Below, in pieces: positions 1 to 64,000 of a stretch of DNA of 64,000 nucleotides (positions are counted from its first letter, which is position 1; each line of letters begins with the position of its first letter). Below the pieces are notes generated by a model. That model saw only the letters and a program-made list of their open reading frames with translations, did no database searches and was not told where the DNA came from. A program made the position numbers and the translations under genes. This stretch comes from Pelagomonas calceolata (Eukaryota; Sar; Pelagophyceae; Pelagomonadales; Pelagomonadaceae), in assembly GCA_918797485.1 (NCBI GenBank), contig CAKKNE010000002.1, forward strand, positions 3,996,501 through 4,060,500, in the 5' to 3' direction.

Positions 1-491
1 GTCGTGCCGGCCTCGCGGCCGGCGGGCACGACGAACTGGACGAATTGCCCGGCCGCCGCGACCGTGAGCGTCTGCCCCGGCACGGCGCCCGACGGGATCG
101 TGACGCTGACGTGCGTCGGCAGGGGCTCGTCCGGCGCGCGCGCCCGCAGTATGAGGTGGCCCGCCACGGCGACGGCAAGCCCGGCGACAAGGGCGTTGAT
201 GACGAAGTAATACCAGATCTCACCCCACCCGACCGTCGTACACGCAATCGCCACCCACACCGTCCAAGGCACGATGAACAAGACGTTCACGAGGGCGCAC
301 GCGGTCACGGCGATCTTGCACTGGCCCCGCGCTTTGTGGCACCCCAAAGAGATACAGGACGCCCCGATTGATGCCGCGACTAAGACGATCGATCCGAAAA
401 ATACTACGAGAAGCAGCCCGAAGTGCTCCGGAAATGCGAGGACCGGCTGGGCTGCCGCCGCGAGGAGGAGGATTCGTATGTGGCGCCCCAT
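1..491 (-). CDS. Membrane protein with signal peptide, 5' part only
   Basis: The reading frame opens with ATG at 491 on the minus strand, stays open to the window edge and is cut at position 1. About 163 residues are visible. The N-terminus (MGRHIRILLLAAAAQPVLA) looks like a cleaved signal peptide. Three hydrophobic segments follow at about residues 22-50, 58-88 and 90-112. After them comes a soluble stretch with the pattern VTIPSGAVPGQTLTV ... FVVPAG, a Val-x-Val-Pro-Gly type repeat that I know from many stramenopile proteins but cannot tie to a function. The start lies 257 bp from the divergent TPR gene at 748. Membrane topology is well supported; function is unknown. Confidence 0.7.
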   Translation of the reverse strand, partial: MGRHIRILLLAAAAQPVLAFPEHFGLLLVVFFGSIVLVAASIGASCISLGCHKARGQCKIAVTACALVNVLFIVPWTVWVAIACTTVGWGEIWYYFVINALVAGLAVAVAGHLILRARAPDEPLPTHVSVTIPSGAVPGQTLTVAAAGQFVQFVVPAGREAGT

Positions 492-594
492 TGGGCAGCC
501 TCGAGATCGTTGCTTTCAATCTCTTACGCCGTCGATGCCGCCGCGCCCCACAGAAACGGGCAGCCCTCTCGCAATCCAGAATCCAGATCTGGCG

Positions 595-611
595 CTAGAT
601 AAGCGCTCTAG
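595..611. promoter_or_regulatory. Degenerate CTAG promoter element (weak copy)
   Basis: Two CTAG words flank a short spacer (CTAGATAAGCGCTCTAG) midway between two divergent start codons at 491 and 748. The inner CTTA of the common element is present on the minus strand, but spacing and flanks differ. It is listed only because it occupies the same position as the strong copies elsewhere. Confidence 0.25.
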
Positions 612-747
612 AGACAGCGCGCAGCGCGGGCAGCGCGGCAGGGCGTGCGCGCGACAAGTCGTAGAAGCGCACGCGTTGACGCCACCGCCGCGACGACCCA
701 CAAGAGAAGAGCGGGCAGCCCAGGCACCAGCAGCCACCAACCAAACC

Positions 748-1956
748 ATGGGCGGCGGCCCGAGCCGCGGCACGGGCCCCATCCACTGCGAGGAGGTCGC
801 CGAGTTATTGGGGGAGCACTACTACGACGAGGCCTGGCGCGTCTTCGAGAAAGTCTCTTCGCACAGAAAGGACGCCCATGGCCAATTTATCGTGCCGTTC
901 CACGAGGCGCCGAAGTTGGCAAGAGCTTTTGCCAATGATATGTTGGTGAGGTACGGGGACGACCCCCAGAAGCTGGTGCGGACGGCATCTTTATTTGCCG
1001 AATTGGCTTCTCCGCACGCCACTTTGCTCGGTGACGAGGTGAATCAGCCTGATACTCAGATGGCTAATGAATTCTTAATGATGGCCGAGCAACTCAGCTC
1101 GGGCTTCGAGCAGCACTCGCAAAATCTGAAAGATCGCGTCGCGTTCCTGAAGCGCATGGCGAAAGAGGAAGAGGACTACCAGATTCAGATGAGGTGGGAG
1201 GCCGACCAAGAGCGCCTCGAGAAAGAAGCGAAGGCGAAGGCGAAGTGGGACAAAGAAATCAAGAAGAAGGAGAAGGAGGAGATGCGGCTGGCTTCCATAC
1301 AAAGGCGCAAGGACCGCGAGGCCGGTATCAAGTCGACGCGGAAGAAGCTGCCGGAGCCGCCCGAGACCCTGGAAGCTGCCGAACGGTTAACCCAAGAAGC
1401 CATGGCCGCCGTCATGCGGGGCGACAAGTGTCCTGATCGTGCAGATAAAAAGCGCGAATTTGAGGACGCGGAGCGACGATATGGTCATGCTTTGAGGTTA
1501 TATGAGAAGCTTACCGGTAAAGATACGATGGAGACGGCCATCGCGTTGAATAGACTCGGGTGGCATTTGAAGGTGCGAGGGAAGTATTCTGCGGCTGATA
1601 CTTTATACCGACGGTCTCTGGCAATACGAGAAAAACATAAAGGGCCGCGGTCCATGGAGGTGTTGGTGGCGTTGTCGAACCTCGCGGAGAATTGTAGACA
1701 TCTGAAAAAACATACGGAGTCTGACTGTATCATGGCGCGCGTCGCGTTTTTGCGGACGCTCCACCACGTGAAGCCCGCCGCGCCCGACGGCGCATCGGCC
1801 AAAGTTCAGGGTCCAAAGGTCTGGCAGGTCTTCGAGGACGGCGCTTGGAAGGACGTTCCAGCGGAGGTTGCGCAGGCGCCCGCGCCGGCGCCGGCCGCGC
1901 CGGCGGAGGAGCTGCTGGGGGAGCTGCTGGCGGCGACGTCGACGACTTCTTCGTAA
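748..1956 (+). CDS. Coiled-coil and kinesin-light-chain-type TPR protein
   Basis: The start is the ATG at 748 in a good context (CCAAACCATGG); the open frame upstream of it overlaps the divergent gene and is not expected to be translated. The protein (402 residues) begins MGGG, a possible N-myristoylation site. It has a globular part to about residue 120, a Lys/Glu-rich coiled coil at about 130-205, then TPR units of the kinesin-light-chain type around residues 230-330 (ALRLYEKLTG ... LYRRSLAIREK). It ends in an Ala/Pro-rich tail. TPR arrays of this kind bind partner proteins; no partner can be inferred here. The gene is intronless. Confidence 0.8.
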   Translation: MGGGPSRGTGPIHCEEVAELLGEHYYDEAWRVFEKVSSHRKDAHGQFIVPFHEAPKLARAFANDMLVRYGDDPQKLVRTASLFAELASPHATLLGDEVNQPDTQMANEFLMMAEQLSSGFEQHSQNLKDRVAFLKRMAKEEEDYQIQMRWEADQERLEKEAKAKAKWDKEIKKKEKEEMRLASIQRRKDREAGIKSTRKKLPEPPETLEAAERLTQEAMAAVMRGDKCPDRADKKREFEDAERRYGHALRLYEKLTGKDTMETAIALNRLGWHLKVRGKYSAADTLYRRSLAIREKHKGPRSMEVLVALSNLAENCRHLKKHTESDCIMARVAFLRTLHHVKPAAPDGASAKVQGPKVWQVFEDGAWKDVPAEVAQAPAPAPAAPAEELLGELLAATSTTSS

Positions 1957-2290
1957 TGTTTTCTTGTGTGTCTTCTTGCTACTGTCTCGTCCCTATGCAT
2001 ATGCATCGCGATCCTATCTACAGGTATGATCCTATCCCTGAAAACCCGTTTTGATATCGGCACGACGATCGACGCGCGCGCGTACTGTGCTCCCCAACTT
2101 CATCGACCTCTATGTCCAGATGCTCGACCAACTTCTTTCGCAGCAGCGCGCCCAGTATGATAGAATCCGGGAGAGGATCCCGGAACTCCGTCGCCGCGCA
2201 CCGAGGCCGTACCCGGACGTGTCGGACTCTGATTGATGCTTCCGACGGCAACGAGCATGGAACCTAAAACAATTATCGTTCTTACACACT
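1957..2290. other. Tail-to-tail intergenic region
   Basis: This is a 334-bp gap between convergent genes. A 60-codon frame at 2051-2236 on the plus strand has an amphipathic helical look (NFIDLYVQMLDQLLSQQ) but begins only at a TTG, and I found no splice pair joining it to the TPR gene. I treat the stretch as 3' flanking sequence with a possible unannotated exon. Confidence 0.4.
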
Positions 2291-2851
2291 CTAGTCTCCC
2301 GACCCACCATCGGGCAGCGCCGCACACAGCGCGTCGAAGTCCTCCAAAACTTCCGACAACGCGGCGCACGCCAAACTTCCATCCATGACCCCTCTATAGA
2401 TGGCCACGAAGTCGTCGCAGGCCAGCGTCTCCCGGCCTTTCAACATCCCAAAAGTCTCGGCGAAGGTCGGCTCGGCGCCCGTCAATGATTTGAGCAATGA
2501 TCGCAATTGCGGCGCGCCGACGCCGCGTTTCCCTTGTTTATGTGCCCGCTTCTCCTCATCAAAAAAGGCCCGTCGCACGGCCATATCATCATCATTTCGA
2601 ACACCTTCCACAAAACACGTGCCCACGGCCGCGTCGGAACTTCTACGGGCCTGCGCCATCTCGGACGCGGCGGCCCTTTGGTCGTCCAATTCGCGCGCCG
2701 CCTTCGTTACAATATTCGATTCCAGCGCGATGACATCGTTCGCCAATTCTTGCCGTTGCTTCTTCAGCTTCTCGCGCAGCACGTTCTGGCGCAGCTTTGG
2801 TTTTGCTTTGGCCAATGGTTTCCTCGGGTTCTCCTTCTGGAGGGCGGACAT
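2291..2851 (-). CDS. Unrecognised coiled-coil protein
   Basis: The first ATG in frame is at 2851 (MSALQKENPRKPLAK); the frame extends upstream to 2938 only through a TTG codon. The product is 186 residues. It has a basic N-terminus, a helical charged region (residues about 20-75) rich in Lys/Glu/Gln, and a C-terminal helical domain (about 105-180). No family is recognised; the C-terminal part has a loosely EF-hand-like spacing but no calcium loop. It shares a short divergent promoter with the M14 peptidase gene, and a strong CTAG promoter element lies 117 bp upstream of the ATG. Confidence 0.7.
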   Translation of the reverse strand: MSALQKENPRKPLAKAKPKLRQNVLREKLKKQRQELANDVIALESNIVTKAARELDDQRAAASEMAQARRSSDAAVGTCFVEGVRNDDDMAVRRAFFDEEKRAHKQGKRGVGAPQLRSLLKSLTGAEPTFAETFGMLKGRETLACDDFVAIYRGVMDGSLACAALSEVLEDFDALCAALPDGGSGD

Positions 2852-2968
2852 GGTGCGCGGCCGCGGCGACTGCGTCGGGGCTGCCCCGGGTCCCACACTG
2901 TCGATTGCTTGCGTGTTGATGACAGGAGGACGTACCAAATGAGTTCCAACAACTTTTTGCCCGTCGTT

Positions 2969-2991
2969 GCTAGTGTCTTACTTTCGCTAGC
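2969..2991 (+). promoter_or_regulatory. CTAG promoter element, canonical copy
   Basis: GCTAGTGTCTTAC is followed by TTTC and GCTAGC. It lies in the short divergent region, 117 bp from the minus-strand ATG at 2851 and 75 bp from the plus-strand ATG at 3067. It matches at least eleven other copies in this window. Confidence 0.7.
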
Positions 2992-3066
2992 TAATTATTT
3001 TGGCGGCTTACTAAGGCCAGCATAAGGCGCCCAACTGCACGCCAGCGCTGCATCGACGCTCCTTGC

Positions 3067-4074
3067 ATGCACAAACACCTGCTCGCCATGGCCGCTGCTG
3101 TGCAAGCTAGGGCCTACCACATCGGCGCGCCCGGCAGCAAGTGGGGCCCGGCCGAGCTGTCGCAGTGGCGCGCCGAACACATCAAGTCGAGACCCTACGA
3201 CGACGACGTCGTCAAGGTGCTGGATTCCTTAAGGGATGAGTACGACGTCATCGAATATGGTACATTAACCTACGACGGCGTCTCCCACAAGCTCTACGCC
3301 GCGAGAAGCAAGGACTGGAACAACCGACCGAAGGTGCTCGTGACGGGCGGCGTTCATGGGTATGAGACGTCGGGTGTGCATGGTGCTTTACGACTGCTAC
3401 AGACCAAATGCAAGGACTACGCTGAGAGAGGCTTAGATATACTGGTAGCCCCATGCGTCTCGCCCTGGGGCTACGAGCATATTCAGAGATGGAATTATGA
3501 TGCCGTGGATCCTAATAGATCATTCAAACGGAATGACCCGGATGCTTGCGGCTCGCAGGAAGCGAGGGCGCTAGTAAACTTGGTCAGAAATCATGGCAGT
3601 GACGGCTGGGCCTGCCACATCGACCTGCACGAGACGACGGACACGGACGAGTCCGAGTTCCAGCCGGCCAAGGCCGCGCGCGACGGTGACGTTTATGAGG
3701 AGGGCACCATCCCGGACGGCTTTTACTTGTGTGGAGATGAGAAGAATCCTCGCTTGGAGTTCCAACGAGCCGTTATTAAAGGTGTGTCTGACGTAACGCA
3801 CATCGCGCCGGCGGACCCCGACGGCACCATCATCGGCTCTAAGGTAGTAGCCGACGGCGTGATCCTCTACGACTACACGGCATTGGGTCTCTGCGGCGGC
3901 GTGACCGACGCGCCGCTCACGACCACCACCGAAGTGTACCCCGACTCGGCGAAGGCGACGGCCGAGGAGTGCAACAAGGCGCAGGTCGAGTCCGTGCTCA
4001 GCGCTTTAGACTTTCTGCTCGCGGAGCGGTCCTGGGGGCCGGCTGTTAAAGCGCTCGGCGGGGGGATGCCATAG
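3067..4074 (+). CDS. M14-family zinc metallocarboxypeptidase-like protein
   Basis: The 335-residue protein carries the full M14 zinc and catalytic pattern. His97 and Glu100 are in VHGYETSG and His188 in HIDLHETTD (zinc ligands). Asn150-Arg151 are in DPNRSF (substrate carboxylate binding) and Glu289 in TTTEVYP (catalytic base). Enzymes of this fold remove C-terminal residues or deacylate amino acids; the short N-terminal region and compact length resemble the AstE/ASPA-like branch rather than digestive carboxypeptidases. Substrate is unknown. ATG 3067 is the first start; MAAAVQ at 3088 is an alternative. No clear signal peptide is seen, so it is probably cytosolic. Confidence 0.85.
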   Translation: MHKHLLAMAAAVQARAYHIGAPGSKWGPAELSQWRAEHIKSRPYDDDVVKVLDSLRDEYDVIEYGTLTYDGVSHKLYAARSKDWNNRPKVLVTGGVHGYETSGVHGALRLLQTKCKDYAERGLDILVAPCVSPWGYEHIQRWNYDAVDPNRSFKRNDPDACGSQEARALVNLVRNHGSDGWACHIDLHETTDTDESEFQPAKAARDGDVYEEGTIPDGFYLCGDEKNPRLEFQRAVIKGVSDVTHIAPADPDGTIIGSKVVADGVILYDYTALGLCGGVTDAPLTTTTEVYPDSAKATAEECNKAQVESVLSALDFLLAERSWGPAVKALGGGMP

Positions 4075-4120
4075 TGTAATTGTATTATATTTCTGTGACT
4101 CGGTGTGCGTCGACGACGCC

Positions 4121-4134
4121 GTGTCGATGGCGTG
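4121..4134 (+). repeat. Copy of the dispersed GCGTCGATGGCG motif
   Basis: GTGTCGATGGCGTG lies 46 bp after the stop of the M14 gene and just before a CTAG element. It is one of about a dozen copies of this core in introns and gene tails of the window. Confidence 0.5.
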
Positions 4135-4146
4135 TTTTTTTCGTTT

Positions 4147-4171
4147 CTAGTATGTATGTTGATACGCTAGC
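4147..4171 (+). promoter_or_regulatory. CTAG promoter element, TATG/GATA variant
   Basis: CTAGTATGTATGTTGATACGCTAGC has the same two outer CTAG words and total length, but with TATGT and GATA inside, closely like the copy at 50246. It lies 190 bp upstream of the SLC35 gene. Confidence 0.5.
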
Positions 4172-4360
4172 TTCCAAAAGTCGGCGCGTCGGCCCGCGGC
4201 ATTAATTGGCTGCACAAACACCTTCAGATCGGATCGCGGCAGGGGCCACACATTGCTGCGTTTGCTGTGTGCGGTATCAGTAATTGGCTGGTGGCAGATA
4301 GTCTTCCTGTGCCCACAAAAAAGGTGTATGCCCAGGGAGCGCTCCCCACCAGCAAACAAG

Positions 4361-5359
4361 ATGACATCATCGGACAGAGCGAACCTGCTGGACAAAGACG
4401 AGGAAATAGCGACGCCGGCGAAAAAACCAACAATCACGACGAAGAAGCTAGCATTATCAATAGGCGGCGTCTTCGTGCTCTACGTTTTACATGATGCATT
4501 ACAAGAACGGGCCTTCCGCCAGCCGGGCTTTAGATTTGGCTGGTTCATGACGTTGATAGAAATAGTGGTCGTTTCTACATGCGCATTTATGTTCGAGTGG
4601 GGCGCGCCGCCAGATCCCACGGTAGTGTCGGAAGAGTCCATGCGCACGATTAGGATGTGTGTTGGTGGTTTAGCGCTGTGTCTAGCCACCTCACAAGGCA
4701 CGGGCAGCGCCGCGTTGAATTATGTGCACTACCCCGTGAAGGTCGCCTTCAAGTCCTCGAAGCTCGTGCCAACCATGATCTTCGGCATACTGCTGACGCG
4801 GAAGACCTTTTCATTCCTCGAATACGGGGCGGCCTTGCTCATGTGCTGCTCGTTAGCGGGTTTGTCGTTGGCCGATAGACGGGCGTCTTCTGATGAAGAG
4901 GCCGAGAATTTGCCCCTTGGTGTCATGTTGCTGATGACGGCGGTGTTTGCGGACGCTTTAGTACCGAACCTCCAGGAGAAGTGCCTCAAAGAACTCAAAT
5001 ATCCGGTGGGGCGGATGATCGTTTATTCTAATGCCGGGTGTGCCGCGTTGGTGTTGCTCTACTGCTCGGCGACCGGTGAATTAACAATGGCTTTGAAGTG
5101 GTGCGCCTCCAATACGGAGGGCAGCGCGTTTCTGTTCTTACAGGCCTGTACGTCTTATATGGGGTTAAGGTGCTACCTGGTCGTGGTCAAGGAGCTTTCT
5201 GGTGTGGCGGGCGTCGTCACGACTTCATTAAGGAAGGTCGTGACGTTGATTTTGTCCTTTTTATTATTCGAGAAGCCCTTTACCCAAGGCCACGCCTGGT
5301 CCTTCGCCGTGCTGTTCGCGGGCGTCGGTCTGGCCACGTACGCGAGGCAGGTAAAGTAG
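4361..5359 (+). CDS. SLC35-type nucleotide-sugar or PAPS transporter
   Basis: The predicted product (about 332 residues from ATG 4361; an in-frame ATG at 4328 would add 11) is a polytopic membrane protein with roughly eight to ten hydrophobic segments. The stretch LNYVHYPVKVAFKSSKLVPT in the first half matches the diagnostic region of the SLC35B group, which carries PAPS or UDP-sugars into the Golgi/ER lumen in exchange for nucleotide monophosphate. The second half has the expected FFLQ/FLFLQACTSYMG and FEKPFTQGHAW segments. It ends 12 bp before the convergent dehydrogenase remnant. Exact substrate cannot be read from sequence. Confidence 0.85.
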   Translation: MTSSDRANLLDKDEEIATPAKKPTITTKKLALSIGGVFVLYVLHDALQERAFRQPGFRFGWFMTLIEIVVVSTCAFMFEWGAPPDPTVVSEESMRTIRMCVGGLALCLATSQGTGSAALNYVHYPVKVAFKSSKLVPTMIFGILLTRKTFSFLEYGAALLMCCSLAGLSLADRRASSDEEAENLPLGVMLLMTAVFADALVPNLQEKCLKELKYPVGRMIVYSNAGCAALVLLYCSATGELTMALKWCASNTEGSAFLFLQACTSYMGLRCYLVVVKELSGVAGVVTTSLRKVVTLILSFLLFEKPFTQGHAWSFAVLFAGVGLATYARQVK

Positions 5360-5371
5360 TTTTGTATATAC

Positions 5372-6097
5372 TTAGGGGTCGTAGGCTTCCTTGCGCGCCG
5401 CGCCGGCGTCGAGCGCATCCGTCCGCGTCATGGGCCCGACCGGCGGCAGCTGCGCACACATGTGTTCTAGAGTGTCGGCCGTCGCGTCGTACTTCTGGGC
5501 CTCGGCGTAGTTGAGGTGGGGTCTAATTTCTAGAACGGTCTCGGCGCCCTGGACGCCGACGACGGTCGGGATCGAGAGGAAGCACTCGCGCGTCGGGTCC
5601 TTGACCGAGACTGGTAGCACTGCTTTTCTATCGAAGAGGATCGCGTCGACCTGTGCGCAAATCAACCGGTGAGTCGAGAAGCGCCGAAATTTGACTTGTG
5701 CACTGGGCGTCGGACGATCGTCGCCGTCGCGTTGGCCACGCCGTAGGCCGTGTACTTCTTGCGGTTGATGATCTCGTAGGCCTTGTGGCCGACATCATAT
5801 TCCAGCTTCTCGAGGTTGATCGCCTTGACGCCCGGGAACTCGAGCAAGGGTCGCCCGCCGATGTTGCCCACGGAGTAGGCCGAGAACTGGCTGTCGCCGT
5901 GCTCTCCTAAGACATTGACGTGGACGTCCGACGCGTGCACGCCTAGCCGGTGCCCGAGCTCCACGCGCAACCGCATCGTATCTAGGACCGTGCCCGAGCC
6001 GAAAATTGCGCCCTCCGGCAGATCCGGGAGCAGCTTAGCGCGCGCCGCGCAGCCTGAGGCGGCGGCTCGCGGCCTGGAGAAGGCGTCGCGTGGCCAT
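5372..6097 (-). pseudogene. Lactate/malate dehydrogenase C-terminal half; NAD-binding half missing
   Basis: Minus-strand exons encode the catalytic half of an LDH/MDH-family enzyme. GSGTVLDTMRLR carries the Asp-Arg pair, GEHGDSQFS the catalytic His, and there is the terminal helix domain. A 65-bp intron (5651-5715) restores TIVDAILFD. Upstream, only about 20 codons of a mitochondrial-type presequence (MATRRLLQAASRR, ATG at 6097) are found, in a different frame. The 140-150 residue Rossmann domain with its GxGxxG motif is absent. The 60 bp between presequence and catalytic half cannot hold it, and the next 300 bp upstream already contain a promoter element. Either a deletion broke the gene, or the assembly lost a piece. 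I see no way this encodes a normal dehydrogenase. Confidence 0.6.
5651..5715 (-). mobile_element. 65-bp introner (intron-forming DNA element) in LDH
   Basis: Read on the minus strand the intron starts GTCCGACGC and ends GCGCACAG, and the next exon starts GTCGACGC. The repeated GTC(C)GACGC fits an 8-bp target duplication with one extra base. Inside it, the left end CAGTGCACAAGTCAA and the reverse complement of the right end CTGTGCGCAAATCAA form a terminal inverted repeat (12 of 15). The right end GGTTGATTTGCGCACAG agrees at 14 of 17 positions with that of the introner ending at 23232. Confidence 0.75.
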
Positions 6098-6319
6098 GGT
6101 CTTGTAGTCTGCGGTCTTGTCGTATGCAGTACGCGGAGCGGCGCTCAAAACAAGACCAGTTTTAGATGGCTGGCCAGGAGGAAAATAATCTGCTAAGTGT
6201 GGTCTGAGGGCCGCGTCCAATTCGCGAAGCTCAGCGGACACGAGGCGCCAAACGAAGAGGAATGCTACTTCAAACGCCCCAAACACGAGCGCTTTGATGG
6301 CTTGGTGGTAGGGAACCGA

Positions 6320-6343
6320 GCTAGCGGCCTGTAAGACACTAGC
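6320..6343 (-). promoter_or_regulatory. CTAG promoter element, canonical copy (reverse orientation)
   Basis: On the minus strand it reads GCTAGTGTCTTAC, then AGGCC, then GCTAGC. It sits 184 bp upstream of the ATG at 6527 and upstream of the leftward dehydrogenase remnant. Confidence 0.7.
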
Positions 6344-6526
6344 AAACCAGGCGCCGTCGTCGATCGTGCTGCGAACGAGCGCTAAACATATAGCAGTGCC
6401 AAAAGAATAGCCCATTTGTCACGCCGACGAAGCGAGATCATCTGCTCACGAAGAGAGTGCAAGCGCACGGGCGGCTGCACCTATCAAGCCTCAGCCAGCA
6501 GCAAATCCGAAAATCGACGCGGAGTT

Positions 6527-9500
6527 ATGGAGCTGCGCCTCGGTAGCACGGTCCAGCTCACCGATCTCACGGGCATTAAGGTCGACGGCGAACCGCCGGC
6601 CGGCGCCGTGCGCGGCACCGTCACGCGACTCGACGGCGACACGGTCGAGGCCGCCGCGACGTGGGGCTCCTTCACCTGTAAGCGAGCAGCGATCACAAAA
6701 CATTCCGCAGGCCCGCCCGGGACCTGTGTATTATTCTCAGGAAATAGGACGGGCACGTTACTCGGCTGGCGCGACGGCGCGCATCTCGTGAGGGAGGGCG
6801 CCGCGGACGTTGAAGTGGCGACGGAGTCCGTTCAAAAGACGGTCCCGGCGGCTCAACATTTACGAGTGCGCACGCTGTTCGGCGACGGCGTCGCTTCCAC
6901 TGTAGACGCGTCGGCCACTACTGTACTACTAGACTGGGGCGCTTCACTAAAGGCGCCGCACTCAACGAACACAGTGCGCTGCCCGGCGGCGGCCGCGCTG
7001 CCCGTCGTGCGCTGCGTCGCCCAATCGACTCAAACCATGGTCGCGCGGTCGCTCGACACGCTCAAGTCGTTGACGGCCAAGGTCTCCGCAGATACAAGAC
7101 AGCGGTTAAGCGACCAACTAGGAGACGTCGACGGCGCCCTCGACTCGATAGAAACGCAGCTCACCGATACACAATCGATAAAGGCCCTGGCGGCGTCGAC
7201 GATGACCGACGACCTGCAGCAGCGGGCGTCGACGGCTTTTGTGGGAGGCGACGTTACTGAGCTGACGTCCGTCGCATCGGCCACCGCCGAAAAGCTCCGC
7301 GAGGCGTCGCAGATCGACTCTGTGATCGAGGAGACGTCGCACGAATTGAGCACAGTCGTCGAGGAGATCACTCCCATGGTTAAGGAAGCCGAGAAAGCGT
7401 CGGAGCAGGTCTCGCAAGTCGCGTACGAAGTAAGCAATGCGGCGTCGCAGTCCAAGGCCGCCCTCAAGCTGAGCGAAGAGACCGCAAAGTTGACAGACGG
7501 GTTTTCTACGGAGTCTAGTGAAGGCGCGCTAGGTGCGCTGCAAAAAACGAAAATAGACGACGCGACGGTGCGACAGAAGGCTTCCGAGGTGGCCACGAAA
7601 GTGTTAGCCTCGAAGCTCTTAGATGGGGCCCTCTTCGAGAGCGCTTTTTCAGACGCGCTGTCCAGTGCAAAGAACACTGACATAAGATCAGTCGTCGCTC
7701 CAGTCGCCAAGGCCTGCGCGGACTTCGCCAAGGCCTGGCTCGACGAGGCCTCGCAAGTCGGGTTTTCGAAGCTGCCTCCTGAAGTGGCTGTGCGTGCGCT
7801 CGAGGACGGCATCACTAGTGCCGCGGATGCCGCTTTAGTTTCTGAGAATGATCTGGCTAGAAGGGGTCTGCTGGAGGTCGCCGTCGCGTCGGACTGCTTC
7901 GACGGGTTACTTACCAAAGCTACGTTGTCTGATTCTGACGATCTCACGAAACGAGCAGCGAGATATGCGTTAAATTGTGCTGAGACCACGGAACTGCTCG
8001 GTGATGCGGCGCCCGTGCTACGAAAGGCTCTAGAGAATATTTCTGATAGTGGCGACGTCGCGGACGCGGTGCGAAGTGCTCTTGATGGAGATTTAGTAGT
8101 AGACGGCGTCGGCCAACTCGGGAAGATCGGCGCTTCTGCTTTGGATGCCTTGAAGACCTTAAATAGAGACGAACGAGTCTTATACTTCGCGCGCATGGCT
8201 GCGGACGATGAGGCTGTCTCAGGAGTCCTCGAGACGATCCAGACCCTCGACGCTGAAAGTGCGGTCAAGGAAGCGGAGCATCTAGCGCAGGACGCCCAGG
8301 CGCGAGAGGTGTTCATAAAACGTGTGAATGACGCGGCGCTGGCGTTCCTGCTGCGACACTTACCGGCGATGCCCGTTCCCGACGTCGAAGAAGAAAATGA
8401 TAACTTAAGGTACAAGGTGGCCAACTTAAATTTGTCCAACCTCGTGATTAAGGAGGAAAATGTCGTTGTCGAGGTGGCCACGGGTAGCTCGTCCAAGGTG
8501 AATCTCAAGGGTTCCGAGGAAGTGGAACCGGACCCGACGTCGTTGTTTGCCCTCAAGGCCACTAGAATCCAAGCGCGCTTCGAGGATCTGCAGTGGGCCG
8601 TCACGCAGAAGTCCTTTCCTTATCTGGAGGCGGAGGGTAGGGCCGATGTCATTGTCGAGGATGCGCAAGTGTCGTTGGCGCTATGTGTGCGACGGGCGCC
8701 CGGTGTCACTGGTGGCCTGGAGCCCAAGGTAGCTCTGACAAGGTGCGACGTGAAAATAGCGTCTCTCGACTTAACGATGGAGGAGCACGGCCTGAGCTGG
8801 GTCTTCAATGCCTTGGCAGCACTCTTAACCGACTACGTCCGCGACTACGTGTGTGAGTCGTTGCAGGACTTACTTAAAGATCGAAGTCAATATCTGTTGG
8901 AGCCGGTCAACTCATTGCTAGCGACGTCGTGGGCGCCCCTGTCGCGAGCCTTGCATTTGCCGGATGTGGCCGACCTGCCTCCGTTAGATGAAGATCATGA
9001 ATCAGAGGACACGATCGATATTGTGCTTCGCGCTCCCGGGGCTCTTGGCGTGGAATTGCAGGAGCGGGTCAAGGAGGGCCAGTCATCCTTAGTTATTGCT
9101 GGCTTAGAGCCGCAAGGCCAGGCCAAGCCGGCGGTGGCGCAGCTGGGCTTATCTATTGATGATGTGAAGGACGCGGTGTTGGTAGCCGTCGACGGCGCGC
9201 AGTGCGCGGGGCGAGATCGCGACGACATCGTGCGGCGGGTGACGCACGAGCGGCGACCGCGGACGCTACGGTTCCGGTTGCGAGGCCAAGCGGCTCTTAG
9301 AAGACGCGCTGTTTCACGAGCTCGCGTAGACACGTTGGAACTGTTTCCTGCTGGAGAACCCCGAGATTTAGAGCCGTTAGGACTGCGCCTGAAGACGCAT
9401 CCGACGATACGGCGGGCGTGTGCTATTGCAGCTTTAGTGCGAGGTACAAATGATGAGGTACTGGCGGCAGAAAAAGCGGGCGTCGTCCGAGGCGCGTTAC

Positions 9501-9874
9501 TGTGCGCCTGCACGGGGCGGCCGCGCCTCTGGACGAGTGAGGGAGACGCCACGCCCCAGGACGTCGGTTCTGATGTGTTGGAGGCCGCGAAGGAGGCGGC
9601 GTCGAAGGGCGAGGCCTTTTCCGTGACGCTCGCGCCGGCGCCGGACCGGCAGCTCAACCCGAACGGCGGCTTTCCCTTGGCCGTGGAGGACGGGCTCTTC
9701 TACGCGCGGCCGGGGTCGCAGCTTATTAGTGTGGATGGCGCGATCATACTACCGCGCGCGCCGGAGAATTTAGTCAAGGACCGGCTGGCCGTCGCCGAGC
9801 GGTGCGTCGTGCGGGACGCGTATCGGTACGAATATCTGCAGGCGCTCTTCGAGAAGCGCGGAGATTGGCTCTAG
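6527..9874 (+). CDS. Large BPI/HAM1-like lipid-transfer and PDZ-like protein
   Basis: From ATG 6527 (MELRLGSTVQL) the protein has about 1,115 residues. The first 200 residues contain two small beta-rich modules that look SH3/Tudor-like (GTVTRLDGDTVEA; GWRDGAHLV). A long Ala/Ser/Glu-rich helical region follows to about residue 610. Around residues 690-820 is a stretch like the BPI/HAM1 C-terminal lipid-binding fold (FEDLQWAVTQKSFPYLEAEG ... LTMEEHGLSWVFNALAALL). Next, at about 860-930, comes a PDZ-like segment (GVELQERVKEG ... VLVAVDGAQCAGRDRDDIVR) and a final domain of unknown type. Family placement of the lipid-binding part is tentative. A role at membranes is inference only. It is a single exon. 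Confidence 0.7.
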   Translation: MELRLGSTVQLTDLTGIKVDGEPPAGAVRGTVTRLDGDTVEAAATWGSFTCKRAAITKHSAGPPGTCVLFSGNRTGTLLGWRDGAHLVREGAADVEVATESVQKTVPAAQHLRVRTLFGDGVASTVDASATTVLLDWGASLKAPHSTNTVRCPAAAALPVVRCVAQSTQTMVARSLDTLKSLTAKVSADTRQRLSDQLGDVDGALDSIETQLTDTQSIKALAASTMTDDLQQRASTAFVGGDVTELTSVASATAEKLREASQIDSVIEETSHELSTVVEEITPMVKEAEKASEQVSQVAYEVSNAASQSKAALKLSEETAKLTDGFSTESSEGALGALQKTKIDDATVRQKASEVATKVLASKLLDGALFESAFSDALSSAKNTDIRSVVAPVAKACADFAKAWLDEASQVGFSKLPPEVAVRALEDGITSAADAALVSENDLARRGLLEVAVASDCFDGLLTKATLSDSDDLTKRAARYALNCAETTELLGDAAPVLRKALENISDSGDVADAVRSALDGDLVVDGVGQLGKIGASALDALKTLNRDERVLYFARMAADDEAVSGVLETIQTLDAESAVKEAEHLAQDAQAREVFIKRVNDAALAFLLRHLPAMPVPDVEEENDNLRYKVANLNLSNLVIKEENVVVEVATGSSSKVNLKGSEEVEPDPTSLFALKATRIQARFEDLQWAVTQKSFPYLEAEGRADVIVEDAQVSLALCVRRAPGVTGGLEPKVALTRCDVKIASLDLTMEEHGLSWVFNALAALLTDYVRDYVCESLQDLLKDRSQYLLEPVNSLLATSWAPLSRALHLPDVADLPPLDEDHESEDTIDIVLRAPGALGVELQERVKEGQSSLVIAGLEPQGQAKPAVAQLGLSIDDVKDAVLVAVDGAQCAGRDRDDIVRRVTHERRPRTLRFRLRGQAALRRRAVSRARVDTLELFPAGEPRDLEPLGLRLKTHPTIRRACAIAALVRGTNDEVLAAEKAGVVRGALLCACTGRPRLWTSEGDATPQDVGSDVLEAAKEAASKGEAFSVTLAPAPDRQLNPNGGFPLAVEDGLFYARPGSQLISVDGAIILPRAPENLVKDRLAVAERCVVRDAYRYEYLQALFEKRGDWL

Positions 9875-9924
9875 TGTAAAATGTGTGTTAGTCAGCAAGT
9901 GGGATCGCGTGGTCCACGCGATAA

Positions 9925-10425
9925 TCAGAGGTTGCGCAGCATGACGTCGGACTTGAACGTCTCGCCCGCCGCCGTCGTGTCCTTCTTGACTCCTTCCAAA
10001 TCCCATCCTTTAATGCCGAGCTGCTGCGCGAGCTGGACGCGGCCGCAGACGTTGGCGCAGCAGGCCGTCGAGACTAATACTTCGGCGTAGTTCTGCTTGT
10101 TGAAGTCCTTGCGGTCGGGAATGTCGTAGCAGCACGAACCACAGAGGAAGAGGTAGTTGAACGGCGGGATCGGGACGACGAACGCTAATGGCACGCCAAG
10201 CGCACAAATACACGACGAGCAGCAGTTCCTACCCTGCGCTTTGCTGATCTGGCCCTGCAAGATGCACGGACACAAGATCGAGAAGGCGGCCAAGCCGGGA
10301 TCGGCGCAGAAGTCCGTGCAGAGCTTCTTGCTGTAGTGGCCGTTCTCGTTGACCTCCTTGAAGATGCCGCAGCAGCTCGCCTTGCAGTCCGTGACGCAGG
10401 CCTTGCAGGTGTTGTCGCCGCCCAT
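9925..10425 (-). CDS. PLAC8-family cysteine-rich protein
   Basis: The 166-residue product is rich in Cys. It has the PLAC8 signature: a CPCILQGQI-like centre, a hydrophobic segment (ALGVPLAFVVPIPPFNYLFLCG) and a second Cys cluster (CCANVCGRVQLAQQL). PLAC8/cornifelin/FCR proteins are small membrane-associated proteins linked in plants and animals to metal tolerance and cell-size control. The N-terminus MGGD may be myristoylated. It converges with the large gene ending at 9874, 50 bp apart. No promoter element of the CTAG type is seen in the 130 bp behind it. Confidence 0.85.
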   Translation of the reverse strand: MGGDNTCKACVTDCKASCCGIFKEVNENGHYSKKLCTDFCADPGLAAFSILCPCILQGQISKAQGRNCCSSCICALGVPLAFVVPIPPFNYLFLCGSCCYDIPDRKDFNKQNYAEVLVSTACCANVCGRVQLAQQLGIKGWDLEGVKKDTTAAGETFKSDVMLRNL

Positions 10426-10555
10426 GTTGATGGGCTGCCCCCGGTGGGCTGCGTCCCGCTACGTGGCTCGATAAGCGAGGCAGAATCGAAATCAGCCCAT
10501 GAAAAAACGGGTTTTTCCCGATCCGTCACGATAATAAACGCCTCGTTACGCACTA

Positions 10556-11857
10556 CTACTCGAGCTTCGCCGGCGCCAAATGAGAGGCCTCGAGCGGCTC
10601 CCGCGTCCTCAACAGGTACTGTTTCGGCCCGTCCGCCGTCGCCGCCGTGACCGCCACGCCGGCCTTCGTTTTCACTAAACTCATCTTCTCGGACAGGGCG
10701 AAATTCAACACGACCTTGCCGACGTCGTTGCGCACGACGACGCGCGCCGCTCCCGTCGTCTTGTGCCTCGTAATTCGCAGCTGTCCCTTGCCGAGGTCGC
10801 GCCACTGGGGCTTTTCTCCTTCCGGTTTGTCGTATCGACGTAACGCGCACCGACTCTCGAAGGCTGTTGTTTCGTCACCATCATCAGCCTTCGCGACCGC
10901 CACCCGTTCTTCCTTGGGCATCGCGTCGTCTTCCTTTGATGATGGTGCGGGCGCCGGTGCTCCCCCAAAGTTGAACGCGCTCGTGGATGGTGGGGCGGCG
11001 CCGAAGCTGAAGGCCGGTTTTGGCGCGTCAGCTTTAGGAGGTGGCGCGCCGAAGTTGAACGCCGGCTTCGGCGCCGCCTCAGGTTTAGCTGGCGCGCCGA
11101 AGCTGAAGGGCTTTGAAGCCGGCGCCGGCGCCGGCGCGGCCGGGAAGGCGAAAGGCTTTGATGCTGCGGGCGCGCTCGGCGCCGCGACGGGCGCGCTGCT
11201 CTCCAACTTCGCCACGTGGGCCAGGTAGTCGCGCACGCCGGCCGTCCAGGGCGTCGCGGGCTTGTTTTGGGCCTGCCTTCTCACCCACTTGAGGAAGGCC
11301 CGGTTGCACGCCTCGAGCTTGTCCGCACTAGACTTAATGATGGGCGTCTCGGCCATCGGTTTTGTTGCGTTAGAAGGCGACGCGAGGAAGGACGAGCCAC
11401 CGCCGAAAGCTGATGACGGTGCCGTCGGCGCCGGCGCTGGGGCGCTGATGAAAGAAGCGAACGGGTTGCCTCCGGCCGGCTTCGGAAAGCTCAATCCTGA
11501 AGACTTCTGGCCCGGCGCCGGCGGCGGCGCCGTCAGCTTGACGTTCGCGAAGATGCCCGCGCCCTTGGCGCCGGCCCCGATGCCTTCCATTGCCACGTAA
11601 CCCTGCTTCGGCTTTGCGGCTACTGTTGGTTTAGTACCAGCGTCTAAGGCTGGAGGCGCCTGCATCTGGGGCGTGCTCTTCGATTTGAAGCGGCCACTTA
11701 CGGACACGATGCGCCTCTTCCGCAGTTTTTCTTGGGAGGCGCGCTGGAACGTGCCGGCCTCGACGACCTCGTCATCCTCGGCTTCCGCTTCTTCTCTACG
11801 TTGCTGGGCGTTCGTGTTGCGGCGCTTGCCGCCGCCGCCTTGCGGGCGGTCGGACAT
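10556..11857 (-). CDS. NUP50/Nup2-like FG nucleoporin with Ran-binding domain
   Basis: The 433-residue protein begins with a basic segment (GGGKRRNTNAQQRREEAE) and a region resembling the importin-alpha-binding part of NUP50 (GTFQRASQEKLRKRRIV). Its middle carries repeated FG-type motifs in Ala/Pro-rich linkers (KPFSFGAP, AFNFGAPPP, AFSFGAAPP, AFNFGGAP). The last 115 residues form a Ran-binding domain (ESRCALRRYD ... WRDLGKGQLRI ... RVVVRNDVGKVVLN). NUP50 works on the nuclear side of the pore to release import cargo from importin-alpha with RanGTP. A CTAG promoter element lies 190 bp upstream. Confidence 0.9.
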   Translation of the reverse strand: MSDRPQGGGGKRRNTNAQQRREEAEAEDDEVVEAGTFQRASQEKLRKRRIVSVSGRFKSKSTPQMQAPPALDAGTKPTVAAKPKQGYVAMEGIGAGAKGAGIFANVKLTAPPPAPGQKSSGLSFPKPAGGNPFASFISAPAPAPTAPSSAFGGGSSFLASPSNATKPMAETPIIKSSADKLEACNRAFLKWVRRQAQNKPATPWTAGVRDYLAHVAKLESSAPVAAPSAPAASKPFAFPAAPAPAPASKPFSFGAPAKPEAAPKPAFNFGAPPPKADAPKPAFSFGAAPPSTSAFNFGGAPAPAPSSKEDDAMPKEERVAVAKADDGDETTAFESRCALRRYDKPEGEKPQWRDLGKGQLRITRHKTTGAARVVVRNDVGKVVLNFALSEKMSLVKTKAGVAVTAATADGPKQYLLRTREPLEASHLAPAKLE

Positions 11858-12046
11858 GGTTTTGCTGCTGTGCGCGTCGCTGGCGCCTCGCTGTGCTGCG
11901 TTTTTGCGCAGCGGTGCGTCTTCTCGCGTGGCTCGCTGCTAGGAACTCGCGCGCGGCTGGCGATTTGTGGGGCGACCGCCTTTTTTGTGATTGCTAGCGG
12001 GATCGCCTCGAATTACGTGCTGTGGCGCCCTCGGCTTTTTGCTGCT

Positions 12047-12070
12047 GCTAGTGTCTTACCTTCCGCTAGG
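12047..12070 (+). promoter_or_regulatory. CTAG promoter element, canonical copy
   Basis: GCTAGTGTCTTAC, then CTTCC, then GCTAGG. It stands upstream of the NUP50-like gene (start 11857) and behind the 3' end of the next minus-strand gene, so here it can serve only one gene. Confidence 0.7.
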
Positions 12071-12114
12071 TCGGCATTTGTTTTTTTACACGTATTACAC
12101 ACGGCGCGCGACGT

Positions 12115-13077
12115 TCAGTTCTGCCGGTTCTTGATCGCGTCGGCCGCGACAGGGTCGACCTGGTAGGCGAGGGCGTGGAGCTCGTCGATCTTCGTCTGGA
12201 GCGCGTTCACAGTGAGCGTCAGCGGGTTCACGAGGTCGTCATGCACGTCCTCGAGCTCCTCGGCGGCATCCGCTGCCTCGGCGGTGGCGGCGGCGGCGGC
12301 GGCCGACGCCGCGGCCGCGACGGCGTCGGTGCGGTCGCGCGCCCCTTCGACGGCGTCCTTCTCCTCCTTGACGCGCTTCAGAGTCGATGACTGCTGCTCA
12401 TCGTGCGCGTCCCGCAGCGCGTTGCGCTTCTTCGCGGGCGGCGAGGCGTCGCCGTCGCACAGATCAACGACGTCGTCGCCGGCGAGCTGGCGCTTGAGCG
12501 ACGCGTTCTCGGACTGCAGTCGCGACGCGTACTCGGCGAGGGGTCCGAGTTCTTTCAACGCCTGCTGGGCGTATGACTTGCCGACGTCCGAGCCATTTGC
12601 CAGAAGCGCCGAGAGCGCCTCGACGCCGCCGGCCTCGACGATCGCGGTGCTAGTGTCCATACGCCCACAACAACGGGTGAAGCACCACAACGCTTTTGCG
12701 GTCTCCTCCTGGTCGTCGGCCGAGCCGCCTGAGAGGCGCCCCACGAATCGCTGAGCGATCGCGGTGCAGTGGGCGACCAGGGCGCCGGCGTCGGCCTTTT
12801 TCTTCCTCCGCTTGCCCGGCGGTTCGCGCCGCGCCGGCGCCGCAGCCTCGGCCTGTGCGGCGCTCGCGTCGCGGCGCTTGCGCCGCGGGCGCTTGGCGTC
12901 TAGATCAATTTTTTTCACGTCGCCGACGGCGACCTCTTCCCGCGCGCCGGTGCTCTCCCAGCGCACGAGGACCGTATCGTCTCCTGTGCGCACGGGCCGC
13001 GCGACATACGCCTGATGTTGGTGGTATCCTACCAGGACCTTCTCGTCGACTGCGTAGAGCACTGGTGCAGCCTCCAT
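12115..13077 (-). CDS. Tudor/chromo-like and armadillo-like nuclear protein
   Basis: The 320-residue protein starts with a small beta-barrel-like module (VLYAVDEKVLVGYHQHQAYVARPV ... VLVRWESTGAREEV), typical of Tudor/chromo-barrel folds that read histone or arginine marks. A basic nuclear localisation-like stretch follows (KRPRRKRRD, KRRKKK). An armadillo-like pair of helices covers about residues 110-185 (AIVEAGGVEALSALLANG). VVDLCDGD resembles a SUMO-interaction motif. The C-terminal third is a helical, Ala-rich coiled coil. A chromatin role is inference from the fold combination. Confidence 0.65.
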   Translation of the reverse strand: MEAAPVLYAVDEKVLVGYHQHQAYVARPVRTGDDTVLVRWESTGAREEVAVGDVKKIDLDAKRPRRKRRDASAAQAEAAAPARREPPGKRRKKKADAGALVAHCTAIAQRFVGRLSGGSADDQEETAKALWCFTRCCGRMDTSTAIVEAGGVEALSALLANGSDVGKSYAQQALKELGPLAEYASRLQSENASLKRQLAGDDVVDLCDGDASPPAKKRNALRDAHDEQQSSTLKRVKEEKDAVEGARDRTDAVAAAASAAAAAATAEAADAAEELEDVHDDLVNPLTLTVNALQTKIDELHALAYQVDPVAADAIKNRQN

Positions 13078-13217
13078 GTGACTCGAGTGCCTCGTGCGCG
13101 CCCGAACCGCTCGTTTTTGTTTACCGCTTCGACTTTCAGCTGTGCAGAGCGTCTGGAAACCAGCCCAGCTGCGTCGTCTGTTGCCAGGAGGGTCACAAGC
13201 AAAGACCCAAAGAGAAA

Positions 13218-13239
13218 CTAGCGGCTGTAAGGCACTAGC
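13218..13239 (-). promoter_or_regulatory. CTAG promoter element (reverse orientation)
   Basis: On the minus strand it reads GCTAGTGCCTTAC, then AGC, then CGCTAG. It is 141 bp upstream of the gene starting at 13077, and lies behind the 3' end of the following gene. Confidence 0.65.
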
Positions 13240-13328
13240 AAGTTTTTTTTCGGGACGCGCTTTTGCATTGCGCTTGCCATCGGCATTGCGGAAAACCCGT
13301 ACCGAGACAAGAAGACACTAATAAAACC

Positions 13329-14711
13329 TCACCTATACCCAAAATACCGCCGCTTCGTCACGTCCTTCCGCGGCACGGGCCGCGCTTCGAACTTCAGGTC
13401 GCGCCGCGTGTTGTGCGTCGCGTTCGCGCTGACCAACTCGAAGACCCCATCCCCGTGGAACGCGCGGCACGCCTCGGAGGGCAGGCGGAACCACGTCGAC
13501 GCGGGGACGGCTTTGAAATGAAGGGACCCTTCCTCGGGGCCCAGCGAGCCGTCGACGGGGTGCTTCGCGTCCGACGAGAAGTGTGATTTTGAGGAGTGTA
13601 GAGTATAAGGCGTCACGTGGCTGCCGACGGCGTCGCTCACGGAGCAGCCGTAGGCGCGGTCGCGCCGCCACGCCGCGCCGGCGGCTTTCGCCGGGGCGCA
13701 CTGGCCGGGCTCCGTTTTGCACAAAGTACCCGTCGAGGGTAAGACCGTGCCGCCACTGTAGAAATGAGATGATACGGGGTGCTGCGGTAAGTGTTGCACT
13801 CGAGGCACTCGCACGAGGTCGTCGCGATACCCACTCCGCGTGGCGTCCCTTGCGGCCTGGTAGGGCGAGGCCGCGTAGCAAGCTCCGAGTAAATAAGCGT
13901 TATGCTTATCATCAGCTGAGTCATACGTCGGTAGAGGAGCCACAGACTTAGCGTCGAGGGACCATTCCGGTTTCTTCCATTCACCATTTTTTTTCTCCCT
14001 TCTTACTTCCTGCTTGCGCCACTTGGCGATGGCCTCGGGCATCGTTTGTGGTTTACATCCTCTATCGACCTCTTTACCATGTCTATAACTGCGATACTTC
14101 GTCCGCAGGGCCCTTATTGTTTTCGACGTGTTGGCGCCCAGATATAAGTGTACCGCGTCATCTAACCGAGTCTTGGGATTCGGCACGGCCTTCCTCCGCT
14201 CGATACGATGTTGTAAATAAGCTTCGACCTTCTCCGAGCCGCCCATGCGGCTCCGGTCCCACTGCAGTGACCGTTGGAAGTGTGATAATTCACTATTCCA
14301 GTCGACCTCCGGTTTCTTGGGCGACTGGCCCGTCTCGTAGTCCGCACCCTCAGCCTTGTCGTCCCAGTCCTCGGGCTTCGCGCGCGGTGTGGGCAGGTCG
14401 CAGCCCCGCGACGCGACGCGGCAACACAGAAGGTTCATGCTCCACATCGTCTTGTGGGCCATGTCCGTGACCGCCTTCCTGACGACGCGCTGCGCGACAA
14501 CCTCCGCCAAAACTTCCTCGGGGTGGTCCTCCCTCCATTTCTTTTGCTTGAGCTCCTCCTGGCGCTGCTGTTCGCGCTCGAAGCTTGCTCGCTTCGCCGC
14601 CGCCTCGTCTCTTCTCTTAGATTCGCGCGACGCCGTGCGGGCCCGTTCCCGCTCTTCGGCGGCCTCGGCGTCGTATTCGCCATAAGCCTTGAGGTCTCTG
14701 AGGCTGGCCAT
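13329..14711 (-). CDS. Unrecognised basic, charged protein
   Basis: The chosen ATG is at 14711 (MASLRDLKAYGEY); the frame is open further upstream but lacks a convincing start. The 460-residue protein has an N-terminal Glu/Arg/Lys-rich coiled coil (about residues 15-85), then a largely non-repetitive, Tyr/Trp/Pro-containing region with short motifs such as SSHFYSGGTVLP and HVTPYTLHSSKSHF. I do not recognise a domain. Its composition resembles filament or microtubule-associated proteins, but that is only an impression. Confidence 0.65.
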   Translation of the reverse strand: MASLRDLKAYGEYDAEAAEERERARTASRESKRRDEAAAKRASFEREQQRQEELKQKKWREDHPEEVLAEVVAQRVVRKAVTDMAHKTMWSMNLLCCRVASRGCDLPTPRAKPEDWDDKAEGADYETGQSPKKPEVDWNSELSHFQRSLQWDRSRMGGSEKVEAYLQHRIERRKAVPNPKTRLDDAVHLYLGANTSKTIRALRTKYRSYRHGKEVDRGCKPQTMPEAIAKWRKQEVRREKKNGEWKKPEWSLDAKSVAPLPTYDSADDKHNAYLLGACYAASPYQAARDATRSGYRDDLVRVPRVQHLPQHPVSSHFYSGGTVLPSTGTLCKTEPGQCAPAKAAGAAWRRDRAYGCSVSDAVGSHVTPYTLHSSKSHFSSDAKHPVDGSLGPEEGSLHFKAVPASTWFRLPSEACRAFHGDGVFELVSANATHNTRRDLKFEARPVPRKDVTKRRYFGYR

Positions 14712-15079
14712 GGCTGCCCCGGCGCTGCCCCGGGCGACGTGCCGTCGCAGCGGTCCCGCGTGCGTGCCTCGCGCTGCGATTGGCAGCCCAGGCCCCCGGC
14801 GCGGCCTCTGCAAAGGCTTAGCGCCGCCGAGCGCTGCTCTCGCGCCCTTGGTCCGAGGCGGACGCCTCGGCACCCGTCTGCAGCGCCGGGAGACGTATAC
14901 GTAGGTCTTGCGGGAGCCCACCGCGCCTACATTCAGGCTCGCGCGGTTATTGAGCGCGCGCGGCACGCGCCCGCCACTGGGGGGCGCCGCCCACTAGTCC
15001 TAACAGACGCCATCGCCGCGACAGACAGAGGCAGACACAAGGGCGATTACTCGGACGATGTACAGGCAGGCGAGCGGCG
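14712..15079. other. Intergenic region between two minus-strand genes
   Basis: This is 368 bp of GC-rich sequence upstream of the gene starting at 14711. It contains no CTAG promoter element of the usual kind and no other feature I can support. Confidence 0.5.
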
Positions 15080-15691
15080 TCAGCGCTTCTTTCTCGCAGA
15101 CGGCTTCTTCGCGGCAGGCTTCTTGGATTTGGACTTCTTCTTGGGCGGCTCCTTGGGCTCCGCCTCGCCCTCGGCCGGCGCGACCACCGTTTTGATGACG
15201 CCGAGGCGGTAGACCGCCGTTCCGCTCGCGTCGCGCAGCACGAGGACCGTCAGAGAGTTCCCGAAGGCGTTTCCATCTCCATCGTAGTTCCGGAGCACGA
15301 CGTGGACGTCTTCATTAGAACGGAACGCGGCGGACAGCTGCTTATTACATGAGTCGTTGACGGCGCACTTTTTTGAACCCTGGAGCTTCTTGCAGTTGTG
15401 GCCCACGAGCGCGCCACGCGCGTACTTCATGTCGGCCACGAACGTTTTGGACGCGGTCAAGATCTTGTGGTCGTGGTCGTCGGCTCTTGATAGGAGCCAG
15501 GGCCCGCGGAAGCGGCGGATCTGGTTCACGAGCGCGGCGTCCTCGGTAGAAATTGCGGAGAGGACCTCGCTCAGCGCGAGCGTCGACTCGTCGCTGACGT
15601 CTTCAAAATTCGCCGGCGTGCCCGGGTAGTGGGCGGGGAGCGCGGCGCCGAGCCTTGCGCGCGCCGAGAGGCTCTTCAGCGGCTCACCCAT
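15080..15691 (-). CDS. Unrecognised protein with Lys-rich nuclear-type tail
   Basis: The 203-residue protein has an acidic/helical N-terminus and a central stretch with conserved-looking Cys and beta strands (GALVGHNCKKLQGSKKCAVNDSC ... VHVVLRNYDGDGNAFGNSLTVLVL). It ends in about 30 residues dominated by Lys and Pro (PPKKKSKSKKPAAKKPS), a likely nuclear signal or nucleic-acid-binding tail. No family match is recognised. It is divergent from the ITPase gene with a CTAG element between them. Confidence 0.65.
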   Translation of the reverse strand: MGEPLKSLSARARLGAALPAHYPGTPANFEDVSDESTLALSEVLSAISTEDAALVNQIRRFRGPWLLSRADDHDHKILTASKTFVADMKYARGALVGHNCKKLQGSKKCAVNDSCNKQLSAAFRSNEDVHVVLRNYDGDGNAFGNSLTVLVLRDASGTAVYRLGVIKTVVAPAEGEAEPKEPPKKKSKSKKPAAKKPSARKKR

Positions 15692-15958
15692 AACTGCGCT
15701 CTTGCGATCTGTCTCGCGCTCTTCTTGTAGTCTGTCTCACCCTCCGGCGAGCTTGTTGGCAGCGTCTAGGGTGCGCTTTCACCGCAAGATCAACAGGTGC
15801 TCTGTGAGAGCCTTGCTTCAACGAGAGCTGTGCAGCCGGGATTTCGCTGCCGGTCGAGGAACTGAAAAGTTTGAGTAATGCGAAGGCTTTTGGCAATCTA
15901 CACTAGCCGAAGGCGCAGCAATCGCACAAGATCAGCGAGGATTATCGAGAACGCTTGC

Positions 15959-15981
15959 CTATCGTAATGTAAGGCTCTAGC
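15959..15981 (-). promoter_or_regulatory. CTAG promoter element, partly degenerate (reverse orientation)
   Basis: On the minus strand it reads GCTAGAGCCTTAC, then ATTAC, then GATAG; the second CTAG has become ATAG. The flank CTTG before the first GCTAG is shared with strong copies. It lies between divergent starts at 15691 and 16132. Confidence 0.5.
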
Positions 15982-16131
15982 AAGCGGCAAAAAAAGCTGC
16001 TGCTCTTGTCGTGCACTTGTCGTGCGCACGTCTGCTTTGAGCTGCTTTGAGGCGAGTAGAGTTCGTCAGAGATACGTTCGCGCCCAAGCCCTTCGCTGCG
16101 CGAGAGCACAGAGCCGTCTCAAAGGCCGTGC

Positions 16132-16782
16132 ATGCTGCTCAGGACCACAGCGCTCCTCGCCGGCTCGGTAAGAGCCATGACGACCCTCACCTTCGTCACG
16201 GGCAACGCCAAGAAGCTCGAGGAGGTCACGGCCATACTCCAGAAAGGAAGCCCACTACCGTTCACGATCGGTAATCAAGCATTGGACCTGCCCGAGCTGC
16301 AGGGCGAGCCTGATGAGATTGCCAGAGAGAAAGGTAAGCTAGCAGCGGAGGCGGCAAAAGGTCCAATCATGTGCGAGGATACGTTGTTGTGCTTCAACGC
16401 GTTGGGTGGTCTGCCGGGCCCTTATATAAAATGGTTCCTCCAGAAGTTGGGGCACGAGGGCCTGAACAATTTGCTGGCGGCCTACGAGGATAAAAGCGCG
16501 TACGCGCAGTGTTTATTTGCTTTGTGTGCGGGCCCGGGCCAGCCCGTGCGGCTCTTCGACGGGCGGACGCCGGGTAAAATCGTGCCGGCGCGCGGCGACA
16601 ATCAATTTGGGTGGGATCCCGTCTTCGAGCCCGACGAAGGTGGAGGCGGCACCTACGCGGAAATACCGAAGGACGCGAAGAACGCGATCTCGCACCGTGG
16701 TAGGGCGCTGGCGCAGCTGCGGGAGTGGCTTCTTGCTAACTCCGAGGCGTTCGAGGCCGAGTGCCGGGCCGCCGCGAGCTAG
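16132..16782 (+). CDS. ITPA: Inosine triphosphate pyrophosphatase (ITPA/HAM1)
   Basis: This is a clear HAM1-family nucleotide pyrophosphatase. It hydrolyses ITP, dITP and XTP to monophosphates so that damaged purines stay out of DNA and RNA. Signature motifs are [12 protein letters not shown] at the N-terminus, [20 protein letters not shown] (active-site Glu/Asp region), [13 protein letters not shown] and [10 protein letters not shown] near the C-terminus. Two starts are possible. ATG 16132 gives a short hydrophobic, Arg-containing leader ([15 protein letters not shown]) that could be a mitochondrial presequence. ATG 16177 gives the plain cytosolic form ([10 protein letters not shown]). Length from the second start, 201 residues, is normal for the family. 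Confidence 0.95.
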
Positions 16783-17088
16783 GTTTTATGTTTATATTTT
16801 GGTTGCGTCGATGGCGTCGAGGTCGACGGCCAAGACGTGGCCCGCGGCGACGCGGGTCACGCAGCGATAGAGTCGGCGACGGCGTGGTGGGGACCACTGC
16901 AGCTAGAGGGTTCAGCCGCTGGCCAGCCTTGACGGGCAACCCAATACGCCATCGACGCGCGGAGCAACCCGGGAGTAGAAGAAAGAATCTAGAACACTTT
17001 TTATGGCTTCCTTCCTTCCCGCTGGAACTAGAGGGGATAGGGGTCGTCGCTGCCGAGAGCGACGTGGAATTCGCGCGTGGAATGGTGG
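16783..17088. repeat. Gene tail with inverted copies of the GCGTCGATGGCG motif
   Basis: Between convergent ITPA and MYB genes, GCGTCGATGGCGTCGA at 16805-16820 is followed by its inverse ACGCCATCGACGCG at 16947-16960. The pair could fold a long stem or mark a decayed element. Nothing else is recognised in these 306 bp. Confidence 0.45.
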
Positions 17089-18056
17089 TCACGCGGCAAG
17101 GGCTTGCGCCGGCGCCGGCGAGGGCTCGTCGACCTTGCGCCGCTTGGCGAGGTCGGGCAGGTCCGCGTTCGACACGACGGGGCCGTGCAGGGCGCGCGGC
17201 GGCGACGGCGGCGTGTTGTTGCCGCCGACGACGTGCAGGGTGTCGGACGACACGCAGGCCGGCAGGCCGGCGTCGGGCGACACGCCTCGAACAAATGATT
17301 CGTCCGAGTCGTCGGAGCGCGCGCGCTTGCGCTCCATTTCGATGGGCGCGCGCGCCGCCGGCCGCTCGGCGACGCCGTCCAACAACTTGGCCGCCGCGGT
17401 TAATAACGCGAGCTGCGGCCGCGCGTCCAAGTTCGGCACGGCGGCGGCCCGCGCCAGACTCACCTCGTCGTCGGACGACACTTTTCTAGCTGGTGGCGGC
17501 TGCGCCGCCCTTCTTAGTTTTTTAAAGTACTTCTGCGCGTGGGAGCGGACCTGGATGACCGTGCGCGTGCCGACGTGCTCCGCGATGCGGATCCACTTGC
17601 GGCGGCCGTACTTCTCGAGGCCGTCGACGAAGCGCGCGTGCTCCTGGGCGGACCAGCGGCCTGCGTTGCGGGTTCGCGTAACGGTTTCGCCCGGGCGCGG
17701 CTATCGGTGTGTGTTTGAGGTGTGGAGCACCCCCGCCGTCGCGCAGGCGCGCGCGAACCCGTCGGTGTGTGTGTGTGTCGCGTTTGGCAGCGCGCGCGAA
17801 ACGAAACGACGCGGTTTTCTCTCAGGCGTCAAAAACGCGACTCGGGAGATATACCGGATTCGAGCTGCGCCTCGTCGGTGGAGCTGTTGCGGCTCAGGGT
17901 CAATTGCGGTTGGATTTTGGAGCGACGACAGGTGCTTACATCCTCGGCGCTGCGCCCGAGGTGGTCGGCAGCATCTTGCTTCAGCTCCCGATTATCCTTG
18001 GCTAGCTCCGCGCCTGCGTGTCCCTCGCTTGTCGTGCTGCAGTATGTTGTGGCCAT
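17089..18056 (-). CDS. SHAQKYF-class MYB transcription factor (two exons)
   Basis: Exon 1 (18056-17855) and exon 2 (17660-17089) join across a 194-bp intron (17661-17854, GTATAT...ACGCAG). The phase-1 join recreates the start of the MYB repeat, SGRWSAQEHARF. The repeat continues GLEKYGRRKW and ends in VRSHAQKYFKKL, the hallmark of single-repeat REVEILLE/LHY/KUA-like regulators. Exon 1 has a helical segment rich in Asp/Glu. Exon 2 ends with a Ser/Pro-rich acidic tail and two basic clusters (ERKRARSDDSD, LAKRRKVDE). Plant relatives bind promoter DNA in clock and growth control; targets here are unknown. ATG 18188 would extend exon 1 by 44 residues. Confidence 0.85.
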
Positions 18057-18419
18057 GAACCCGCTGGTGCTCTGGTCGAACGCGCTATGTACAGAGATGC
18101 GTCCTTCGCGTAGATAGGAGGCTGGATGAGAGGCTGGCGTCCTGACGCCAGTGGGCTCTGCACGGGAGGCCGACTTCAAACACAGCACGGCGTGACCCCC
18201 GCCGCCCAGGCCTCTGAAAATACTCCATCACGAAACCCTTGTACCCTTGTTTGCCCGTTCTCGGCTCTCTGAGTTCAACGCGGGAGAACGCGGGCCAAGA
18301 TGCGGCGTGCGCGGGATAGGCTACGGACTCGACGGTGAAGACCCGATGCCGGATCCGGAACTTTAGAGGCCTGGTTCTAGTGCATCCATATCCAAGGGGC
18401 TAGCACCCGCCTGCGAATA

Positions 18420-18438
18420 CTAGCGTCTTTGACGCTAG
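18420..18438. promoter_or_regulatory. Perfect hairpin variant of the CTAG element
   Basis: CTAGCGTCTTTGACGCTAG is an 8-bp perfect inverted repeat around TTT, with the same outer CTAG words and an inner GTCTT. A second loose CTAG...GCTAGC pair lies at 18377-18404. Both are within 365 bp upstream of the MYB start at 18056. Confidence 0.4.
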
Positions 18439-18572
18439 GGGTGTCCTGGGGGACACCCGCAGACATAACCAGGCACGTACATGGTAATCCCAATATTGAG
18501 CGACCAAAGGTCCTCTAGAGTGACCAGGCCGGGGTCAGCTCGACAGAGGGGTTCAAGAGGGGCGGGTGTATA

Positions 18573-19016
18573 TCAAAAATCGGTCGATCGGACGCCCCTA
18601 CCATCGACGGTCAAAGCTGCGCCGTCTTCCAACGCCCCCAAGGCCAGATCGAGCGCCGGCACGCCGAGCGCATCGAGCGCGCCCGCGTCGATGGGCGTCA
18701 GGACCGTTGCCTGAGGCGTCGATGGACGCGGCTTGATTAACCCCGACGGGACAACGACGTGATGAAAGTTGTAGGTCAGAGCACTCGCTAAAAAGCCATC
18801 CACCAGGGCCGGCACCGCCTCCCGAGCCGCCTCTCCCGAGCCTTGCGGGCCGCGGGGTACGGTTCCCAAGCGCAGCTCGCCCCCTCGCGAGCGCGCGCGG
18901 CGAGCGGCGTCCCCCGCACCTCGACGACGCCTACGCGACGCGACGCCATCGCACACCAAGAGACTAGGGAAGAGAGATATACACGCATTAATAGGGGGGA
19001 GAGAGGAGCCGCTCAC
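18573..19016 (-). CDS. Doubtful small protein-coding region
   Basis: A minus-strand frame of 147 codons ends ...LTYNFHHVVVPSGLIKPRP ... LDLALGALEDGAALTVDGRG. An ATG in another frame at 18946 (MASRRVGVVEVRG) overlaps it and runs to 18788, so the true model may use both frames through a short intron or a frameshift. I do not recognise a family. The Arg-rich 5' part is probably not translated as shown. The 3' end is only 4 bp from the Rieske stop on the same strand. Confidence 0.3.
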   Translation of the reverse strand: MSGSSLPPINACISLFPSLLVCDGVASRRRRRGAGDAARRARSRGGELRLGTVPRGPQGSGEAAREAVPALVDGFLASALTYNFHHVVVPSGLIKPRPSTPQATVLTPIDAGALDALGVPALDLALGALEDGAALTVDGRGVRSTDF

Positions 19017-19019
19017 TCA

Positions 19020-19799
19020 CTAGCCCACCAGCAAATTGGCGTCGCCCGTGAACTTGTAGGGCGGGATCTCGAGGTTCAGGGGCGCCGGGCCCTTGCGGAT
19101 GCGGCCCGAGACGTCGTAGTGGGAGCCGTGGCAGGGGCAGAACCAGCCGCCGTAGTCGCCCGCGTTGGCAATTGGCACACATCCTAAATGAGTGCAGATG
19201 CCCATCACCACCAGCCACTCGGCGGATTCGACCCTAGCAGCGTCCGTCTCCGGGTCCCTGAGTTCGTCCAGCGACACGGCTTCAGATGAGGCGATCTCGT
19301 CGGCCGTGCGGTGTCTGATGAAGACGGGCTTGCCGCGCCACTTGACCTGTGTATTTTGTGTGATGCGTCGATGGCGTACAGACGGACACTGAGTGCATAC
19401 GGTGATCGTCTGCCCCTCCTCGACGGCGGACACGTCAAACTCCGCCGACGCCAATGCTAGAACGTCTTTTGTCGCAGACATCGTCGCGATGAACTTTAAC
19501 GCGCCGATCCTCACCGCCGACGCGTAGATGAACTTGTTCGCCCCCATCAACAGGTAGGTAAATCCCCTATTCTCGGCGGCGCCAGAGACGCCGCCTTTGT
19601 CGATGCGGTCTTTAGTGAACCCATAATCAAAACTGCCCAGGTCCTCGCCGGGGCTGAGGGTGGCCGGGGTGGTCGCGAGGGGGCGCGCCCACCTCGCTTG
19701 GGTTTGAGGGGCCCGCGCGGCGGCGGTCCGCGCCGGGGCCCGCGCGGCGGCGGAAGCTGTGCGGCAGAGGCCGCGCCTCAGGAGCGCCGCGGCGGCCAT
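19020..19799 (-). CDS. UQCRFS1: Rieske iron-sulfur subunit of mitochondrial complex III
   Basis: The product is the Rieske protein of ubiquinol-cytochrome c reductase, which moves electrons from ubiquinol to cytochrome c1. It has an Ala/Arg-rich mitochondrial presequence (about 45 residues) and the single membrane anchor ([24 protein letters not shown]). The head domain has both 2Fe-2S boxes, CTHLGC and CPCHGSHYD, and the conserved PVFIRHRT strand. A 54-bp intron at 19347-19400 interrupts the head before [13 protein letters not shown]. It is a multiple of three, so an unspliced reading stays open but inserts 18 residues foreign to the family. Intron removal gives [16 protein letters not shown], as in homologues. 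Confidence 0.95.
19347..19400 (-). mobile_element. 54-bp introner in the Rieske gene
   Basis: On the minus strand it runs GTATGCACT CAGTGTCC ... AAATACACAG. Ends CAGTGT and (reverse complement) CTGTGT match the outer inverted repeat of the other introners, and the centre holds CGCCATCGACGC, the dispersed motif in inverse. No target duplication remains visible, so it is probably an older insertion. Confidence 0.7.
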
Positions 19800-19916
19800 G
19801 AGGTCCTCAGGCGGGCCCGCCTTACTCCGCTACCCTACTCTTGAGGTTGCTGGCTCCCCCCAGCGCTCAAATTCTGCCCGATTGAGGCCTTCCTCGAGCA
19901 GCCAGTTTTTGGTAAG

Positions 19917-19938
19917 GCTAGTATCTATCTGACGCTAG
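19917..19938 (+). promoter_or_regulatory. CTAG promoter element, TATC variant
   Basis: GCTAGTATCTATCTGACGCTAG lies between divergent starts of the Rieske gene (19799) and the fusion gene (20238). Outer words and spacing match the strong copies; the core is ATCTATC. Confidence 0.5.
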
Positions 19939-20237
19939 ATTAGAAAGAAGTCTGAAAAGGGGACCGGAGCCGTCCGTAGCGCCTTCTTATCGATCCTCGC
20001 CGGCAAGAACGGTCGGCTGGCAGGAATTGCCCGACTTGGCATGTCGCCTCCGCAGTCGGCTTTAGCAGTGCCGTGCGGGACGTGCACACACTTATCGCTG
20101 GGTCTGACGCGCGTTTTAGGACTACCGAACCAGACTCTCAGCGCTGCGAACGATAACGGCATCGATAGCGCGCGCCACAGCAGCAGAGGCCCCTGAGTGC
20201 TGCAGTGCTCAAATTTGTGCGGCGCGCGGACGTAAAG

Positions 20238-23200
20238 ATGAAAGGCTCGAACCAGACGAGCCGCGCCATCATCCGGGGCGGCGCGAACACGGGCCGTTTT
20301 GACAGAGGAGAAGATGTGCCGAATGCGGGCGACGTTACGCTGCGGGACCCGGTCTCGCAGGGGCCCATCGAGACGCACGCGCTCTATGGTGCGGCCACGC
20401 CCAATGTCGGCAGCGCGTGGGCTTTGCCACGAGCCCATCCCCTGTGGGCGCCCATGGACTTTGAATGTAAGGAACTAACGAAGGAGACACCGGCGCAGCG
20501 GGAAGAGCGCTTGGCGCGCTTCGAGCCGCCCGCGGAACCGCGGCGCCAGCTCACTTCCGAAGAAATCGTAGACGTGAGAAACAAGTGCCGGGCCCACTTC
20601 GCCTCGAAAAAAAATACGGAAGCGGGCCGCGTCGACTTTATGGCATCAGACAAGTTCGCGGGCAAAAAACCGGGCTACTACTTCGGGCGGAGCGCCAAAG
20701 GCATGGGGTATCATATCGATTATGCCCAGATGCGCCGATTGATGACGTTGTCGCCGGGCGACCGGTGCGAAGCTAGATATCAGAAGGTACGGCGGTATTT
20801 TGATGGAGTCGTCTGCGCGGCGCACGTATGAAACGGCGTCCTTTGTCACGGCGCGTCGCGTCGATGGCGTCGAGTTCACAGCGCGTCGCGTCGATGGCGT
20901 CGGGGGTCCACGCCGTCGCTCGAAGCAACCGCGTCGCACCGACGCCGTCGCGGCGAGAGAGCGAGAGCGAGTGATCCACAACACAGGACGACGACTGCTC
21001 CTACGACGTCCGCTTCAAGCACGGCCACGTCCAGCTGCGCGTACCATGTGAACACTGTAGGAAGAAGGCCTGGGTCGGCGTCCTCAAGGAAAATGACGGC
21101 GTGAGCCGGTCGCTGATGGCGGCGAACCCCTTGACCGAGAAGAACGACGCGTCCGTGCGGTGGTACGAGAAGCTGCTGCTGTGGGAGCAGGGGAAGCTAG
21201 AAGAGGCGCCGTCTCCCGATTTTGAAGAGGGTGGTAATCCGCTGGCGTTGCTCGAGGCCATGGCGCTCGCCGAGGACCAGGACGTTTCGGATGAAGCGCC
21301 CCGACTGGATAATGCGGGCGCGGAGGCCCTCGTCGCGTCGAGCACGAAACCCGAGAGCGCCTCGTATCAACGCGTCTGGGACGAGGACGGCCGGCCTCTA
21401 CGATCAGGACCGCCGACGCACCAGGACTATTATGGTAATGATGCGCCAGCATCACAGGAAGAACTAAGCGCCACGCGCGACAAGCCCTATTTACTAAATG
21501 GCGACGACTCCGTCCAGAAGTGGATCACTACACCTAGTGAATCGGAGAAGAAGCCAGCTGCGGGCTCGTGTGTCGAGTGCCACGTCATCAAGAGACATCT
21601 AGATGGTTCGATTTGCGCGACGACGCACGACGGCGACCCCTTACAACTGAAACTTTTTTGCGATGAGGACCGGAACGGCGTGCCAAATGCAGACCGCTAC
21701 GTCCAGGGCCTGCACGAGGGCTTGAGTTCGATGCGCGTCGGGGAAATAGCGCACTTCGTCGTCGCGCCGGAAAAGGCCTATGGTCTCAAAGGTTTATATC
21801 CGACGGTGCCCGGGGCGACGAAACGACACCCGCGGGGGTCTTGGTTGTGGTACGAGGTCGAGTTACTAGCCATCGAGGAAGACGCCTCGACGACACAGAT
21901 CACGGACCCGCGGTCCTTCTTCTTATTGCAGCGGCCGGACGGCTACGACTGGACCGGATTGACGCAACAGGAAGATCAAGCCTGCGGTTTTTGTGGAAGG
22001 CCGGAGCGAGCCCTGCACCAGCGCAAATTTAGGAAGTGCGGCCGCTGTAAAGTACAAATCTACTGCTCCGCGGACTGCGCCAAGCGGCACTGGCCCACGC
22101 ACAAGCTCACGTGCTCGAAACCGGAAGATCATCTCGTGCTCGAGGCCGAGGCGTCTCTCACACATGCGTTAACTGTGAAAAGAGACGACGCCGTCGCGAC
22201 ATATATCTCCACGAAACTAGGACATGTACCACCCAAGATCTTGGTGATCGTCGCGTATCGGAACCAGTTACCCTTACAGGACCGCCAGCCGCAGTTGTTC
22301 AAGTTCGTGCCCTACATGATCGCGTTCCTCGGAAGTTGTCGACCGCGACCGGATTTTAAGATTGTCGTCGCGACGCAGACGGATGATGGGCGGAAGTTCA
22401 ATCGAGGAAGGTTGATGAACGCGGCCTTCCGGGAGATGCGCGGTGACGAGTATGATAGTGTGATCTTCCACGACGTGGATATCCTCCCTTCCGAAGAGCT
22501 CATGCCCTACTACGCCACGCCACCTTGTGAAGGGAGACCCTGCCATCTCGGGGGACGGTGGCGCTCGAAATATACGGAGGATGCCTTTGTCGGGGGCGCC
22601 ATCGCCTTTCGTCCCGCAGACTTCGTGAGAATTAATGGCTACGCGAACGACAACTGGGGCTGGGGTTTGGACGACGAGGAGTTAGGTCTGAGGATGGTCG
22701 AGTGCGGTTTAAGGGTTGTGAAGCCTTCTGTTGGAACTTATTGTGATTTGGACCCGATCAACCTACACAACATTGTTCATAGTGATGAAAGGGGCTACTA
22801 CTCCGAGTGGTGGAATCTGGACATGGAGAACGGTAAATGTAAACCGAAGCTGGGTGCCATCGATTGGTCGCTTTATAAAACGTGGTTCCGGGCGCGGGGG
22901 CTCTGCGACATCGCCGGGAACTCGGAATTGGTGGCGAGGACGCACGAGTTCGGGGGAAGGGTCGTGCGTCTGTTATATGCTCTGGAGAACGACCATGAAC
23001 GGAAGGAGGGCACCGTCGCCCTCGTGTCCGCGCGCATGTCGATGCGCGCTTGTTTAGATCGGTGTGGAAATCAAAAGTTCACTTCATGCTGAATCATCGC
23101 GTCGTCCTCCACGCCATCGACGCGCCACCTGCTCGATGGCGTGGCGATGCCGGTTCCTCACCGCTCGACGGAGCCCGCACGGCCGCGTCGTCGCCGAGAA

Positions 23201-23420
23201 TGCACCCGACACACTGGTTGATGTCCACACAGGTTTAGATGCGAAGCTGACCGGACCGGTCGCTGAGAGAGCCTTGGCGCAGACGCAGCAGCTCGCCGCG
23301 CTCGGGAACCTCGACGCGCGGAAGCCGCGAACCATGGACCTGCATAAGCTGGCGCCGGAGCAGCGCCTCGCCCTCCAGGACTCCGCGCCGCCGCGGCCGC
23401 GGCGCCGGCTCGCCGGCTAG
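20238..23420 (+). CDS. Tudor-FKBP-MYND-galactosyltransferase fusion (three exons)
   Basis: Exons 20238-20825, 20987-23051 and 23233-23420 join in frame to 946 residues. The first splice completes a Tudor-like module (GDRCEARYQKVRRYFDGVV to DCSYDVRFKHGHVQLRVP, about 170-220). An FKBP-type prolyl isomerase-like domain follows at about 390-493 (GLHEGLSSMRVGEIAHF, then WLWYEVELLAIE). A MYND zinc finger is at about 529-572 (CGFCGR ... CGRCK ... YCSADCAKRHW). A family-7 beta-1,4-galactosyltransferase-like domain spans about 613-800 (VIFHDVDILP with the metal-binding DVD; WGWGLDDEELGLRM). No signal peptide or membrane anchor is seen, so a Golgi role is doubtful. The second intron's flanks prove exon 3: MRACLD reads on into AKLTGPVAERALAQ. 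Confidence 0.85.
20826..20986 (+). mobile_element. 161-bp introner-like intron with two tandem motif copies
   Basis: The intron runs from GTATGA to ACACAG. It contains GCGTCGCGTCGATGGCGTCG twice, about 30 bp apart (20852-20905), and ends GTGATCCACAACACAG like the other introners. Terminal repeats are weak (CGGCGT against CTGTGT) and no target duplication is visible. Splicing is required: it rebuilds the Tudor-like module and avoids an immediate TGA. Confidence 0.65.
23052..23232 (+). mobile_element. Introner with perfect 8-bp target duplication and inverted ends
   Basis: GTTTAGAT occurs at 23052-23059 and again at 23233-23240. The 173-bp element between begins CGGTGTGGAAATCAAAAG and ends, in reverse complement, CTGTGTGGACATCAACCAG. 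Most positions agree, so these are terminal inverted repeats. The left GT of the duplicated target serves as splice donor and the element's terminal CACAG as acceptor, so splicing restores the pre-insertion sequence exactly. A 12-bp perfect hairpin, CCACGCCATCGA with TCGATGGCGTGG, sits inside at 23109-23144. Confidence 0.9.
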
Positions 23421-23668
23421 TTTTGTTATTTTGTCGCGTAAGTGCCTTCCCGTAGTTGGAACGCCCCCCGGGAGCAGAGCTAACACTCGGGGCGACGGCG
23501 TACGTGGGCGGGGCGGGCAGACCCCGCGGCGGTCGTGGTGGCTAGGCGGCCTAGCCTGAGGTAGCTCTAAGCAAAGCAAGAGAAAAAAAGCAGGTGGATG
23601 CGGGTCCTCTTAGCATCGTGCCCCGGGAGCGGGGTGCGTCGGAGGGCCGGGGAGGGGGCGCACCCTTT
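23421..23668. other. Tail-to-tail intergenic region
   Basis: A 248-bp gap between convergent stops. Apart from a T-rich stretch after the first stop and GC-rich sequence, no feature is supported. Confidence 0.5.
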
Positions 23669-26133
23669 CTAGACGGCAAGCGCGGACTGCTGGTCGCAGT
23701 TGTCGCCCGTGTAGCCCGTGAAGCACTCGCAGAGGCCGTCGTCGCCGTTGCAGAGGCCGCGGCCCGAGCACTGCTGGACGAACTCGTACGACGTCGGGCC
23801 GGGCTCGAACTTGACGATGGAGTGGATGCCGACCAGCTGGGTGCCCGCCGTCGCGCCGCTCGTGTCGCCCTCGTCCATGACCGACCCGCGGAAGGCCGAG
23901 CGCGCGGCCGTGGCGGAGCCGTCCCAGTTGATGGCCTTGTCGACGACGAAGTAGAAGCGGTCTTCCGTCGTGCCGGTGGAGGCCGACGGCGCGTCGACGC
24001 CGACCTTGACGACGGTGTAGAGGTTGCCCGTGTTCGCCGAGGCGGCCGCGTCGGCCACCGAGACCTTGACGCCGTCCTGGGCGACGGGCATGTACGGCAG
24101 GAGCACCTTGTCGCCCTTGTTGAGGCACGCGTTGAGGTGGTTCGAGTCGCAGGACACGTCGGCGGACGTGTAGACCGTGGTCGAGTACTTGGCGAAGCGC
24201 GCCGTGACGGACGCCGTGACGTCTCTATCGATGTTGCCGGACGGGTTCGAGTCGCGGCCCTGGCCGCTCGTGCGGTTCGCGAGCACCGTGGCCGTGCCGT
24301 CGGTCGTGAAGACGCTCATGTCCACGCCGACCTCGGGCAGGCCGCTGAAGTAGAAGCGCTCCGTCGCGTCGCCCTCCTTGCCCGCGCCGTAGTAGGCGAG
24401 GTAGTACTTGCCGGCGTCATAATCGTCGGCGACGCCCGACGCGTCTTCGCGCGCGGTCGGCGTCTTCGTGAGCTTGACGACGTGCGGGTGCCACGTCGTG
24501 TTCGTCAGGCCGTAGTCCCAGTTGTAGACCTCGAGGTTGTTCGAGGCGTCGCCGTCGGCGTCTCCCAGACACGCCTTGAGGAGCTTCACCGCGGCGGCGT
24601 CGAAGCCGGTGCCGCTCGCGTAGGCGAAGCCGCCGGCCTCGACCTCCGAGGAGCCGCCCGAGTTCCCCGCCCCCGCGTCGGCGACGGCCGTCGCCTGGAG
24701 CGTGACGCCGTCGCACATCGTCGGGAAGTAGTCGATGTTCTCGCCCGAGATGCCCCGGGCGTTCGCGAGGACCTTGACGTCGACGTCGAATTTCACCTTA
24801 TTGTCGTCGGTGCCCGAGTGGCCGATGGCGTAGACCGAGGGCCGCGTGCCGTCCAAATTCGCGTTGATCTCGATGGGCTTGAGGTCGCCGAGGTTCTCCG
24901 TGAAGGTGAGGTCGTACTCGACCTTGTTCCGCGCGGTGAGGCTTCCGACGTTGGGGGTTATCTCCGAGCAGATCACGGAGCCCGCGGGGACGATGTCGTT
25001 CGCCATGGACTCGAGCGCGGCCTTGATCTCGATGCAGCCCGCCGTCGCCGCGAGCGGGTCCGTCTGGTAGTCCTCGCCGAAGGCGTCGTAGAACTTGATG
25101 GCGTAGGTGCCCGTGATGGAGAGGCCCGTGCTCAAGTCGCCGTCGGCGTCGGCGTTGCCGAGTTCGTCCATTGCCTCGAGGTTCCCCGTCACGTTCACGT
25201 ACTGCAGGAGGACGCGCGCCGTCGGCGCGCGGATCGTCATGTAGTCGTCGTCGATGTAGAGGGGATCCAAACCGTGCTTGCACATCTTGGACTCGCACGT
25301 CGGGCCCGAGTAGCCGGGCTCGCACTTGCAGCCCATGGTGACCTCCGAGTCCCAGAGGTTGTAGACGTTGCCGTGGTCCGCGGCGGCCAGGTCCTGCGCG
25401 CTCATGCAGACGCCGTGGCCCGAGCACGTCGCGTCGCCGCAGGCCGCCTTCTGGCAGCCCGCGCCCGAGTAGCCCGGGAAGCAGTCGCACTCGCCGGACT
25501 TGCGGTCGCAGATGCCCTTGTTGCCGCACTCGGCGTAGGCGTGGCCCGTGTTCGTGAGAGACCCACCCGCCGAGTCGACCATGAGCGGGTACTGCTCGGT
25601 CGTGCCGTGGGGGTAGACGGTCGAGCCGGCGATGACGGTCGTGCTCGTGCCGCTCAGCGCGTCGGCGGAGCCGTCGAGGTCGCCCTTGGGCGTGTCGACG
25701 TGCGCCGGCACGAAGGGGCAGGTCCGCCCGGAGCAGTCGGCCTCCTGCCAGTTCGGGTAGCAGATGCACTCGTCGAACGTGCCGCAGGTGCCGTGGCCGG
25801 AGCAGGCCTGTGTTGTTTTGTGGGTCTCGTTCGGCTCTCTCGCGGCGCGGTGCGGTGTCTCTCTCGTGCGGTTCATGGGTTTCACGCGTCCGTCGCCGCC
25901 GGCGCGGCGCCAACGGCGTTGCTCGCGCGCGGGCGCGGTTTTTCGTGGGAGCGCGGCTTGTGGAAGGTCCCTGGGTGGCGGGGGCTGCCTCCGGCGGGGC
26001 GGGGGCTGCCTCTCGCGGGCCGCTCCCGGGCGGCAGCCTTTCTCTGTCCGGCCTTTGTTGCAACGCTGCTGCTCACGTTCGGGCACTCGGCGACGGCCGT
26101 GCCGGCGGCTAGCGCGAGCACGATGAGCTTCAT
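23669..26133 (-). CDS. Secreted EGF-domain protein (two exons)
   Basis: Exon 1 (26133-26077) encodes a signal peptide, MKLIVLALAAGTAVAECPN. A 269-bp intron (25808-26076, GTGAGC...ACACAG) follows, and exon 2 (25807-23669) continues ACSGHGTCGTFDECICYP, so splicing completes the first EGF-like repeat. At least three more Cys-rich EGF-like units follow in the first 210 residues (GICDRKSGECDCFPGYSG, SGHGVCMSAQDL, CKCEPGYSG). Then come roughly 430 residues of beta-rich, Asp/Thr-rich sequence without a named domain, and a final EGF unit (SGRGLCNGDDGLCECFTGY). It is likely extracellular or cell-surface. A second gene of the same style is at 54757-55668. The very long antisense frame on the plus strand is not real. 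Confidence 0.85.
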
Positions 26134-26528
26134 TCTGCCGTCCTCTGGTGCGCTGGCTGGATGTCCTAGCGCGCAGCGAGAGCCGCTAATATAAGCCGCA
26201 GCTCCCGGGAGGGCCAGCGGAACTGGCATTTTAGCGATCTCAGCTAATGTTTGCCCCCAAAATCTTGCGTCCGGAAATGCCCCAAACGGGACCGAGACGC
26301 TGCCAGACAGCCCCCGGAGCCCTACGGGCACGTTTGGCCCGACCCGAGACGTGTCGCCGCCGCCATGGCACACTCCATGGCACGATCTAGGGGTCCCAAG
26401 GGGAGCACTGCTGCCCGGGGACCACGCTTCGCTGTGGCGATCTACGCGCGAGCGGAGGCGCCGAACCGCACCCCCACACCGAGGAATGAACGACCGCCAA
26501 CGAACCAAATCACACACTCAATACTTAG
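26134..26528. other. Upstream region of the EGF gene
   Basis: This 395-bp stretch separates the EGF gene start from the 3' end of the next minus-strand gene. A weak CTAG word with GCTAA 20 bp later (26165-26190) resembles the promoter element but lacks its core. Nothing else is recognised. Confidence 0.4.
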
Positions 26529-27404
26529 TCACCTCGCCGCCGCCGCCGCGCCGCCGTCGACGCCCTCGAGCAGCGCCGCGAGGTCGCGCTCCGGCGGCGC
26601 CTGCCCGCCGGCGAGGACCGCGACGTCCTTGGCGAGCGCGGCGACGTCGCTCTTCTTCGCGTCGACGATGCGCTCGAGCGGCGCGATGGCCGGGTCCTTC
26701 CGCCGCTTCGTCTTCTTCTTCGTGGGTGGCGGCGCCGCGGCGGCACCTAACGAAAGCTCCGCGAGGCGCGACGCCGCGTCGATGACGGACCGCTTCTCCT
26801 CGAGCGTCGCGAGGGCGTCGTCCAGCGCCTTCCGCAGGTCGACGGACGTGGCGCGCTCGGCGTCGCGCTCGGCCTTGACCTTGCGCAGGTCGTCCTCGGT
26901 CGCGTGCGACGACCGCCTCAATAATTCGAGGTCGTTCCGGCACGACGACAGGGCGCTCTCCGCCTTCACGGCCTGGTCCTGGAGCACCCTTTCGTGCCGC
27001 TCGGCGAGCTCCTGCTTGTGGTCCGCGTGTGCCCGACCGTCCGCGTCGTGGTCCTCCCTCACACTATCGAGCTGGGCCTGGACCCCATCCAACTCCCGCG
27101 ACAAGCGTTCGCCGGCCTTCCGGGCCTCCTTCAATTCTCCTGCGAGTGAGCGTTGCTCGTCCCGCAGCTGTGTTATGATAGCGTCCTTCTCGGCCTCGAC
27201 GCGGGCCGCGGCCTCGCTCGTCTTCCGGTCGCAGTCGGCCCGCTGCTGCCTTTCTTGTAATTCGCGCACTCGCAAATCCTCATCCCTCATAAGCTGGCTC
27301 TGCGCCGCGGCCCGGCTCGTCAGCGTCGTCACCACAGCTCCCGCGAAGACTAAAACGACGCACAGGTCCTTGACCCGCAGGCGGCGGCCGGCCGCCGGCT
27401 GCAT
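26529..27404 (-). CDS. Single-pass membrane coiled-coil protein
   Basis: Starting at ATG 27404, the 291-residue protein has a short basic N-terminus (MQPAAGRRLRVKD) and one hydrophobic segment (LCVVLVFAGAVVTTLTS, residues 14-30). This suggests a type II membrane anchor. It is followed by a long Glu/Arg/Ala coiled coil (about 40-215) and a basic patch (KKKTKRRKD). The layout recalls Golgi-type coiled-coil proteins such as GOLIM4/GP73, but no motif confirms it. The frame continues upstream without a better start. Confidence 0.65.
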   Translation of the reverse strand: MQPAAGRRLRVKDLCVVLVFAGAVVTTLTSRAAAQSQLMRDEDLRVRELQERQQRADCDRKTSEAAARVEAEKDAIITQLRDEQRSLAGELKEARKAGERLSRELDGVQAQLDSVREDHDADGRAHADHKQELAERHERVLQDQAVKAESALSSCRNDLELLRRSSHATEDDLRKVKAERDAERATSVDLRKALDDALATLEEKRSVIDAASRLAELSLGAAAAPPPTKKKTKRRKDPAIAPLERIVDAKKSDVAALAKDVAVLAGGQAPPERDLAALLEGVDGGAAAAAR

Positions 27405-27916
27405 CGTCGGCGTCGTGTCCGCCGGCGCTGCGCGCACGTAACTCCTGTAGGGGTGCGCAGCAATGGTGTGTCTGCTGCTGCGGCGCGCGTCGACGGCGCT
27501 GCGGCGTTCAGTACCGCTTTGTAGCAAGTGTTTGCTCCGGCGCGTCGACGGCGTGCAGGCTGTTGGATACGGCTGCGGAAGCACTGTCGACGCGTCTCTG
27601 AGTTTTTTTGCAGGCCTTTTTGTTAAATTTGCAAACCCGAAGAGTCTAGAGTGTTTGTGAGGCTAGGCATTACTGCGCGCACATAAGGGCCTTGTGGCAG
27701 CATTGATAGGCGTGCACGCGAAATAGTTCTTCTGACAGCTGAGTTTTCGACGGCCTGCGCTGGACGCTTGCCTCGCACTGCTTTTCTTTTGCCCGCACGC
27801 CATCGATCGAGGAGTGGACTGCGCCTTGACGCCCGCGTCGCGATATACCAGCGATAACCATTGCTGGGCAGCGCGCTGCACGCCAAACGATTGCCGGCCA
27901 GGAGCGCTGCACAACG
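27405..27916. promoter_or_regulatory. Divergent promoter region with motif copies and a weak CTAG element
   Basis: This head-to-head region of 512 bp holds GCGCGTCGACGGCG-type copies near 27485 and 27540, and an inverse copy (ACGCCATCGA) near 27786. A degenerate element, CTAGAGTGTTTGTGAGGCTAG, is at 27646-27666. The outer CTAG words and length fit the family; the inner core does not. Confidence 0.4.
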
Positions 27917-30900
27917 ATGTCGACGCCTGAAGAAAAGAAGGACGCCAGCAAACTACGCGGAGACGCGCCGGCGTTCAGCTTCGGCGCGCCGCCGCCCGCC
28001 GCGGCCGCGCCGACCACCCTCAGCTTCGACGCGCCCAAGGAGCCCACGCGCACCTCCACGGACTCGCCGGACAAGCCGGCCGAGGACGAGGTCGGCATCC
28101 TCTTTCAGGTGGCCGACCAGGAGGGGGTCGCCCAGCACGCGTTCAGAGTGAACATACTTCGTGAGGAGGCCCAGAGCAAGCCGGTGCTAAAGCTGGTGCA
28201 GGAGGTGTTGATCAACAGGAACCGGCAGCAGACTCAGGTCGACGAGTGCCTGCCGGAAATCCTCAAGGGCCTGCGCCTCCCCGACGCCCAGTTCCACCGA
28301 CCCGACGTGGGAAAGCGGCTCGCCGCGGGGGACACCCTACTCGAGCCCGGAGAGACCCCCGACGCCACTGTAATGCTGATTGCCATGTGCGGCGGCGGCG
28401 CCCGAGCGGACATGGTACTCGTGGTCGGCGACGCGCGTGGCTACGTCGGGTCGCGCGCTTTGAACATCCATCGGTTGGGGGACCGATCACTCGGCGACGC
28501 GGCAGCCGCGGCGTGCGAATTGCCCCGAGACGAGTGGGCGCGCGGCGTGAGCGCGAGCCTGGCGCTCGTCAACGACGACGTCGCCATCACCGAGGTCTCC
28601 CACCAGCTCGTGGAGGCCAAAGCGCCCTGGTGCGGGATCTCGATTGAGCTCGACCCCACGGTCCCGGCCGCCGAAGCCCTCCAAGACGCGCCGCGACCGC
28701 CGCTCGTGCTCGTGCGCCGTGCGGACGACCACTTCGCGCGGCACGGCTTGAAGACGACGAGCGTCGACATCGCGTGGGCGGGCGGCCGCATCGAGGCCAT
28801 CGCCGTGCGCGAGTGGCCGGTGCCGCGGACGCCGCGCATGTGGGCCGAGTGGGCGCTGCGGACCGTCTCCGCGCCCCTTGTGCTGCACGGCATGATGTCC
28901 CCGCAGCTCCGCGACGCCGTTGTCCAGCAAGCGATAGAAAGCATGGACATGGACGACGTCGCCGTCGCCGTCGACGGCGCGCCGGCCGCTCAGATGGTCC
29001 CAGGCGATGAGCTTGAGGTGGCCCACCCGGAGCGCCTCGTCATACAGACCTCCGGCAACCTGTTCCAAGACCAGCCAGAAAACGGGTCCTACCTCGCGGT
29101 GTCCGCGATGACGGCGGCATGCATGCGGCGCCTCGAGGCCGGCGAGGAGCTGTACGCCCCCAAGTCAACCTGGCGCGCGCTCGAGGTGCGCAGCCGCCTC
29201 TACAAGGCGCGCAAGGACGATATTAACGCGGGTAATACTCTCGCGACCGCGCACACGTGTCTGGAATTTCTGCACGCGCTGGGTCTGTTCGAGGCGGCGG
29301 GCCGGCTCGACCGCGCCGACGCGGCGCGCGCCATCGACTGCGTCATGGAAATCGAAAGCTACTTCAGGGCGGCCAACGCGCCGATCTTTACGTGTGTGCT
29401 GGGCGTCGACGGCGCTGCGCGGGAACAAGCCGAGATTTTCGCGAGCCGGTTGGGGGTGGCCTCGTTCCTCACGCTCCGGCGGGTGCCGGAGCTGCAGAAA
29501 TTACAGGCGAGTATCCATGGCGACTACGACGAAACGACCGTGGCCTGCAGGGCGCTGGAAGCCGTCGAGAACGTGCGGAGGCAGCTCGCGATGCCCAATC
29601 GGGAATCACGCACGCGCGGCCAGCCGCACGTCGCCGCGTTCTGTCTGAGCGTGTTGTGTCAGGCCGCCGCCACGCGGGACAGACGGGCGTTCGTGCTGGG
29701 CGAGTCGAGAGATACCCGTGTTTCCCTGAACTTGCTTTTGGCCCTGCCCATCGATCTACTGGAGGCGCCGCTCGACGAGTCGTACCTCAATCCCGAGCAG
29801 CAGTCGCGGCTGCGCGAAACCATCTCCGATTTGCTGCTGCTGTGGGACCTGGTGCGGCCGGCCGGTGTGTCCAAAGACTTTAGGCAGCATTGCGAAGCTC
29901 TCGCGGACCGGGCGGAGTCCAAGGGCGAAAGCGACGCCTACGTGTCCGGCCAGATGCTTCGCGACCTTATGGAGAAGCTGCGGGGCGATCGGGCGTCGAA
30001 GCGGGCGGGGGTCCAGCGCAAGCTGTTGTTGAGGAAGTTAGAGCCCGACAAAGTGTACTCGAATTTGATCGTGCGGGACCCGCCGGCGGGCCTCCGCGCC
30101 CTGTTGGCGCGGTTCCGCGTCGCGCCGAGACTGCGCGACGCGCGGCCCTCGCCGCCCAATGCGCCGAAGCCTGCGGCGCCTGCGGCGCCGCCCACGTCCT
30201 GGAGCGACGACGAGGCGACGACGTTGCCGCAGCACGGCTCCGAGGCCAAAAAAAAGAAGAAGCTCGGCGCCAAGGCCGCAAAGAAGAAGCGCCAGAAGGA
30301 GCGAAAGAAGGCCGCCGCGCTGCGAGCGGCGGCGGCGCGCGCGGAAGCGCCCGCGGTCGCTCAGCCCGAGGCGCGGGAAGCGGCCCAACCCGAGGCCGAG
30401 CGCGCGCCCTCGCCGGACGTCGACGAGGCCGAGACGGCGTCCGAGGCGTCTGCTGACGATGTCCGCGCGACGCGGCGCGACGCGGCTGAGAAGTTGAAGG
30501 TGGTTGGCTTCGACGGGATGTCGGATGATGAATTGCGCCAGGCCTGTCGGTATCACGGGCTGGGGGTCTGGCGCCGTCCCGACAGGAAAAAGTGCGAGGA
30601 GGCGCTGACAGAGTACCTCGAGTGGGAGTCTCGATATAACCGTCGCCAGACGCGGATGAGGGCCAACGTCCGCGCGATCGTCTCAGCACGAGAGAGCGTC
30701 TACGTCTCGCAGCTCCCCGAACTTTATCGAAGGAAGTACGGCCGCAAGCTCGAGACGTACGAAAAGTTGACCGAGTTTCTCGCGGAGACCCCGGGCCTGG
30801 AGATGGTGGATGGCATCGCCGGCGGCTCTGTTCGATTGGCGCCGGTGCCCGCTCCCCTAATGTCCGACGACGTCGCGTCCGGCACGTCGCTAGACGCCGC

Positions 30901-31633
30901 GACCGCCGAGGCGCCCCCGGACGACGGCGCTGCAGAGGCGGAGGCGCGCGCGCGCGACGATGAGGCCGCGTCGCTGGCGCTCGCGCGACGGCTCGCGGCC
31001 GAGGACCCTGTCGCCCCCATGCCACCGGCAGCGACGTCGGAGCAGGAGGACGACTTTCGGTTGTTTTTAAGTTCGCTGGGGCTGGGGCACCATGCCGACC
31101 GGCTGATCGCCGAGTCGGTGGAGAGCATAGAGGACCTCATGCTCCTCACCCGCGCCGATATCATGGCGTGCGGCGTGCCAGCGGCCGACGCGACGCGCCT
31201 CGAGGCCGCCCTGGCCGCGGCGCGCGGTCCGACCGCGGCGGAAGAGTCCAAGTCGGCGCCACCGCCGCCGCCGCCGGGCAAGGTGCTCGTCGACGAGATT
31301 CTCGACGACGCCGCGGCGCGGGCGGCGGCGCTCGAGACGTCCCTCACGGCGCACCAGGAGGAGCTCCGGCGGCTGAAGGGGCTTTTGACGGAGCGCGGCG
31401 TGCCAGACGGATTGGTGTGCCCCCTGTCGCTGGAGATCTACGAGGACCCGGTGGTTGCTGCAGACGGCTTCTCGTACGAGCGCCGCGAGATCGAGGCCTG
31501 GCTCGGGCGCGGCAACCGCACGTCCCCCAAAACGAACGAGGAGCTGCCGCACACCTTCCTCACGCCGAATCGCGACCTGAAATCCACCTGCCAGGATTTC
31601 CTCGACGACGTGCGGAAATTCGAGGCGCGCTGA
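27917..31633 (+). CDS. LOTUS-SAM-U-box protein, putative ubiquitin ligase
   Basis: This 1,238-residue single-exon protein ends in a U-box (about 1163-1235: GLVCPLSLEIYEDPVVAADG, then TSPKTNEELPHTFLTPNRDL), the fold that recruits ubiquitin-loaded E2 enzymes. Before it lie a SAM domain (about 1045-1105, FLSSLGLGHHADRLIAESV) and an OST-HTH/LOTUS domain (about 917-976, VSQLPELYRRKYGRKLETYE). Before those is a SAP-like helix pair (about 860-905) and a Lys/Ala-rich linker. The N-terminal 800 residues are mostly helical, with an FG-like AFSFGAPPP near the start, and have no named domain. LOTUS domains bind RNA or DEAD-box helicases, so the protein could link RNA granules to ubiquitylation. That role is inference. 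Confidence 0.8.
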   Translation: MSTPEEKKDASKLRGDAPAFSFGAPPPAAAAPTTLSFDAPKEPTRTSTDSPDKPAEDEVGILFQVADQEGVAQHAFRVNILREEAQSKPVLKLVQEVLINRNRQQTQVDECLPEILKGLRLPDAQFHRPDVGKRLAAGDTLLEPGETPDATVMLIAMCGGGARADMVLVVGDARGYVGSRALNIHRLGDRSLGDAAAAACELPRDEWARGVSASLALVNDDVAITEVSHQLVEAKAPWCGISIELDPTVPAAEALQDAPRPPLVLVRRADDHFARHGLKTTSVDIAWAGGRIEAIAVREWPVPRTPRMWAEWALRTVSAPLVLHGMMSPQLRDAVVQQAIESMDMDDVAVAVDGAPAAQMVPGDELEVAHPERLVIQTSGNLFQDQPENGSYLAVSAMTAACMRRLEAGEELYAPKSTWRALEVRSRLYKARKDDINAGNTLATAHTCLEFLHALGLFEAAGRLDRADAARAIDCVMEIESYFRAANAPIFTCVLGVDGAAREQAEIFASRLGVASFLTLRRVPELQKLQASIHGDYDETTVACRALEAVENVRRQLAMPNRESRTRGQPHVAAFCLSVLCQAAATRDRRAFVLGESRDTRVSLNLLLALPIDLLEAPLDESYLNPEQQSRLRETISDLLLLWDLVRPAGVSKDFRQHCEALADRAESKGESDAYVSGQMLRDLMEKLRGDRASKRAGVQRKLLLRKLEPDKVYSNLIVRDPPAGLRALLARFRVAPRLRDARPSPPNAPKPAAPAAPPTSWSDDEATTLPQHGSEAKKKKKLGAKAAKKKRQKERKKAAALRAAAARAEAPAVAQPEAREAAQPEAERAPSPDVDEAETASEASADDVRATRRDAAEKLKVVGFDGMSDDELRQACRYHGLGVWRRPDRKKCEEALTEYLEWESRYNRRQTRMRANVRAIVSARESVYVSQLPELYRRKYGRKLETYEKLTEFLAETPGLEMVDGIAGGSVRLAPVPAPLMSDDVASGTSLDAATAEAPPDDGAAEAEARARDDEAASLALARRLAAEDPVAPMPPAATSEQEDDFRLFLSSLGLGHHADRLIAESVESIEDLMLLTRADIMACGVPAADATRLEAALAAARGPTAAEESKSAPPPPPPGKVLVDEILDDAAARAAALETSLTAHQEELRRLKGLLTERGVPDGLVCPLSLEIYEDPVVAADGFSYERREIEAWLGRGNRTSPKTNEELPHTFLTPNRDLKSTCQDFLDDVRKFEAR

Positions 31634-31822
31634 GATAGACACTGTGGTAATGTGAGCTTGTGCACGCTACATAGTATTCTGACACAAAAAACATTACTAG
31701 CCGGGAGGGGGCGACTTGTCCCGCCCCCCGTCGTCGCCGCCCTCGCCTGCGACGACGCAATAAGAGGAGGACTCCAAGACAACAAAAACACCGAGCGGGC
31801 AAAGGTCCCTCGGCGAAAATAA

Positions 31823-33031
31823 TCAGAGTTTTTCGGCCCCCACGAAAGGTCGGGCGAAGTACTTGGGCGTCGTCATCAGGGCGAAAAGGCATATAAAGGA
31901 CGCTGGGAAAGGACGCTTCCGCTTGCGCTCGTCGAAGTAGTCGTCGGAATAGACGCGGCCGTCGCTCGCCGGCTCCTGAGACGTCGGCGTCGCCGCGACC
32001 CCGACCAGCGCCGCCAAATCTCCCAGCGTCTTCGTGGCCGTGACCGCGTCGTGCTTGAACGGCAAGGAAGCGAGCTGGTCCCGCAGGACGCCGCGCATGT
32101 CTGGAGGGTGGCGCCTTTTGGCCAACATCTCCTGGACCACGTACTTCGTGTTCTTCGGGTGCGCGTCGTAGCGCTGCGCGTAGCGCACGTACTGCCTTAG
32201 GACATCGAGCTTCGGGAGGCGCTCCTCACTCCTCCGGAAGATTGATGAAGGATCCAACAAAGCCGGCCTCGCTAACAAAACGCCGTCCGTGTACGCGTCT
32301 ACATTGGAAATGGCTTCGTGCGTATACAGGTCGCCGTTCGCTAGTAAAGCGCAGTCCTCGCGGAAGGCGACGTGTTCCTGGCGCAACCGCTCGAAGACGC
32401 GTTTTTGCGTCGGTAGTTGGGGATCTTTTGGGGGGTCCACGCCCGCATACCTACAGTGCAGCGCGACGGCGACGGCGCCCGCCGCGTGCAACTGCCGTAT
32501 GAGATCGCAGGTTTCACTGATCTCGGGCAAGAGTCGAATCTTGCACGTGACCGCGACGCTCGCAGGTAACGTCCTCCTCAGACTTTTGACGATGGACGCC
32601 GCGCGCTCGCCATCTTTCAGGAGGGCCTGGCCCATGCCGCCGCCCGTCGAGAAGGGCTTCGGGCAGCCCATATTTAAGTCAACACCACACGCGACGTCCG
32701 CGACGACCGCCGCGGCTCTCGAAGCGCACTCGCCCTCCGCCGCGCCGAGCTGCACCACCAGTTTATTTTTTTCTCGGACCGGGTCCACGCGCAGACACGT
32801 CGTCTTGCCCGAGGCGTCGACGAAGTCAATCGTCTTAAGCTCTTCGTTCTCTTTGCGTGTGCACAGCTCCAGGCGCCGCGCGATGAGCTCTTCGCTGTAG
32901 ACAATGTCCGCGCCGTAGTCCAATGCTAGAATTCTTAGAGGTGTGCTGTTCGCGCGCACCATGGGCGCCAGGCACCGCAGCTTTTTGGACTGCAGCGGCC
33001 GCGGGGGCCAGAGTTGGACGGTCTCCTCCAT
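31823..33031 (-). CDS. DUS2: tRNA-dihydrouridine(20) synthase, DUS2-type
   Basis: This flavoenzyme family reduces uridine to dihydrouridine in the tRNA D-loop. Seen here are APMVRANSTPLRILALDYGADIV at the N-terminus, NMGCPKPFSTGGGMGQALL with the catalytic Cys, and CKIRLLPEISETCDLIRQL. LLANGDLYTHE near the flavin phosphate site is followed by DGVLLARPAL. The order and the MGCPKxxS motif match the eukaryotic DUS2 branch. At 402 residues it includes the helical C-terminal domain but no double-stranded-RNA-binding extension. It shares a divergent promoter with the V-ATPase accessory-like gene. Confidence 0.9.
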   Translation of the reverse strand: MEETVQLWPPRPLQSKKLRCLAPMVRANSTPLRILALDYGADIVYSEELIARRLELCTRKENEELKTIDFVDASGKTTCLRVDPVREKNKLVVQLGAAEGECASRAAAVVADVACGVDLNMGCPKPFSTGGGMGQALLKDGERAASIVKSLRRTLPASVAVTCKIRLLPEISETCDLIRQLHAAGAVAVALHCRYAGVDPPKDPQLPTQKRVFERLRQEHVAFREDCALLANGDLYTHEAISNVDAYTDGVLLARPALLDPSSIFRRSEERLPKLDVLRQYVRYAQRYDAHPKNTKYVVQEMLAKRRHPPDMRGVLRDQLASLPFKHDAVTATKTLGDLAALVGVAATPTSQEPASDGRVYSDDYFDERKRKRPFPASFICLFALMTTPKYFARPFVGAEKL

Positions 33032-33147
33032 GTGTGCGTGCTGCGCACTACTCGAGGTAGTCAGCGTCCACGCGTGCGGCGTTTGGAAGGTCTAGAGCCG
33101 GAGTTATCGTCGATTGCAGCAGGTGCGACGGGCTCCTGGAGAGCTTT

Positions 33148-33170
33148 CTAGTGCCTTACAGCACGCTAGC
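33148..33170 (+). promoter_or_regulatory. CTAG promoter element, CCTTAC form
   Basis: CTAGTGCCTTAC, then AGCAC, then GCTAGC, in the 242-bp divergent gap. It is 117 bp from the DUS2 start and 104 bp from the start at 33274. Confidence 0.7.
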
Positions 33171-33273
33171 GCTGGGGGGTTTGACATCCGCGGAGAGCAG
33201 GGCAGACACCGGCGGACGTCCAAAGGCATTGAGCAACGTTTCTAAGCCTTGCGGAGCGGCCGCACCCTAAGCT

Positions 33274-34242
33274 ATGGCGCGTCGGAGCATTGCCGCCTTC
33301 ATTGCCTCACTGGCTGGCGCACGCGCCGGCACCGTCGGCTTCGCCGGCACCTACGTGAGCGGCGGCGGCGGCCCACCGACCACCTTAGACGCGTTGGGAG
33401 CTTGGGCCGCGGCCCTCGGCGCGCCGGAGACGACCGAGACCGCGCGGCTCCCGGCGACGAGCCTCATAAAACCGCCGCGGCGCCTCGCGCTCCTCGTGGC
33501 GGCCCCGCCGAAGGGCAGCGCGGGCCTCGAGCGCACGACGAAGCTCGCGCCGCACGAGGACGGCTTCGCGGCGCTGGGCGCGGCCCTCCGGCGGCCGCTC
33601 GCGGGCGACGGCCGCCGCATCCAGGTGGCCTGCGCGGGCGGCGGCGACGACGCGCGGGCGCTCTGCGACGACTGGCGCGAGCCGCTCGACGCGACGGGCG
33701 CCTTCGCGCGCTTCAAGGAAGGCGGCGCGCTGCGCGACGCGATCATTAGTAAAGGCGGGTCTATCGAAGCGGACGGCGCCGTCGCGTTCCCGAAGGTCGG
33801 GAAGGTGGACGAGCCCTTGGTGGAGGAGGTCGCCGCGCTCGTCGAGTACGCGTTGAAACCGGGCGCGGACCGGCTCGACGTCCTCGTGGCCTCGGAGGCG
33901 TCTCATGCAGCGAACGCGGCCGCCGCGGCGCAATTGTTAAAGTGCGCCTGCGCGGCGATCAGTAGCAATGAAGACCCCGCGGCGCTCGTCTTCGTCGAAC
34001 AACCAACAGCCAAGAGCCGCCGCCTCGCCGCGACGGACGCGCCCACGGCATCATCTTCCACGGAATACTACTCGCTCGAGGAGATCCGCAACTACCAGAT
34101 TTGTCTCTGGACGGCGATCGCGCTCATCTCCGTATTACTTAGTGCGGTCCTGTTCCTCGCCTGCATGCGGCCCGAGTACGACTCGCTCCTCTACGCGACC
34201 TTCCAGGCGAACGTCGGCGACCACTTCGGCAAGGAGAACTAG
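33274..34242 (+). CDS. V-ATPase accessory-subunit-like type I membrane protein
   Basis: The 322-residue product has an N-terminal signal peptide (RRSIAAFIASLAGARA), a lumenal region with few motifs and one C-terminal membrane segment (ICLWTAIALISVLLSAVLFLACM). The short tail is RPEYDSLLYATFQANVG. That tail and its place after the membrane segment resemble ATP6AP2/Voa1, where the PGYDSIIY tail sits on the V-ATPase membrane sector. The lumenal part is Ala/Gly-rich and diverged, so the assignment rests on the C-terminal 60 residues. Alternative: an unrelated type I ER protein. Confidence 0.6.
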   Translation: MARRSIAAFIASLAGARAGTVGFAGTYVSGGGGPPTTLDALGAWAAALGAPETTETARLPATSLIKPPRRLALLVAAPPKGSAGLERTTKLAPHEDGFAALGAALRRPLAGDGRRIQVACAGGGDDARALCDDWREPLDATGAFARFKEGGALRDAIISKGGSIEADGAVAFPKVGKVDEPLVEEVAALVEYALKPGADRLDVLVASEASHAANAAAAAQLLKCACAAISSNEDPAALVFVEQPTAKSRRLAATDAPTASSSTEYYSLEEIRNYQICLWTAIALISVLLSAVLFLACMRPEYDSLLYATFQANVGDHFGKEN

Positions 34243-34458
34243 GAGTCGCTTTCGTTCCCCTTTCCCTGTATAAGTAGCTATATCGTATCACGTCGACGGC
34301 GCGCGTCGGACTCAGTGATTCGTTCGGCCGAGCTCGCACCATACGCATAAGCACAGCGCACGCCGTCGCCGCGACCGACAAGGCGACAGACCCCGCGTCG
34401 GCTCCGGACGCGGCGAGGCAGCAAAGCAACAAGGCCCGGGACCGTGACTAGTACTAGA
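34243..34458. other. Tail-to-tail intergenic region
   Basis: A gap of 216 bp between convergent genes; no feature recognised. Confidence 0.5.
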
Positions 34459-36057
34459 CTATAACTTAGTCAGCTGCTTCTCGCGCGTCTCGGCCTTCTG
34501 CTTCTCCCTCGCCTCGAGGCCCCGCAGCGTCTTCTTCACGATCTCGCCGCGCGTGAACGGCCTTTCGTCGTCATCCTCCTCGTCGTCCTCGTCCATGTCA
34601 TCATATGCGGGCGGGGCCACGACGATGCGGTTGGCCGGAGGCATGACGACGCCGATGGCCGAAGTGCCCGGCGGGTGGGGCGTGCAGTCGGGCTGCGTGG
34701 CGGCGTACTGCTCCAATATTTCCGTGGTGCGCTGCTCGATGATCTCGAGGTACTGCAGCATGTTCGACTCCGTGACGCCCTGGTTGCCGAGCATTTCCTC
34801 GACGGCGGCGCTCGTGCCGCCCAATCGCGAGAAGATCGAGTGGATGCCAGTTTTCAACTGTCCGATGGTCTTGGACGCTGCCTGGTGCTTCCGCTCGTAC
34901 GCGTCGGCGGCCGCAGTAGTCTTCTCAAGTTTTTCTTCCAATTCCTTGAGCACGCGCTTCCGCTGCGTGTCCGTACTGACGCCCTGGCCCTTGAACTTCT
35001 CCGTTTCCAGTTTGGTCTCCGCGATCGCCAATTCGGTCGCTTCGATGTCGGAATTCAACTCGTTGATCGAGTTGAACAGCGAGAAGTTCTTCTGCTCGAT
35101 GTCCTGGAACGTGTCCACGAGTTCTTCGACGGTTTGTATCCCGGTGGCCTTGGTGATCCTCTCAAACGTAGCTTGATATTCCGCGACCTCTTCTTCGGTC
35201 AGCTTCGGTCTATCTTCTTCAACCTTCTTCTTTTTACCGGGAGACTCCTCCTCCTCCTCCTCGGACTCCTCGGGGTCTTCGGACATGTACGGCTCCTCGT
35301 CGGCCCTCTGGGAGGCTGCTAACGCTTCTGCGGTCTTGCGCTCGTGCTCCTCGCGCTCCTTCCTCCGCAGCGCCTCTTGCAACTGGCGGTCCTGCTCCAT
35401 GAGCGCGCCGAGGTCGGCCCATTCTTTTTCAAATGCTTTTTTCTCGTCCTCCATGCCTTGCTTGAGCTTGTCCAGTGATCTCTGCGAGCGGTCCGCCCGT
35501 CGCTGGGCATTCTTCGAATCCTCAATGATCGCGGCCATCTCCTTCTTCTTCTTATGTAAGTCGTATTCTAGCTTCTTGTAGATGCCGTCGAAGACCACGC
35601 GCTCCTTATGTAAGCTATCAATATAACCCCTTAAAGTTTTATTCTGGGCCAGCGCTTCGTTGAATTTCTGCAAGGCTTTGTCGAGTTTCTTCTCCATGAG
35701 CTTGATCTGCTTGACGAGCATGTCGTGGTTCTCCTTGCCCGCGTTCACACCGCCCATCTTCTGCCTCTGGGCCGTCATCTCCTTCTTGCACTGCGAAATC
35801 TTCGCATCCAAAGTAGCGATCTTGTTGCGCTCGTTCTCGATCTTCTTGAGGTACAAGTCGGCCTCCTCCTGGAGTCTGGCGGCCTGGGACCCTTGGCCCT
35901 TGCCCATCGTCGCCGTCAAATTAGCTTGCCTCGTCTCGCGCGCGAGATCCTTCTTGAGCTCCTCGTTCTCCGCGTGCAGGGCCTCGATCGCGGTGCGGAC
36001 CTGCTGGCCCAGCATCTTCTTGTTCTTGGCCGACTCGGCCTTGCCGGTGGACGGCAT
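34459..36057 (-). CDS. Outer dynein arm docking-complex coiled-coil protein (ODA1/CCDC63/CCDC114 family)
   Basis: From ATG 36057 (MPSTGKAESAKNKKML) the protein has 532 residues and is mostly coiled coil. It carries the family's typical blocks: the central HKERVVFDGIYKKLEYDLHK segment, an acidic linker (SEDPEESEEEEEE), and then EYQATFERITKATGIQTVEE LVDTFQDIEQKNFSLF. In Chlamydomonas and animals this protein anchors outer dynein arms to the axonemal doublet. The C-terminal part has an unstructured acidic stretch and a final basic helix. It is intronless. It argues that the organism assembles a motile flagellum. Confidence 0.85.
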   Translation of the reverse strand: MPSTGKAESAKNKKMLGQQVRTAIEALHAENEELKKDLARETRQANLTATMGKGQGSQAARLQEEADLYLKKIENERNKIATLDAKISQCKKEMTAQRQKMGGVNAGKENHDMLVKQIKLMEKKLDKALQKFNEALAQNKTLRGYIDSLHKERVVFDGIYKKLEYDLHKKKKEMAAIIEDSKNAQRRADRSQRSLDKLKQGMEDEKKAFEKEWADLGALMEQDRQLQEALRRKEREEHERKTAEALAASQRADEEPYMSEDPEESEEEEEESPGKKKKVEEDRPKLTEEEVAEYQATFERITKATGIQTVEELVDTFQDIEQKNFSLFNSINELNSDIEATELAIAETKLETEKFKGQGVSTDTQRKRVLKELEEKLEKTTAAADAYERKHQAASKTIGQLKTGIHSIFSRLGGTSAAVEEMLGNQGVTESNMLQYLEIIEQRTTEILEQYAATQPDCTPHPPGTSAIGVVMPPANRIVVAPPAYDDMDEDDEEDDDERPFTRGEIVKKTLRGLEAREKQKAETREKQLTKL

Positions 36058-36267
36058 GGTGGGCTTTGGTGTTATATATCTGCCCGGCGGCGTCCGTCGC
36101 GCGCGGTCGAGGCGTGAGGGCTTTGTGGTGTTATGTACTGGAGCGGCGCCCGGCGCTGTACTGGAGCGGCGTCGACGGGCGCTGGGGGTGTGATTGACAG
36201 CGGTCGGGCGCTCGGGGCAGCCGCGTCGGCAGCTTTTGCGCTCCTCGCGGGCGGCCAAAAAGGAGGC

Positions 36268-36295
36268 GCTAGGTCCAGCCTCGGCGGGCACTAGC
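36268..36295. promoter_or_regulatory. Degenerate CTAG element
   Basis: GCTAGG and GCACTAGC lie 28 bp end to end in the divergent region between the docking-complex gene (36057) and PCID2 (36624). The GCACTAGC half matches the copy at 57126; the TGTCTTAC core is absent. Confidence 0.3.
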
Positions 36296-36623
36296 GCCGG
36301 CGCGCAGGGGCGCCGCCGGGCAGAATGCGTGCGGGAGGCGTGCGCGGGGCGGCGAGGAGTCGTGGGGCAGCGGAACTCGTTCTTCTATCGTGCGGGTTTC
36401 ACAATCGCGGCTCGACGCAAAAACAGCTCGTACCGCTCGCACGGCTTGATAAAACGCGTGCGAAGGCTAGATACTGACACTCCGTACTGTTCTCGAGCAG
36501 CGAGACAGCTGAAACGGTACCGGCGGGCATTCGTCTGGCCACAACCAGCCTTGGGGCCCATTCCAGCAGCGGCAGGGAGAACAGCCTTGGCCATCCCAGC
36601 AGCCGCATTGTGAGCGCAAAGCG

Positions 36624-37868
36624 ATGGACGCCATCGCCCAGCACTTCGGCGCCATCCAAACCGCCGTGCAAACGCAGAACGGCTCGCAATTGGCCCAACT
36701 ACTGAGCTGCCTCGCGCCATCAACACCACTGCCGCCGCAAGTCGCGGGCGTCGTGCAAAACGCGCAGTACGCCGAGGACTGCGCGAAGCATTATTGTGGG
36801 GAGCCCTGGGGCCCCATCGCCGCGAAGCAGACTTGTGCGCGCGTCGCGCTCGACAGAGGGGAGACGAGGAAGGCGTACGATAACGTGGTAAGTGCGTACA
36901 ACGGGTTCCTGAATGCGATTCGGGAAGAATCAGGCTGGGTCGCGCCTCTGATTCGGACCTTGACCTTCGAGGCGCGCGTTATTGCTGAAAGGGCCGATTC
37001 TGAAGTGTCAAAACGAGCGAAAGCTGCGAATGCACATGTCGCCAAACCGAATGAAACTTTAAGGGATGTGGAGAAAACGCTCAAGAAGGGCTTCTCGGCG
37101 TGCTGGACCGACCGGACGGGCGGCCCGCCGGGCGCCTCCAAAAAAAGAGCGACGTTGTATGTTGTTAGTCAGCTCATGAAAATATATTTCAAACTTAACC
37201 TATTGAAATTAGCACAACCACTCATCCGGCCGGTGGAGGCGTCGGCGGGCAAGGCGCTGGAGTCGAATAGTGTGTTTCCCGTTGGTGATGTGGTCTCGTA
37301 TCGCTTTTTTGTTGGTCGATTACGGATGTTCGAGGATAGATATGAAGAGGCGGAGGCTCATCTCGCGTATGCCTTCGCGCACTGTCGTACGACGTCGAGG
37401 TCCAATAAAAGGGCCATTCTCGAGTTCCTGTTGCCGGTGCGACTGCGGAGCGGGCGGTTCCCGCACCCTAAACTCCTGGAGAAGCACGGGCTGGCGAGCA
37501 TGCTGCCGTTGGTGCAGGCCGTGAAGGTCGGCGATCTGCGCACGTTCAATAGTGAACTGAAGCGACACCAGCGCGCGCTCGTCAAAAAGGGCACGTTTCT
37601 GCTGCTGGAGCAGTCGAAAATTTTAGTTTATAGGAATCTCTTCAAGAAGGTGTTCCTCGTAAACGAAAAACAAACGCAAGTCAAATTGCAGCTGTTCGAG
37701 CGGGCATTACAATGCCTCGGCGAGCCGACGGACCTCGCCGAGGTCGAGTGCGTGGTGGCCAATTTGATATACCGGGGCTACGTGAAGGGCTACATCAGCC
37801 ACCAGAAGGCCGTGCTCGTCGTGTCGAAGAAGGACCCGTTTCCCACGGCAGCAGTAATGAAGAGGTAG
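36624..37868 (+). CDS. PCID2: PCI-domain subunit of TREX-2 (PCID2/Thp1-like)
   Basis: This 414-residue protein matches PCID2/Thp1, a scaffold of the TREX-2 complex that couples transcription to mRNA export at the nuclear pore. The N-terminal half is alpha-helical (TPR-like), and the C-terminal half has the PCI fold with KRAILEFLLPVRLRSGRFPH, LEKHGLASMLPLVQAVKVGD and the winged-helix end VECVVANLIYRGYVKGYISHQKAV. Length and domain order are normal. Its TAG is only 2 bp from the stop of the convergent JmjC gene. Confidence 0.92.
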   Translation: MDAIAQHFGAIQTAVQTQNGSQLAQLLSCLAPSTPLPPQVAGVVQNAQYAEDCAKHYCGEPWGPIAAKQTCARVALDRGETRKAYDNVVSAYNGFLNAIREESGWVAPLIRTLTFEARVIAERADSEVSKRAKAANAHVAKPNETLRDVEKTLKKGFSACWTDRTGGPPGASKKRATLYVVSQLMKIYFKLNLLKLAQPLIRPVEASAGKALESNSVFPVGDVVSYRFFVGRLRMFEDRYEEAEAHLAYAFAHCRTTSRSNKRAILEFLLPVRLRSGRFPHPKLLEKHGLASMLPLVQAVKVGDLRTFNSELKRHQRALVKKGTFLLLEQSKILVYRNLFKKVFLVNEKQTQVKLQLFERALQCLGEPTDLAEVECVVANLIYRGYVKGYISHQKAVLVVSKKDPFPTAAVMKR

Positions 37869-37870
37869 TA

Positions 37871-39127
37871 TTAGGTCCCCACGAGCGCGCCGTCGACCTC
37901 GCGCAGCGACAGCGCCACACTCAAGTCCCCGCGGCTCTCGATGTGGTGGGCCCAGTCGGCCGGAAAGAAGAGCGCGTCGCCGGGCTCTAAGATGGCCTCG
38001 ACGGCGCCCCGCGCGACCTGTTCATACGCCCCGTCGCCGCTCGGGCCAGTTTCTCCAGCCGGCAGGCCGCGCTCGTCCCCTCTCCTCAATGCGGCCTCCG
38101 CCGCGGCCGCGCCGTCCATCCTTATATCGACCCGCAGCCGCCGCGCGAGCGGCGACGCGGCGTCGTACGGCCGCAGCGCCTCCAATGTTGTGGAGGGCCA
38201 CAGCACCACTCTTTTGGAACCGGTCGCCTGTAGTAGGTGAGAGTCCTGCGCGTCGTAGTGCAGCGGCGAGTAGACGCCGCCGCGACACGCCCAGACGCGG
38301 CACGCGTCGCGTTCCCCAAAATTCCCGAGAAAACTCAAATCCACGTCACGCAATAAAGATGGCGGCGCCAGGGCCTGGACGTAGAGGTGCTCTCCATTTG
38401 GATAGACGAAGGGAGAGGCTGCCTCCCCGTTCAGCCTCGTCTCCAGCTCGGCGGCCGGAACCACCAAGGCCCTTGACAATGCTTTCGTGACGCCATCAAC
38501 AACATCGGGGTGCGACTCCCGACAGAAGCTGACGGCCGCCGACGGCGCGACCCTACAAACGGCGCCCGCCGGGAAATTTTCTGAAAGCGACCGCGCCGTC
38601 CATTGTGGTGCGGAAAACGCGCCCTTCAGGAGCACGGGCGTTTTGTTTAGGCGCGCGGCGTCGAGCGCCTCACCGTGATTGGCGTGGACCTCCTCCACGC
38701 TTTTCAGCACATCAACCCAGAGCTCGGGCAGCGGTTCGATGATAGGTGCCACGGCATCATAACCCGACGGCGCCGCGGGCGGCGGCGCCCGTCCCTCAAG
38801 CTTTGAAGCGGTCGCGCGCGGCAGGTCCTCCCAGCCGAAGCCGTCGTGGAGCATCGCCTCGAAGAAGCGCAGCGTCGCGGCGCTCCCGCCGGCCGCGAGG
38901 CCGTCGAGCACGGCGGCCCACGCTTCACAAAGCTGCGGGTCCCGCGCCTCGCGCGCGGCCTCGAGCTGGCCGAGGGCTTCGACGAGGTCGCCTCGCTTCG
39001 CGCTGGTGATGCAGGCCTTGGCTGGCGTACGTTGTTGTGCAGGCCAGGGGAAGGTGATGCTGGCCGCAGGCGCGGCTATTGCGATGATCAGGAGTGCTGT
39101 CGCAGCCATGTGTCGCATCGGTCGCAT
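37871..39127 (-). CDS. JmjC-type dioxygenase with signal peptide
   Basis: The first in-frame ATG is at 39127, giving MRPMRHMAATALLIIAIAAPAAS, a signal-peptide or signal-anchor sequence; the frame is open upstream only from a TTG. The 418-residue protein has a JmjC double-stranded beta-helix: HYDAQDSHLLQATGSKRVVLW with the iron-binding His-x-Asp, and a distal His in ADWAHHIESRGDLSVAL. EPGDALFFPADW is the usual turn before it. Cupin-like JmjC enzymes hydroxylate proteins or nucleic acid with Fe(II) and 2-oxoglutarate. The signal peptide suggests a secretory-pathway hydroxylase, not a histone demethylase. Confidence 0.8.
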   Translation of the reverse strand: MRPMRHMAATALLIIAIAAPAASITFPWPAQQRTPAKACITSAKRGDLVEALGQLEAAREARDPQLCEAWAAVLDGLAAGGSAATLRFFEAMLHDGFGWEDLPRATASKLEGRAPPPAAPSGYDAVAPIIEPLPELWVDVLKSVEEVHANHGEALDAARLNKTPVLLKGAFSAPQWTARSLSENFPAGAVCRVAPSAAVSFCRESHPDVVDGVTKALSRALVVPAAELETRLNGEAASPFVYPNGEHLYVQALAPPSLLRDVDLSFLGNFGERDACRVWACRGGVYSPLHYDAQDSHLLQATGSKRVVLWPSTTLEALRPYDAASPLARRLRVDIRMDGAAAAEAALRRGDERGLPAGETGPSGDGAYEQVARGAVEAILEPGDALFFPADWAHHIESRGDLSVALSLREVDGALVGT

Positions 39128-39318
39128 CGATGCAACAGGTTGCGCTCGTGCGACGACGTATGAGGCGGCGGGCGCAAGGCCTGTGCAAGAGCAATGGGTG
39201 CTCAAGGCCTAAAGCGGCCACAGACGTTTGGTAGGACGTTGTGAGATGACCTGAGCGACCAGTAATGATCGCGCGCGGCGTGAATCAGTAGTAATTGGGC
39301 CCGAGCTGCGACTTGCAA

Positions 39319-39341
39319 GCTAGCGTTTAGTAAGACACTAG
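39319..39341 (-). promoter_or_regulatory. CTAG promoter element, canonical copy (reverse orientation)
   Basis: On the minus strand it reads CTAGTGTCTTAC, then TAAAC, then GCTAGC. It lies between divergent ATGs at 39127 and 39415. Confidence 0.7.
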
Positions 39342-39414
39342 AATCGAAGCAAGGAGCTAAAAGGAAGTGCATTCAGCCATAGATTGCATCCAAGGCGCGA
39401 GGCGCACCGCAGCC

Positions 39415-41166
39415 ATGCGCTGGATGCGACCCGCAGCCATGCGCTGGTTAATCGCGCTGTTCGTTGCACATGCTAGGACAAATGCCAGGGGCAGTGCCAA
39501 AACAAATGCCAGGAGCAATGCGACCAGCCGCTTGGTATTTGGCAGCTGCAGCAAGGTCCACCTCCCGCAGCCGCTCTGGCCCTGGATCAGGAAACGCCAT
39601 CCGCGCGCCTGGATCTGGGCCGGCGACGCGATTTACGGGGATCGCATGGTCCGAGCCGTGCCGCTGACCTTCGAGGCGCTGGGCCCGGAGCACCTGCGCG
39701 CCGCGTATGCAACGCAGAACGCAATACCAGAGTACGCCGAGCTTAGAAAGGAGGTGCCTTATTGGATAGCGACGTGGGACGACCACGACTTCGGCCTGAA
39801 CGACGGGGGCGGCGACCTGCCCTGGCGGGACGCCTCGCAAGCTGTTTTTCTGGAGGCGATGGACCTGACCGTAGAAAGCGGGCAACATGGGGTGTATACC
39901 AGAACAACAGTGCCTGTGGAAGGCGGTTCCGTTTTAGTAATAGCGCTCGATTTGAGGTACCACAAGTCGCCGTATTCTGATGTAGATGGAGATTTTTTAG
40001 GAGAGGCCCAGTGGGCCTGGCTCGCGGAGACGCTTCAGAGTGTGAAGGAGGACGCCGTCGTGGTCGTGTCGTCGCTGCAGGTCCTGGACGAGCGCTATGG
40101 GATGGGCGAGCGCTGGGGCCGCTTCCCGGCCGCGCGGCGCCGGCTTTTGAAAGTACTGGAGTCCTGCAGGAAGCCGCTCGTCGTCGTCAGCGGCGACGTC
40201 CACATGGCCGAGCTGAATGTCGCGCGGTGCGGCGGTCGCACGCTGATCGACTTCACGTCGAGCGGCATGACGCACGCCTGGAGCCATCAGATGCGAGCCG
40301 GCTTCTCGAGGGCCTTCGCCCACGTATTGACGGCGGCCATGGCGTCGTTTCAATTCATAGCGCCGCTCGAGTGGCAGGCGAGCGACGCTGGTGGGAGGCG
40401 CATGCACTATCTGGACTTGAACTTTGGGGAATTAGATTTCGACGTGGCAAAGGGCCTTGTGACGGCGCGCGTCTTCGGGGCCGCAGAGGAGCCGGTCCTC
40501 GAGCGCACGTTTTCGTTAAGGGACTTGGGGGTGGGCGGCGCGTGCCGCCCGGTGCACGGGTTCCTCCCGCCGTGGCGCCACGCCGTCGCGCTGGCAGTCT
40601 GGGCGCTGTGCCTGGGTCTCGTCGTCGCGGCGCCGCTGGCGCTGGCCATAGTCGTCGCGCGACGCTGCCTCAGCGCGGGCCTGACAATAAACACGGCGAC
40701 GGTCGACGAGGACGCCGAGATCTTGACAAGTGCCCGCCGCGTCCGGCGCGAGGTTTTTTGTGTGGAGCAGCGCGTGCCCGTCGAGATGGAAAGGGACGCC
40801 CACGACGCGTCACCGTCGACGATCCACGTCGTCGCCTTGTATGAAGACTTCTCGCCTTGGGACGTCACGTTCGTGCCGCGGCCGGTCGGCGCGGCGCGCG
40901 TCGTCATCTCCACTGAAAAGCGCCGCGGCAAGATCGGGCGCGTCTGCGTGCTGCGGGACCACCGCCACCGGGGCATCGGGCGCCGCGTCGTGCGCGCGTG
41001 TGTGGATGCGCTGCGGCAGAAACACCCGGGCTACCTCGCGACCCTCGGGAGCCAGGTCCACGCCGTCGGCTTCTACGAGTCGCTCGGTTTTCGTTGTATC
41101 GAGGGCGAGGAGCCCTTCATGGACGGGCCCGGGTGCCTGCACCGCACGATGGTCATGGAGACCTGA
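39415..41166 (+). CDS. PhoD-like metallophosphatase fused to a GNAT acetyltransferase
   Basis: ATG 39415 gives MRWMRPAAMRWLIALFVAHA, a signal peptide, and a 583-residue protein in one unbroken exon. Residues about 35-375 form a PhoD-type phosphodiesterase/alkaline phosphatase: FGSCSK, WAGDAIYGD, WDDHDFGLNDGGGD and VSGDVHMAEL supply the metal-binding Asp, His and Asn residues. A membrane helix follows (AVALAVWALCLGLVVAAPLALAI, about 391-421). Residues about 423-583 are a GNAT N-acetyltransferase of the ElaA/YjcF kind (REVFCVEQRVPVEMERDA; acetyl-CoA loop RVCVLRDHRHRGIGRRVV). By topology the phosphatase would be lumenal and the GNAT cytosolic. Confidence 0.85.
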   Translation: MRWMRPAAMRWLIALFVAHARTNARGSAKTNARSNATSRLVFGSCSKVHLPQPLWPWIRKRHPRAWIWAGDAIYGDRMVRAVPLTFEALGPEHLRAAYATQNAIPEYAELRKEVPYWIATWDDHDFGLNDGGGDLPWRDASQAVFLEAMDLTVESGQHGVYTRTTVPVEGGSVLVIALDLRYHKSPYSDVDGDFLGEAQWAWLAETLQSVKEDAVVVVSSLQVLDERYGMGERWGRFPAARRRLLKVLESCRKPLVVVSGDVHMAELNVARCGGRTLIDFTSSGMTHAWSHQMRAGFSRAFAHVLTAAMASFQFIAPLEWQASDAGGRRMHYLDLNFGELDFDVAKGLVTARVFGAAEEPVLERTFSLRDLGVGGACRPVHGFLPPWRHAVALAVWALCLGLVVAAPLALAIVVARRCLSAGLTINTATVDEDAEILTSARRVRREVFCVEQRVPVEMERDAHDASPSTIHVVALYEDFSPWDVTFVPRPVGAARVVISTEKRRGKIGRVCVLRDHRHRGIGRRVVRACVDALRQKHPGYLATLGSQVHAVGFYESLGFRCIEGEEPFMDGPGCLHRTMVMET

Positions 41167-41865
41167 GGCTGTTATTTGTGTAAGTGTTACATTATGGAGC
41201 ACCGAACACCGGCGGCCTCGGACAGTTGATTGAGCGACAGCTCAAGCTTCATCGCCGTCGCATTCCCGGCAGCGTGTCTATCGCCTGCGTCGATAACAAC
41301 GGCGCGACGGACGTCGTCGTCCACGCGGACGACGTCTCACTGACGCGTACCTACGGCGCGTCGGGGGCGCTCGTCGCGGTCATCCTCCACGCCGCCGACG
41401 CGCCCACGGAGGGAGAGACTATAGACTAAACTTGTCCAAACCGGCGAGCGCGCGGGGTGCCCATATTTGGGACTTCATTATCGAAACGCAGCGCGGCCCC
41501 TTCCCCGTTTATGACGTCAACGTCGCCCTGGGCCTCTTCCGCGAGAATGAGATGCCGCCCGAGCTTCCTTGGACGCGGCCGCGCTTCGCCCCCGCCGAGG
41601 TCAAGGCATTGATCGAGCAGGCCCTCGCGTGGTCGCCGCCGGCGTCGGAGCCCTCGCCGCCGCCGGCCAAGAAGCCGCGCGCGCGCGCGGCGCCGCCGCG
41701 GCGCTCGTCGCGCCTCCAGAAGTAGACCTGCAGCGTCGATGGCGTGGGGAAGGTTGTACTGATAAGCACGGGGTATTTACTCACGCCATCACCGAAGCCG
41801 CCGCCCCACTCACCAACCGCAGCGGCTGTTATTTGTAAGAAACGAACTGTTACATGATTGAGCAC
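41167..41865 (+). repeat. Pair of diverged 40-45 bp direct repeats flanking a 650-bp segment
   Basis: GGCTGTTATTTGT ... AAG ... TGTTACAT ... GAGCACCG occurs at 41167-41204 and again at 41824-41865. The right copy includes the last codons and stop of the TMEM33-like gene (RCSIM on the minus strand). The left copy also reads RCSIM-stop on that strand, directly after the PhoD-GNAT gene. This suggests a duplicated 3' gene end with a later insertion or rearrangement between. Confidence 0.5.
41184..41725 (+). CDS. Doubtful small gene in two overlapping frames
   Basis: Frame A (to 41429) reads ...GSVSIACVDNNGATDVVVHA ... GALVAVILHAADAPTE. Frame B (41432-41725) reads ...AHIWDFIIETQRGPFPVYDV ... and ends in a basic KKPRARAAPPRRSSRLQK tail. 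Both look protein-like, but neither has an ATG, and the frames differ by one base. A short intron, a frameshift or a decayed copy could each explain it. No family is recognised. Confidence 0.3.
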
Positions 41866-43040
41866 CGTGGCCGGGGCTTGCCAGTGGACCCCTTCTTGGG
41901 CAGGGCCACCTGGCGCGCCAGCAGCTTCGTGAGCCGAGCGTAGCCCTTTGCGAGGAGGGGGACGCGCGCCACGACCACCACGATCCGTGCGTCGACGGCG
42001 AAGAAGGCCTCGTGGAGCGGCCCCGCCGCGGCGCCGCCCGCCGTCGCGCGCTCGAGCAGGCACCGCATCTGCAGGTACTGCCAGTACAGCAGCACGAGGA
42101 TGGGGTTGCGCCGCGGCGTCGCGAACTCGAGCAACAACACGAGCGCGGCCGTCACCTCGAAGAGCGAGCACCGCCTCAACACACCACTCGCGACGCGCCC
42201 GGAGCCGTCCAAAAACGAACCCTCACACTTTGCTATGAGTTTCAGGGAGAGGGGCCGGGTCTTCACGTTGCGCCGCAGCCTAATAACAAGCTGCGCTAAT
42301 AACGCGGCGACCTCGGCGTCGGCGACGGGGATGAGACCAAACAAGCTCCCCGACCCGACGAGCAAGATCAAAACCCCGAAGAGCCGCTGGGCGTGGGGGT
42401 CCGTGAAGAGGCGCCGCGCGTAGTCGGCGCTGAGCTTCGGCACGCCGTGCGCGCGGTAGGCGTGCAACAGCGCCGAGAGCACGGCCCAGCGCACGGCGCT
42501 CTTGTACTTGAGGCGCAGGACCGAAGAATCAGTGGTAAATGACGTGGCGTAGACAACGACACCGGCCAGACACGCCACGCGCACCAATAAATGCGGCGCG
42601 TCGAGCGCACCGAAGGGCTCCGGCGCCATCGCCACCGTATTTAATGGAGGCGGCGGCCGCCGCGGTGGCGGCCGCCGCGGCGGCGGCGCCGCGAGCTTCG
42701 CGGCCTCGCTCTGATATTCATCGCAGGTAGGATCCAGCTCGTGCGCCTTCTCATACGATTCTATTGCCTCTGTTACTTCGCCGAGGCGCCCCTGCGCCGC
42801 GCCCAAGCGCGCCCAGCCCTTGGCCCACGACGGTTTGAGCGCCGTGCACGATTCAGCATCTTCCTTAGCACCCTTGAAATCCTGGAGATGCATGCGGCAG
42901 GCGCTGCGGTTCGAGTAGAGCTTATGCGTGTCCTCGGCGTCGATGTCCTCGAGGGCCTCCGTGAAGCAGAGGGCCGCGGCCTTGTAGTCGCCGTTCTTGT
43001 AGTTCGCGCGGCCGGCCTCGGCGGCCTCCGCGGCGGCCAT
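41850..43040 (-). CDS. TPR-TMEM33-like membrane protein ending in a CaaX box
   Basis: The 396-residue product begins with three TPR units of the STI1/TTC type (GRANYKNGDYKAAALCFTEA ... SNRSACRMHLQDFKGA). A Pro/Arg linker (PPPRRPPPRRPPPP) comes next. A C-terminal half with several hydrophobic helices follows and resembles TMEM33/Pom33 (DPHAQRLFGVLILL ... ATPRRNPILVLLYWQYLQMR). TMEM33 proteins shape ER membranes and sit near nuclear pores. The last four residues, CSIM, form a CaaX prenylation signal, unusual for a multi-pass protein. The TPR part could dock chaperones. The fusion is continuous in one frame. Confidence 0.75.
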   Translation of the reverse strand: MAAAEAAEAGRANYKNGDYKAAALCFTEALEDIDAEDTHKLYSNRSACRMHLQDFKGAKEDAESCTALKPSWAKGWARLGAAQGRLGEVTEAIESYEKAHELDPTCDEYQSEAAKLAAPPPRRPPPRRPPPPLNTVAMAPEPFGALDAPHLLVRVACLAGVVVYATSFTTDSSVLRLKYKSAVRWAVLSALLHAYRAHGVPKLSADYARRLFTDPHAQRLFGVLILLVGSGSLFGLIPVADAEVAALLAQLVIRLRRNVKTRPLSLKLIAKCEGSFLDGSGRVASGVLRRCSLFEVTAALVLLLEFATPRRNPILVLLYWQYLQMRCLLERATAGGAAAGPLHEAFFAVDARIVVVVARVPLLAKGYARLTKLLARQVALPKKGSTGKPRPRCSIM

Positions 43041-43188
43041 CGTTGCGGTGCGGGCAGCCGCGATTTCGGAGATGGGCAGCCGTGAGATCTCGAGAGTGCG
43101 GGGCCTCTGGCCGAGTCGACGACCGGCCGAGACTTCTCGGCAGGCGTCCGCAGATGCGTCGCGCGTAGCCGAAGAGTTTCGTTTGCTT

Positions 43189-43208
43189 GCTAGTGTCTTA
43201 CAGCTAGC
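43189..43208 (+). promoter_or_regulatory. CTAG promoter element, canonical short copy
   Basis: GCTAGTGTCTTACAGCTAGC, preceded by GCTT as in other copies, lies between divergent starts at 43040 and 43376. With only 20 bp it is the shortest copy. Confidence 0.7.
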
Positions 43209-43375
43209 TCACGCCGCGGGTCAATTCACAGTTGCATCGACGCTGCCCGAGAACGCCGCGGGTGCGCCGCAAGCAGCGCGCAAGCAGGGCATCGGAGAGG
43301 GCCTGTCTCTCGGGTTGAGCCATACGGTCGGTCTTCGACGCTCCGGTGTGTTGCAGGCCGGCCGCAACCCCAACC

Positions 43376-46300
43376 ATGCGCTACCTCGAGATCCTCGCCT
43401 CCTACGTGCCCCAGGTCGTCGTAAGACATCTGCTGGATAGCCCGGACGCCCCGACGCCGAGTAGAAAAACGCTAGAGACGGTCTGTATGTTTTGCGACGT
43501 GTCGGGCTTTACACGTTTGACGGAGCGTTTGGCAATTACAGGAGAGGGCGCCGAGGGCCTGAAGAAGACGTTGAATTCGTACTTCGGGCAGCTGAACCGC
43601 ATCGTCGCGGGCCACGGCGGCGACATTTTTAAATTCGCGGGCGACGCCGTGATAGTCCTGTGGCCCGCCGACGAGCCTCTTCAGTTAATAGCGCGGCGCG
43701 CGGCGCGGTGCGCTTTGGAAGTGCAGGCCGCCTTGCATTCTGATAGTGAAGATAGTTTGAGCGTGAAGATCGGACTGGGGGTCGGACAAGCGGCGACGCT
43801 GCACGTAGGTGGGAATAATGGAAGAGCGGAGTGTATTTGTGTCGGGCCCCTCATGGCCCAGGCTTTTGCTGGAGAAGGTCACGCGTCTCCGGGCGACGTC
43901 ATCGCGTCGAAGGAGTGCTGGGCACTAATCCGGTCTCATTTCTCCGGGACGGTACAAGGAGACGGCTTCGTGAAGATCATCAGAGCGCGCACGTCGCTGA
44001 AGCAAAAAGGCCTCTCGCAGAAACTATCCAAGCGCCTGCGGAAGGCGCCGCCCGCCGTCGCTGAAAGATTGGAGGCCTACGTGCCCCGCGCGGTCCTCGC
44101 GTCCCTAAAAGGCCGGAGCGGCGGTAGGGATGCGGAGCGCTGGGCGGGGGAGACGGTCTCGTGCTGCTGCGTCTTCATGGACCTGGGGCTCGATGGCGAC
44201 ACCTTGGACCGGGCTTTGCATGATGATGGAGCTTTACGAAGCGTCCACGCGGCCTTTGCTGCCGCCCAGGCCGCGGTCTACGCGTACGAAGGCGCGGTGA
44301 ACAAGTTTTTACATGATGACAAGGGCTCGACATTAATCGCCTGCTGGGGCCTGCCCCCCTACGCCTTCGCGGACGACGCCACGCGATGCGTCCGGGCGGC
44401 GCTGCGGGCATTCGCGTCATTGACGGAGCTAGGATTGACACCATCAATAGGCGTCACGAAGGGCGACGCCTACTGCGGCGTCACGGGGTCGATCCAGCGG
44501 CGCGAGTACACGGTGCTGGGCGACTCCATCAACCTCGCGGCGCGCCTCATGGCCCAGAAGAACGGAGTGGTCGTGGACGCGGCCATCGCCTCCGAAACAT
44601 CTCTAAATGTGGAAGCTCTGGGCGAGGTCCAGGTCAAGGGCCGGAACGCGCCCGTGGCCATCTACCGACCGACCGATACAATTCGGGAAACTCACGACGA
44701 GGACCGCGTCTGCACCATACCGTCGTCGTCAGCAAGACGGCCGTCCTCTTCCACATGTTTGTGCGCGATTATTGACGTCGAGGCGCCCTCCTCCCCGTCG
44801 AGCGAGTCCGCTTCCATCAAGCGGTGTCGGCACTTGTGGAAAGCTCTGGAAAAGTGCGCCTTCGGCGACGAGAGCCGCGACCGCTTGAAACGGAGGGCCC
44901 TGGACCTGAAGGTCTCGAGTTTTGAGGGAGGCCGCTGCGTCGTGGAGTGCGGGTCGGGTCCTTGGGCGCCCTGCCTCGAGTTAGACTTAGAAGGCTGTGA
45001 GACCGTGCGCGACTTAAGACTGCGAGCCCACGCGGCGGCCGTCTCCCAACGACTCGTCTCGGGCCGGCGGCCCTCGACGACGCGGCACGCCCAAAGGTCG
45101 CCCTTCCACCGGGCGCTACGGACGGCCTCGCCGCGGATGCCCTTCTTCTTCCGCACGCCCACCTCATCTGAGAGCGACGGCTTCTTCGCCGACAAACCGC
45201 CGCCGGGCGCGCACGCCTTCGTGCTCAAGGTCCGCGGGTGCCGCTGCTGGCTGCCCGACGATTTACCATTAAACGACATGTTGGGCTTCGTGGCGGCCCA
45301 GCTCGAAGTGCCCGAAGGCGACCTGCGGGCGCCGGGCACGGGGCCGCACGCGTGGCCGAGTGGCGGCGGTTGCGTGCGATTATGTCTCGTACCAAAAGAA
45401 AACGTGTTGGACCTGACGAGCCGCGCGGCGCGGGTGCGCGCCGCGCTCTTCGCCGGGTTGCGGGAGGGCGGTCTTGTGGTTGTGGAGGGCGAGGCCGGCG
45501 TCGGCAAGACGCGGCGCCTGGAGGCGTTTGCGACGAGCGCCGACGCGGCCGGGCTGGTCGTGACGCGCTCCATTAATGATGATGGCGACGTCCTCGTCGT
45601 CGACGACGCCCAAAACCTGGACGCGTCGGGCTGGCGCGCGCTGCGCTCAAAGGAGGGTCTCGTCGTCGTGGCCACGCGGCCGCTGCGGACCTGGCCGCCC
45701 TGGCGCGGCGAGGCCTTGTACGAGGCGCGCAAAGTGGTCGAGGGGAGTTTGGTGTTGGACGGCCTCCCGCGCGAAGAGCTCGACCTGATCGTTTCGACGA
45801 AAGTGGCGGCGGACGTGAGTCACGAGTTTAGTGAAGCCGTCGCCGCCTACGCGCAAAACAACCCGGCCGTCGCCGTCGAGTTAATCGATGAACTCGCGGA
45901 CCGCCAGCAGCTCCTCAAAACAAACGGCGTCGTGTCATTTATAGGAGACGAGTTCCCTTTGTCCGAAAAAACGCGCGGCGCCATGACCGAGCGCCTCAAC
46001 GGCCTCGAGGCGGCGGCATTAGTGGTTCTCAAGGCCGCCTGCGTCGCGGATCGACCGGTACACCGCCGCGACCTCGTCGAGTGCCACGGCGTCGCCGAGG
46101 GCGGCCGCGCGGCGCGCGATTTACAAGCGGGCGTGCGCATGCTCGAGCGAAGTGGTTTGTTGCGGTTGGTCGGTGACGATGTGGTGGACGTGGCGCACGG
46201 CGCGCCGATGCGCGCGACGTGCCTGAGGAGGACGCTCGTCGCCGACGCGCAACTCATTTCAGATAGGCTTGTAAGGCTGGAAGCGAGGCAGCGTTTGATG

Positions 46301-47260
46301 AGGTCGCCGTCGTCGTCATCGGCGTCGGACGCGTCGGACGTCTCCATATTGAGGGAGGGCCCTTTACTAGTCTTCAAGCGCCGCGACGCCGTGAACAAGG
46401 TGCGCCGCGTGTCTACGGGCCGGCCCGGCGACTCGTATCGGTTACGGCACGCCGTCCTCACTTCCAAACAATTCGCGGTCTACGGCTCTGCTGAAGATTT
46501 CGTGGAGGGGCGGCCGCCGAAACTGGTGCTGGACACGCCCTTCGACGTGTTCGCGGAGGACGGCGTCCTGCGTCTTACAAAGGGGAGCCAGAGGGACGTC
46601 CTCGTCCGGTCGCCGGACCGTATTACATTAGAGGAGTGGCGCCTCACGCTGCGGGGCATCAGTGCTGAGACTGCGAAGCCGCCGCCGTCGCCCGACCGGC
46701 CTCCCTCACCTCCCGTGGCCGAGGACCGCGTCCGCATCGTGGTACATCTAAAAAGTGTGCGGGATCTGGTGAATCCGATCCTGGTATCAAAGCCGCTCGT
46801 CGTGTCCTGCACGCTGTCCCTCGACGACGTGCACCGGGCGTCGTCCACGAAGATGTACGTTAATAATGCGGCAACTTGGGACGGGCAGGTCCTGACCTTC
46901 GACGTGGCGCGATCTAAGATGGACGAGCTGCGCCTGACGGTCCGGGACCACCGGCCCTTCGCCGCGCCGGACGTCGTGGGCATCGCGTCGTACGACCTCA
47001 GCGACGTTTCCGACACTGCGGAGGCGCGGTGGGTACCCCTGGCGCCGGCCATGGACGGCTTCGCGAGCGGCGAGCCGCGCGTGTCTCTGGCCGTGCGCGC
47101 GGAGCGGCTAGTATCCGGCGACGCGGCCGCGGCGCCGAAGCAGCCCTGCGCCGTCGACGTGTCCCCGCCGCCGACGCCGCCGCCACCGCTCCCGCCGCGG
47201 CCCTTGCGGGCGTGCAATCGTCGGCGCCGCCCGGCGCCGATTCGTGTGGGGGCTGGCTAA
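43376..47260 (+). CDS. Soluble-type adenylyl cyclase with PH-like and C2 domains
   Basis: The 1,294-residue protein has two class III cyclase domains like ADCY10. C1 is at about residues 30-200: MFCDVSGFTRLTERL and FAGDAVIVLW supply the two metal-binding Asp. C2 is at about 250-450: KFLHDDKGSTLIACWGLPPY, GDSINLAARLMAQ. A P-loop ATPase region follows (VVVEGEAGVGKTRRLEAF, LVVDDAQNL), then a helical region. Near the C-terminus are a PH-like domain (about 975-1080) and a C2 domain (about 1125-1230, RIVVHLKSVRDL ... VVGIASYDLSDV). Mammalian sAC makes cAMP in response to bicarbonate and calcium. The added PH and C2 domains suggest membrane recruitment. The stop at 47258 may be bypassed by splicing to the exon at 47452. 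Confidence 0.85.
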   Translation: MRYLEILASYVPQVVVRHLLDSPDAPTPSRKTLETVCMFCDVSGFTRLTERLAITGEGAEGLKKTLNSYFGQLNRIVAGHGGDIFKFAGDAVIVLWPADEPLQLIARRAARCALEVQAALHSDSEDSLSVKIGLGVGQAATLHVGGNNGRAECICVGPLMAQAFAGEGHASPGDVIASKECWALIRSHFSGTVQGDGFVKIIRARTSLKQKGLSQKLSKRLRKAPPAVAERLEAYVPRAVLASLKGRSGGRDAERWAGETVSCCCVFMDLGLDGDTLDRALHDDGALRSVHAAFAAAQAAVYAYEGAVNKFLHDDKGSTLIACWGLPPYAFADDATRCVRAALRAFASLTELGLTPSIGVTKGDAYCGVTGSIQRREYTVLGDSINLAARLMAQKNGVVVDAAIASETSLNVEALGEVQVKGRNAPVAIYRPTDTIRETHDEDRVCTIPSSSARRPSSSTCLCAIIDVEAPSSPSSESASIKRCRHLWKALEKCAFGDESRDRLKRRALDLKVSSFEGGRCVVECGSGPWAPCLELDLEGCETVRDLRLRAHAAAVSQRLVSGRRPSTTRHAQRSPFHRALRTASPRMPFFFRTPTSSESDGFFADKPPPGAHAFVLKVRGCRCWLPDDLPLNDMLGFVAAQLEVPEGDLRAPGTGPHAWPSGGGCVRLCLVPKENVLDLTSRAARVRAALFAGLREGGLVVVEGEAGVGKTRRLEAFATSADAAGLVVTRSINDDGDVLVVDDAQNLDASGWRALRSKEGLVVVATRPLRTWPPWRGEALYEARKVVEGSLVLDGLPREELDLIVSTKVAADVSHEFSEAVAAYAQNNPAVAVELIDELADRQQLLKTNGVVSFIGDEFPLSEKTRGAMTERLNGLEAAALVVLKAACVADRPVHRRDLVECHGVAEGGRAARDLQAGVRMLERSGLLRLVGDDVVDVAHGAPMRATCLRRTLVADAQLISDRLVRLEARQRLMRSPSSSSASDASDVSILREGPLLVFKRRDAVNKVRRVSTGRPGDSYRLRHAVLTSKQFAVYGSAEDFVEGRPPKLVLDTPFDVFAEDGVLRLTKGSQRDVLVRSPDRITLEEWRLTLRGISAETAKPPPSPDRPPSPPVAEDRVRIVVHLKSVRDLVNPILVSKPLVVSCTLSLDDVHRASSTKMYVNNAATWDGQVLTFDVARSKMDELRLTVRDHRPFAAPDVVGIASYDLSDVSDTAEARWVPLAPAMDGFASGEPRVSLAVRAERLVSGDAAAAPKQPCAVDVSPPPTPPPPLPPRPLRACNRRRRPAPIRVGAG

Positions 47261-47337
47261 TGTTGGATTTCTGTACCATACAAGTTAGGTCTCAGGCTGA
47301 CTACCCGACCGTCGCCGCCGCCGCCGATTATTGCGCG

Positions 47338-47420
47338 GCGTCCCGGCAGGCGTCGACGGCGTGCGCGGCGAATCGGCAGGTGTCGTCGGCGTCCCGGCAG
47401 GCGTCGACGGCGTCGCCGGG
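47338..47420 (+). repeat. Tandem GCGTCGACGGCGT copies
   Basis: CGGCAGGCGTCGACGGCGT occurs at about 47344 and 47395, with a diverged copy (CGGCAGGTGTCGTCGGCGT) at 47374. It is the same motif class as in the introners and lies inside the candidate cyclase intron. Confidence 0.5.
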
Positions 47421-47451
47421 GACTCGTCTAGGAACACTAGGAAATAAACAG

Positions 47452-47606
47452 GCCGTTCCGAGGCCAAGCGGGAAAAGTTCGTGGAGCACGTTTCCGCGGC
47501 CTACGCTCTCGTGGCGTTTGAGTGGGTGTTTGGCGCTAGTTGTGAGCCGCTTAATCTCGCCCCTCGCGTCTCGCTCGCGTCGCTGGTTGAGGCTGAAGTG
47601 GCTTAA
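47452..47606 (+). CDS. Candidate last exon of the adenylyl cyclase gene
   Basis: After an acceptor AAATAAACAG a frame encodes SEAKREKFVEHVSAAYALVA, then FEWVFGASCEPLNLAPRV and SLASLVEAEVA before TAA. A donor at 47244 (ATTC|GTGTGG) in the cyclase would join in phase 1 and remove 208 bp containing the tandem motif. The protein-like helix pattern supports a real exon; the donor choice is uncertain. Confidence 0.45.
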
Positions 47607-47997
47607 TGAAACCGCTCGCTATATCAAGCGGCGTAAAGGCGCGGAGATGTTGATGGGCGATGGAAATGGCCCGCGGCGGCGGCGCGGGCGGGACTGGCAG
47701 GTCTGCGAGTCGCGCGCGGCGGTCTGTGAGGCGTGTGGAGCGTGGCCTATTGCTTCACCTTGTCGACGGAGACAACTAAATGTGAAGCGAGCACCGTGTG
47801 CCCAGCAGGTCTCTCTGTCCCACCGTGGGTGTCTGCCTCCTGGGAAACCTGGGTTTTGGGGCCCGCGGGCTAGCGGTCGTAAGACACTAGCAAGCAAGCC
47901 GGCGGTCTTCTCGTCGTTACGAGGTCGCGCGGGCGCCACAAGAGGTAACAACACAAGCCAGCGCTGGTTCCTGGACCGCTCTACACAACTACAAACC
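47607..47997. other. Upstream region of the RING gene
   Basis: These 391 bp hold the strong CTAG element at 47869 and no coding signal that I can support. Confidence 0.5.
47869..47891 (-). promoter_or_regulatory. CTAG promoter element, canonical copy (reverse orientation)
   Basis: On the minus strand it reads GCTAGTGTCTTAC, then GACC, then GCTAGC, preceded by GCTT. It is 107 bp upstream of ATG 47998; here there is no divergent partner. Confidence 0.7.
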
Positions 47998-49038
47998 ATG
48001 AGCTCCTCGGAGGAACCGCCAGCGCCTCCCTCAGAGACCCGTCCTGCAGAACCGCCACAGCCGCGCGCCTCGACCGGTGGCTTCTCGGAGCACGGCGACG
48101 CCGACACGCCGCCGCCCGCCGGCCGCAGCCGCGGCGACGCCGACGCCGACGTCCCGCCGCCGCCCGCCGACCGTTCCCCGATCCGCCCGGAGACCGCGGC
48201 GCTTGCCGCCGCCGCCGCGACGGAAGCCGATCAGGCCTGCGACTCGACGGCGGCGTTCCTCGCGGACACTGTACCACGCACGCCGGCGCAGCCCAAAACG
48301 AAACAATCAAAAGCCCTGGCGGCGATCGCGTCCGAGCTCGTCTGCTCGATCTGCTGCTCGGTCGCCGCGCGGGCCGTCGTCGCGAACCCCTGCGGCCACG
48401 TGTTTTGTGGCGGTTGTCTGGAAAGGTGGCTGCGGCGGAAGCGCAACTGCCCGAACTGCCAACAACGGCTCGACGCGACGGCGTTCGTGGCCGTCCCCGC
48501 CTTAGATCACGTCGTTTCTGCATTGGTCGACGCGTCGCCGAATCTGCGGAGGAGAGACTCCATAGATAGGCGGCGGAACCGGAGCCCCGTGCCGCCGACG
48601 CCGCCGCCGCCTCCATCGAATGGCTTCGTGACGGCCGCGGAGCTCCTGCGGCGGAGCAACGGCGCGGTGCCGCCGCCGCCGACGCCGGCCGATACTACTA
48701 TCCTCGGCGCCGTGCGCGCGCTGGACCCGCGCTCCGACATCGAGCGCGCCGTCGAGGGCCTCGACGGGCTGGCCATCGCGGGGGGGCGGTCGGATTTGGA
48801 AAGGGCCGTGGACCGGCTGAACGACCTGCCACGGACGTCGCCCGCGCGGACGCCGCCCGTGCGCGCGCGCCGCGGTACCGGCCGCGTGTCGCTCGTCGAG
48901 CGCCAGCGCCAGCACACGGCGGAGCGCCTCGCGCGCCGGCCGCCGAGACCGGTCCCGGGCGCGCCCTATCGCGCCTCGCCCCGGACGCCCTCCGCGGCGG
49001 CGACGCCTCCCGGGCCGCGGCGGTGGCGGAACCCGTGA
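47998..49038 (+). CDS. RING-finger protein, putative E3 ubiquitin ligase
   Basis: ATG 47998 has a good context (CAAACCATGAG) and lies 107 bp after a CTAG element; the frame upstream is open but untranslated by this model. The 346-residue protein has a disordered Pro/Ala/Asp-rich N-terminus and one C3HC4 RING at about 118-160. Its pattern is CSICC, CGHVFCGGCLERWL, CPNCQQ, with all eight zinc ligands. A long Pro/Arg-rich disordered tail with two related helical segments follows (SDIERAVEGLDGL; SDLERAVDRLNDL). A ubiquitin ligase role follows from the RING; substrates are unknown. Confidence 0.85.
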   Translation: MSSSEEPPAPPSETRPAEPPQPRASTGGFSEHGDADTPPPAGRSRGDADADVPPPPADRSPIRPETAALAAAAATEADQACDSTAAFLADTVPRTPAQPKTKQSKALAAIASELVCSICCSVAARAVVANPCGHVFCGGCLERWLRRKRNCPNCQQRLDATAFVAVPALDHVVSALVDASPNLRRRDSIDRRRNRSPVPPTPPPPPSNGFVTAAELLRRSNGAVPPPPTPADTTILGAVRALDPRSDIERAVEGLDGLAIAGGRSDLERAVDRLNDLPRTSPARTPPVRARRGTGRVSLVERQRQHTAERLARRPPRPVPGAPYRASPRTPSAAATPPGPRRWRNP

Positions 49039-49051
49039 TAAGAATTCAAGC

Positions 49052-49316
49052 TTAGGCCCCCTCCTGTGGCGTTTCGCGGGCGCTGAGCGCGGCTTGCGCG
49101 TGTCGCACGCGGTCTTCGGTCCCCGCCGTGAACGGGTGTGAGCTTCCGAGGAAGCGCCGCGCGACCCGTACCGTGTCCTCGAGTGTCGCCACGGCCTCCC
49201 GGAGATCGTCGAGCGTGGCGTCGTCGTCGTGATATGGCGCCCCGTCCCCGTAAAAAACGTCAATTTCTCTAGGGCCCCAGGAGTCGTAATAGCGGTCTCG
49301 TCGGACCCCATACTAC
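49052..49316 (-). pseudogene. Fragment of a TPR protein (kinesin-light-chain-type repeat)
   Basis: A minus-strand frame without ATG reads ...REIDVFYGDGAPYHDDDATL, then DDLREAVATLEDTVRVARRF and LGSSHPFTAGTEDRVRHAQA before its stop at 49052. The RRFLGSSHPFTAGTEDRVRHA pattern is the last repeat of the large TPR families common in these algae. No upstream exon is found in the relic region behind it, so I read it as a truncated gene copy. Confidence 0.5.
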
Positions 49317-49329
49317 CCCGCCGATAGTC

Positions 49330-50300
49330 AACTACAAGTATATCGCCTATACATTATGAGAAGGGTACTTTTGGCTGCCCACGCTCGGGACGTGAACATC
49401 TTGATCTGGACCTCGCGTAAGTCCGTCGGTCATGGAAAAAATGATCGCGTTATGGTCCATGGTGAAGGTACACGCGCTGATGGTCGCAGGTTTGGGTATG
49501 AAGCCCGATTAGGCGAGATGTTGGGCCCGCGAGACCGTCGACCCGCGCCGAGCATCTTGGGGTCTCGGAGCAATGTAGTAGGCAGTCAGGCCGGTTATCT
49601 GGCCCGTCCCGCAACCGAAGCGCCTGAAAAGCAAATTTACTTTATAAAACACCGGTCTGGGGCCTTTCTGGTGCTCCGTCTCCGCACCGTCGACCGCGGA
49701 GAACGGGCAAGTCGGTCGATTGTGAATAGAACAACGGCGTTATGGTCCATTTGGATGGTGGCGTCGCTGATACTCGCAGGTTCAGGATTGTGGCTCGTTT
49801 ATATATAAACGCGGGGTCGCGAAGTTGCCGATCCGCGCGGCTCTAACGGAATATCTAAAATAGCTCAGTGGGCGCTGATGCGGGTTAGATGGACTCTACC
49901 ACTCACAAACGGAAGGAAACGAACATAAACTCGGGAGTTGTCTGGTAGAGTTCTTCTCCCGCCCTCCGAGCGCGGGCCGTCGGCTCCGGTTCCGTCGAGT
50001 GTGTATGAAAACTGAGCTGGAGTTGATATAATGTTCTATTTGGACGGTGGATGGCGGCGTCAATCGTTGGTGTACTTTGAGGCGCCGTAAGTGTCATCCG
50101 CGAATGTCGCGGGCGGTGCCTTCCGGGAGGCGCGAGGGTATGTTCCCGGGCCGCTACTCTAAAATATTTGGTCTCGGCGAACGACTAGGATGTGTTATGA
50201 ATTTGGGTTATTCTTTTGACGCTATTGAGGCGTATCCTTGAATTTGCTAGTATGTCGATATACGCTAGCTCGGCTTGGCTCTTCCGTTGTATAAACGTGG
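49330..50300 (+). repeat. Decayed tandem repeat, three units of about 290 bp
   Basis: Related blocks lie near 49445, 49735 and 50030. Each holds TTATGGTCCAT or a diverged form (AATGTTCTAT), then GGTGG and, in the first two, GCTGAT..TCGCAGGTT..GG. The blocks before them, GTCCGTCGG, GTCGGTCGA and TTCCGTCGA, are also in register. The region is poorer in GC than its surroundings and has no intact gene; a 150-codon frame at 49356-49808 spans two units but has no recognisable domain. Confidence 0.55.
50246..50269 (+). promoter_or_regulatory. CTAG element, TATG/GATA variant
   Basis: GCTAGTATGTCGATA then TACGCTAGC. It is nearly the same as the copy at 4147. No intact gene follows on either side, so this copy is probably a leftover of the relic locus. 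Confidence 0.45.
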
Positions 50301-50361
50301 GGCCCGGAACAGAATAATCTCGCACCTTGGTACATGGGACTACTTGGGGGCGGGCTCGCGC

Positions 50362-50400
50362 AGCCATCGACGCCATCGACGCGATATATATATATATACA
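50362..50400 (-). repeat. Doubled GGCGTCGAT motif and AT microsatellite
   Basis: GCCATCGACGCCATCGACGCG (minus-strand GCGTCGATGGCGTCGATGGC) is directly followed by about eight TA steps. It lies just past the 3' end of the RPC3 gene. Confidence 0.5.
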
Positions 50401-50428
50401 TTCCTAGCTATACTTACCCTCGTCGTCG

Positions 50429-51961
50429 TCAAGTTGTCTCGCGCCATTCAAAGTCGCCGTCGTCGTTGTCCGGCAGCCGCGCCGCGACATCGTCGTCCTC
50501 GAACAGCTCGCAGGCCTCGTCGAGCTGCAGGATCGCCCGGTCCAACCGATCCAACCGACCTCGCAGCCGCTCGCGCTTCCGCGGGTCGGCGGCCCGCGCG
50601 TCGTCCAAAGAAAAAGGGTCGAGGCCCTCGTCTTTTTCACATTCGAAGCGCCTCCTTTTCAGTAACCGGGCCAAGGCTCGCCGCGTATCAGCCAACACCA
50701 CGACGCGGCTCCTCTCACAATCGGCCTTCCACAGTTGTATGGCACCGCCGGGCCGGTCCGCTTGCCTCGGTAATTCGACGTGCCTCGCAAATCCTAAATG
50801 GAACAACGCGTAGAGCTTCGTCCTGGCATCCTTCGGCGGTAATAAGGCCCGTTCCGCAATGTCGCTCTCGGCCAAATGCTCGTGCTCCGACAGCGCTCTA
50901 TGTAGTCTAGCCGCATCTGAATCGAGCTTCTGCTTCACGAGCGCTCTGACCGTCTCCGACCTAATATAAGCCCTACACCGCTCCGGCTCCAACAAGTAGG
51001 TCTCCTGGCTTTCACCCCGGCCGTACTTCTGCCGCTGCGAACTTACAACACGTATGTGGTCGCCCTGCAATAATTCAAGATCCTGGCCGACCTTTTTGGC
51101 CGCCGCGTCGCCGTGCCTTCGTCTTATTAACGCCTCGACGTCTGCTACTTTTGCCGCATACTTCAAAACGTACGAATTCTCCCTTTCCTCTCTCTGGTCC
51201 GCGTCGTCTTCCGGGTCCGGCGCCGGCGTGATCGGTACGGCCCGCACCGCGCCGAGATCCCACAACGCGGCGGCGACGCGTCGCATGCGTTTGTTGAGTT
51301 TTTTTTCGATGACGTCGAGCGTCGCTTCTCGTCTCAGCAAAGCTTTCAGGGCTCTATGGGAGCAGCGCCACACCGACCCATCGTCGGAATGGAGTGCTTG
51401 GCCCATGGCCGCCGCGCGGCTCTTTGCTTTTGAGGCCGTTTCCGTCGGCAGGTCCCGGTTCTTCTCGTCAAATAAGGTATTCGTGTTCACGTCCCGATAA
51501 TCCTCGACGCCGTCGCACTTCGCTAATACGCCATAAGTCGCTAACTGAGTAAGTAGAGCATCTTCCTGGGCCACCTCCCGGAGCTTTTGTGTAGAACAGC
51601 ACCCCGCTTCCAAACACGCCTCGACGACCTTCGCACCGGCTTGGGTATGCCGTCGCAGCGCCCGTAACGCCCGGGCCTGGCGCGGCCTTCGCAAAACCGC
51701 GTGCAAATCCACCGAGTAGACAGGCGGGCGGCTCTCGTCAATTGATGAATGCCGCGCGCGGCCCTCGCCGTGCTGGAGAAGTGCTACCAATGCTGAGGCC
51801 ACGTCGGGCTGGTCCGGCAGTCGCCTTCTCAGATCTCTTAACGTCAGGCCGTCCGCGTGCTTAAGGAGCAGCGCGCCGACGCGCGCGCACGCGTCGCCGT
51901 GGAACGCCCTTAGGACTTCATCCGCTAACTCGAGCGCCGCGGCGCGCGCTTCTACCGACAT
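50429..51961 (-). CDS. POLR3C: RNA polymerase III subunit RPC3 (POLR3C/RPC82)
   Basis: The 510-residue protein fits RPC3, the winged-helix subunit of the Pol III initiation subcomplex that helps open promoter DNA. Evidence is the N-terminal helix-turn-helix (LADEVLRAFHGDACARVGAL LLKHADGLTLRDLRRRLPDQ), the RPC82 central region (WRCSHRALKALLRREATLDV) and the repeated winged helices. The C-terminus has a long helix (RKRERLRGRLDRLDRAILQL) and an acidic end. Length is close to that of other RPC3 proteins. It is divergent from the lumenal TPR gene with a strong CTAG element between. Confidence 0.88.
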   Translation of the reverse strand: MSVEARAAALELADEVLRAFHGDACARVGALLLKHADGLTLRDLRRRLPDQPDVASALVALLQHGEGRARHSSIDESRPPVYSVDLHAVLRRPRQARALRALRRHTQAGAKVVEACLEAGCCSTQKLREVAQEDALLTQLATYGVLAKCDGVEDYRDVNTNTLFDEKNRDLPTETASKAKSRAAAMGQALHSDDGSVWRCSHRALKALLRREATLDVIEKKLNKRMRRVAAALWDLGAVRAVPITPAPDPEDDADQREERENSYVLKYAAKVADVEALIRRRHGDAAAKKVGQDLELLQGDHIRVVSSQRQKYGRGESQETYLLEPERCRAYIRSETVRALVKQKLDSDAARLHRALSEHEHLAESDIAERALLPPKDARTKLYALFHLGFARHVELPRQADRPGGAIQLWKADCERSRVVVLADTRRALARLLKRRRFECEKDEGLDPFSLDDARAADPRKRERLRGRLDRLDRAILQLDEACELFEDDDVAARLPDNDDGDFEWRETT

Positions 51962-52161
51962 GCTGCTGTCGCGCGGCTGGCGTTAGCGGTGGCCGCAGCG
52001 TGTGTCGCTGCAGAGAGCACTTGCCGTGCGCGCCTTGCTGGGAGTCCTAGCGCGCGGCTTTTTGCCTTGCTCTGGTCCAGGACGAGCGATGCGACTTCTA
52101 GGCTAGCGTAACGCCCAGAATGGCTGCTGCAAGCCCTGAAATGCAGCTCCGCCAATCGCTT

Positions 52162-52185
52162 GCTAGTGTCTTACACGACGCTAGC
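52162..52185 (+). promoter_or_regulatory. CTAG promoter element, canonical copy
   Basis: GCTAGTGTCTTAC, then ACGAC, then GCTAGC, preceded by CGCTT. It lies between divergent starts at 51961 and 52336. Confidence 0.75.
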
Positions 52186-52335
52186 GCAGTTCGAGGGTTC
52201 AACTTACTCAGCGTGGCGTGAGAGCGTTGTTCCCACGCTACAGCAGCGCCAGGGATCGCCCATACAGCTGTGCGAACGATCATCCATTGTTCAGCATCAC
52301 AACAGCTCAACAACAGCGTTAGACTTGCCACCACA

Positions 52336-53295
52336 ATGCGAGCAATGACGCTGCGCTGCATCCTCGCGGTGACAGCGGCATTGGCACCGCATCATCATGA
52401 CAACGGCCGAACCGCGCGGAGGTTGATCACAGCTGAAGCGAGCCCTGGAAAAGCTCCGCGCGCGGCCGACTCAGACCGCCGCGGCGCGTTGCACCGGTTC
52501 GCGGCCGGCGCAACCGCCGTCGTAGCGCCGCGAGCCTATGCCAAGCCGCCGCCGACGCTGCAGGGCGCCTACGCCTCGTTCAACGCCGGCAAGTACGACG
52601 AGGCCTTGACGGCGTTCGAGGCGCTGACGACCGCGGACGACAACGACGCGACGGCCTGGGAGGGCAAGGGCACCGTGGAGCTGATCCTCGGCTCCCAAAA
52701 AGCGACGCTCGGCGTGGAGCCCACGGGCACCGCGAAGGAGCTCTGCGAGCGCGCGGTGGCGTCGCTGCAGCGGTCGGCGTCGCTCTCCGACGACGCTCTG
52801 ACGCTCAACAACCTAGGCAACGCCCAGGCCGTCTTGCTGCGCTGGAGCGACGCGGCCGAATCGTACCAGAAGTCGTTGGATGCGGCGCTGGCGTCGAAGC
52901 GCGACCGCGGCCTTGCTTCGATCCCCGCATCCAATAGAGCGCAGGTGGCGATCGAGCTTGGCGATTTGAAGGACGCGGCGCGGCGCACCGAAAATCTGTT
53001 GCGGAGGGACCCCAACTTCGTCGACGGCCGCGCCCTGCTCGCGGCGATCCGCTACAAGCTGGGCGACGCGAACGGCGCCGAGGAAAGCTACGCGCAGCTC
53101 TGCGTCCCGGGCGTAAAGTCGCAGCGCGGCGCGGTCTTCACCGACGGCATCGGCGGCAGCGACTGGTGCGAGCTCTACGCGTCGACCGACGTCGTCAGGG
53201 GCCGCTGGACGCCGACGACCATCGGGGCCTACGAGGCGTTTCTGAAGAGCAGGGACCCGCGGGCCCGGGTCGCCGCGAATACCAGAGACTTATAA
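52336..53295 (+). CDS. Plastid-targeted TPR protein, probably thylakoid lumen
   Basis: ATG 52336 begins a bipartite leader: a hydrophobic signal (MTLRCILAVTAALA), a basic/Ala transit region (RTARRLITAEASPGKAPRA), and then RRGALHRFAAGATAVVAPRAYA. The last part is a twin-Arg, hydrophobic segment ending AYA, typical of a Tat lumen signal. The mature part has about five TPR-like helix pairs (GAYASFNAGKYDEALTAFEA; TLNNLGNAQAVLLRWSDA). The C-terminus ends in a conserved-looking Trp-containing stretch (VVRGRWTPTTIGAYEAFL). Plant relatives help assemble photosystems. Complex-plastid targeting fits a red-lineage alga. Confidence 0.75.
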   Translation: MRAMTLRCILAVTAALAPHHHDNGRTARRLITAEASPGKAPRAADSDRRGALHRFAAGATAVVAPRAYAKPPPTLQGAYASFNAGKYDEALTAFEALTTADDNDATAWEGKGTVELILGSQKATLGVEPTGTAKELCERAVASLQRSASLSDDALTLNNLGNAQAVLLRWSDAAESYQKSLDAALASKRDRGLASIPASNRAQVAIELGDLKDAARRTENLLRRDPNFVDGRALLAAIRYKLGDANGAEESYAQLCVPGVKSQRGAVFTDGIGGSDWCELYASTDVVRGRWTPTTIGAYEAFLKSRDPRARVAANTRDL

Positions 53296-53327
53296 TGTGT
53301 GATAGTAACTTAGCCACTCTACCAAGT

Positions 53328-54473
53328 CTACCGCGCCGACTTGCCGAAGCCGTCGAGGAAGCCGCCCGGCGCGATCGCGCCGAAGCGGTCCCTATCGGAT
53401 TTGCGACGCCGCTCGCGCTCCGCCGCGCGCTGGGCGACGACGTCGTCCTCGTACTTTTTGTTGCGCCTCCAGACGTCGTGGCGGTAGCGCTCCTCCTCGT
53501 CATGAGCCAATCGTAGTAGTTCGGCTTGCGACGCGTCGTAGTCGTCGTCGATCTGCTTCTCCTCCGACTTGGCGGCGTAGTTCTCCTCGACTAGTGTATC
53601 GTTCTCCTTTAACAACTGCGCCACTTGTTCCCGCGCGAAGCCCTTGAAATGATCGGGCCGGTAGCGGTGGGCACCCAACGCTGATCTCGCAACAGCCGTG
53701 TTCTCGCACAACTCCGGATCGCTCAGGCGCCGATCGATCTCGGCAGCTTCAATAAGAGCCACCTCCCGCTTTCTTGCTTCAGCAACAAGCCTCCTCCTCT
53801 CGGCGTCCTCCTCGTTCTTCACACGAAGCTCGTAGCGGACCCTGCTTCTTTCTTCGTTCTCCTCGTCCTCGAGATCCGCCCGTTCCGCCGCCACGAACCT
53901 TTCGTAGGCCGCATATCTCAGGAGCTCGTCCTTCTCCTCGTCGACGCGCGCGGCCTTCTCCGCTTCTTGCTGGGCGAGCCACGACCGCACGTTCAAGTTC
54001 TGGAGTTTAGTTCTTTCCTCAGCGGTGGGATCCTCGCCCTCGAAGACCTGGGCGCCCGCGGGGCCGGTCTTCGCGGGATCACACCGCAGGTCCTCCGAAG
54101 CAATCTTCGCGCGGCGCTCCGCCCGCTCGGCCACTTCGCCGTCCCACTCCTTGGCCAGCGACCGTTCGAACTCCCGGTCTTGGGCTTTAAAGCTCTGCTC
54201 GCGCTCCTCCACCACATCTCGCATGTGGGCCTCGTACTCGACGTAGGCCTGCGTCTCCTCCTGCTCCTCTAATTTCGCTTCTTCGCGCTCCTGGATTTGT
54301 CTAGCGAGCGCCGCGGGGTCCGCGCCGATGGCTCTTTGCTTGGAGTTGAGCAGTCTTTTCACGCGGTCCGCGTTGCGCCGCCGCATGAAGTCGATCTTCG
54401 CCTGCTGCTTGATGGCGTCATCGCTCCCGCGGAAGGGGTCCGTCTCGATGGCGGGGTTGCGCTCGAGGGCCAT
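53328..54473 (-). CDS. RIB43A: RIB43A-like protofilament-ribbon protein
   Basis: The 381-residue coiled-coil protein matches RIB43A/RIBC. The N-terminus reads ETDPFRGSDDAIKQQAKIDF MRRRNADRVKRLLNSKQRAI. The centre reads FEGEDPTAEERTKLQNLNVR SWLAQQEAEK, and the later HFKGFAREQVAQLLKENDTL is another family block. RIB43A proteins lie inside axonemal doublet microtubules as ribbon or inner-junction stabilisers. It is intronless, and converges with the TPR gene, 32 bp apart. Confidence 0.9.
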   Translation of the reverse strand: MALERNPAIETDPFRGSDDAIKQQAKIDFMRRRNADRVKRLLNSKQRAIGADPAALARQIQEREEAKLEEQEETQAYVEYEAHMRDVVEEREQSFKAQDREFERSLAKEWDGEVAERAERRAKIASEDLRCDPAKTGPAGAQVFEGEDPTAEERTKLQNLNVRSWLAQQEAEKAARVDEEKDELLRYAAYERFVAAERADLEDEENEERSRVRYELRVKNEEDAERRRLVAEARKREVALIEAAEIDRRLSDPELCENTAVARSALGAHRYRPDHFKGFAREQVAQLLKENDTLVEENYAAKSEEKQIDDDYDASQAELLRLAHDEEERYRHDVWRRNKKYEDDVVAQRAAERERRRKSDRDRFGAIAPGGFLDGFGKSAR

Positions 54474-54756
54474 GGTGGCTGCCCTTGCGTCTGCGCTCCG
54501 CTAAATAGGCTGCCCTCGACAACCGGGCGCTCCATGGTAGAATGTATCCAGTAGTTAGGCGCGGGCTCATGGACGCGTCCGACGCGCCGCTGGGGGCGCA
54601 GCGGCAGCGTGGCGGCGGTCGCAGAGCCCTCGGGTCGAGTCCTGGAACGGCACCCGCCCAACGCCCCGGCGCGGCTCGCATGGCGGTCGCGAGCGAGGCC
54701 ATCTCTCGAGACGCCATCGCCGCGACCCATCCTAACAGAAAGACTAAACAAGGAGG

Positions 54757-55668
54757 TTAGTACCGCGTCGTCCGCTTGCCGCAGTTGATCCCGTAGAAGC
54801 CCTTGAAGCACTTGCAGAGCCCGTCCTTGCACGTGCCCCGGTTCGAGCAGTCGACGTGGCAGATGTTCCCCGGTCGGCCGACGCCCCGACCGCCGGCCGC
54901 GACGACGCCCGTGCAGTTCGTCTCGTCCCTTTCCGTCATCGGGTCGTCGCCCGAGGGACACCGCTTCTGGCCACAGTCGGGCCCGTGGAACTCGGCCTGC
55001 TGTCGTTCGCCCGGACCTAAGCCCACGGGCCAGGACGAGTCGCAGAGGCAGGCCCGGTTGAGATTCTGGTCGTACGTGGGACCTCCGAGGCCCGACCGCG
55101 ACATCGCACCATCATAGCGAATAGATATGTTTTGTGTAGGATCACCGGGCTCCGGGAGATTCGTGAGATCATCCGTGTTGTTGACGGACGTGAAGCCGTC
55201 GTTGAGAGGTAAAGCGTCCTTCATCTTCGCGAGTTGGCGCATCGTGAGACACAGCCCTTTGCCCGAGCAGTCGTTCGGACACGTTTTTGATTGGCAAGCC
55301 GTGCCGGCAAACCCCGGGAAGCACTGGCACGTGCCCGTGAGTCGGTCGCAAAAACCAGCATTGGAACATTCCTTCAGCGAATGGGCTTCTGTTACTGAAG
55401 TGGGCATGTCACTCTGGGCCTTTCCAAACGGACATGTTCGTTCGGTACAGAAGGCGTCGCCGCCCCAGCCGGGGTCACACTTACAATTCGCGAACGGGCT
55501 CCCCGGGCCGCCCTTTTGTTCGCACTTGCCGTGGCCATTGCAGTAGTTCAGCGTATGACACCCGAAGCACCGCGCGCCTTCGGCCAGGCAGTCGATCTCT
55601 CCCACCGACTCCCAGGAGCTCGGCTCTTGCGGCGCTGCTAGGGGTAGGCAGAGGAGGAGGAGCCGCAT
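54757..55668 (-). CDS. Secreted EGF-repeat protein
   Basis: ATG 55668 gives a signal peptide (MRLLLLCLPLAAPQ). The 303-residue mature region is built of EGF-like Cys clusters: CNGHGKCEQKGG, CKCDPGWGGDAFCTERTCPFG, CDRLTGTCQCFPGFAGTACQ, CSGKGLCL, then CSNRGTCKDGLCKCFKGFYG at the end. The arrangement (CPFG ... CSNAGFCDRLTG ... CPNDCSGKGLC) parallels the larger EGF gene at 23669-26133, so the two are related. Likely an extracellular or wall protein; function unknown. Confidence 0.85.
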   Translation of the reverse strand: MRLLLLCLPLAAPQEPSSWESVGEIDCLAEGARCFGCHTLNYCNGHGKCEQKGGPGSPFANCKCDPGWGGDAFCTERTCPFGKAQSDMPTSVTEAHSLKECSNAGFCDRLTGTCQCFPGFAGTACQSKTCPNDCSGKGLCLTMRQLAKMKDALPLNDGFTSVNNTDDLTNLPEPGDPTQNISIRYDGAMSRSGLGGPTYDQNLNRACLCDSSWPVGLGPGERQQAEFHGPDCGQKRCPSGDDPMTERDETNCTGVVAAGGRGVGRPGNICHVDCSNRGTCKDGLCKCFKGFYGINCGKRTTRY

Positions 55669-55854
55669 CGCGGTTCGTTGACGCGCAGCGATGCTCCGAC
55701 GGACTTGGCGCTTCGATGGCGTCTGCGGACGCGCAGTCACGCTTCGTCAGCCGTCGGGGCAGCCCATGTTTGCGCGCTGCCTACCGGCACTGGCAGGGGC
55801 TTACCCCGCACGATAGAGTCACCACACTATTCTTACTAGTCTTCCCCAGAAGCA

Positions 55855-57033
55855 TCATCGCGCCACCGCAACGGCGGACAGCCGCTCGGTCTCCCCCTCC
55901 GCGAGCGCCAGGTCGTGCGCCGGGTACGCCCTCTCCACATCCGTCCGCGCCGCACGCAACGCCGCGCGGCACAGCTCCGCGGCGGCCCGGAAGTCTTCTC
56001 CCGACGAAGCGCGCGCGAGCGCCAGCGACGCGACGCTATGGAGTGCGACGACGTCGTAGGGTGCCAGGCGTGCCGCTTCCGAGAGGTGCGCCGCCGCGGC
56101 GTCGGCCAGCGCCTCGGCCAGATGCGGCCTTCGTCGCGCGGACGCGTCGGCAAGCCCGCGCAACGACAGACCTGCCACCTTATGCAATTCAGCCGCGTCG
56201 ACCGCGTCCGTCGGAAGCGCCGACCTCGCGGCGCGCACGGCCCGCGCGTACTTGCCAGCGCGTCGCAAATCCATGGCCCGCGCCAGGGACAAGCGCGCAT
56301 GGTCCGGTGCCGTCGATGCCAAAAAACAAACGAGGACGTAGCGCTCGCCCTCCGTCGTCGCGGCGCCGGCGTGCCGCGTGCGGCCGGCGTGCGCGACGGC
56401 GTCGCCGGCACGCACCGGTGTGAGCGTCACGTCGCCGGGCCCCTCGAAGCGCGTACCGCCTCCAATAAAATCATCAGCGTCGCTCAGGGCGACATTAAGA
56501 GTCAGCGTCGAGAAGTCGCGATGCACCGGCTGGCCCGACGCGGCGCGGTCCCGTGCCAGGTCCGGCGCGTACTTCACTATTAGTGCGTCGTAGATGGCTA
56601 ATTGCGTCGCGTTCGCCGCCTCGGGCACGCGCAGCGCCCCCGCGAAGCGTTGCGACGCGACGAACGCCCGCAGCCAGCGCTTCGTCCGCGGCAGCTCGTC
56701 CGCGTGGCAGTCCCGCAGGTCCTCGGTCATCGAGAAGCGCGACATCGACGTCTGCTCTGAAAAGCGCGCGTCGGCTTCTCGCTTTATTCGCCGCGCGACG
56801 GCGCGCGGCATGACGCTTGGCGCCGCGAGCACGGTGCGCGGCGCAGCGACGGCGCGCCAGCTCGCATCGTCGTCTCCCGTGACAGGGATCGGCGCGCCCC
56901 AGCGCTTCGCCGAGTCCGCGAGATCGCTTTCGTGGCGCTGCACGTTTTTGGCGTGCTCTGCTGCGAGTTGGTGAGTGCTGAGTGGTGTGAGCGCTCGCGC
57001 TGCGGTGATGAGCAGCAATGTAGCACTTCTCAT
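55855..57033 (-). CDS. Prolyl-4-hydroxylase-like 2OG-Fe(II) oxygenase with TPR-like tail
   Basis: The 392-residue product has an N-terminal signal-like segment (MRSATLLLITAARAL) and a 2-oxoglutarate/Fe(II) dioxygenase domain at about 85-245. It carries GQPVHRDFSTLTLNVALSD (iron-binding His-x-Asp) and GDAVAHAGRTRHAGAATTEG (distal His). The 2OG-binding basic residue probably lies in ERYVLVCFL. The last 130 residues form Ala-rich helix pairs resembling TPRs (AMDLRRAGKYARAVRAARSA). Secreted prolyl hydroxylases modify wall proteins; that is the likeliest role. Confidence 0.75.
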   Translation of the reverse strand: MRSATLLLITAARALTPLSTHQLAAEHAKNVQRHESDLADSAKRWGAPIPVTGDDDASWRAVAAPRTVLAAPSVMPRAVARRIKREADARFSEQTSMSRFSMTEDLRDCHADELPRTKRWLRAFVASQRFAGALRVPEAANATQLAIYDALIVKYAPDLARDRAASGQPVHRDFSTLTLNVALSDADDFIGGGTRFEGPGDVTLTPVRAGDAVAHAGRTRHAGAATTEGERYVLVCFLASTAPDHARLSLARAMDLRRAGKYARAVRAARSALPTDAVDAAELHKVAGLSLRGLADASARRRPHLAEALADAAAAHLSEAARLAPYDVVALHSVASLALARASSGEDFRAAAELCRAALRAARTDVERAYPAHDLALAEGETERLSAVAVAR

Positions 57034-57125
57034 CGTTGATTCTATGCTATTCCTGCATGCTTACGTTGCATTGCATGGGCTGCGCACCGATGCTTGCGAT
57101 GCGATGCATCTTGCATCGGTGGCTT

Positions 57126-57148
57126 GCTAGTGTCTTACCGGCACTAGC
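57126..57148 (+). promoter_or_regulatory. CTAG promoter element, canonical copy
   Basis: GCTAGTGTCTTAC, then CGG, then CACTAGC, preceded by GGCTT. It lies between divergent starts at 57033 and 57327. Confidence 0.75.
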
Positions 57149-57326
57149 GCATGCGAGAGACCTCCGAACACTCCTCCGCGAAAGGAGATCTCCAAGGCCC
57201 CACGACGAGAGGCAGGTCTCCCACGCCGCGAAGCCAGCAGCCCGCCCGTTAGCTGATCAGCTTCGCGCTGTGGGCAGCGCCGAAGGGCACGCAAACGCTG
57301 AAGGGCAGCGCAAACGACCACCCACG

Positions 57327-58931
57327 ATGTCGCGGCGCATGCAAACGCTCCGCAACATAAGCAACCGGCCGCGGTCCGCGCCGGCCCAACGGAAGCCGGT
57401 GGCCACGAGCACCGCACTGCCGGGCCCGGCCTCGCCCTTAGGCGGCGACGCCCACGCCGGGTTGCGGCCGGGCACGGCCAAGAACATCAAGCGACGGTCC
57501 GCGAGTGCGGCGTCGCGGAGGCGCCGAGAGATCGTGGGTGAATACATGCGCCGCAGCGTCGACCCCGTGATGAGGGAACTCGTGACGCATTTACTGGTCG
57601 AGAAGCCTTCCGATGTGACGAAGGAGATGCTGGCTTATCTCAGAGGTGTCCGGGACGGGACGACGCCCCAGATCCAGATGGACTCGCAGCGGAAAGTGTC
57701 GAAGGAAGATCGGGCTTACATGGCCCGCGACGTCAAGCCATTACTGACCGATTTACTGTCCGACGTCGTACGGGCACGACCTAGAGCTCCAGTGGACTTC
57801 TCCATAGCTTGGTTGGCATCTAGAAGGGCGCAGGCTACGGACGTGCCGGCGCCAAAGAGCGTCTCAAAATTAAGAGATGCCATCTCCTTCGATGCTGCCG
57901 TCACATCGCAAAAACCGACAACAACGCTAGAGAAGAAGCGCATCTTTGTGTTAGGCGATGTCTCATCCGGCAAGACGACCCTCCTCAAAGCGATGCAGGG
58001 CGACCTCGAGCCATCAGCAAAGCCGTCGGGAGGGTTCAAGACCTTCGATCTGGGCCACCAACTGTCGGAGGACGCCCCGCAGTCCACCTTAACGTTCTTC
58101 GACGTGTCCGGTAAAACAAAAGCGCGCGCGCGGTGGCCTGCCTACTTTTCAGATTGCCACGCCGTTGTTTTTGTGGTCGACTGTTCTAGCGACTTAGCTG
58201 AAGCAAGGACCTGCTTCGACTACTGCTTCCGGGCTACGAATGAAAATGAGGACGAACGCCGCAGTATGCTCAAGGGCAAGCCGCTGCTGGTGCTCGCGAA
58301 CAAGCAAGATATTGAGAGTAGTGCGAAGCCCGATGAAGTGTCGAAAGCTCTGGATTTGGACGCGTATCAACGAGATGGATATCATGTCGCCGTCTGTCCC
58401 GTCGTCGGAGACCCGCAAAAAAGCAATGGTGCACTGGACCCGCGCGTGGAAAGGGCCATCGACTGGCTCGCGCAGCGCATCGACGATAAAGCGGGCGCCC
58501 TGGAAGCGCGGCGCACGCGGGAGACGGCCGCGACGGACGCCTGGGACCAGCTCCAGAAGGAGAAGAAGGAGCAGCGGGTCTTCCGGAAAGTTCTCAGGAA
58601 GGCGCATCCCCAGGAGGGGGAGCCCGAGGAGTGCATGGATGAGTCTGAAGGTCTCGAGTTCTTCGCGTCGGAGCTAGGGTGTACGATAGAAGACATGGAC
58701 CCCACGGCGAAACGACTCGCAGCACTGATGAACTACCAGAAGCTCGCCTTGCAGATGACCGCCGCGATGAACCAACCGGTAAACCCCAAGAAGCGCGCGC
58801 CCATGGCCTGGCCGGACGTGGCGGCCTACGTCGAAGCTCGCAATTCAGAAAAGTGGGACCCGGCGGTCGTCCAGCGCGACGAGGACGAGGACCCGACGAG
58901 CATGAAGAACCGGATGGCGAAGCGGGCTTAG
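57327..58931 (+). CDS. ARL13-like GTPase with DPY30/RIIa-type docking segments
   Basis: From ATG 57327 the protein has 534 residues. The N-terminal 200 residues are basic, then carry two helical docking motifs of the DPY-30/RIIa kind (about 70-107, YMRRSVDPVMRELVTHLLVE; about 131-163, RDVKPLLTDLLSDVVRARPR). An Arf-like GTPase follows: P-loop GDVSSGKTTLL at 210-220, switch II region FFDVSGKTKAR, and NKQDIES for guanine specificity. Gly-Lys in place of the usual Gly-Gln in DxxGQ suggests weak or altered GTPase activity, as in ARL13B. The charged C-terminal tail is partly coiled. Ciliary function is likely. Confidence 0.75.
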   Translation: MSRRMQTLRNISNRPRSAPAQRKPVATSTALPGPASPLGGDAHAGLRPGTAKNIKRRSASAASRRRREIVGEYMRRSVDPVMRELVTHLLVEKPSDVTKEMLAYLRGVRDGTTPQIQMDSQRKVSKEDRAYMARDVKPLLTDLLSDVVRARPRAPVDFSIAWLASRRAQATDVPAPKSVSKLRDAISFDAAVTSQKPTTTLEKKRIFVLGDVSSGKTTLLKAMQGDLEPSAKPSGGFKTFDLGHQLSEDAPQSTLTFFDVSGKTKARARWPAYFSDCHAVVFVVDCSSDLAEARTCFDYCFRATNENEDERRSMLKGKPLLVLANKQDIESSAKPDEVSKALDLDAYQRDGYHVAVCPVVGDPQKSNGALDPRVERAIDWLAQRIDDKAGALEARRTRETAATDAWDQLQKEKKEQRVFRKVLRKAHPQEGEPEECMDESEGLEFFASELGCTIEDMDPTAKRLAALMNYQKLALQMTAAMNQPVNPKKRAPMAWPDVAAYVEARNSEKWDPAVVQRDEDEDPTSMKNRMAKRA

Positions 58932-59346
58932 TAGCTGATGCCGGGTAAGACCAAGATTACTACAACATACTTACTTCCAGTCGGCTAGGTGCTCGAGCAT
59001 CATGGATGCCTCCGGGCCGTCCATGTCCTCCCAAGTATCGATGACGCTCCACTTCCAGGACGCGTGGATTGTCGATGGGCTTCCCGAGTGTGCTCTGTTG
59101 ACATCGTGCGGAGCGGTACGCGAGCCGGATCTTTGACTGGTAGTTGCAGGGGTGGTATAGAGCACCGCTACGGTCTCCAAATGCTGCCCTCGTTAGCTAG
59201 CGGCGTTCAAAACGCTGCCAGAGCTGCCAATCTGCTGTTTGAAAATGGTGGAGAGCGCAGTCAGTCACTGCCGCCCGTGGATCCCTAGACTGGTCTAGCA
59301 CCACTCCAGGGAGCTATCAGGGGATGAATGTAACGGAATAAGATTA
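58932..59346. other. Tail-to-tail intergenic region
   Basis: 415 bp between convergent genes. It holds loose CTAG words (59285-59299) and a GTTAGCTAGCGGCGTTCAAAACGC-like inverted segment near 59195, but no coding signal. Nothing firm is recognised. Confidence 0.4.
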
Positions 59347-60213
59347 CTACTCGCGCTTGATCGGCGACGCTACCGAAAAATCGGCGAGGGGGAGGATCCG
59401 GTAGCCCGCCGCCGCCGTCTTTGATACGGACGCCTGGAACTCGTCGAGGCAGTCGCCGCACGTCCGGCCGAAGGTGCTCCCATAAGCAGACTTCTCGCCC
59501 GGCAGGTGGCCCGTGTAGCCGTTGATCCTATCTCTGGGGATCCGCTCCGTGTCCGTGCCGCTCAGTATACCTTTCTGCGGGTATATCGTCTTGGCCTCTT
59601 TTTGTACGCGTGCGAACGTCGACCCGAAGAAGTGCTGCGCGCCCCGGATGCACCCCGTGTAGCCCGGCGAGGCCTCGAGCTCGTGCCTCAATGCTAGCGT
59701 CTTCCCTAGGGCTCTGGCTTCCCGGAACCGTACCTCGTCTTTATCTAAGACGATGGTGTTCGTCCCCGACGGCATTTCTGTCGTCGACGTGGACACGATG
59801 CGATGTTTTGAGGGAGACGCCGACTTGCGGTGCTCCGCGAAGGAGTTTTCTACCGTCCTGCCGAAAGTTTCGGCGTAGCGGGTGACACGGCCGGGAATAT
59901 GGCCCGAATACCCCAGCACGCGGGCCGGCGCCGCGCTGTCCAAGCTTTCCGTCGCGACGCGCGGGCCCGCCTCTTCATGGGGATTCCCCGCGGGCGTCGG
60001 CGCGAAGTTGTGCGACGGCGCGCGCCGCGAGACCTCGCCGTCCGTTAATCCATAATAGTGCTGGCTGCCTCTGATAAAACCGCGGTAGCCCGGGATGGCT
60101 TTAGGCTTTTGGCTCTGGGTTTCGCGCGGAGGCGAAGGATGCTGCTCCTTGTCTGGGACGAAAAGGTTGTGCTCGGCCTTGGGAGGCGAGTGCAGGGGGC
60201 GCTGGAGCGACAT
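59347..60213 (-). CDS. CIMIP2/FAM166-like axonemal repeat protein
   Basis: ATG 60213 (MSLQRPLHSPPKAEHN) starts a 288-residue protein with four copies of a Gly-Tyr repeat. The copies are GYRGFIRGSQHYYGL, GYSGHIPGRVTRYAETFGRT, GYTGCIRGAQHFFGSTFARV and GYTGHLPGEKSAYGSTFGRT. The GY(S/T)GHIPG...GxTFG pattern is that of ciliary microtubule inner proteins (CIMIP2/FAM166 and relatives) that line the lumen of axonemal tubules. It is intronless. It adds to the flagellar gene set of this window. Confidence 0.8.
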   Translation of the reverse strand: MSLQRPLHSPPKAEHNLFVPDKEQHPSPPRETQSQKPKAIPGYRGFIRGSQHYYGLTDGEVSRRAPSHNFAPTPAGNPHEEAGPRVATESLDSAAPARVLGYSGHIPGRVTRYAETFGRTVENSFAEHRKSASPSKHRIVSTSTTEMPSGTNTIVLDKDEVRFREARALGKTLALRHELEASPGYTGCIRGAQHFFGSTFARVQKEAKTIYPQKGILSGTDTERIPRDRINGYTGHLPGEKSAYGSTFGRTCGDCLDEFQASVSKTAAAGYRILPLADFSVASPIKRE

Positions 60214-60670
60214 CGTGGGGTGCCCTTTTGCGCTGCCGGTCGAACAGGAGGCGGGAGCGGTTTCTGTGGAGTATTCGTGTGCGTCCGTGCGTCGAAGGCG
60301 TCCGCGGGGAGGGCGTTTAATTTGAGTGGGCAGCCGGACGGAGAGCAAAGGCCGGCGGTTTCGTACTCGGGTGCGCGTGCGGAGCAGGTTGGGTCAAGTT
60401 CTCGTCGAACGGCGTTCAAGGGCCGGCTGGGAGTAATCCTACGCTGCGTTGAAACCCGTACATTAGCTTGCCACTGGGGCCACGCGGCGCAAATAACCAT
60501 AGACAACCAACTCGCGGCTTTACGCGTGTGTCTTGCAGTTATATTAGTTGTGCGACACGAATTGCAGCCGAAGTTTTGCTCGGAAAGCATCGCTAAGCAC
60601 AGCATCACCTCTGGGCCACTGCCAGCACAGCAGTCGAACAACGCGAACACATCGAAGAACGCATCGAAAC
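60214..60670. other. Divergent promoter region without a CTAG element
   Basis: This head-to-head region of 457 bp is notable for lacking any recognisable CTAG...GCTAGC element, unlike most others in the window. No other motif is supported. Confidence 0.4.
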
Positions 60671-61414
60671 ATGGCCCGCGAAGCATTAAAAAAGATCGTC
60701 GTCTTCGGCGGCAACGGCTTTGTGGGAAGCGAGGTCTTAAAACGACTCAGCACCAAGCCGACGGTGCAAGCCGTCAGCGTGTCGCGGCGAGGAGCCGCGC
60801 CGGGCCACTGCGCCGACTTCGCCGATAAGGTCGAGTGGCGGACCGGCGACTGCCTCGACAAAAAGACCTACGCCGACGCCCTCGAGGGCGCCGCGGCCGT
60901 TGTTGTAAGCGTAGGGAGCCCACCACTACCCGGTGATGTAGAAGCCGCGCGTCGAGCGAACGGAGAGACGAATGTCAAGGTCATCGAGGCCGCGATGGAA
61001 GCGAAGGTCGGCCGCGCCGTCGTCGTCGGCGCGACGATGCCGCCGTGGCTCGACAGGGTCGCGGAGGGTTATGCCTTGGGCAAGCGGGACGCCTTCGAGG
61101 CGCTTGGAGGGTTCGCCCTGGGCGGCGGCGCCGTCGTCGTGAAGCCCAGTGCGATCTACGGGACGCGACATACGGAGTCAGGCTACCCCATACCGCTGGC
61201 GCCGGTCATGGCGCCGCTGTCCTACGCGCTTAGAATAGGAAGACCGGTGACGGGCTTCGTGACGGGCCTCGCGCCGTCGTTGCTCGACGGTCTCTTGGAG
61301 CCGCCGGTCCCCGTGCACGCCGTCGCGCAGACGGTCGTCGACGCGTGCCTGGAGGAGGAGTATGCCGAGGGCTTCGTCGCGCTCGGCGTGGAGGAGATCC
61401 TCAAACGCTGTTAA
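60671..61414 (+). CDS. NAD(P)-binding epimerase/dehydratase-like protein
   Basis: The 247-residue protein starts with a Rossmann fold (KKIVVFGGNGFVGSEVLKRL, motif GGNGFVGS) and continues with AVVVSVGSPPLP, NVKVIEAAMEAKVGRAVVVGA and KPSAIYGTRH. It is an atypical short-chain/NmrA-like or NDUFA9-like member, because the usual Tyr-x-x-x-Lys catalytic pair is not evident. A role in redox sensing, or as a complex I-like accessory subunit, is possible. There is no clear targeting peptide. Its stop is 88 bp from the convergent hydroxylase-like gene. Confidence 0.75.
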   Translation: MAREALKKIVVFGGNGFVGSEVLKRLSTKPTVQAVSVSRRGAAPGHCADFADKVEWRTGDCLDKKTYADALEGAAAVVVSVGSPPLPGDVEAARRANGETNVKVIEAAMEAKVGRAVVVGATMPPWLDRVAEGYALGKRDAFEALGGFALGGGAVVVKPSAIYGTRHTESGYPIPLAPVMAPLSYALRIGRPVTGFVTGLAPSLLDGLLEPPVPVHAVAQTVVDACLEEEYAEGFVALGVEEILKRC

Positions 61415-61502
61415 TTGTATATTTATGCGACCTTCTTCCGGTCCGCCCCGTCGTAGTATTTGGCATGGCGTGCGCGTCCCGCGGTTTGTCCCGCAAAACG
61501 CG

Positions 61503-62357
61503 CTACTGCGCGAGGTTCTTCGTGGGGTAGCGGTGGTGCGTCTCGTGCGCCCGCGTCGTATATTCAAAGCCCCAAAACCTAAACTGGACGTCGTAGGCCG
61601 TGTGGTTCAGGAGCGCTAGGATAGCGTACAGGATGAAGTGCACGAAGATCGTCAGGGCATGCACTGATGTTGTGTGACCAACAATGACCAAAGTGATGTA
61701 CAAACAGCTCAAGCCAAGCACCTGCTCGATGGGGTGCTCGTTGCCGGCGTCCGCATAACCCCGCTCCGGCAGTTGTTGTCTATGGTGGTGCTTGTGGACA
61801 TACGGGTAAAACCACGGCCGGTGCATCAGCAAGTGGAGCGGCGCGTAGAAGGCGTCGTCGATCGCGAAGATTAAGTAGAGTGCTGGTAATGTATTCAGCA
61901 TTCCTAGGTCATTTAACCTCCAAGCAAAGTTCGGGGACGACAGCACGATATCGATCACGTGGCACGTGAACTGCCACTCCACCACCGAATTGATGCACAA
62001 AAACAAATAGTCGATCCACTCCAACTTCACGAGGCCCCGATTGCCCGTGTTGATGCGGTACATCATCATTTTATTGTTATAAGCGCGGTCTAGGAGTACG
62101 AGTACGATATGATCGAGGAGCTGCAATCCTAAACATTTCAGGGCCCACCCACACCAGTAGTACTCTCTCGATAGGTTCAGGGGGTTCGTCAATTTCTCAA
62201 AACTTTCTCGTCGCTTACTTCGCAGCAACAGGAGCAGTCCGACGAAAGCCGCGAAGGACTGGAAGCTCTTCTTGTGCTTGCGGAGCTGGTCCTCGACTAT
62301 CGTAGATCTTCGTCGCGCCGTGGGCTGGGCGAGGCTCTTCGGGGGGGCGACGCACAT
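61503..62357 (-). CDS. Fatty-acid-hydroxylase/sterol-desaturase family membrane enzyme
   Basis: The first ATG is at 62357 (MCVAPPKSLAQ). The 284-residue protein has about four hydrophobic segments and the three His clusters that bind the di-iron centre: HLLMH, HKHHHRQ and ETHHR (with HETHH). Family members oxidise lipid chains at the ER, using cytochrome b5 electrons (C4-sterol demethylation, C5 desaturation, fatty acid hydroxylation). The substrate cannot be told. The histidine boxes are complete, so activity is expected. Confidence 0.88.
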   Translation of the reverse strand: MCVAPPKSLAQPTARRRSTIVEDQLRKHKKSFQSFAAFVGLLLLLRSKRRESFEKLTNPLNLSREYYWCGWALKCLGLQLLDHIVLVLLDRAYNNKMMMYRINTGNRGLVKLEWIDYLFLCINSVVEWQFTCHVIDIVLSSPNFAWRLNDLGMLNTLPALYLIFAIDDAFYAPLHLLMHRPWFYPYVHKHHHRQQLPERGYADAGNEHPIEQVLGLSCLYITLVIVGHTTSVHALTIFVHFILYAILALLNHTAYDVQFRFWGFEYTTRAHETHHRYPTKNLAQ

Positions 62358-62542
62358 GCTTGCGGCGGCGTTTTGCGGCTGCCACGCCAATCTCGTTTGG
62401 AGCGCCGTCCGGGGCGTTAGTGTTGGTTGTTTCGCACTTGAGCCGTTGGTAGGTGTCGTGGCTGTCGTATACGCGGCTTAGATCGGCAGCGTCGCCGCTA
62501 GGGACGGCGGTAGAGCGGCGAAACGACTGCCACCTCGACTTC

Positions 62543-62566
62543 GCTAGCGGTCTGTAAAGACACTAG
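62543..62566 (-). promoter_or_regulatory. CTAG promoter element (reverse orientation, one-base variant)
   Basis: On the minus strand it reads CTAGTGTCTTTAC, then AGACC, then GCTAGC, with one extra T in the core. It lies between divergent starts at 62357 and 62880. Confidence 0.65.
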
Positions 62567-62879
62567 GAATAGCCACGCTTTGGTTTTTCGCTTCATACGA
62601 AGCCAAGCTGCGGCATCGGACAGCTTTGACTGGTTCGGACATCACTAATCGATCACAGCTGCACGCCTGAAACAGCAGCGTGCCGATTAGAGGCTTTTAA
62701 AAGGCTAAACACAGCCTACCCGCGAAAGCCGCTCTCCGGCAGGATATAAGCGCAAGAAACGCAGCAGAAAACGCCGCGCCCCGCTCCCCGACGTCGAAGA
62801 AGGCCTCGGCGACGCGGTCCGCAGCCAACACCCCCCAAAAACCAAGCAAATAAACGTCGTCGAGACAAGGCGGGAAACC

Positions 62880-64000
62880 ATGGAGTTCTCGCACGTCGGC
62901 GACGTCCTGCACCCGTCGCCGGATGACGTCGAGGCAGCAGTAAGGGCCGCAGGCACGAACACGGGAGAAGAAGTTTTAGAAGCCGCGAGACGGAAGAAGA
63001 TGAGTTTCGTCCGGAGGCAATTAGCGCCGGAGGCATCTCGAAGAGTCGACGCGGCCCTCAGCGAGGAGTTCATCGGCGCGCCGGGGTGGCGGGTAGAAGT
63101 CGTCCAGGCGAGGCAGGTCTGCGGCGGGCCGTTGTGGTGCGTGTCGTCCGGAGGCAAGGGTCTCGTTGCTTGTGGTGGTTCTGATGGTGTCGTGCGAGTA
63201 GCGACCCTAGGAACGTTTGAGCGTGCCGAAAGGTGGCGACTCAATCGGGATTCGGCGTTGTCTGATGTCCAACTGCTCGAGGGCCACGAAGGGGCGGTCT
63301 TCGACTGCGCGTTTTCGAGGCAGGAGGACAAGAAGAAGACCACTCTCGTAACAGTATCGGCGGACGCTACCGCAAGGTTGTGGACGGGCTGGGAGGGCGA
63401 CCCGAGACTCTCGCCGGGTTTGATCTTCGCCCACGGGCAGGGCGTCTGCTGCTGCGCTTGGTTAGGGGGCGAATCATTTGTGACCGGCGGCTTCGACCGA
63501 AACATCCGAGTGTGGCACATTCCCGACCGCAAGGCGACGGCCTGGGCCCACTTGAACGATGCGGTTACTGCTGTTGGTTGCAGAGCGTCGGACGGTCCTG
63601 GGGCTCCAGCAAGGTTAGGTGTCGGTACAAGAGGCGGCCAGGTCTTCGTCTACAAGTCACGAGATCATACCCATGTAGAATGCGACGAGATGGTGCTGGG
63701 GACCATGCGTGCGGGAGCCTTCAACGAAGCGGAACGATGCGGTGCTGCGGGCATTCGGGCCCAATCCAATGCTCTGCAGGGCATCGTGGCCGGTTCGGCC
63801 AAGCCCAAGAAAAAAGGTGGAGGGGGCTTCTTCTCCAAATTGTTCAAGCCCCGGAAGAAGACCGCTGATTTGCAAGCCGAGTCCGAGGCGCGCGCGGCGG
63901 AATTCCTATCAGGTACCGACGAGGACACGAAAGTGGAAGAGCAGAGTACTGATGACGAAGGCGACGATAGTTCTGAAGATGGCGATCTACAGGAAATAGA
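62880..64000 (+). CDS. WD40-repeat protein, WDR44-like (5' part)
   Basis: The frame opens at ATG 62880 and is still open at the window end (373 residues seen). An N-terminal helical part is followed by WD40 repeats: GPLWCVSSGGKGLVACGGSD GVVRVATL, then LLEGHEGAVFDCAFSRQEDK, then VTVSADATARLWTG. The key repeat SFVTGGFDRNIRVWHIPDRK is typical of the WDR44 family, and its next strands (GVGTRGGQVFVYKS) also agree. A Lys/Gly-rich insert (PKKKGGGGFFSKLFKPRKKT) follows. WDR44 binds Rab11 and affects membrane traffic and ciliogenesis; here that is inference. Confidence 0.8.
   Translation, partial: MEFSHVGDVLHPSPDDVEAAVRAAGTNTGEEVLEAARRKKMSFVRRQLAPEASRRVDAALSEEFIGAPGWRVEVVQARQVCGGPLWCVSSGGKGLVACGGSDGVVRVATLGTFERAERWRLNRDSALSDVQLLEGHEGAVFDCAFSRQEDKKKTTLVTVSADATARLWTGWEGDPRLSPGLIFAHGQGVCCCAWLGGESFVTGGFDRNIRVWHIPDRKATAWAHLNDAVTAVGCRASDGPGAPARLGVGTRGGQVFVYKSRDHTHVECDEMVLGTMRAGAFNEAERCGAAGIRAQSNALQGIVAGSAKPKKKGGGGFFSKLFKPRKKTADLQAESEARAAEFLSGTDEDTKVEEQSTDDEGDDSSEDGDLQEI

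Follow-up and report, generated by a model that had tools for sequence, protein, structure and literature searches.

The window, i.e. the whole stretch of 64,000 nucleotides analysed here, carries a recurrent element of about 23 letters consisting of two facing copies of GCTAG, which was found in 10 of the 14 head-to-head gaps between predicted genes, in 5 of the 11 tandem gaps and in 1 of the 13 tail-to-tail gaps (Table 1). A scan allowing up to two mismatches to the first box of the element (GCTAGTGTCTTAC, box 1) returned 12 matches, where 100 shuffles led to an expectation of 0.60. These were 11 of the 12 strong copies listed in the first-pass annotation and a weak match at 59693 that lies within a coding ORF and was treated as chance. 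With the mismatch scan and a weight matrix, all 12 strong copies were located where they had been reported, and the matrix also recovered the variants at 4147, 19917 and 50246. Among four further sites described as degenerate forms, 18420 scored above the matrix threshold, 27646 was borderline (8.8), and 595 and 36268 both dropped out below the matrix floor of 6.

The strong copies had been placed 30–315 bp upstream of ATGs, which was about right, with centre-to-ATG distances of 87–355 bp in head-to-head gaps and 150–203 bp in tandem gaps (copies 4147, 12047, 13218 and 47869). The likely ATG of the RING-finger ORF beside 47869 was set by eye near 47995, and copy 18420, which the first gene model had put in a long intron, is about 785 bp away from the ATG of the gene placed downstream of it. 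The predominance of head-to-head gaps was borne out, and the statement that no copy lies in a tail-to-tail gap is valid for the strong copies only, since variant 50246 falls in a tail-to-tail gap of 1.39 kb (in ab initio models), one of two such gaps longer than 1 kb in the sample.

Table 1. Copies of the CTAG element in the window, with gap type, fit to box 1 and matrix score.
Feature	Position	Strand	Context	Box 1	Matrix score
CTAG element	2969..2991	+	head-to-head gap 2852-3066	exact	42.9
CTAG element, variant TATG form	4146..4171	+	tandem gap 4075-4360		18.3
CTAG element	6320..6343	-	head-to-head gap 5977-6526	exact	45.9
CTAG element	12047..12070	+	tandem gap, upstream of 10556-11857 (-)	exact	38.3
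CTAG element	13217..13239	-	tandem gap, upstream of 12115-13077 (-)	1 mismatch	38.0
CTAG element	15958..15981	-	head-to-head gap 15692-16131	2 mismatches	30.3
Degenerate CTAG element	18419..18439	+	17644-19028, first predicted long intron, later tandem gap		13.6 (near threshold 12)
CTAG element, TATC variant	19917..19939	+	head-to-head gap 19800-20237		27.6
CTAG element	33147..33170	+	head-to-head gap 33032-33273	2 mismatches	39.0
CTAG element	39319..39342	-	head-to-head gap 39128-39645	1 mismatch	38.2
CTAG element, no spacer	43189..43208	+	head-to-head gap 43041-43375	exact	40.9
CTAG element	47869..47891	-	upstream of RING-finger ORF; first in predicted 830-bp intron	exact	44.2
CTAG element, TATG..GATA variant	50246..50269	+	long tail-to-tail gap 49039-50428; exception to promoter rule		25.5
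CTAG element	52162..52185	+	head-to-head gap 51962-52344	exact	45.2
CTAG element	57126..57148	+	head-to-head gap 57034-57326	exact	40.4
CTAG element	62543..62567	-	head-to-head gap 62358-62879	3 mismatches	33.5

Sample, weight matrix and gene models

The weight matrix was built from 49 of the first 50 matches, leaving out 59693 in coding DNA, and was run over a sample of 244 kb, including 187 kb of predicted coding DNA. The threshold of 12 was picked after viewing the table for thresholds 6–25, over which the count in promoter gaps (head-to-head and tandem) drops only from 56 to 41. Loci L001–L008 were excluded from the counts because they had been retrieved via the motif; their copies lie in head-to-head gaps (3), tandem gaps (2), mis-called introns (2) and at an end (1), the copy in L003 being only 31 bp from the predicted ATG.

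Gene models were our own ab initio calls and were altered twice after seeing where matches fell. First, any predicted intron longer than 450 bp was taken as a boundary between two genes, which freed one copy in locus L022 and, in the window, copies 47869 and 18420. Four strong matches then still lay in predicted introns, where inspection revealed stop codons and new ATGs; a motif-independent rule was therefore applied to all introns, giving 7 splits and moving these matches to tandem gaps.

Structure, placement and recurrence of the element

The consensus is (T)TGCTAGTGTCTTAC-N0-6-CGCTAGC, with the CTAG words starting 14–20 bp apart. Box 1 contains GCTAGT and carries about 22.5 bits in the matrix, and box 2 (CGCTAGC) contains GCTAGC and carries 10.7 bits, about 33 bits together. 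Both arms read GCTAGYG in the consensus, in opposite orientation, and thus form an inverted repeat. The left arm has T and the right arm C in 58 of 63 copies each, a near-constant difference that gives the element polarity. The proposal of a dimeric factor, made earlier from the palindromic CTAG words, gains support from the bases adjacent to CTAG, which make the arms matching half-sites, although the T/C difference, together with the variable spacing, is a poor fit to a simple symmetric dimer.

At a matrix score of at least 12, the 244-kb sample held 63 copies: head-to-head gaps had 30, tandem gaps 28 and tail-to-tail gaps 1, and the other 4 lay at sample ends, where they were left unclassified. 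The 187 kb of predicted coding DNA held none at this threshold, against 0.5 expected from Markov sequences. Promoter gaps and tail-to-tail gaps differed strongly (Fisher p=5e-13), also per base, with 1 copy in 7.4 kb of tail-to-tail gaps against 8.6 expected (p=0.002). Had copies fallen at random, 40 of the 95 promoter gaps would be occupied and 12.6 gaps would hold two copies, compared with 57 and 1 observed. Of 48 head-to-head gaps, 30 have a single copy between their two divergent genes, and 87 of 143 gene starts (61%) are served by the element, leaving 56 without it. A held-out 60 kb contained 10 copies, located in 5 of 11 head-to-head and 4 of 9 tandem gaps (9 of 20 promoter gaps), and in a first intron, taken as an intron mis-call; its 11 tail-to-tail gaps and 46 kb of coding DNA had none. 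With 38 of 95 promoter gaps (11 of 20 held-out) lacking a copy at the threshold, the element is not universal.

Copies in the 244-kb sample lie mostly 70–370 bp from the ATG. Tandem copies were 100–370 bp away in 25 of 28 cases against 55% under random placement (p=5e-5), and no head-to-head copy was closer than 70 bp where 8.9 were expected, the limits being set post hoc in both comparisons. Orientation in tandem gaps was unbiased, with 12 copies in the same and 16 in the opposite sense to the gene (p=0.57). The word GGCWGCC occurred in 25 of 38 promoter gaps without the element and 17 of 57 with it (p=0.0007, uncorrected for the k-mer search behind it), which suggests two promoter classes.

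The genes beside copies are diverse. Of 19 ORFs scanned, 14 had a Pfam match over the cut-off, to unrelated families, and the genes include a Pol III subunit, a tRNA dihydrouridine synthase, a nucleoporin, a sugar transporter, an Arf GTPase and a fatty-acid hydroxylase. Genome-wide, exact GCTAGTGTCTTAC occurs 1,741 times (reversed control 0), with a CTAG 0–9 bp later in 1,671 matches, and the broad form CTAGTRYSTN{3,11}CGCTAG 4,289 times (backwards control 7), confirming on the scale of the genome what had been noticed in the window. In 10 kb of each organelle, the best matrix score was 14.3 in the plastid (one score over threshold) and 11.2 in the mitochondrion.

On a contig of a relative (83–94% identical; wrongly binned as bacterial), each of 5 ORFs is preceded by a single copy. 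Conservation of position is supported for 2 of the 5; the remaining 3 sit in the intervals between blocks that could be aligned, and searching the surroundings of one gave no match at the orthologous place.

G+C is 0.55–0.60 at the element, 0.61 on average in promoter gaps and 0.57 in tail-to-tail gaps, so that the dip is slight relative to the former, no lower than the latter, and little informative. Poly-A/T tracts were not enriched with the element (0.79 per kb, 0.70 without it and 0.81 in tail-to-tail gaps). Read along the gene's sense strand, A and T are equal beside the element, and farther out there is more A than T and more C than G; this skew, confounded by proximity to the ATG, is a hint that transcripts may begin outward of the element.

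A candidate site for a general promoter factor

The element is probably the landing site of a candidate protein marking gene beginnings, judging from its sequence and placement. A DNA-binding site common to many genes had been the simplest reading in the first-pass annotation, and it is favoured by the specificity for promoter gaps, the empty coding DNA, the lack of orientation bias, the unrelated flanks and the recurrence in a diverged relative. Copies are neither spread equally through coding, convergent and promoter DNA nor near-identical transposon insertions. We consider it likely that the element is a bipartite inverted-repeat site for one sequence-specific, two-way general promoter factor of Pelagomonas. 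A dimer, or a protein with two domains, would recognise the facing GCTAGYG half-sites, and the bound factor would mark and open the promoter region from its middle, with transcription starting on either side; one copy could thus suffice for the two genes of a head-to-head pair, or for the single downstream gene of a tandem pair. Protein binding, chromatin opening and starts outward of the element are what we infer.

The closest competitor, which we hold to be unlikely, is a factor site of one regulon, i.e. a large but specific gene set concerned with, for example, growth, light or the cell cycle. The gene starts without the element and the commoner GGCWGCC in element-free promoter gaps would suit it, but the diversity of the genes beside copies argues against it. 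The suggestion that the element is perhaps part of the core promoter fares worse in its strict sense, that of a TATA, Inr or oomycete INR+FPR type of element fixing the start in one direction. Such an element would be very common, rich in information and confined in its distance to the ATG, as here, but it would keep a fixed orientation, which the tandem gaps do not display, and would hardly be single between opposite genes; oomycete core motifs, moreover, are commoner forward and the main text describing them gives no CTAG word (PMC3599244). We therefore regard this as improbable. Still less probable is a role in chromosome organisation or replication (insulator, cohesin, origin binding), with the location in promoter gaps being incidental. 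The element resembles the sites of known architectural factors in being long, bipartite, one per gap and independent of orientation, but it is rare per base in tail-to-tail gaps and, in tandem gaps, keeps to the neighbourhood of the downstream ATG.

A mobile-element origin, with the copies as remnants of small insertions in promoter gaps, was rejected as very improbable. The flanks of 58 copies (100 bp per side, ungapped) are unrelated, with a mean identity of 0.26 and a maximum of 40% in a comparison blind to short shared blocks, and 6-bp flanking inverted repeats occur at 11 of 63 copies against 8.5 by re-pairing, no excess. The exception is a pair of adjacent genes whose proteins are unrelated (BLASTP E 0.64) but which have in common an identical 52-bp block that includes the element and is delimited by TTGTCC and GGACAA; some copies also have a dispersed repeat of another kind, about 156 bp long, nearby. 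Equally remote, and also rejected, is the idea that the element acts within the transcript, as a 5'UTR RNA element or a signal for splicing. Resemblances of sequence are all that speaks for it: GTAAG on the minus strand is similar to a 5' splice site, and GCTAGTG can pair with CGCTAGC with one G-U. Such signals would keep to the strand of the gene, but orientation here is random, and neither the window nor any of six loci had an Rfam match at gathering scores. A viral source was likewise set aside. Two strict patterns had no match in IMG/VR viral sequences, and a loose pattern matched 81 stretches, once each among the matches listed; the 81 loci, when rescanned, contained no clusters (69 scores above 14 in all, one locus with 2), and the loose matches were read as chance without a computed expectation.

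Known systems and outlook

Yeast general regulatory factor sites work in either orientation. Those of Reb1, Abf1 and Cbf1 are sequence-specific sites in nucleosome-free promoter regions of many genes, and yeast lineages swap one such factor for another (PMC2897762). The Pelagomonas element is similarly common to many promoters of unrelated genes and is placed in either orientation, but differs in its sequence, its two boxes of about 33 bits and its single copy per occupied gap. Among stramenopiles, oomycete INR, FPR and DPEP are described as genome-wide core promoter motifs without TATA, the INR being YCAYTYY-like, INR and FPR being combined in about 13% of genes and forward orientation being preferred (PMC3599244); in that preference and in the CTAG-free main text they are unlike the element. 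The Phytophthora heat-shock factor PITG_04701 binds TTCTAGAA, with CTAG at its centre, as confirmed by EMSA (PMC11267843). The CTAG is shared, also in a stramenopile, whereas the TTC/GAA flanks of TTCTAGAA are missing from the Pelagomonas element and TTCTAGAA has no second arm. The promoter motif of the Aureococcus giant virus is AAAAATGA-like, without CTAG (PMC5917014).

As far as the open-access literature searched goes, the element seems not to be in print. Literal forms of the box matched papers that, by title, concern diphthamide and padlock-probe/rolling-circle assays; by title, none of the listed matches on pelagophyte and Aureococcus motifs deals with such an element; and the words 'promoter' and 'motif' were absent from the part of the Pelagomonas literature searched by term.

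A bolder reading, which we put forward tentatively at slightly less than even chances, is that most nuclear promoters are defined by one long, two-armed, orientation-free site and a single lineage-specific factor (perhaps tandem-AP2), a two-way hub for head-to-head pairs, with the GGCWGCC class covering much of the rest. If true, promoter identity in Pelagomonas would be readable from sequence. A long site that occurs once in over half the promoter gaps sampled, and nowhere in the sampled coding DNA, is unusually clear; it allows promoter calling from sequence, gives a handle for fishing out the factor, and helps mend gene models, having drawn attention to merged ones. It also offers a case for asking how one lineage hangs most promoters on one factor.

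The SPE2 site of the Plasmodium factor PfSIP2 is bipartite. PfSIP2 has two tandem AP2 domains, of which one suffices for binding, and differs from the factor proposed here in being tied to subtelomeric heterochromatin, not to general promoters (PMC6631176). TgAP2XI-5, an ApiAP2 protein of Toxoplasma gondii, binds palindromic GCTAGC, which is over-represented in promoters (PMC4035076, PMC6631176). The likeness to box 2 is one of site sequence: the TgAP2XI-5 site is described as one hexamer associated with a gene set, whereas the Pelagomonas element has two inverted arms and an asymmetric TCTTAC inner part, and serves most sampled gene starts. By this analogy AP2 proteins, and in particular one with two such domains, are a lead as candidate binders; AP2-domain matches number 27 in this genome, of which 5 are over the Pfam cut-off.

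Structure and genome-wide abundance of the CTAG element

The CTAG element is a bipartite site of about 23 bp, made up of box 1 (left arm), a short spacer and box 2 (right arm). The consensus of 50 first matches in the 244-kb sample (the window and loci L009–L026) was TTGCTAGTGTCTTAC, followed by a spacer of 0–6 bp (modes 3 and 4) and CGCTAGC, whereas first-order Markov sequences gave 0–5 such matches in five trials. In a weight matrix built on 49 of the 50 matches, box 1 contributed approximately 22.5 bits and box 2 a further 10.7 bits. Read as an inverted repeat, the left and right arms have the same consensus, GCTAGYG, with CTAG followed by T in the left arm and by C in the right arm (58/63 copies in each case), and this near-constant difference makes the site a dyad with built-in polarity. 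The common four-base spacer resembled A[GT]G[CA], as judged by eye from the first 100 genome matches listed for the pattern of box 1 plus CTAG.

All 12 strong copies described in the first-pass annotation were present in the window, 11 of them with no more than two mismatches in box 1 and one, at 62543, with three. Genome-wide counts were taken on the P. calceolata assembly G000 (32,445,274 bases in 8 contigs, including two small ones of 90,574 and 39,373 bases), in which the window occupies C2:3996501–4060500; the published RCC100 genome is described as six nuclear contigs totalling 32.4 Mb, with organelle genomes of 90 kb (plastid) and 39 kb (mitochondrion) (PMC9481584). The 13-mer GCTAGTGTCTTAC had 1,741 matches on both strands (869 + 872), and 1,671 (827 + 844) when CTAG was required 0–9 bp on, while the backwards-read controls gave 0 in both cases. 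The broader pattern CTAGTRYSTN{3,11}CGCTAG matched 4,289 times (2,187 + 2,102; control 5 + 2), and the variant family CTAGTATGTN{3,10}CGCTAG 263 times (1 backwards). The observation made in the window is confirmed and extends to the whole genome.

Placement of the element relative to genes

Gene models were predicted ab initio after training on the same 244-kb DNA, and a matrix score of ≥12 was counted as a copy. Eight further loci (L001–L008) had been retrieved with the motif and were excluded from these counts. The sample contained 63 copies, of which 30 were in head-to-head, 28 in tandem and 1 in tail-to-tail gaps and 4 at sample ends, with 0 copies in 187 kb of predicted coding DNA; the third-order Markov expectation at score 12 was 0.5 for coding, 0.4 for head-to-head and 0.5 for tandem DNA. 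Copies occupied 30/48 head-to-head, 27/47 tandem and 1/48 tail-to-tail gaps (Fisher p 5e-13, promoter versus tail-to-tail gaps). Tail-to-tail gaps are short, yet the deficit persists per base (1 copy versus 8.6 expected, p 0.002). Among gene starts with a complete gap, 87/143 (61%) had a copy. One long tail-to-tail gap of the window contains a variant element (see table); a small gene or RNA missed by the gene models may lie there.

Occupied promoter gaps had a single copy, with one exception: 58 copies were spread over 57/95 gaps, where length-weighted random throws filled 40 on average and 54 at most (20,000 trials) and would have put two copies in 12.6 gaps instead of 1. In tandem gaps, 25/28 copies were 100–370 bp from the downstream ATG versus 55% expected (p 5e-5), and in head-to-head gaps none was <70 bp from an ATG versus 8.9 expected, both limits being set post hoc; a copy in the motif-fetched locus L003 was only 31 bp from a predicted ATG. 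Of the 28 copies in tandem gaps, 12 shared the orientation of the gene and 16 had the opposite one, which shows no bias.

With matrix and gene model frozen beforehand, six held-out 10-kb stretches (L110–L115) yielded 10 copies: five in head-to-head gaps (5/11 occupied), four in tandem gaps (4/9) and one in a first intron, which follows a 15-bp 'exon' and which we read as a gene mis-call. No copy was found in 46 kb of coding DNA or in 11 tail-to-tail gaps of these stretches. Specificity was equal to that in the training DNA, with lower promoter-gap occupancy (9/20 versus 57/95).

G+C was 0.55–0.60 beside the element, compared to 0.61 in promoter gaps overall, 0.57 in tail-to-tail gaps and 0.66 in coding DNA; as the site flanks are near the promoter-gap mean, G+C separates promoter gaps from genes and not the element from its gap. 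Moving outward on the gene sense strand, A equals T beside the element and exceeds T further out, a skew that is confounded by ATG proximity and hints that transcripts may start outward of the element.

A transposon origin of the copies was considered and rejected. The exception is locus L011, where an identical 52-bp block that includes the element, with TTGTCC at one end and GGACAA at the other and surrounded by unrelated DNA, precedes each of two adjacent genes whose proteins are unrelated. The flanks of 58 copies were on average 26% identical (maximum 40%), in a test that failed to flag the L011 pair and is therefore blind to other short shared blocks, and flanking inverted repeats were not in excess around the copies.

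A Pfam scan covered 19 ORFs adjoining a copy that were complete within the window and free of predicted introns, and 14/19 had a match above cut-off. These included an RPC82-like Pol III subunit, dihydrouridine synthase, Ham1, a Nup50/RanBP1 protein, a nucleotide-sugar transporter, an Arf-like GTPase, a RING-finger protein and a fatty-acid hydroxylase. EGF-like proteins, a U-box protein, ODAD1 and a PCI protein were among ten ORFs picked for having no copy. The lists speak for diversity, not for a difference between genes with and without a copy.

Proposed role and candidate factor

The first-pass reading of the element as the site of a shared DNA-binding factor is supported, and the sequence evidence favours a putative general promoter-factor site. 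We infer that one factor would bind both arms, that the bound factor would keep the promoter open and that starts would be allowed on both sides of the element. Our guess at a candidate is an AP2 protein, by analogy with Toxoplasma TgAP2XI-5, reported to bind palindromic GCTAGC (PMC4035076, PMC6631176). Contigs C1 to C6 of G000 contain 27 AP2-domain matches, 5 above the Pfam cut-off, and at five places matches are paired with starts <300 bp apart, which suggests two-domain proteins potentially able to read two arms. The Phytophthora heat-shock factor site TTCTAGAA, as reported in PMC11267843, is also CTAG-centred and also from a stramenopile. In the giant virus of Aureococcus, a pelagophyte, CTAG, CTAGY and CYTAGC are reported to carry methylated adenine, and CTAGG to be rare in the viral genome (PMC12700378).

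Coordinates of features in the window, the sampled loci, assembly G000 and the relative's contig
Feature	Sequence	Position	Remark
Long tail-to-tail gap	window	49039–50428	variant element at 50246
52-bp block	L011	~1583, ~3001
Element copy	L117	2198–2221	alignable block starts 2199
Element copy	L117	4290–4311	alignable block starts 4288
Element copy	L117	5352–5374	selected by pattern
Paired AP2 matches	G000 C1	927014–927445
Paired AP2 matches	G000 C3	427864–428268
Paired AP2 matches	G000 C3	3207397–3207788
Paired AP2 matches	G000 C3	3483267–3483704
Paired AP2 matches	G000 C5	1432792–1433214
Dispersed repeat	L009	4913
Dispersed repeat	L011	2888
Dispersed repeat	L014	8753
Dispersed repeat	L017	2337
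Dispersed repeat	L018	7875
Dispersed repeat	L023	3969
Dispersed repeat	L026	1962
Dispersed repeat	L117	299–455	80–88%

Metagenome-bin contigs and other intergenic sequences

The strict element pattern matched 4 contigs among bacterial and archaeal species genomes, all from metagenome bins (L116–L119). L117 (NZGT01000013.1, labelled Spirochaeta) is collinear with G000:C6:2236569–2246679 at 83–94% identity and so appears to be algal DNA that was placed in the wrong bin and comes from a divergent Pelagomonas lineage. It has five copies, one per gap upstream of its five ORFs (ORF calls were followed here, the gene model having merged three ORFs via predicted introns), and four of the five were not selected by the pattern. 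Two copies at the outer end of alignable blocks seem to have been kept in place relative to G000, and the other three fall between blocks; around the pattern-selected copy, a search of G000 returned nothing but a 30-bp match elsewhere, on C3. In L116, L118 and L119 the copy, itself pattern-selected, lies within a block 96, 89 and 94% identical to G000, respectively, as measured over the whole block. All four contigs are from bacterial bins with Pelagomonas-like DNA and seem misfiled or chimeric; L116 and L119 also have ORFs of bacterial look (by eye).

The word GGCWGCC had a density per kb of 2.1 in head-to-head gaps, 1.1 in tandem gaps, 0.26 in coding DNA and 0.14 in tail-to-tail gaps of the 244-kb sample. 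It was present in 25/38 promoter gaps without the element versus 17/57 with it (p 0.0007, uncorrected for the k-mer search that found the word), and possibly marks a second promoter class.

A dispersed repeat starting with TGTTACGGTGCTAGGACTAGTGGGCGG was observed in 7 copies in the 244-kb sample (≤8 mismatches in 35), with 165 exact 21-mers genome-wide, and an Rfam search with it gave no match. All seven copies are in tandem gaps, where they run in the same direction as both genes and lie ~40–160 bp past the upstream stop, and the repeat is also present in L117.
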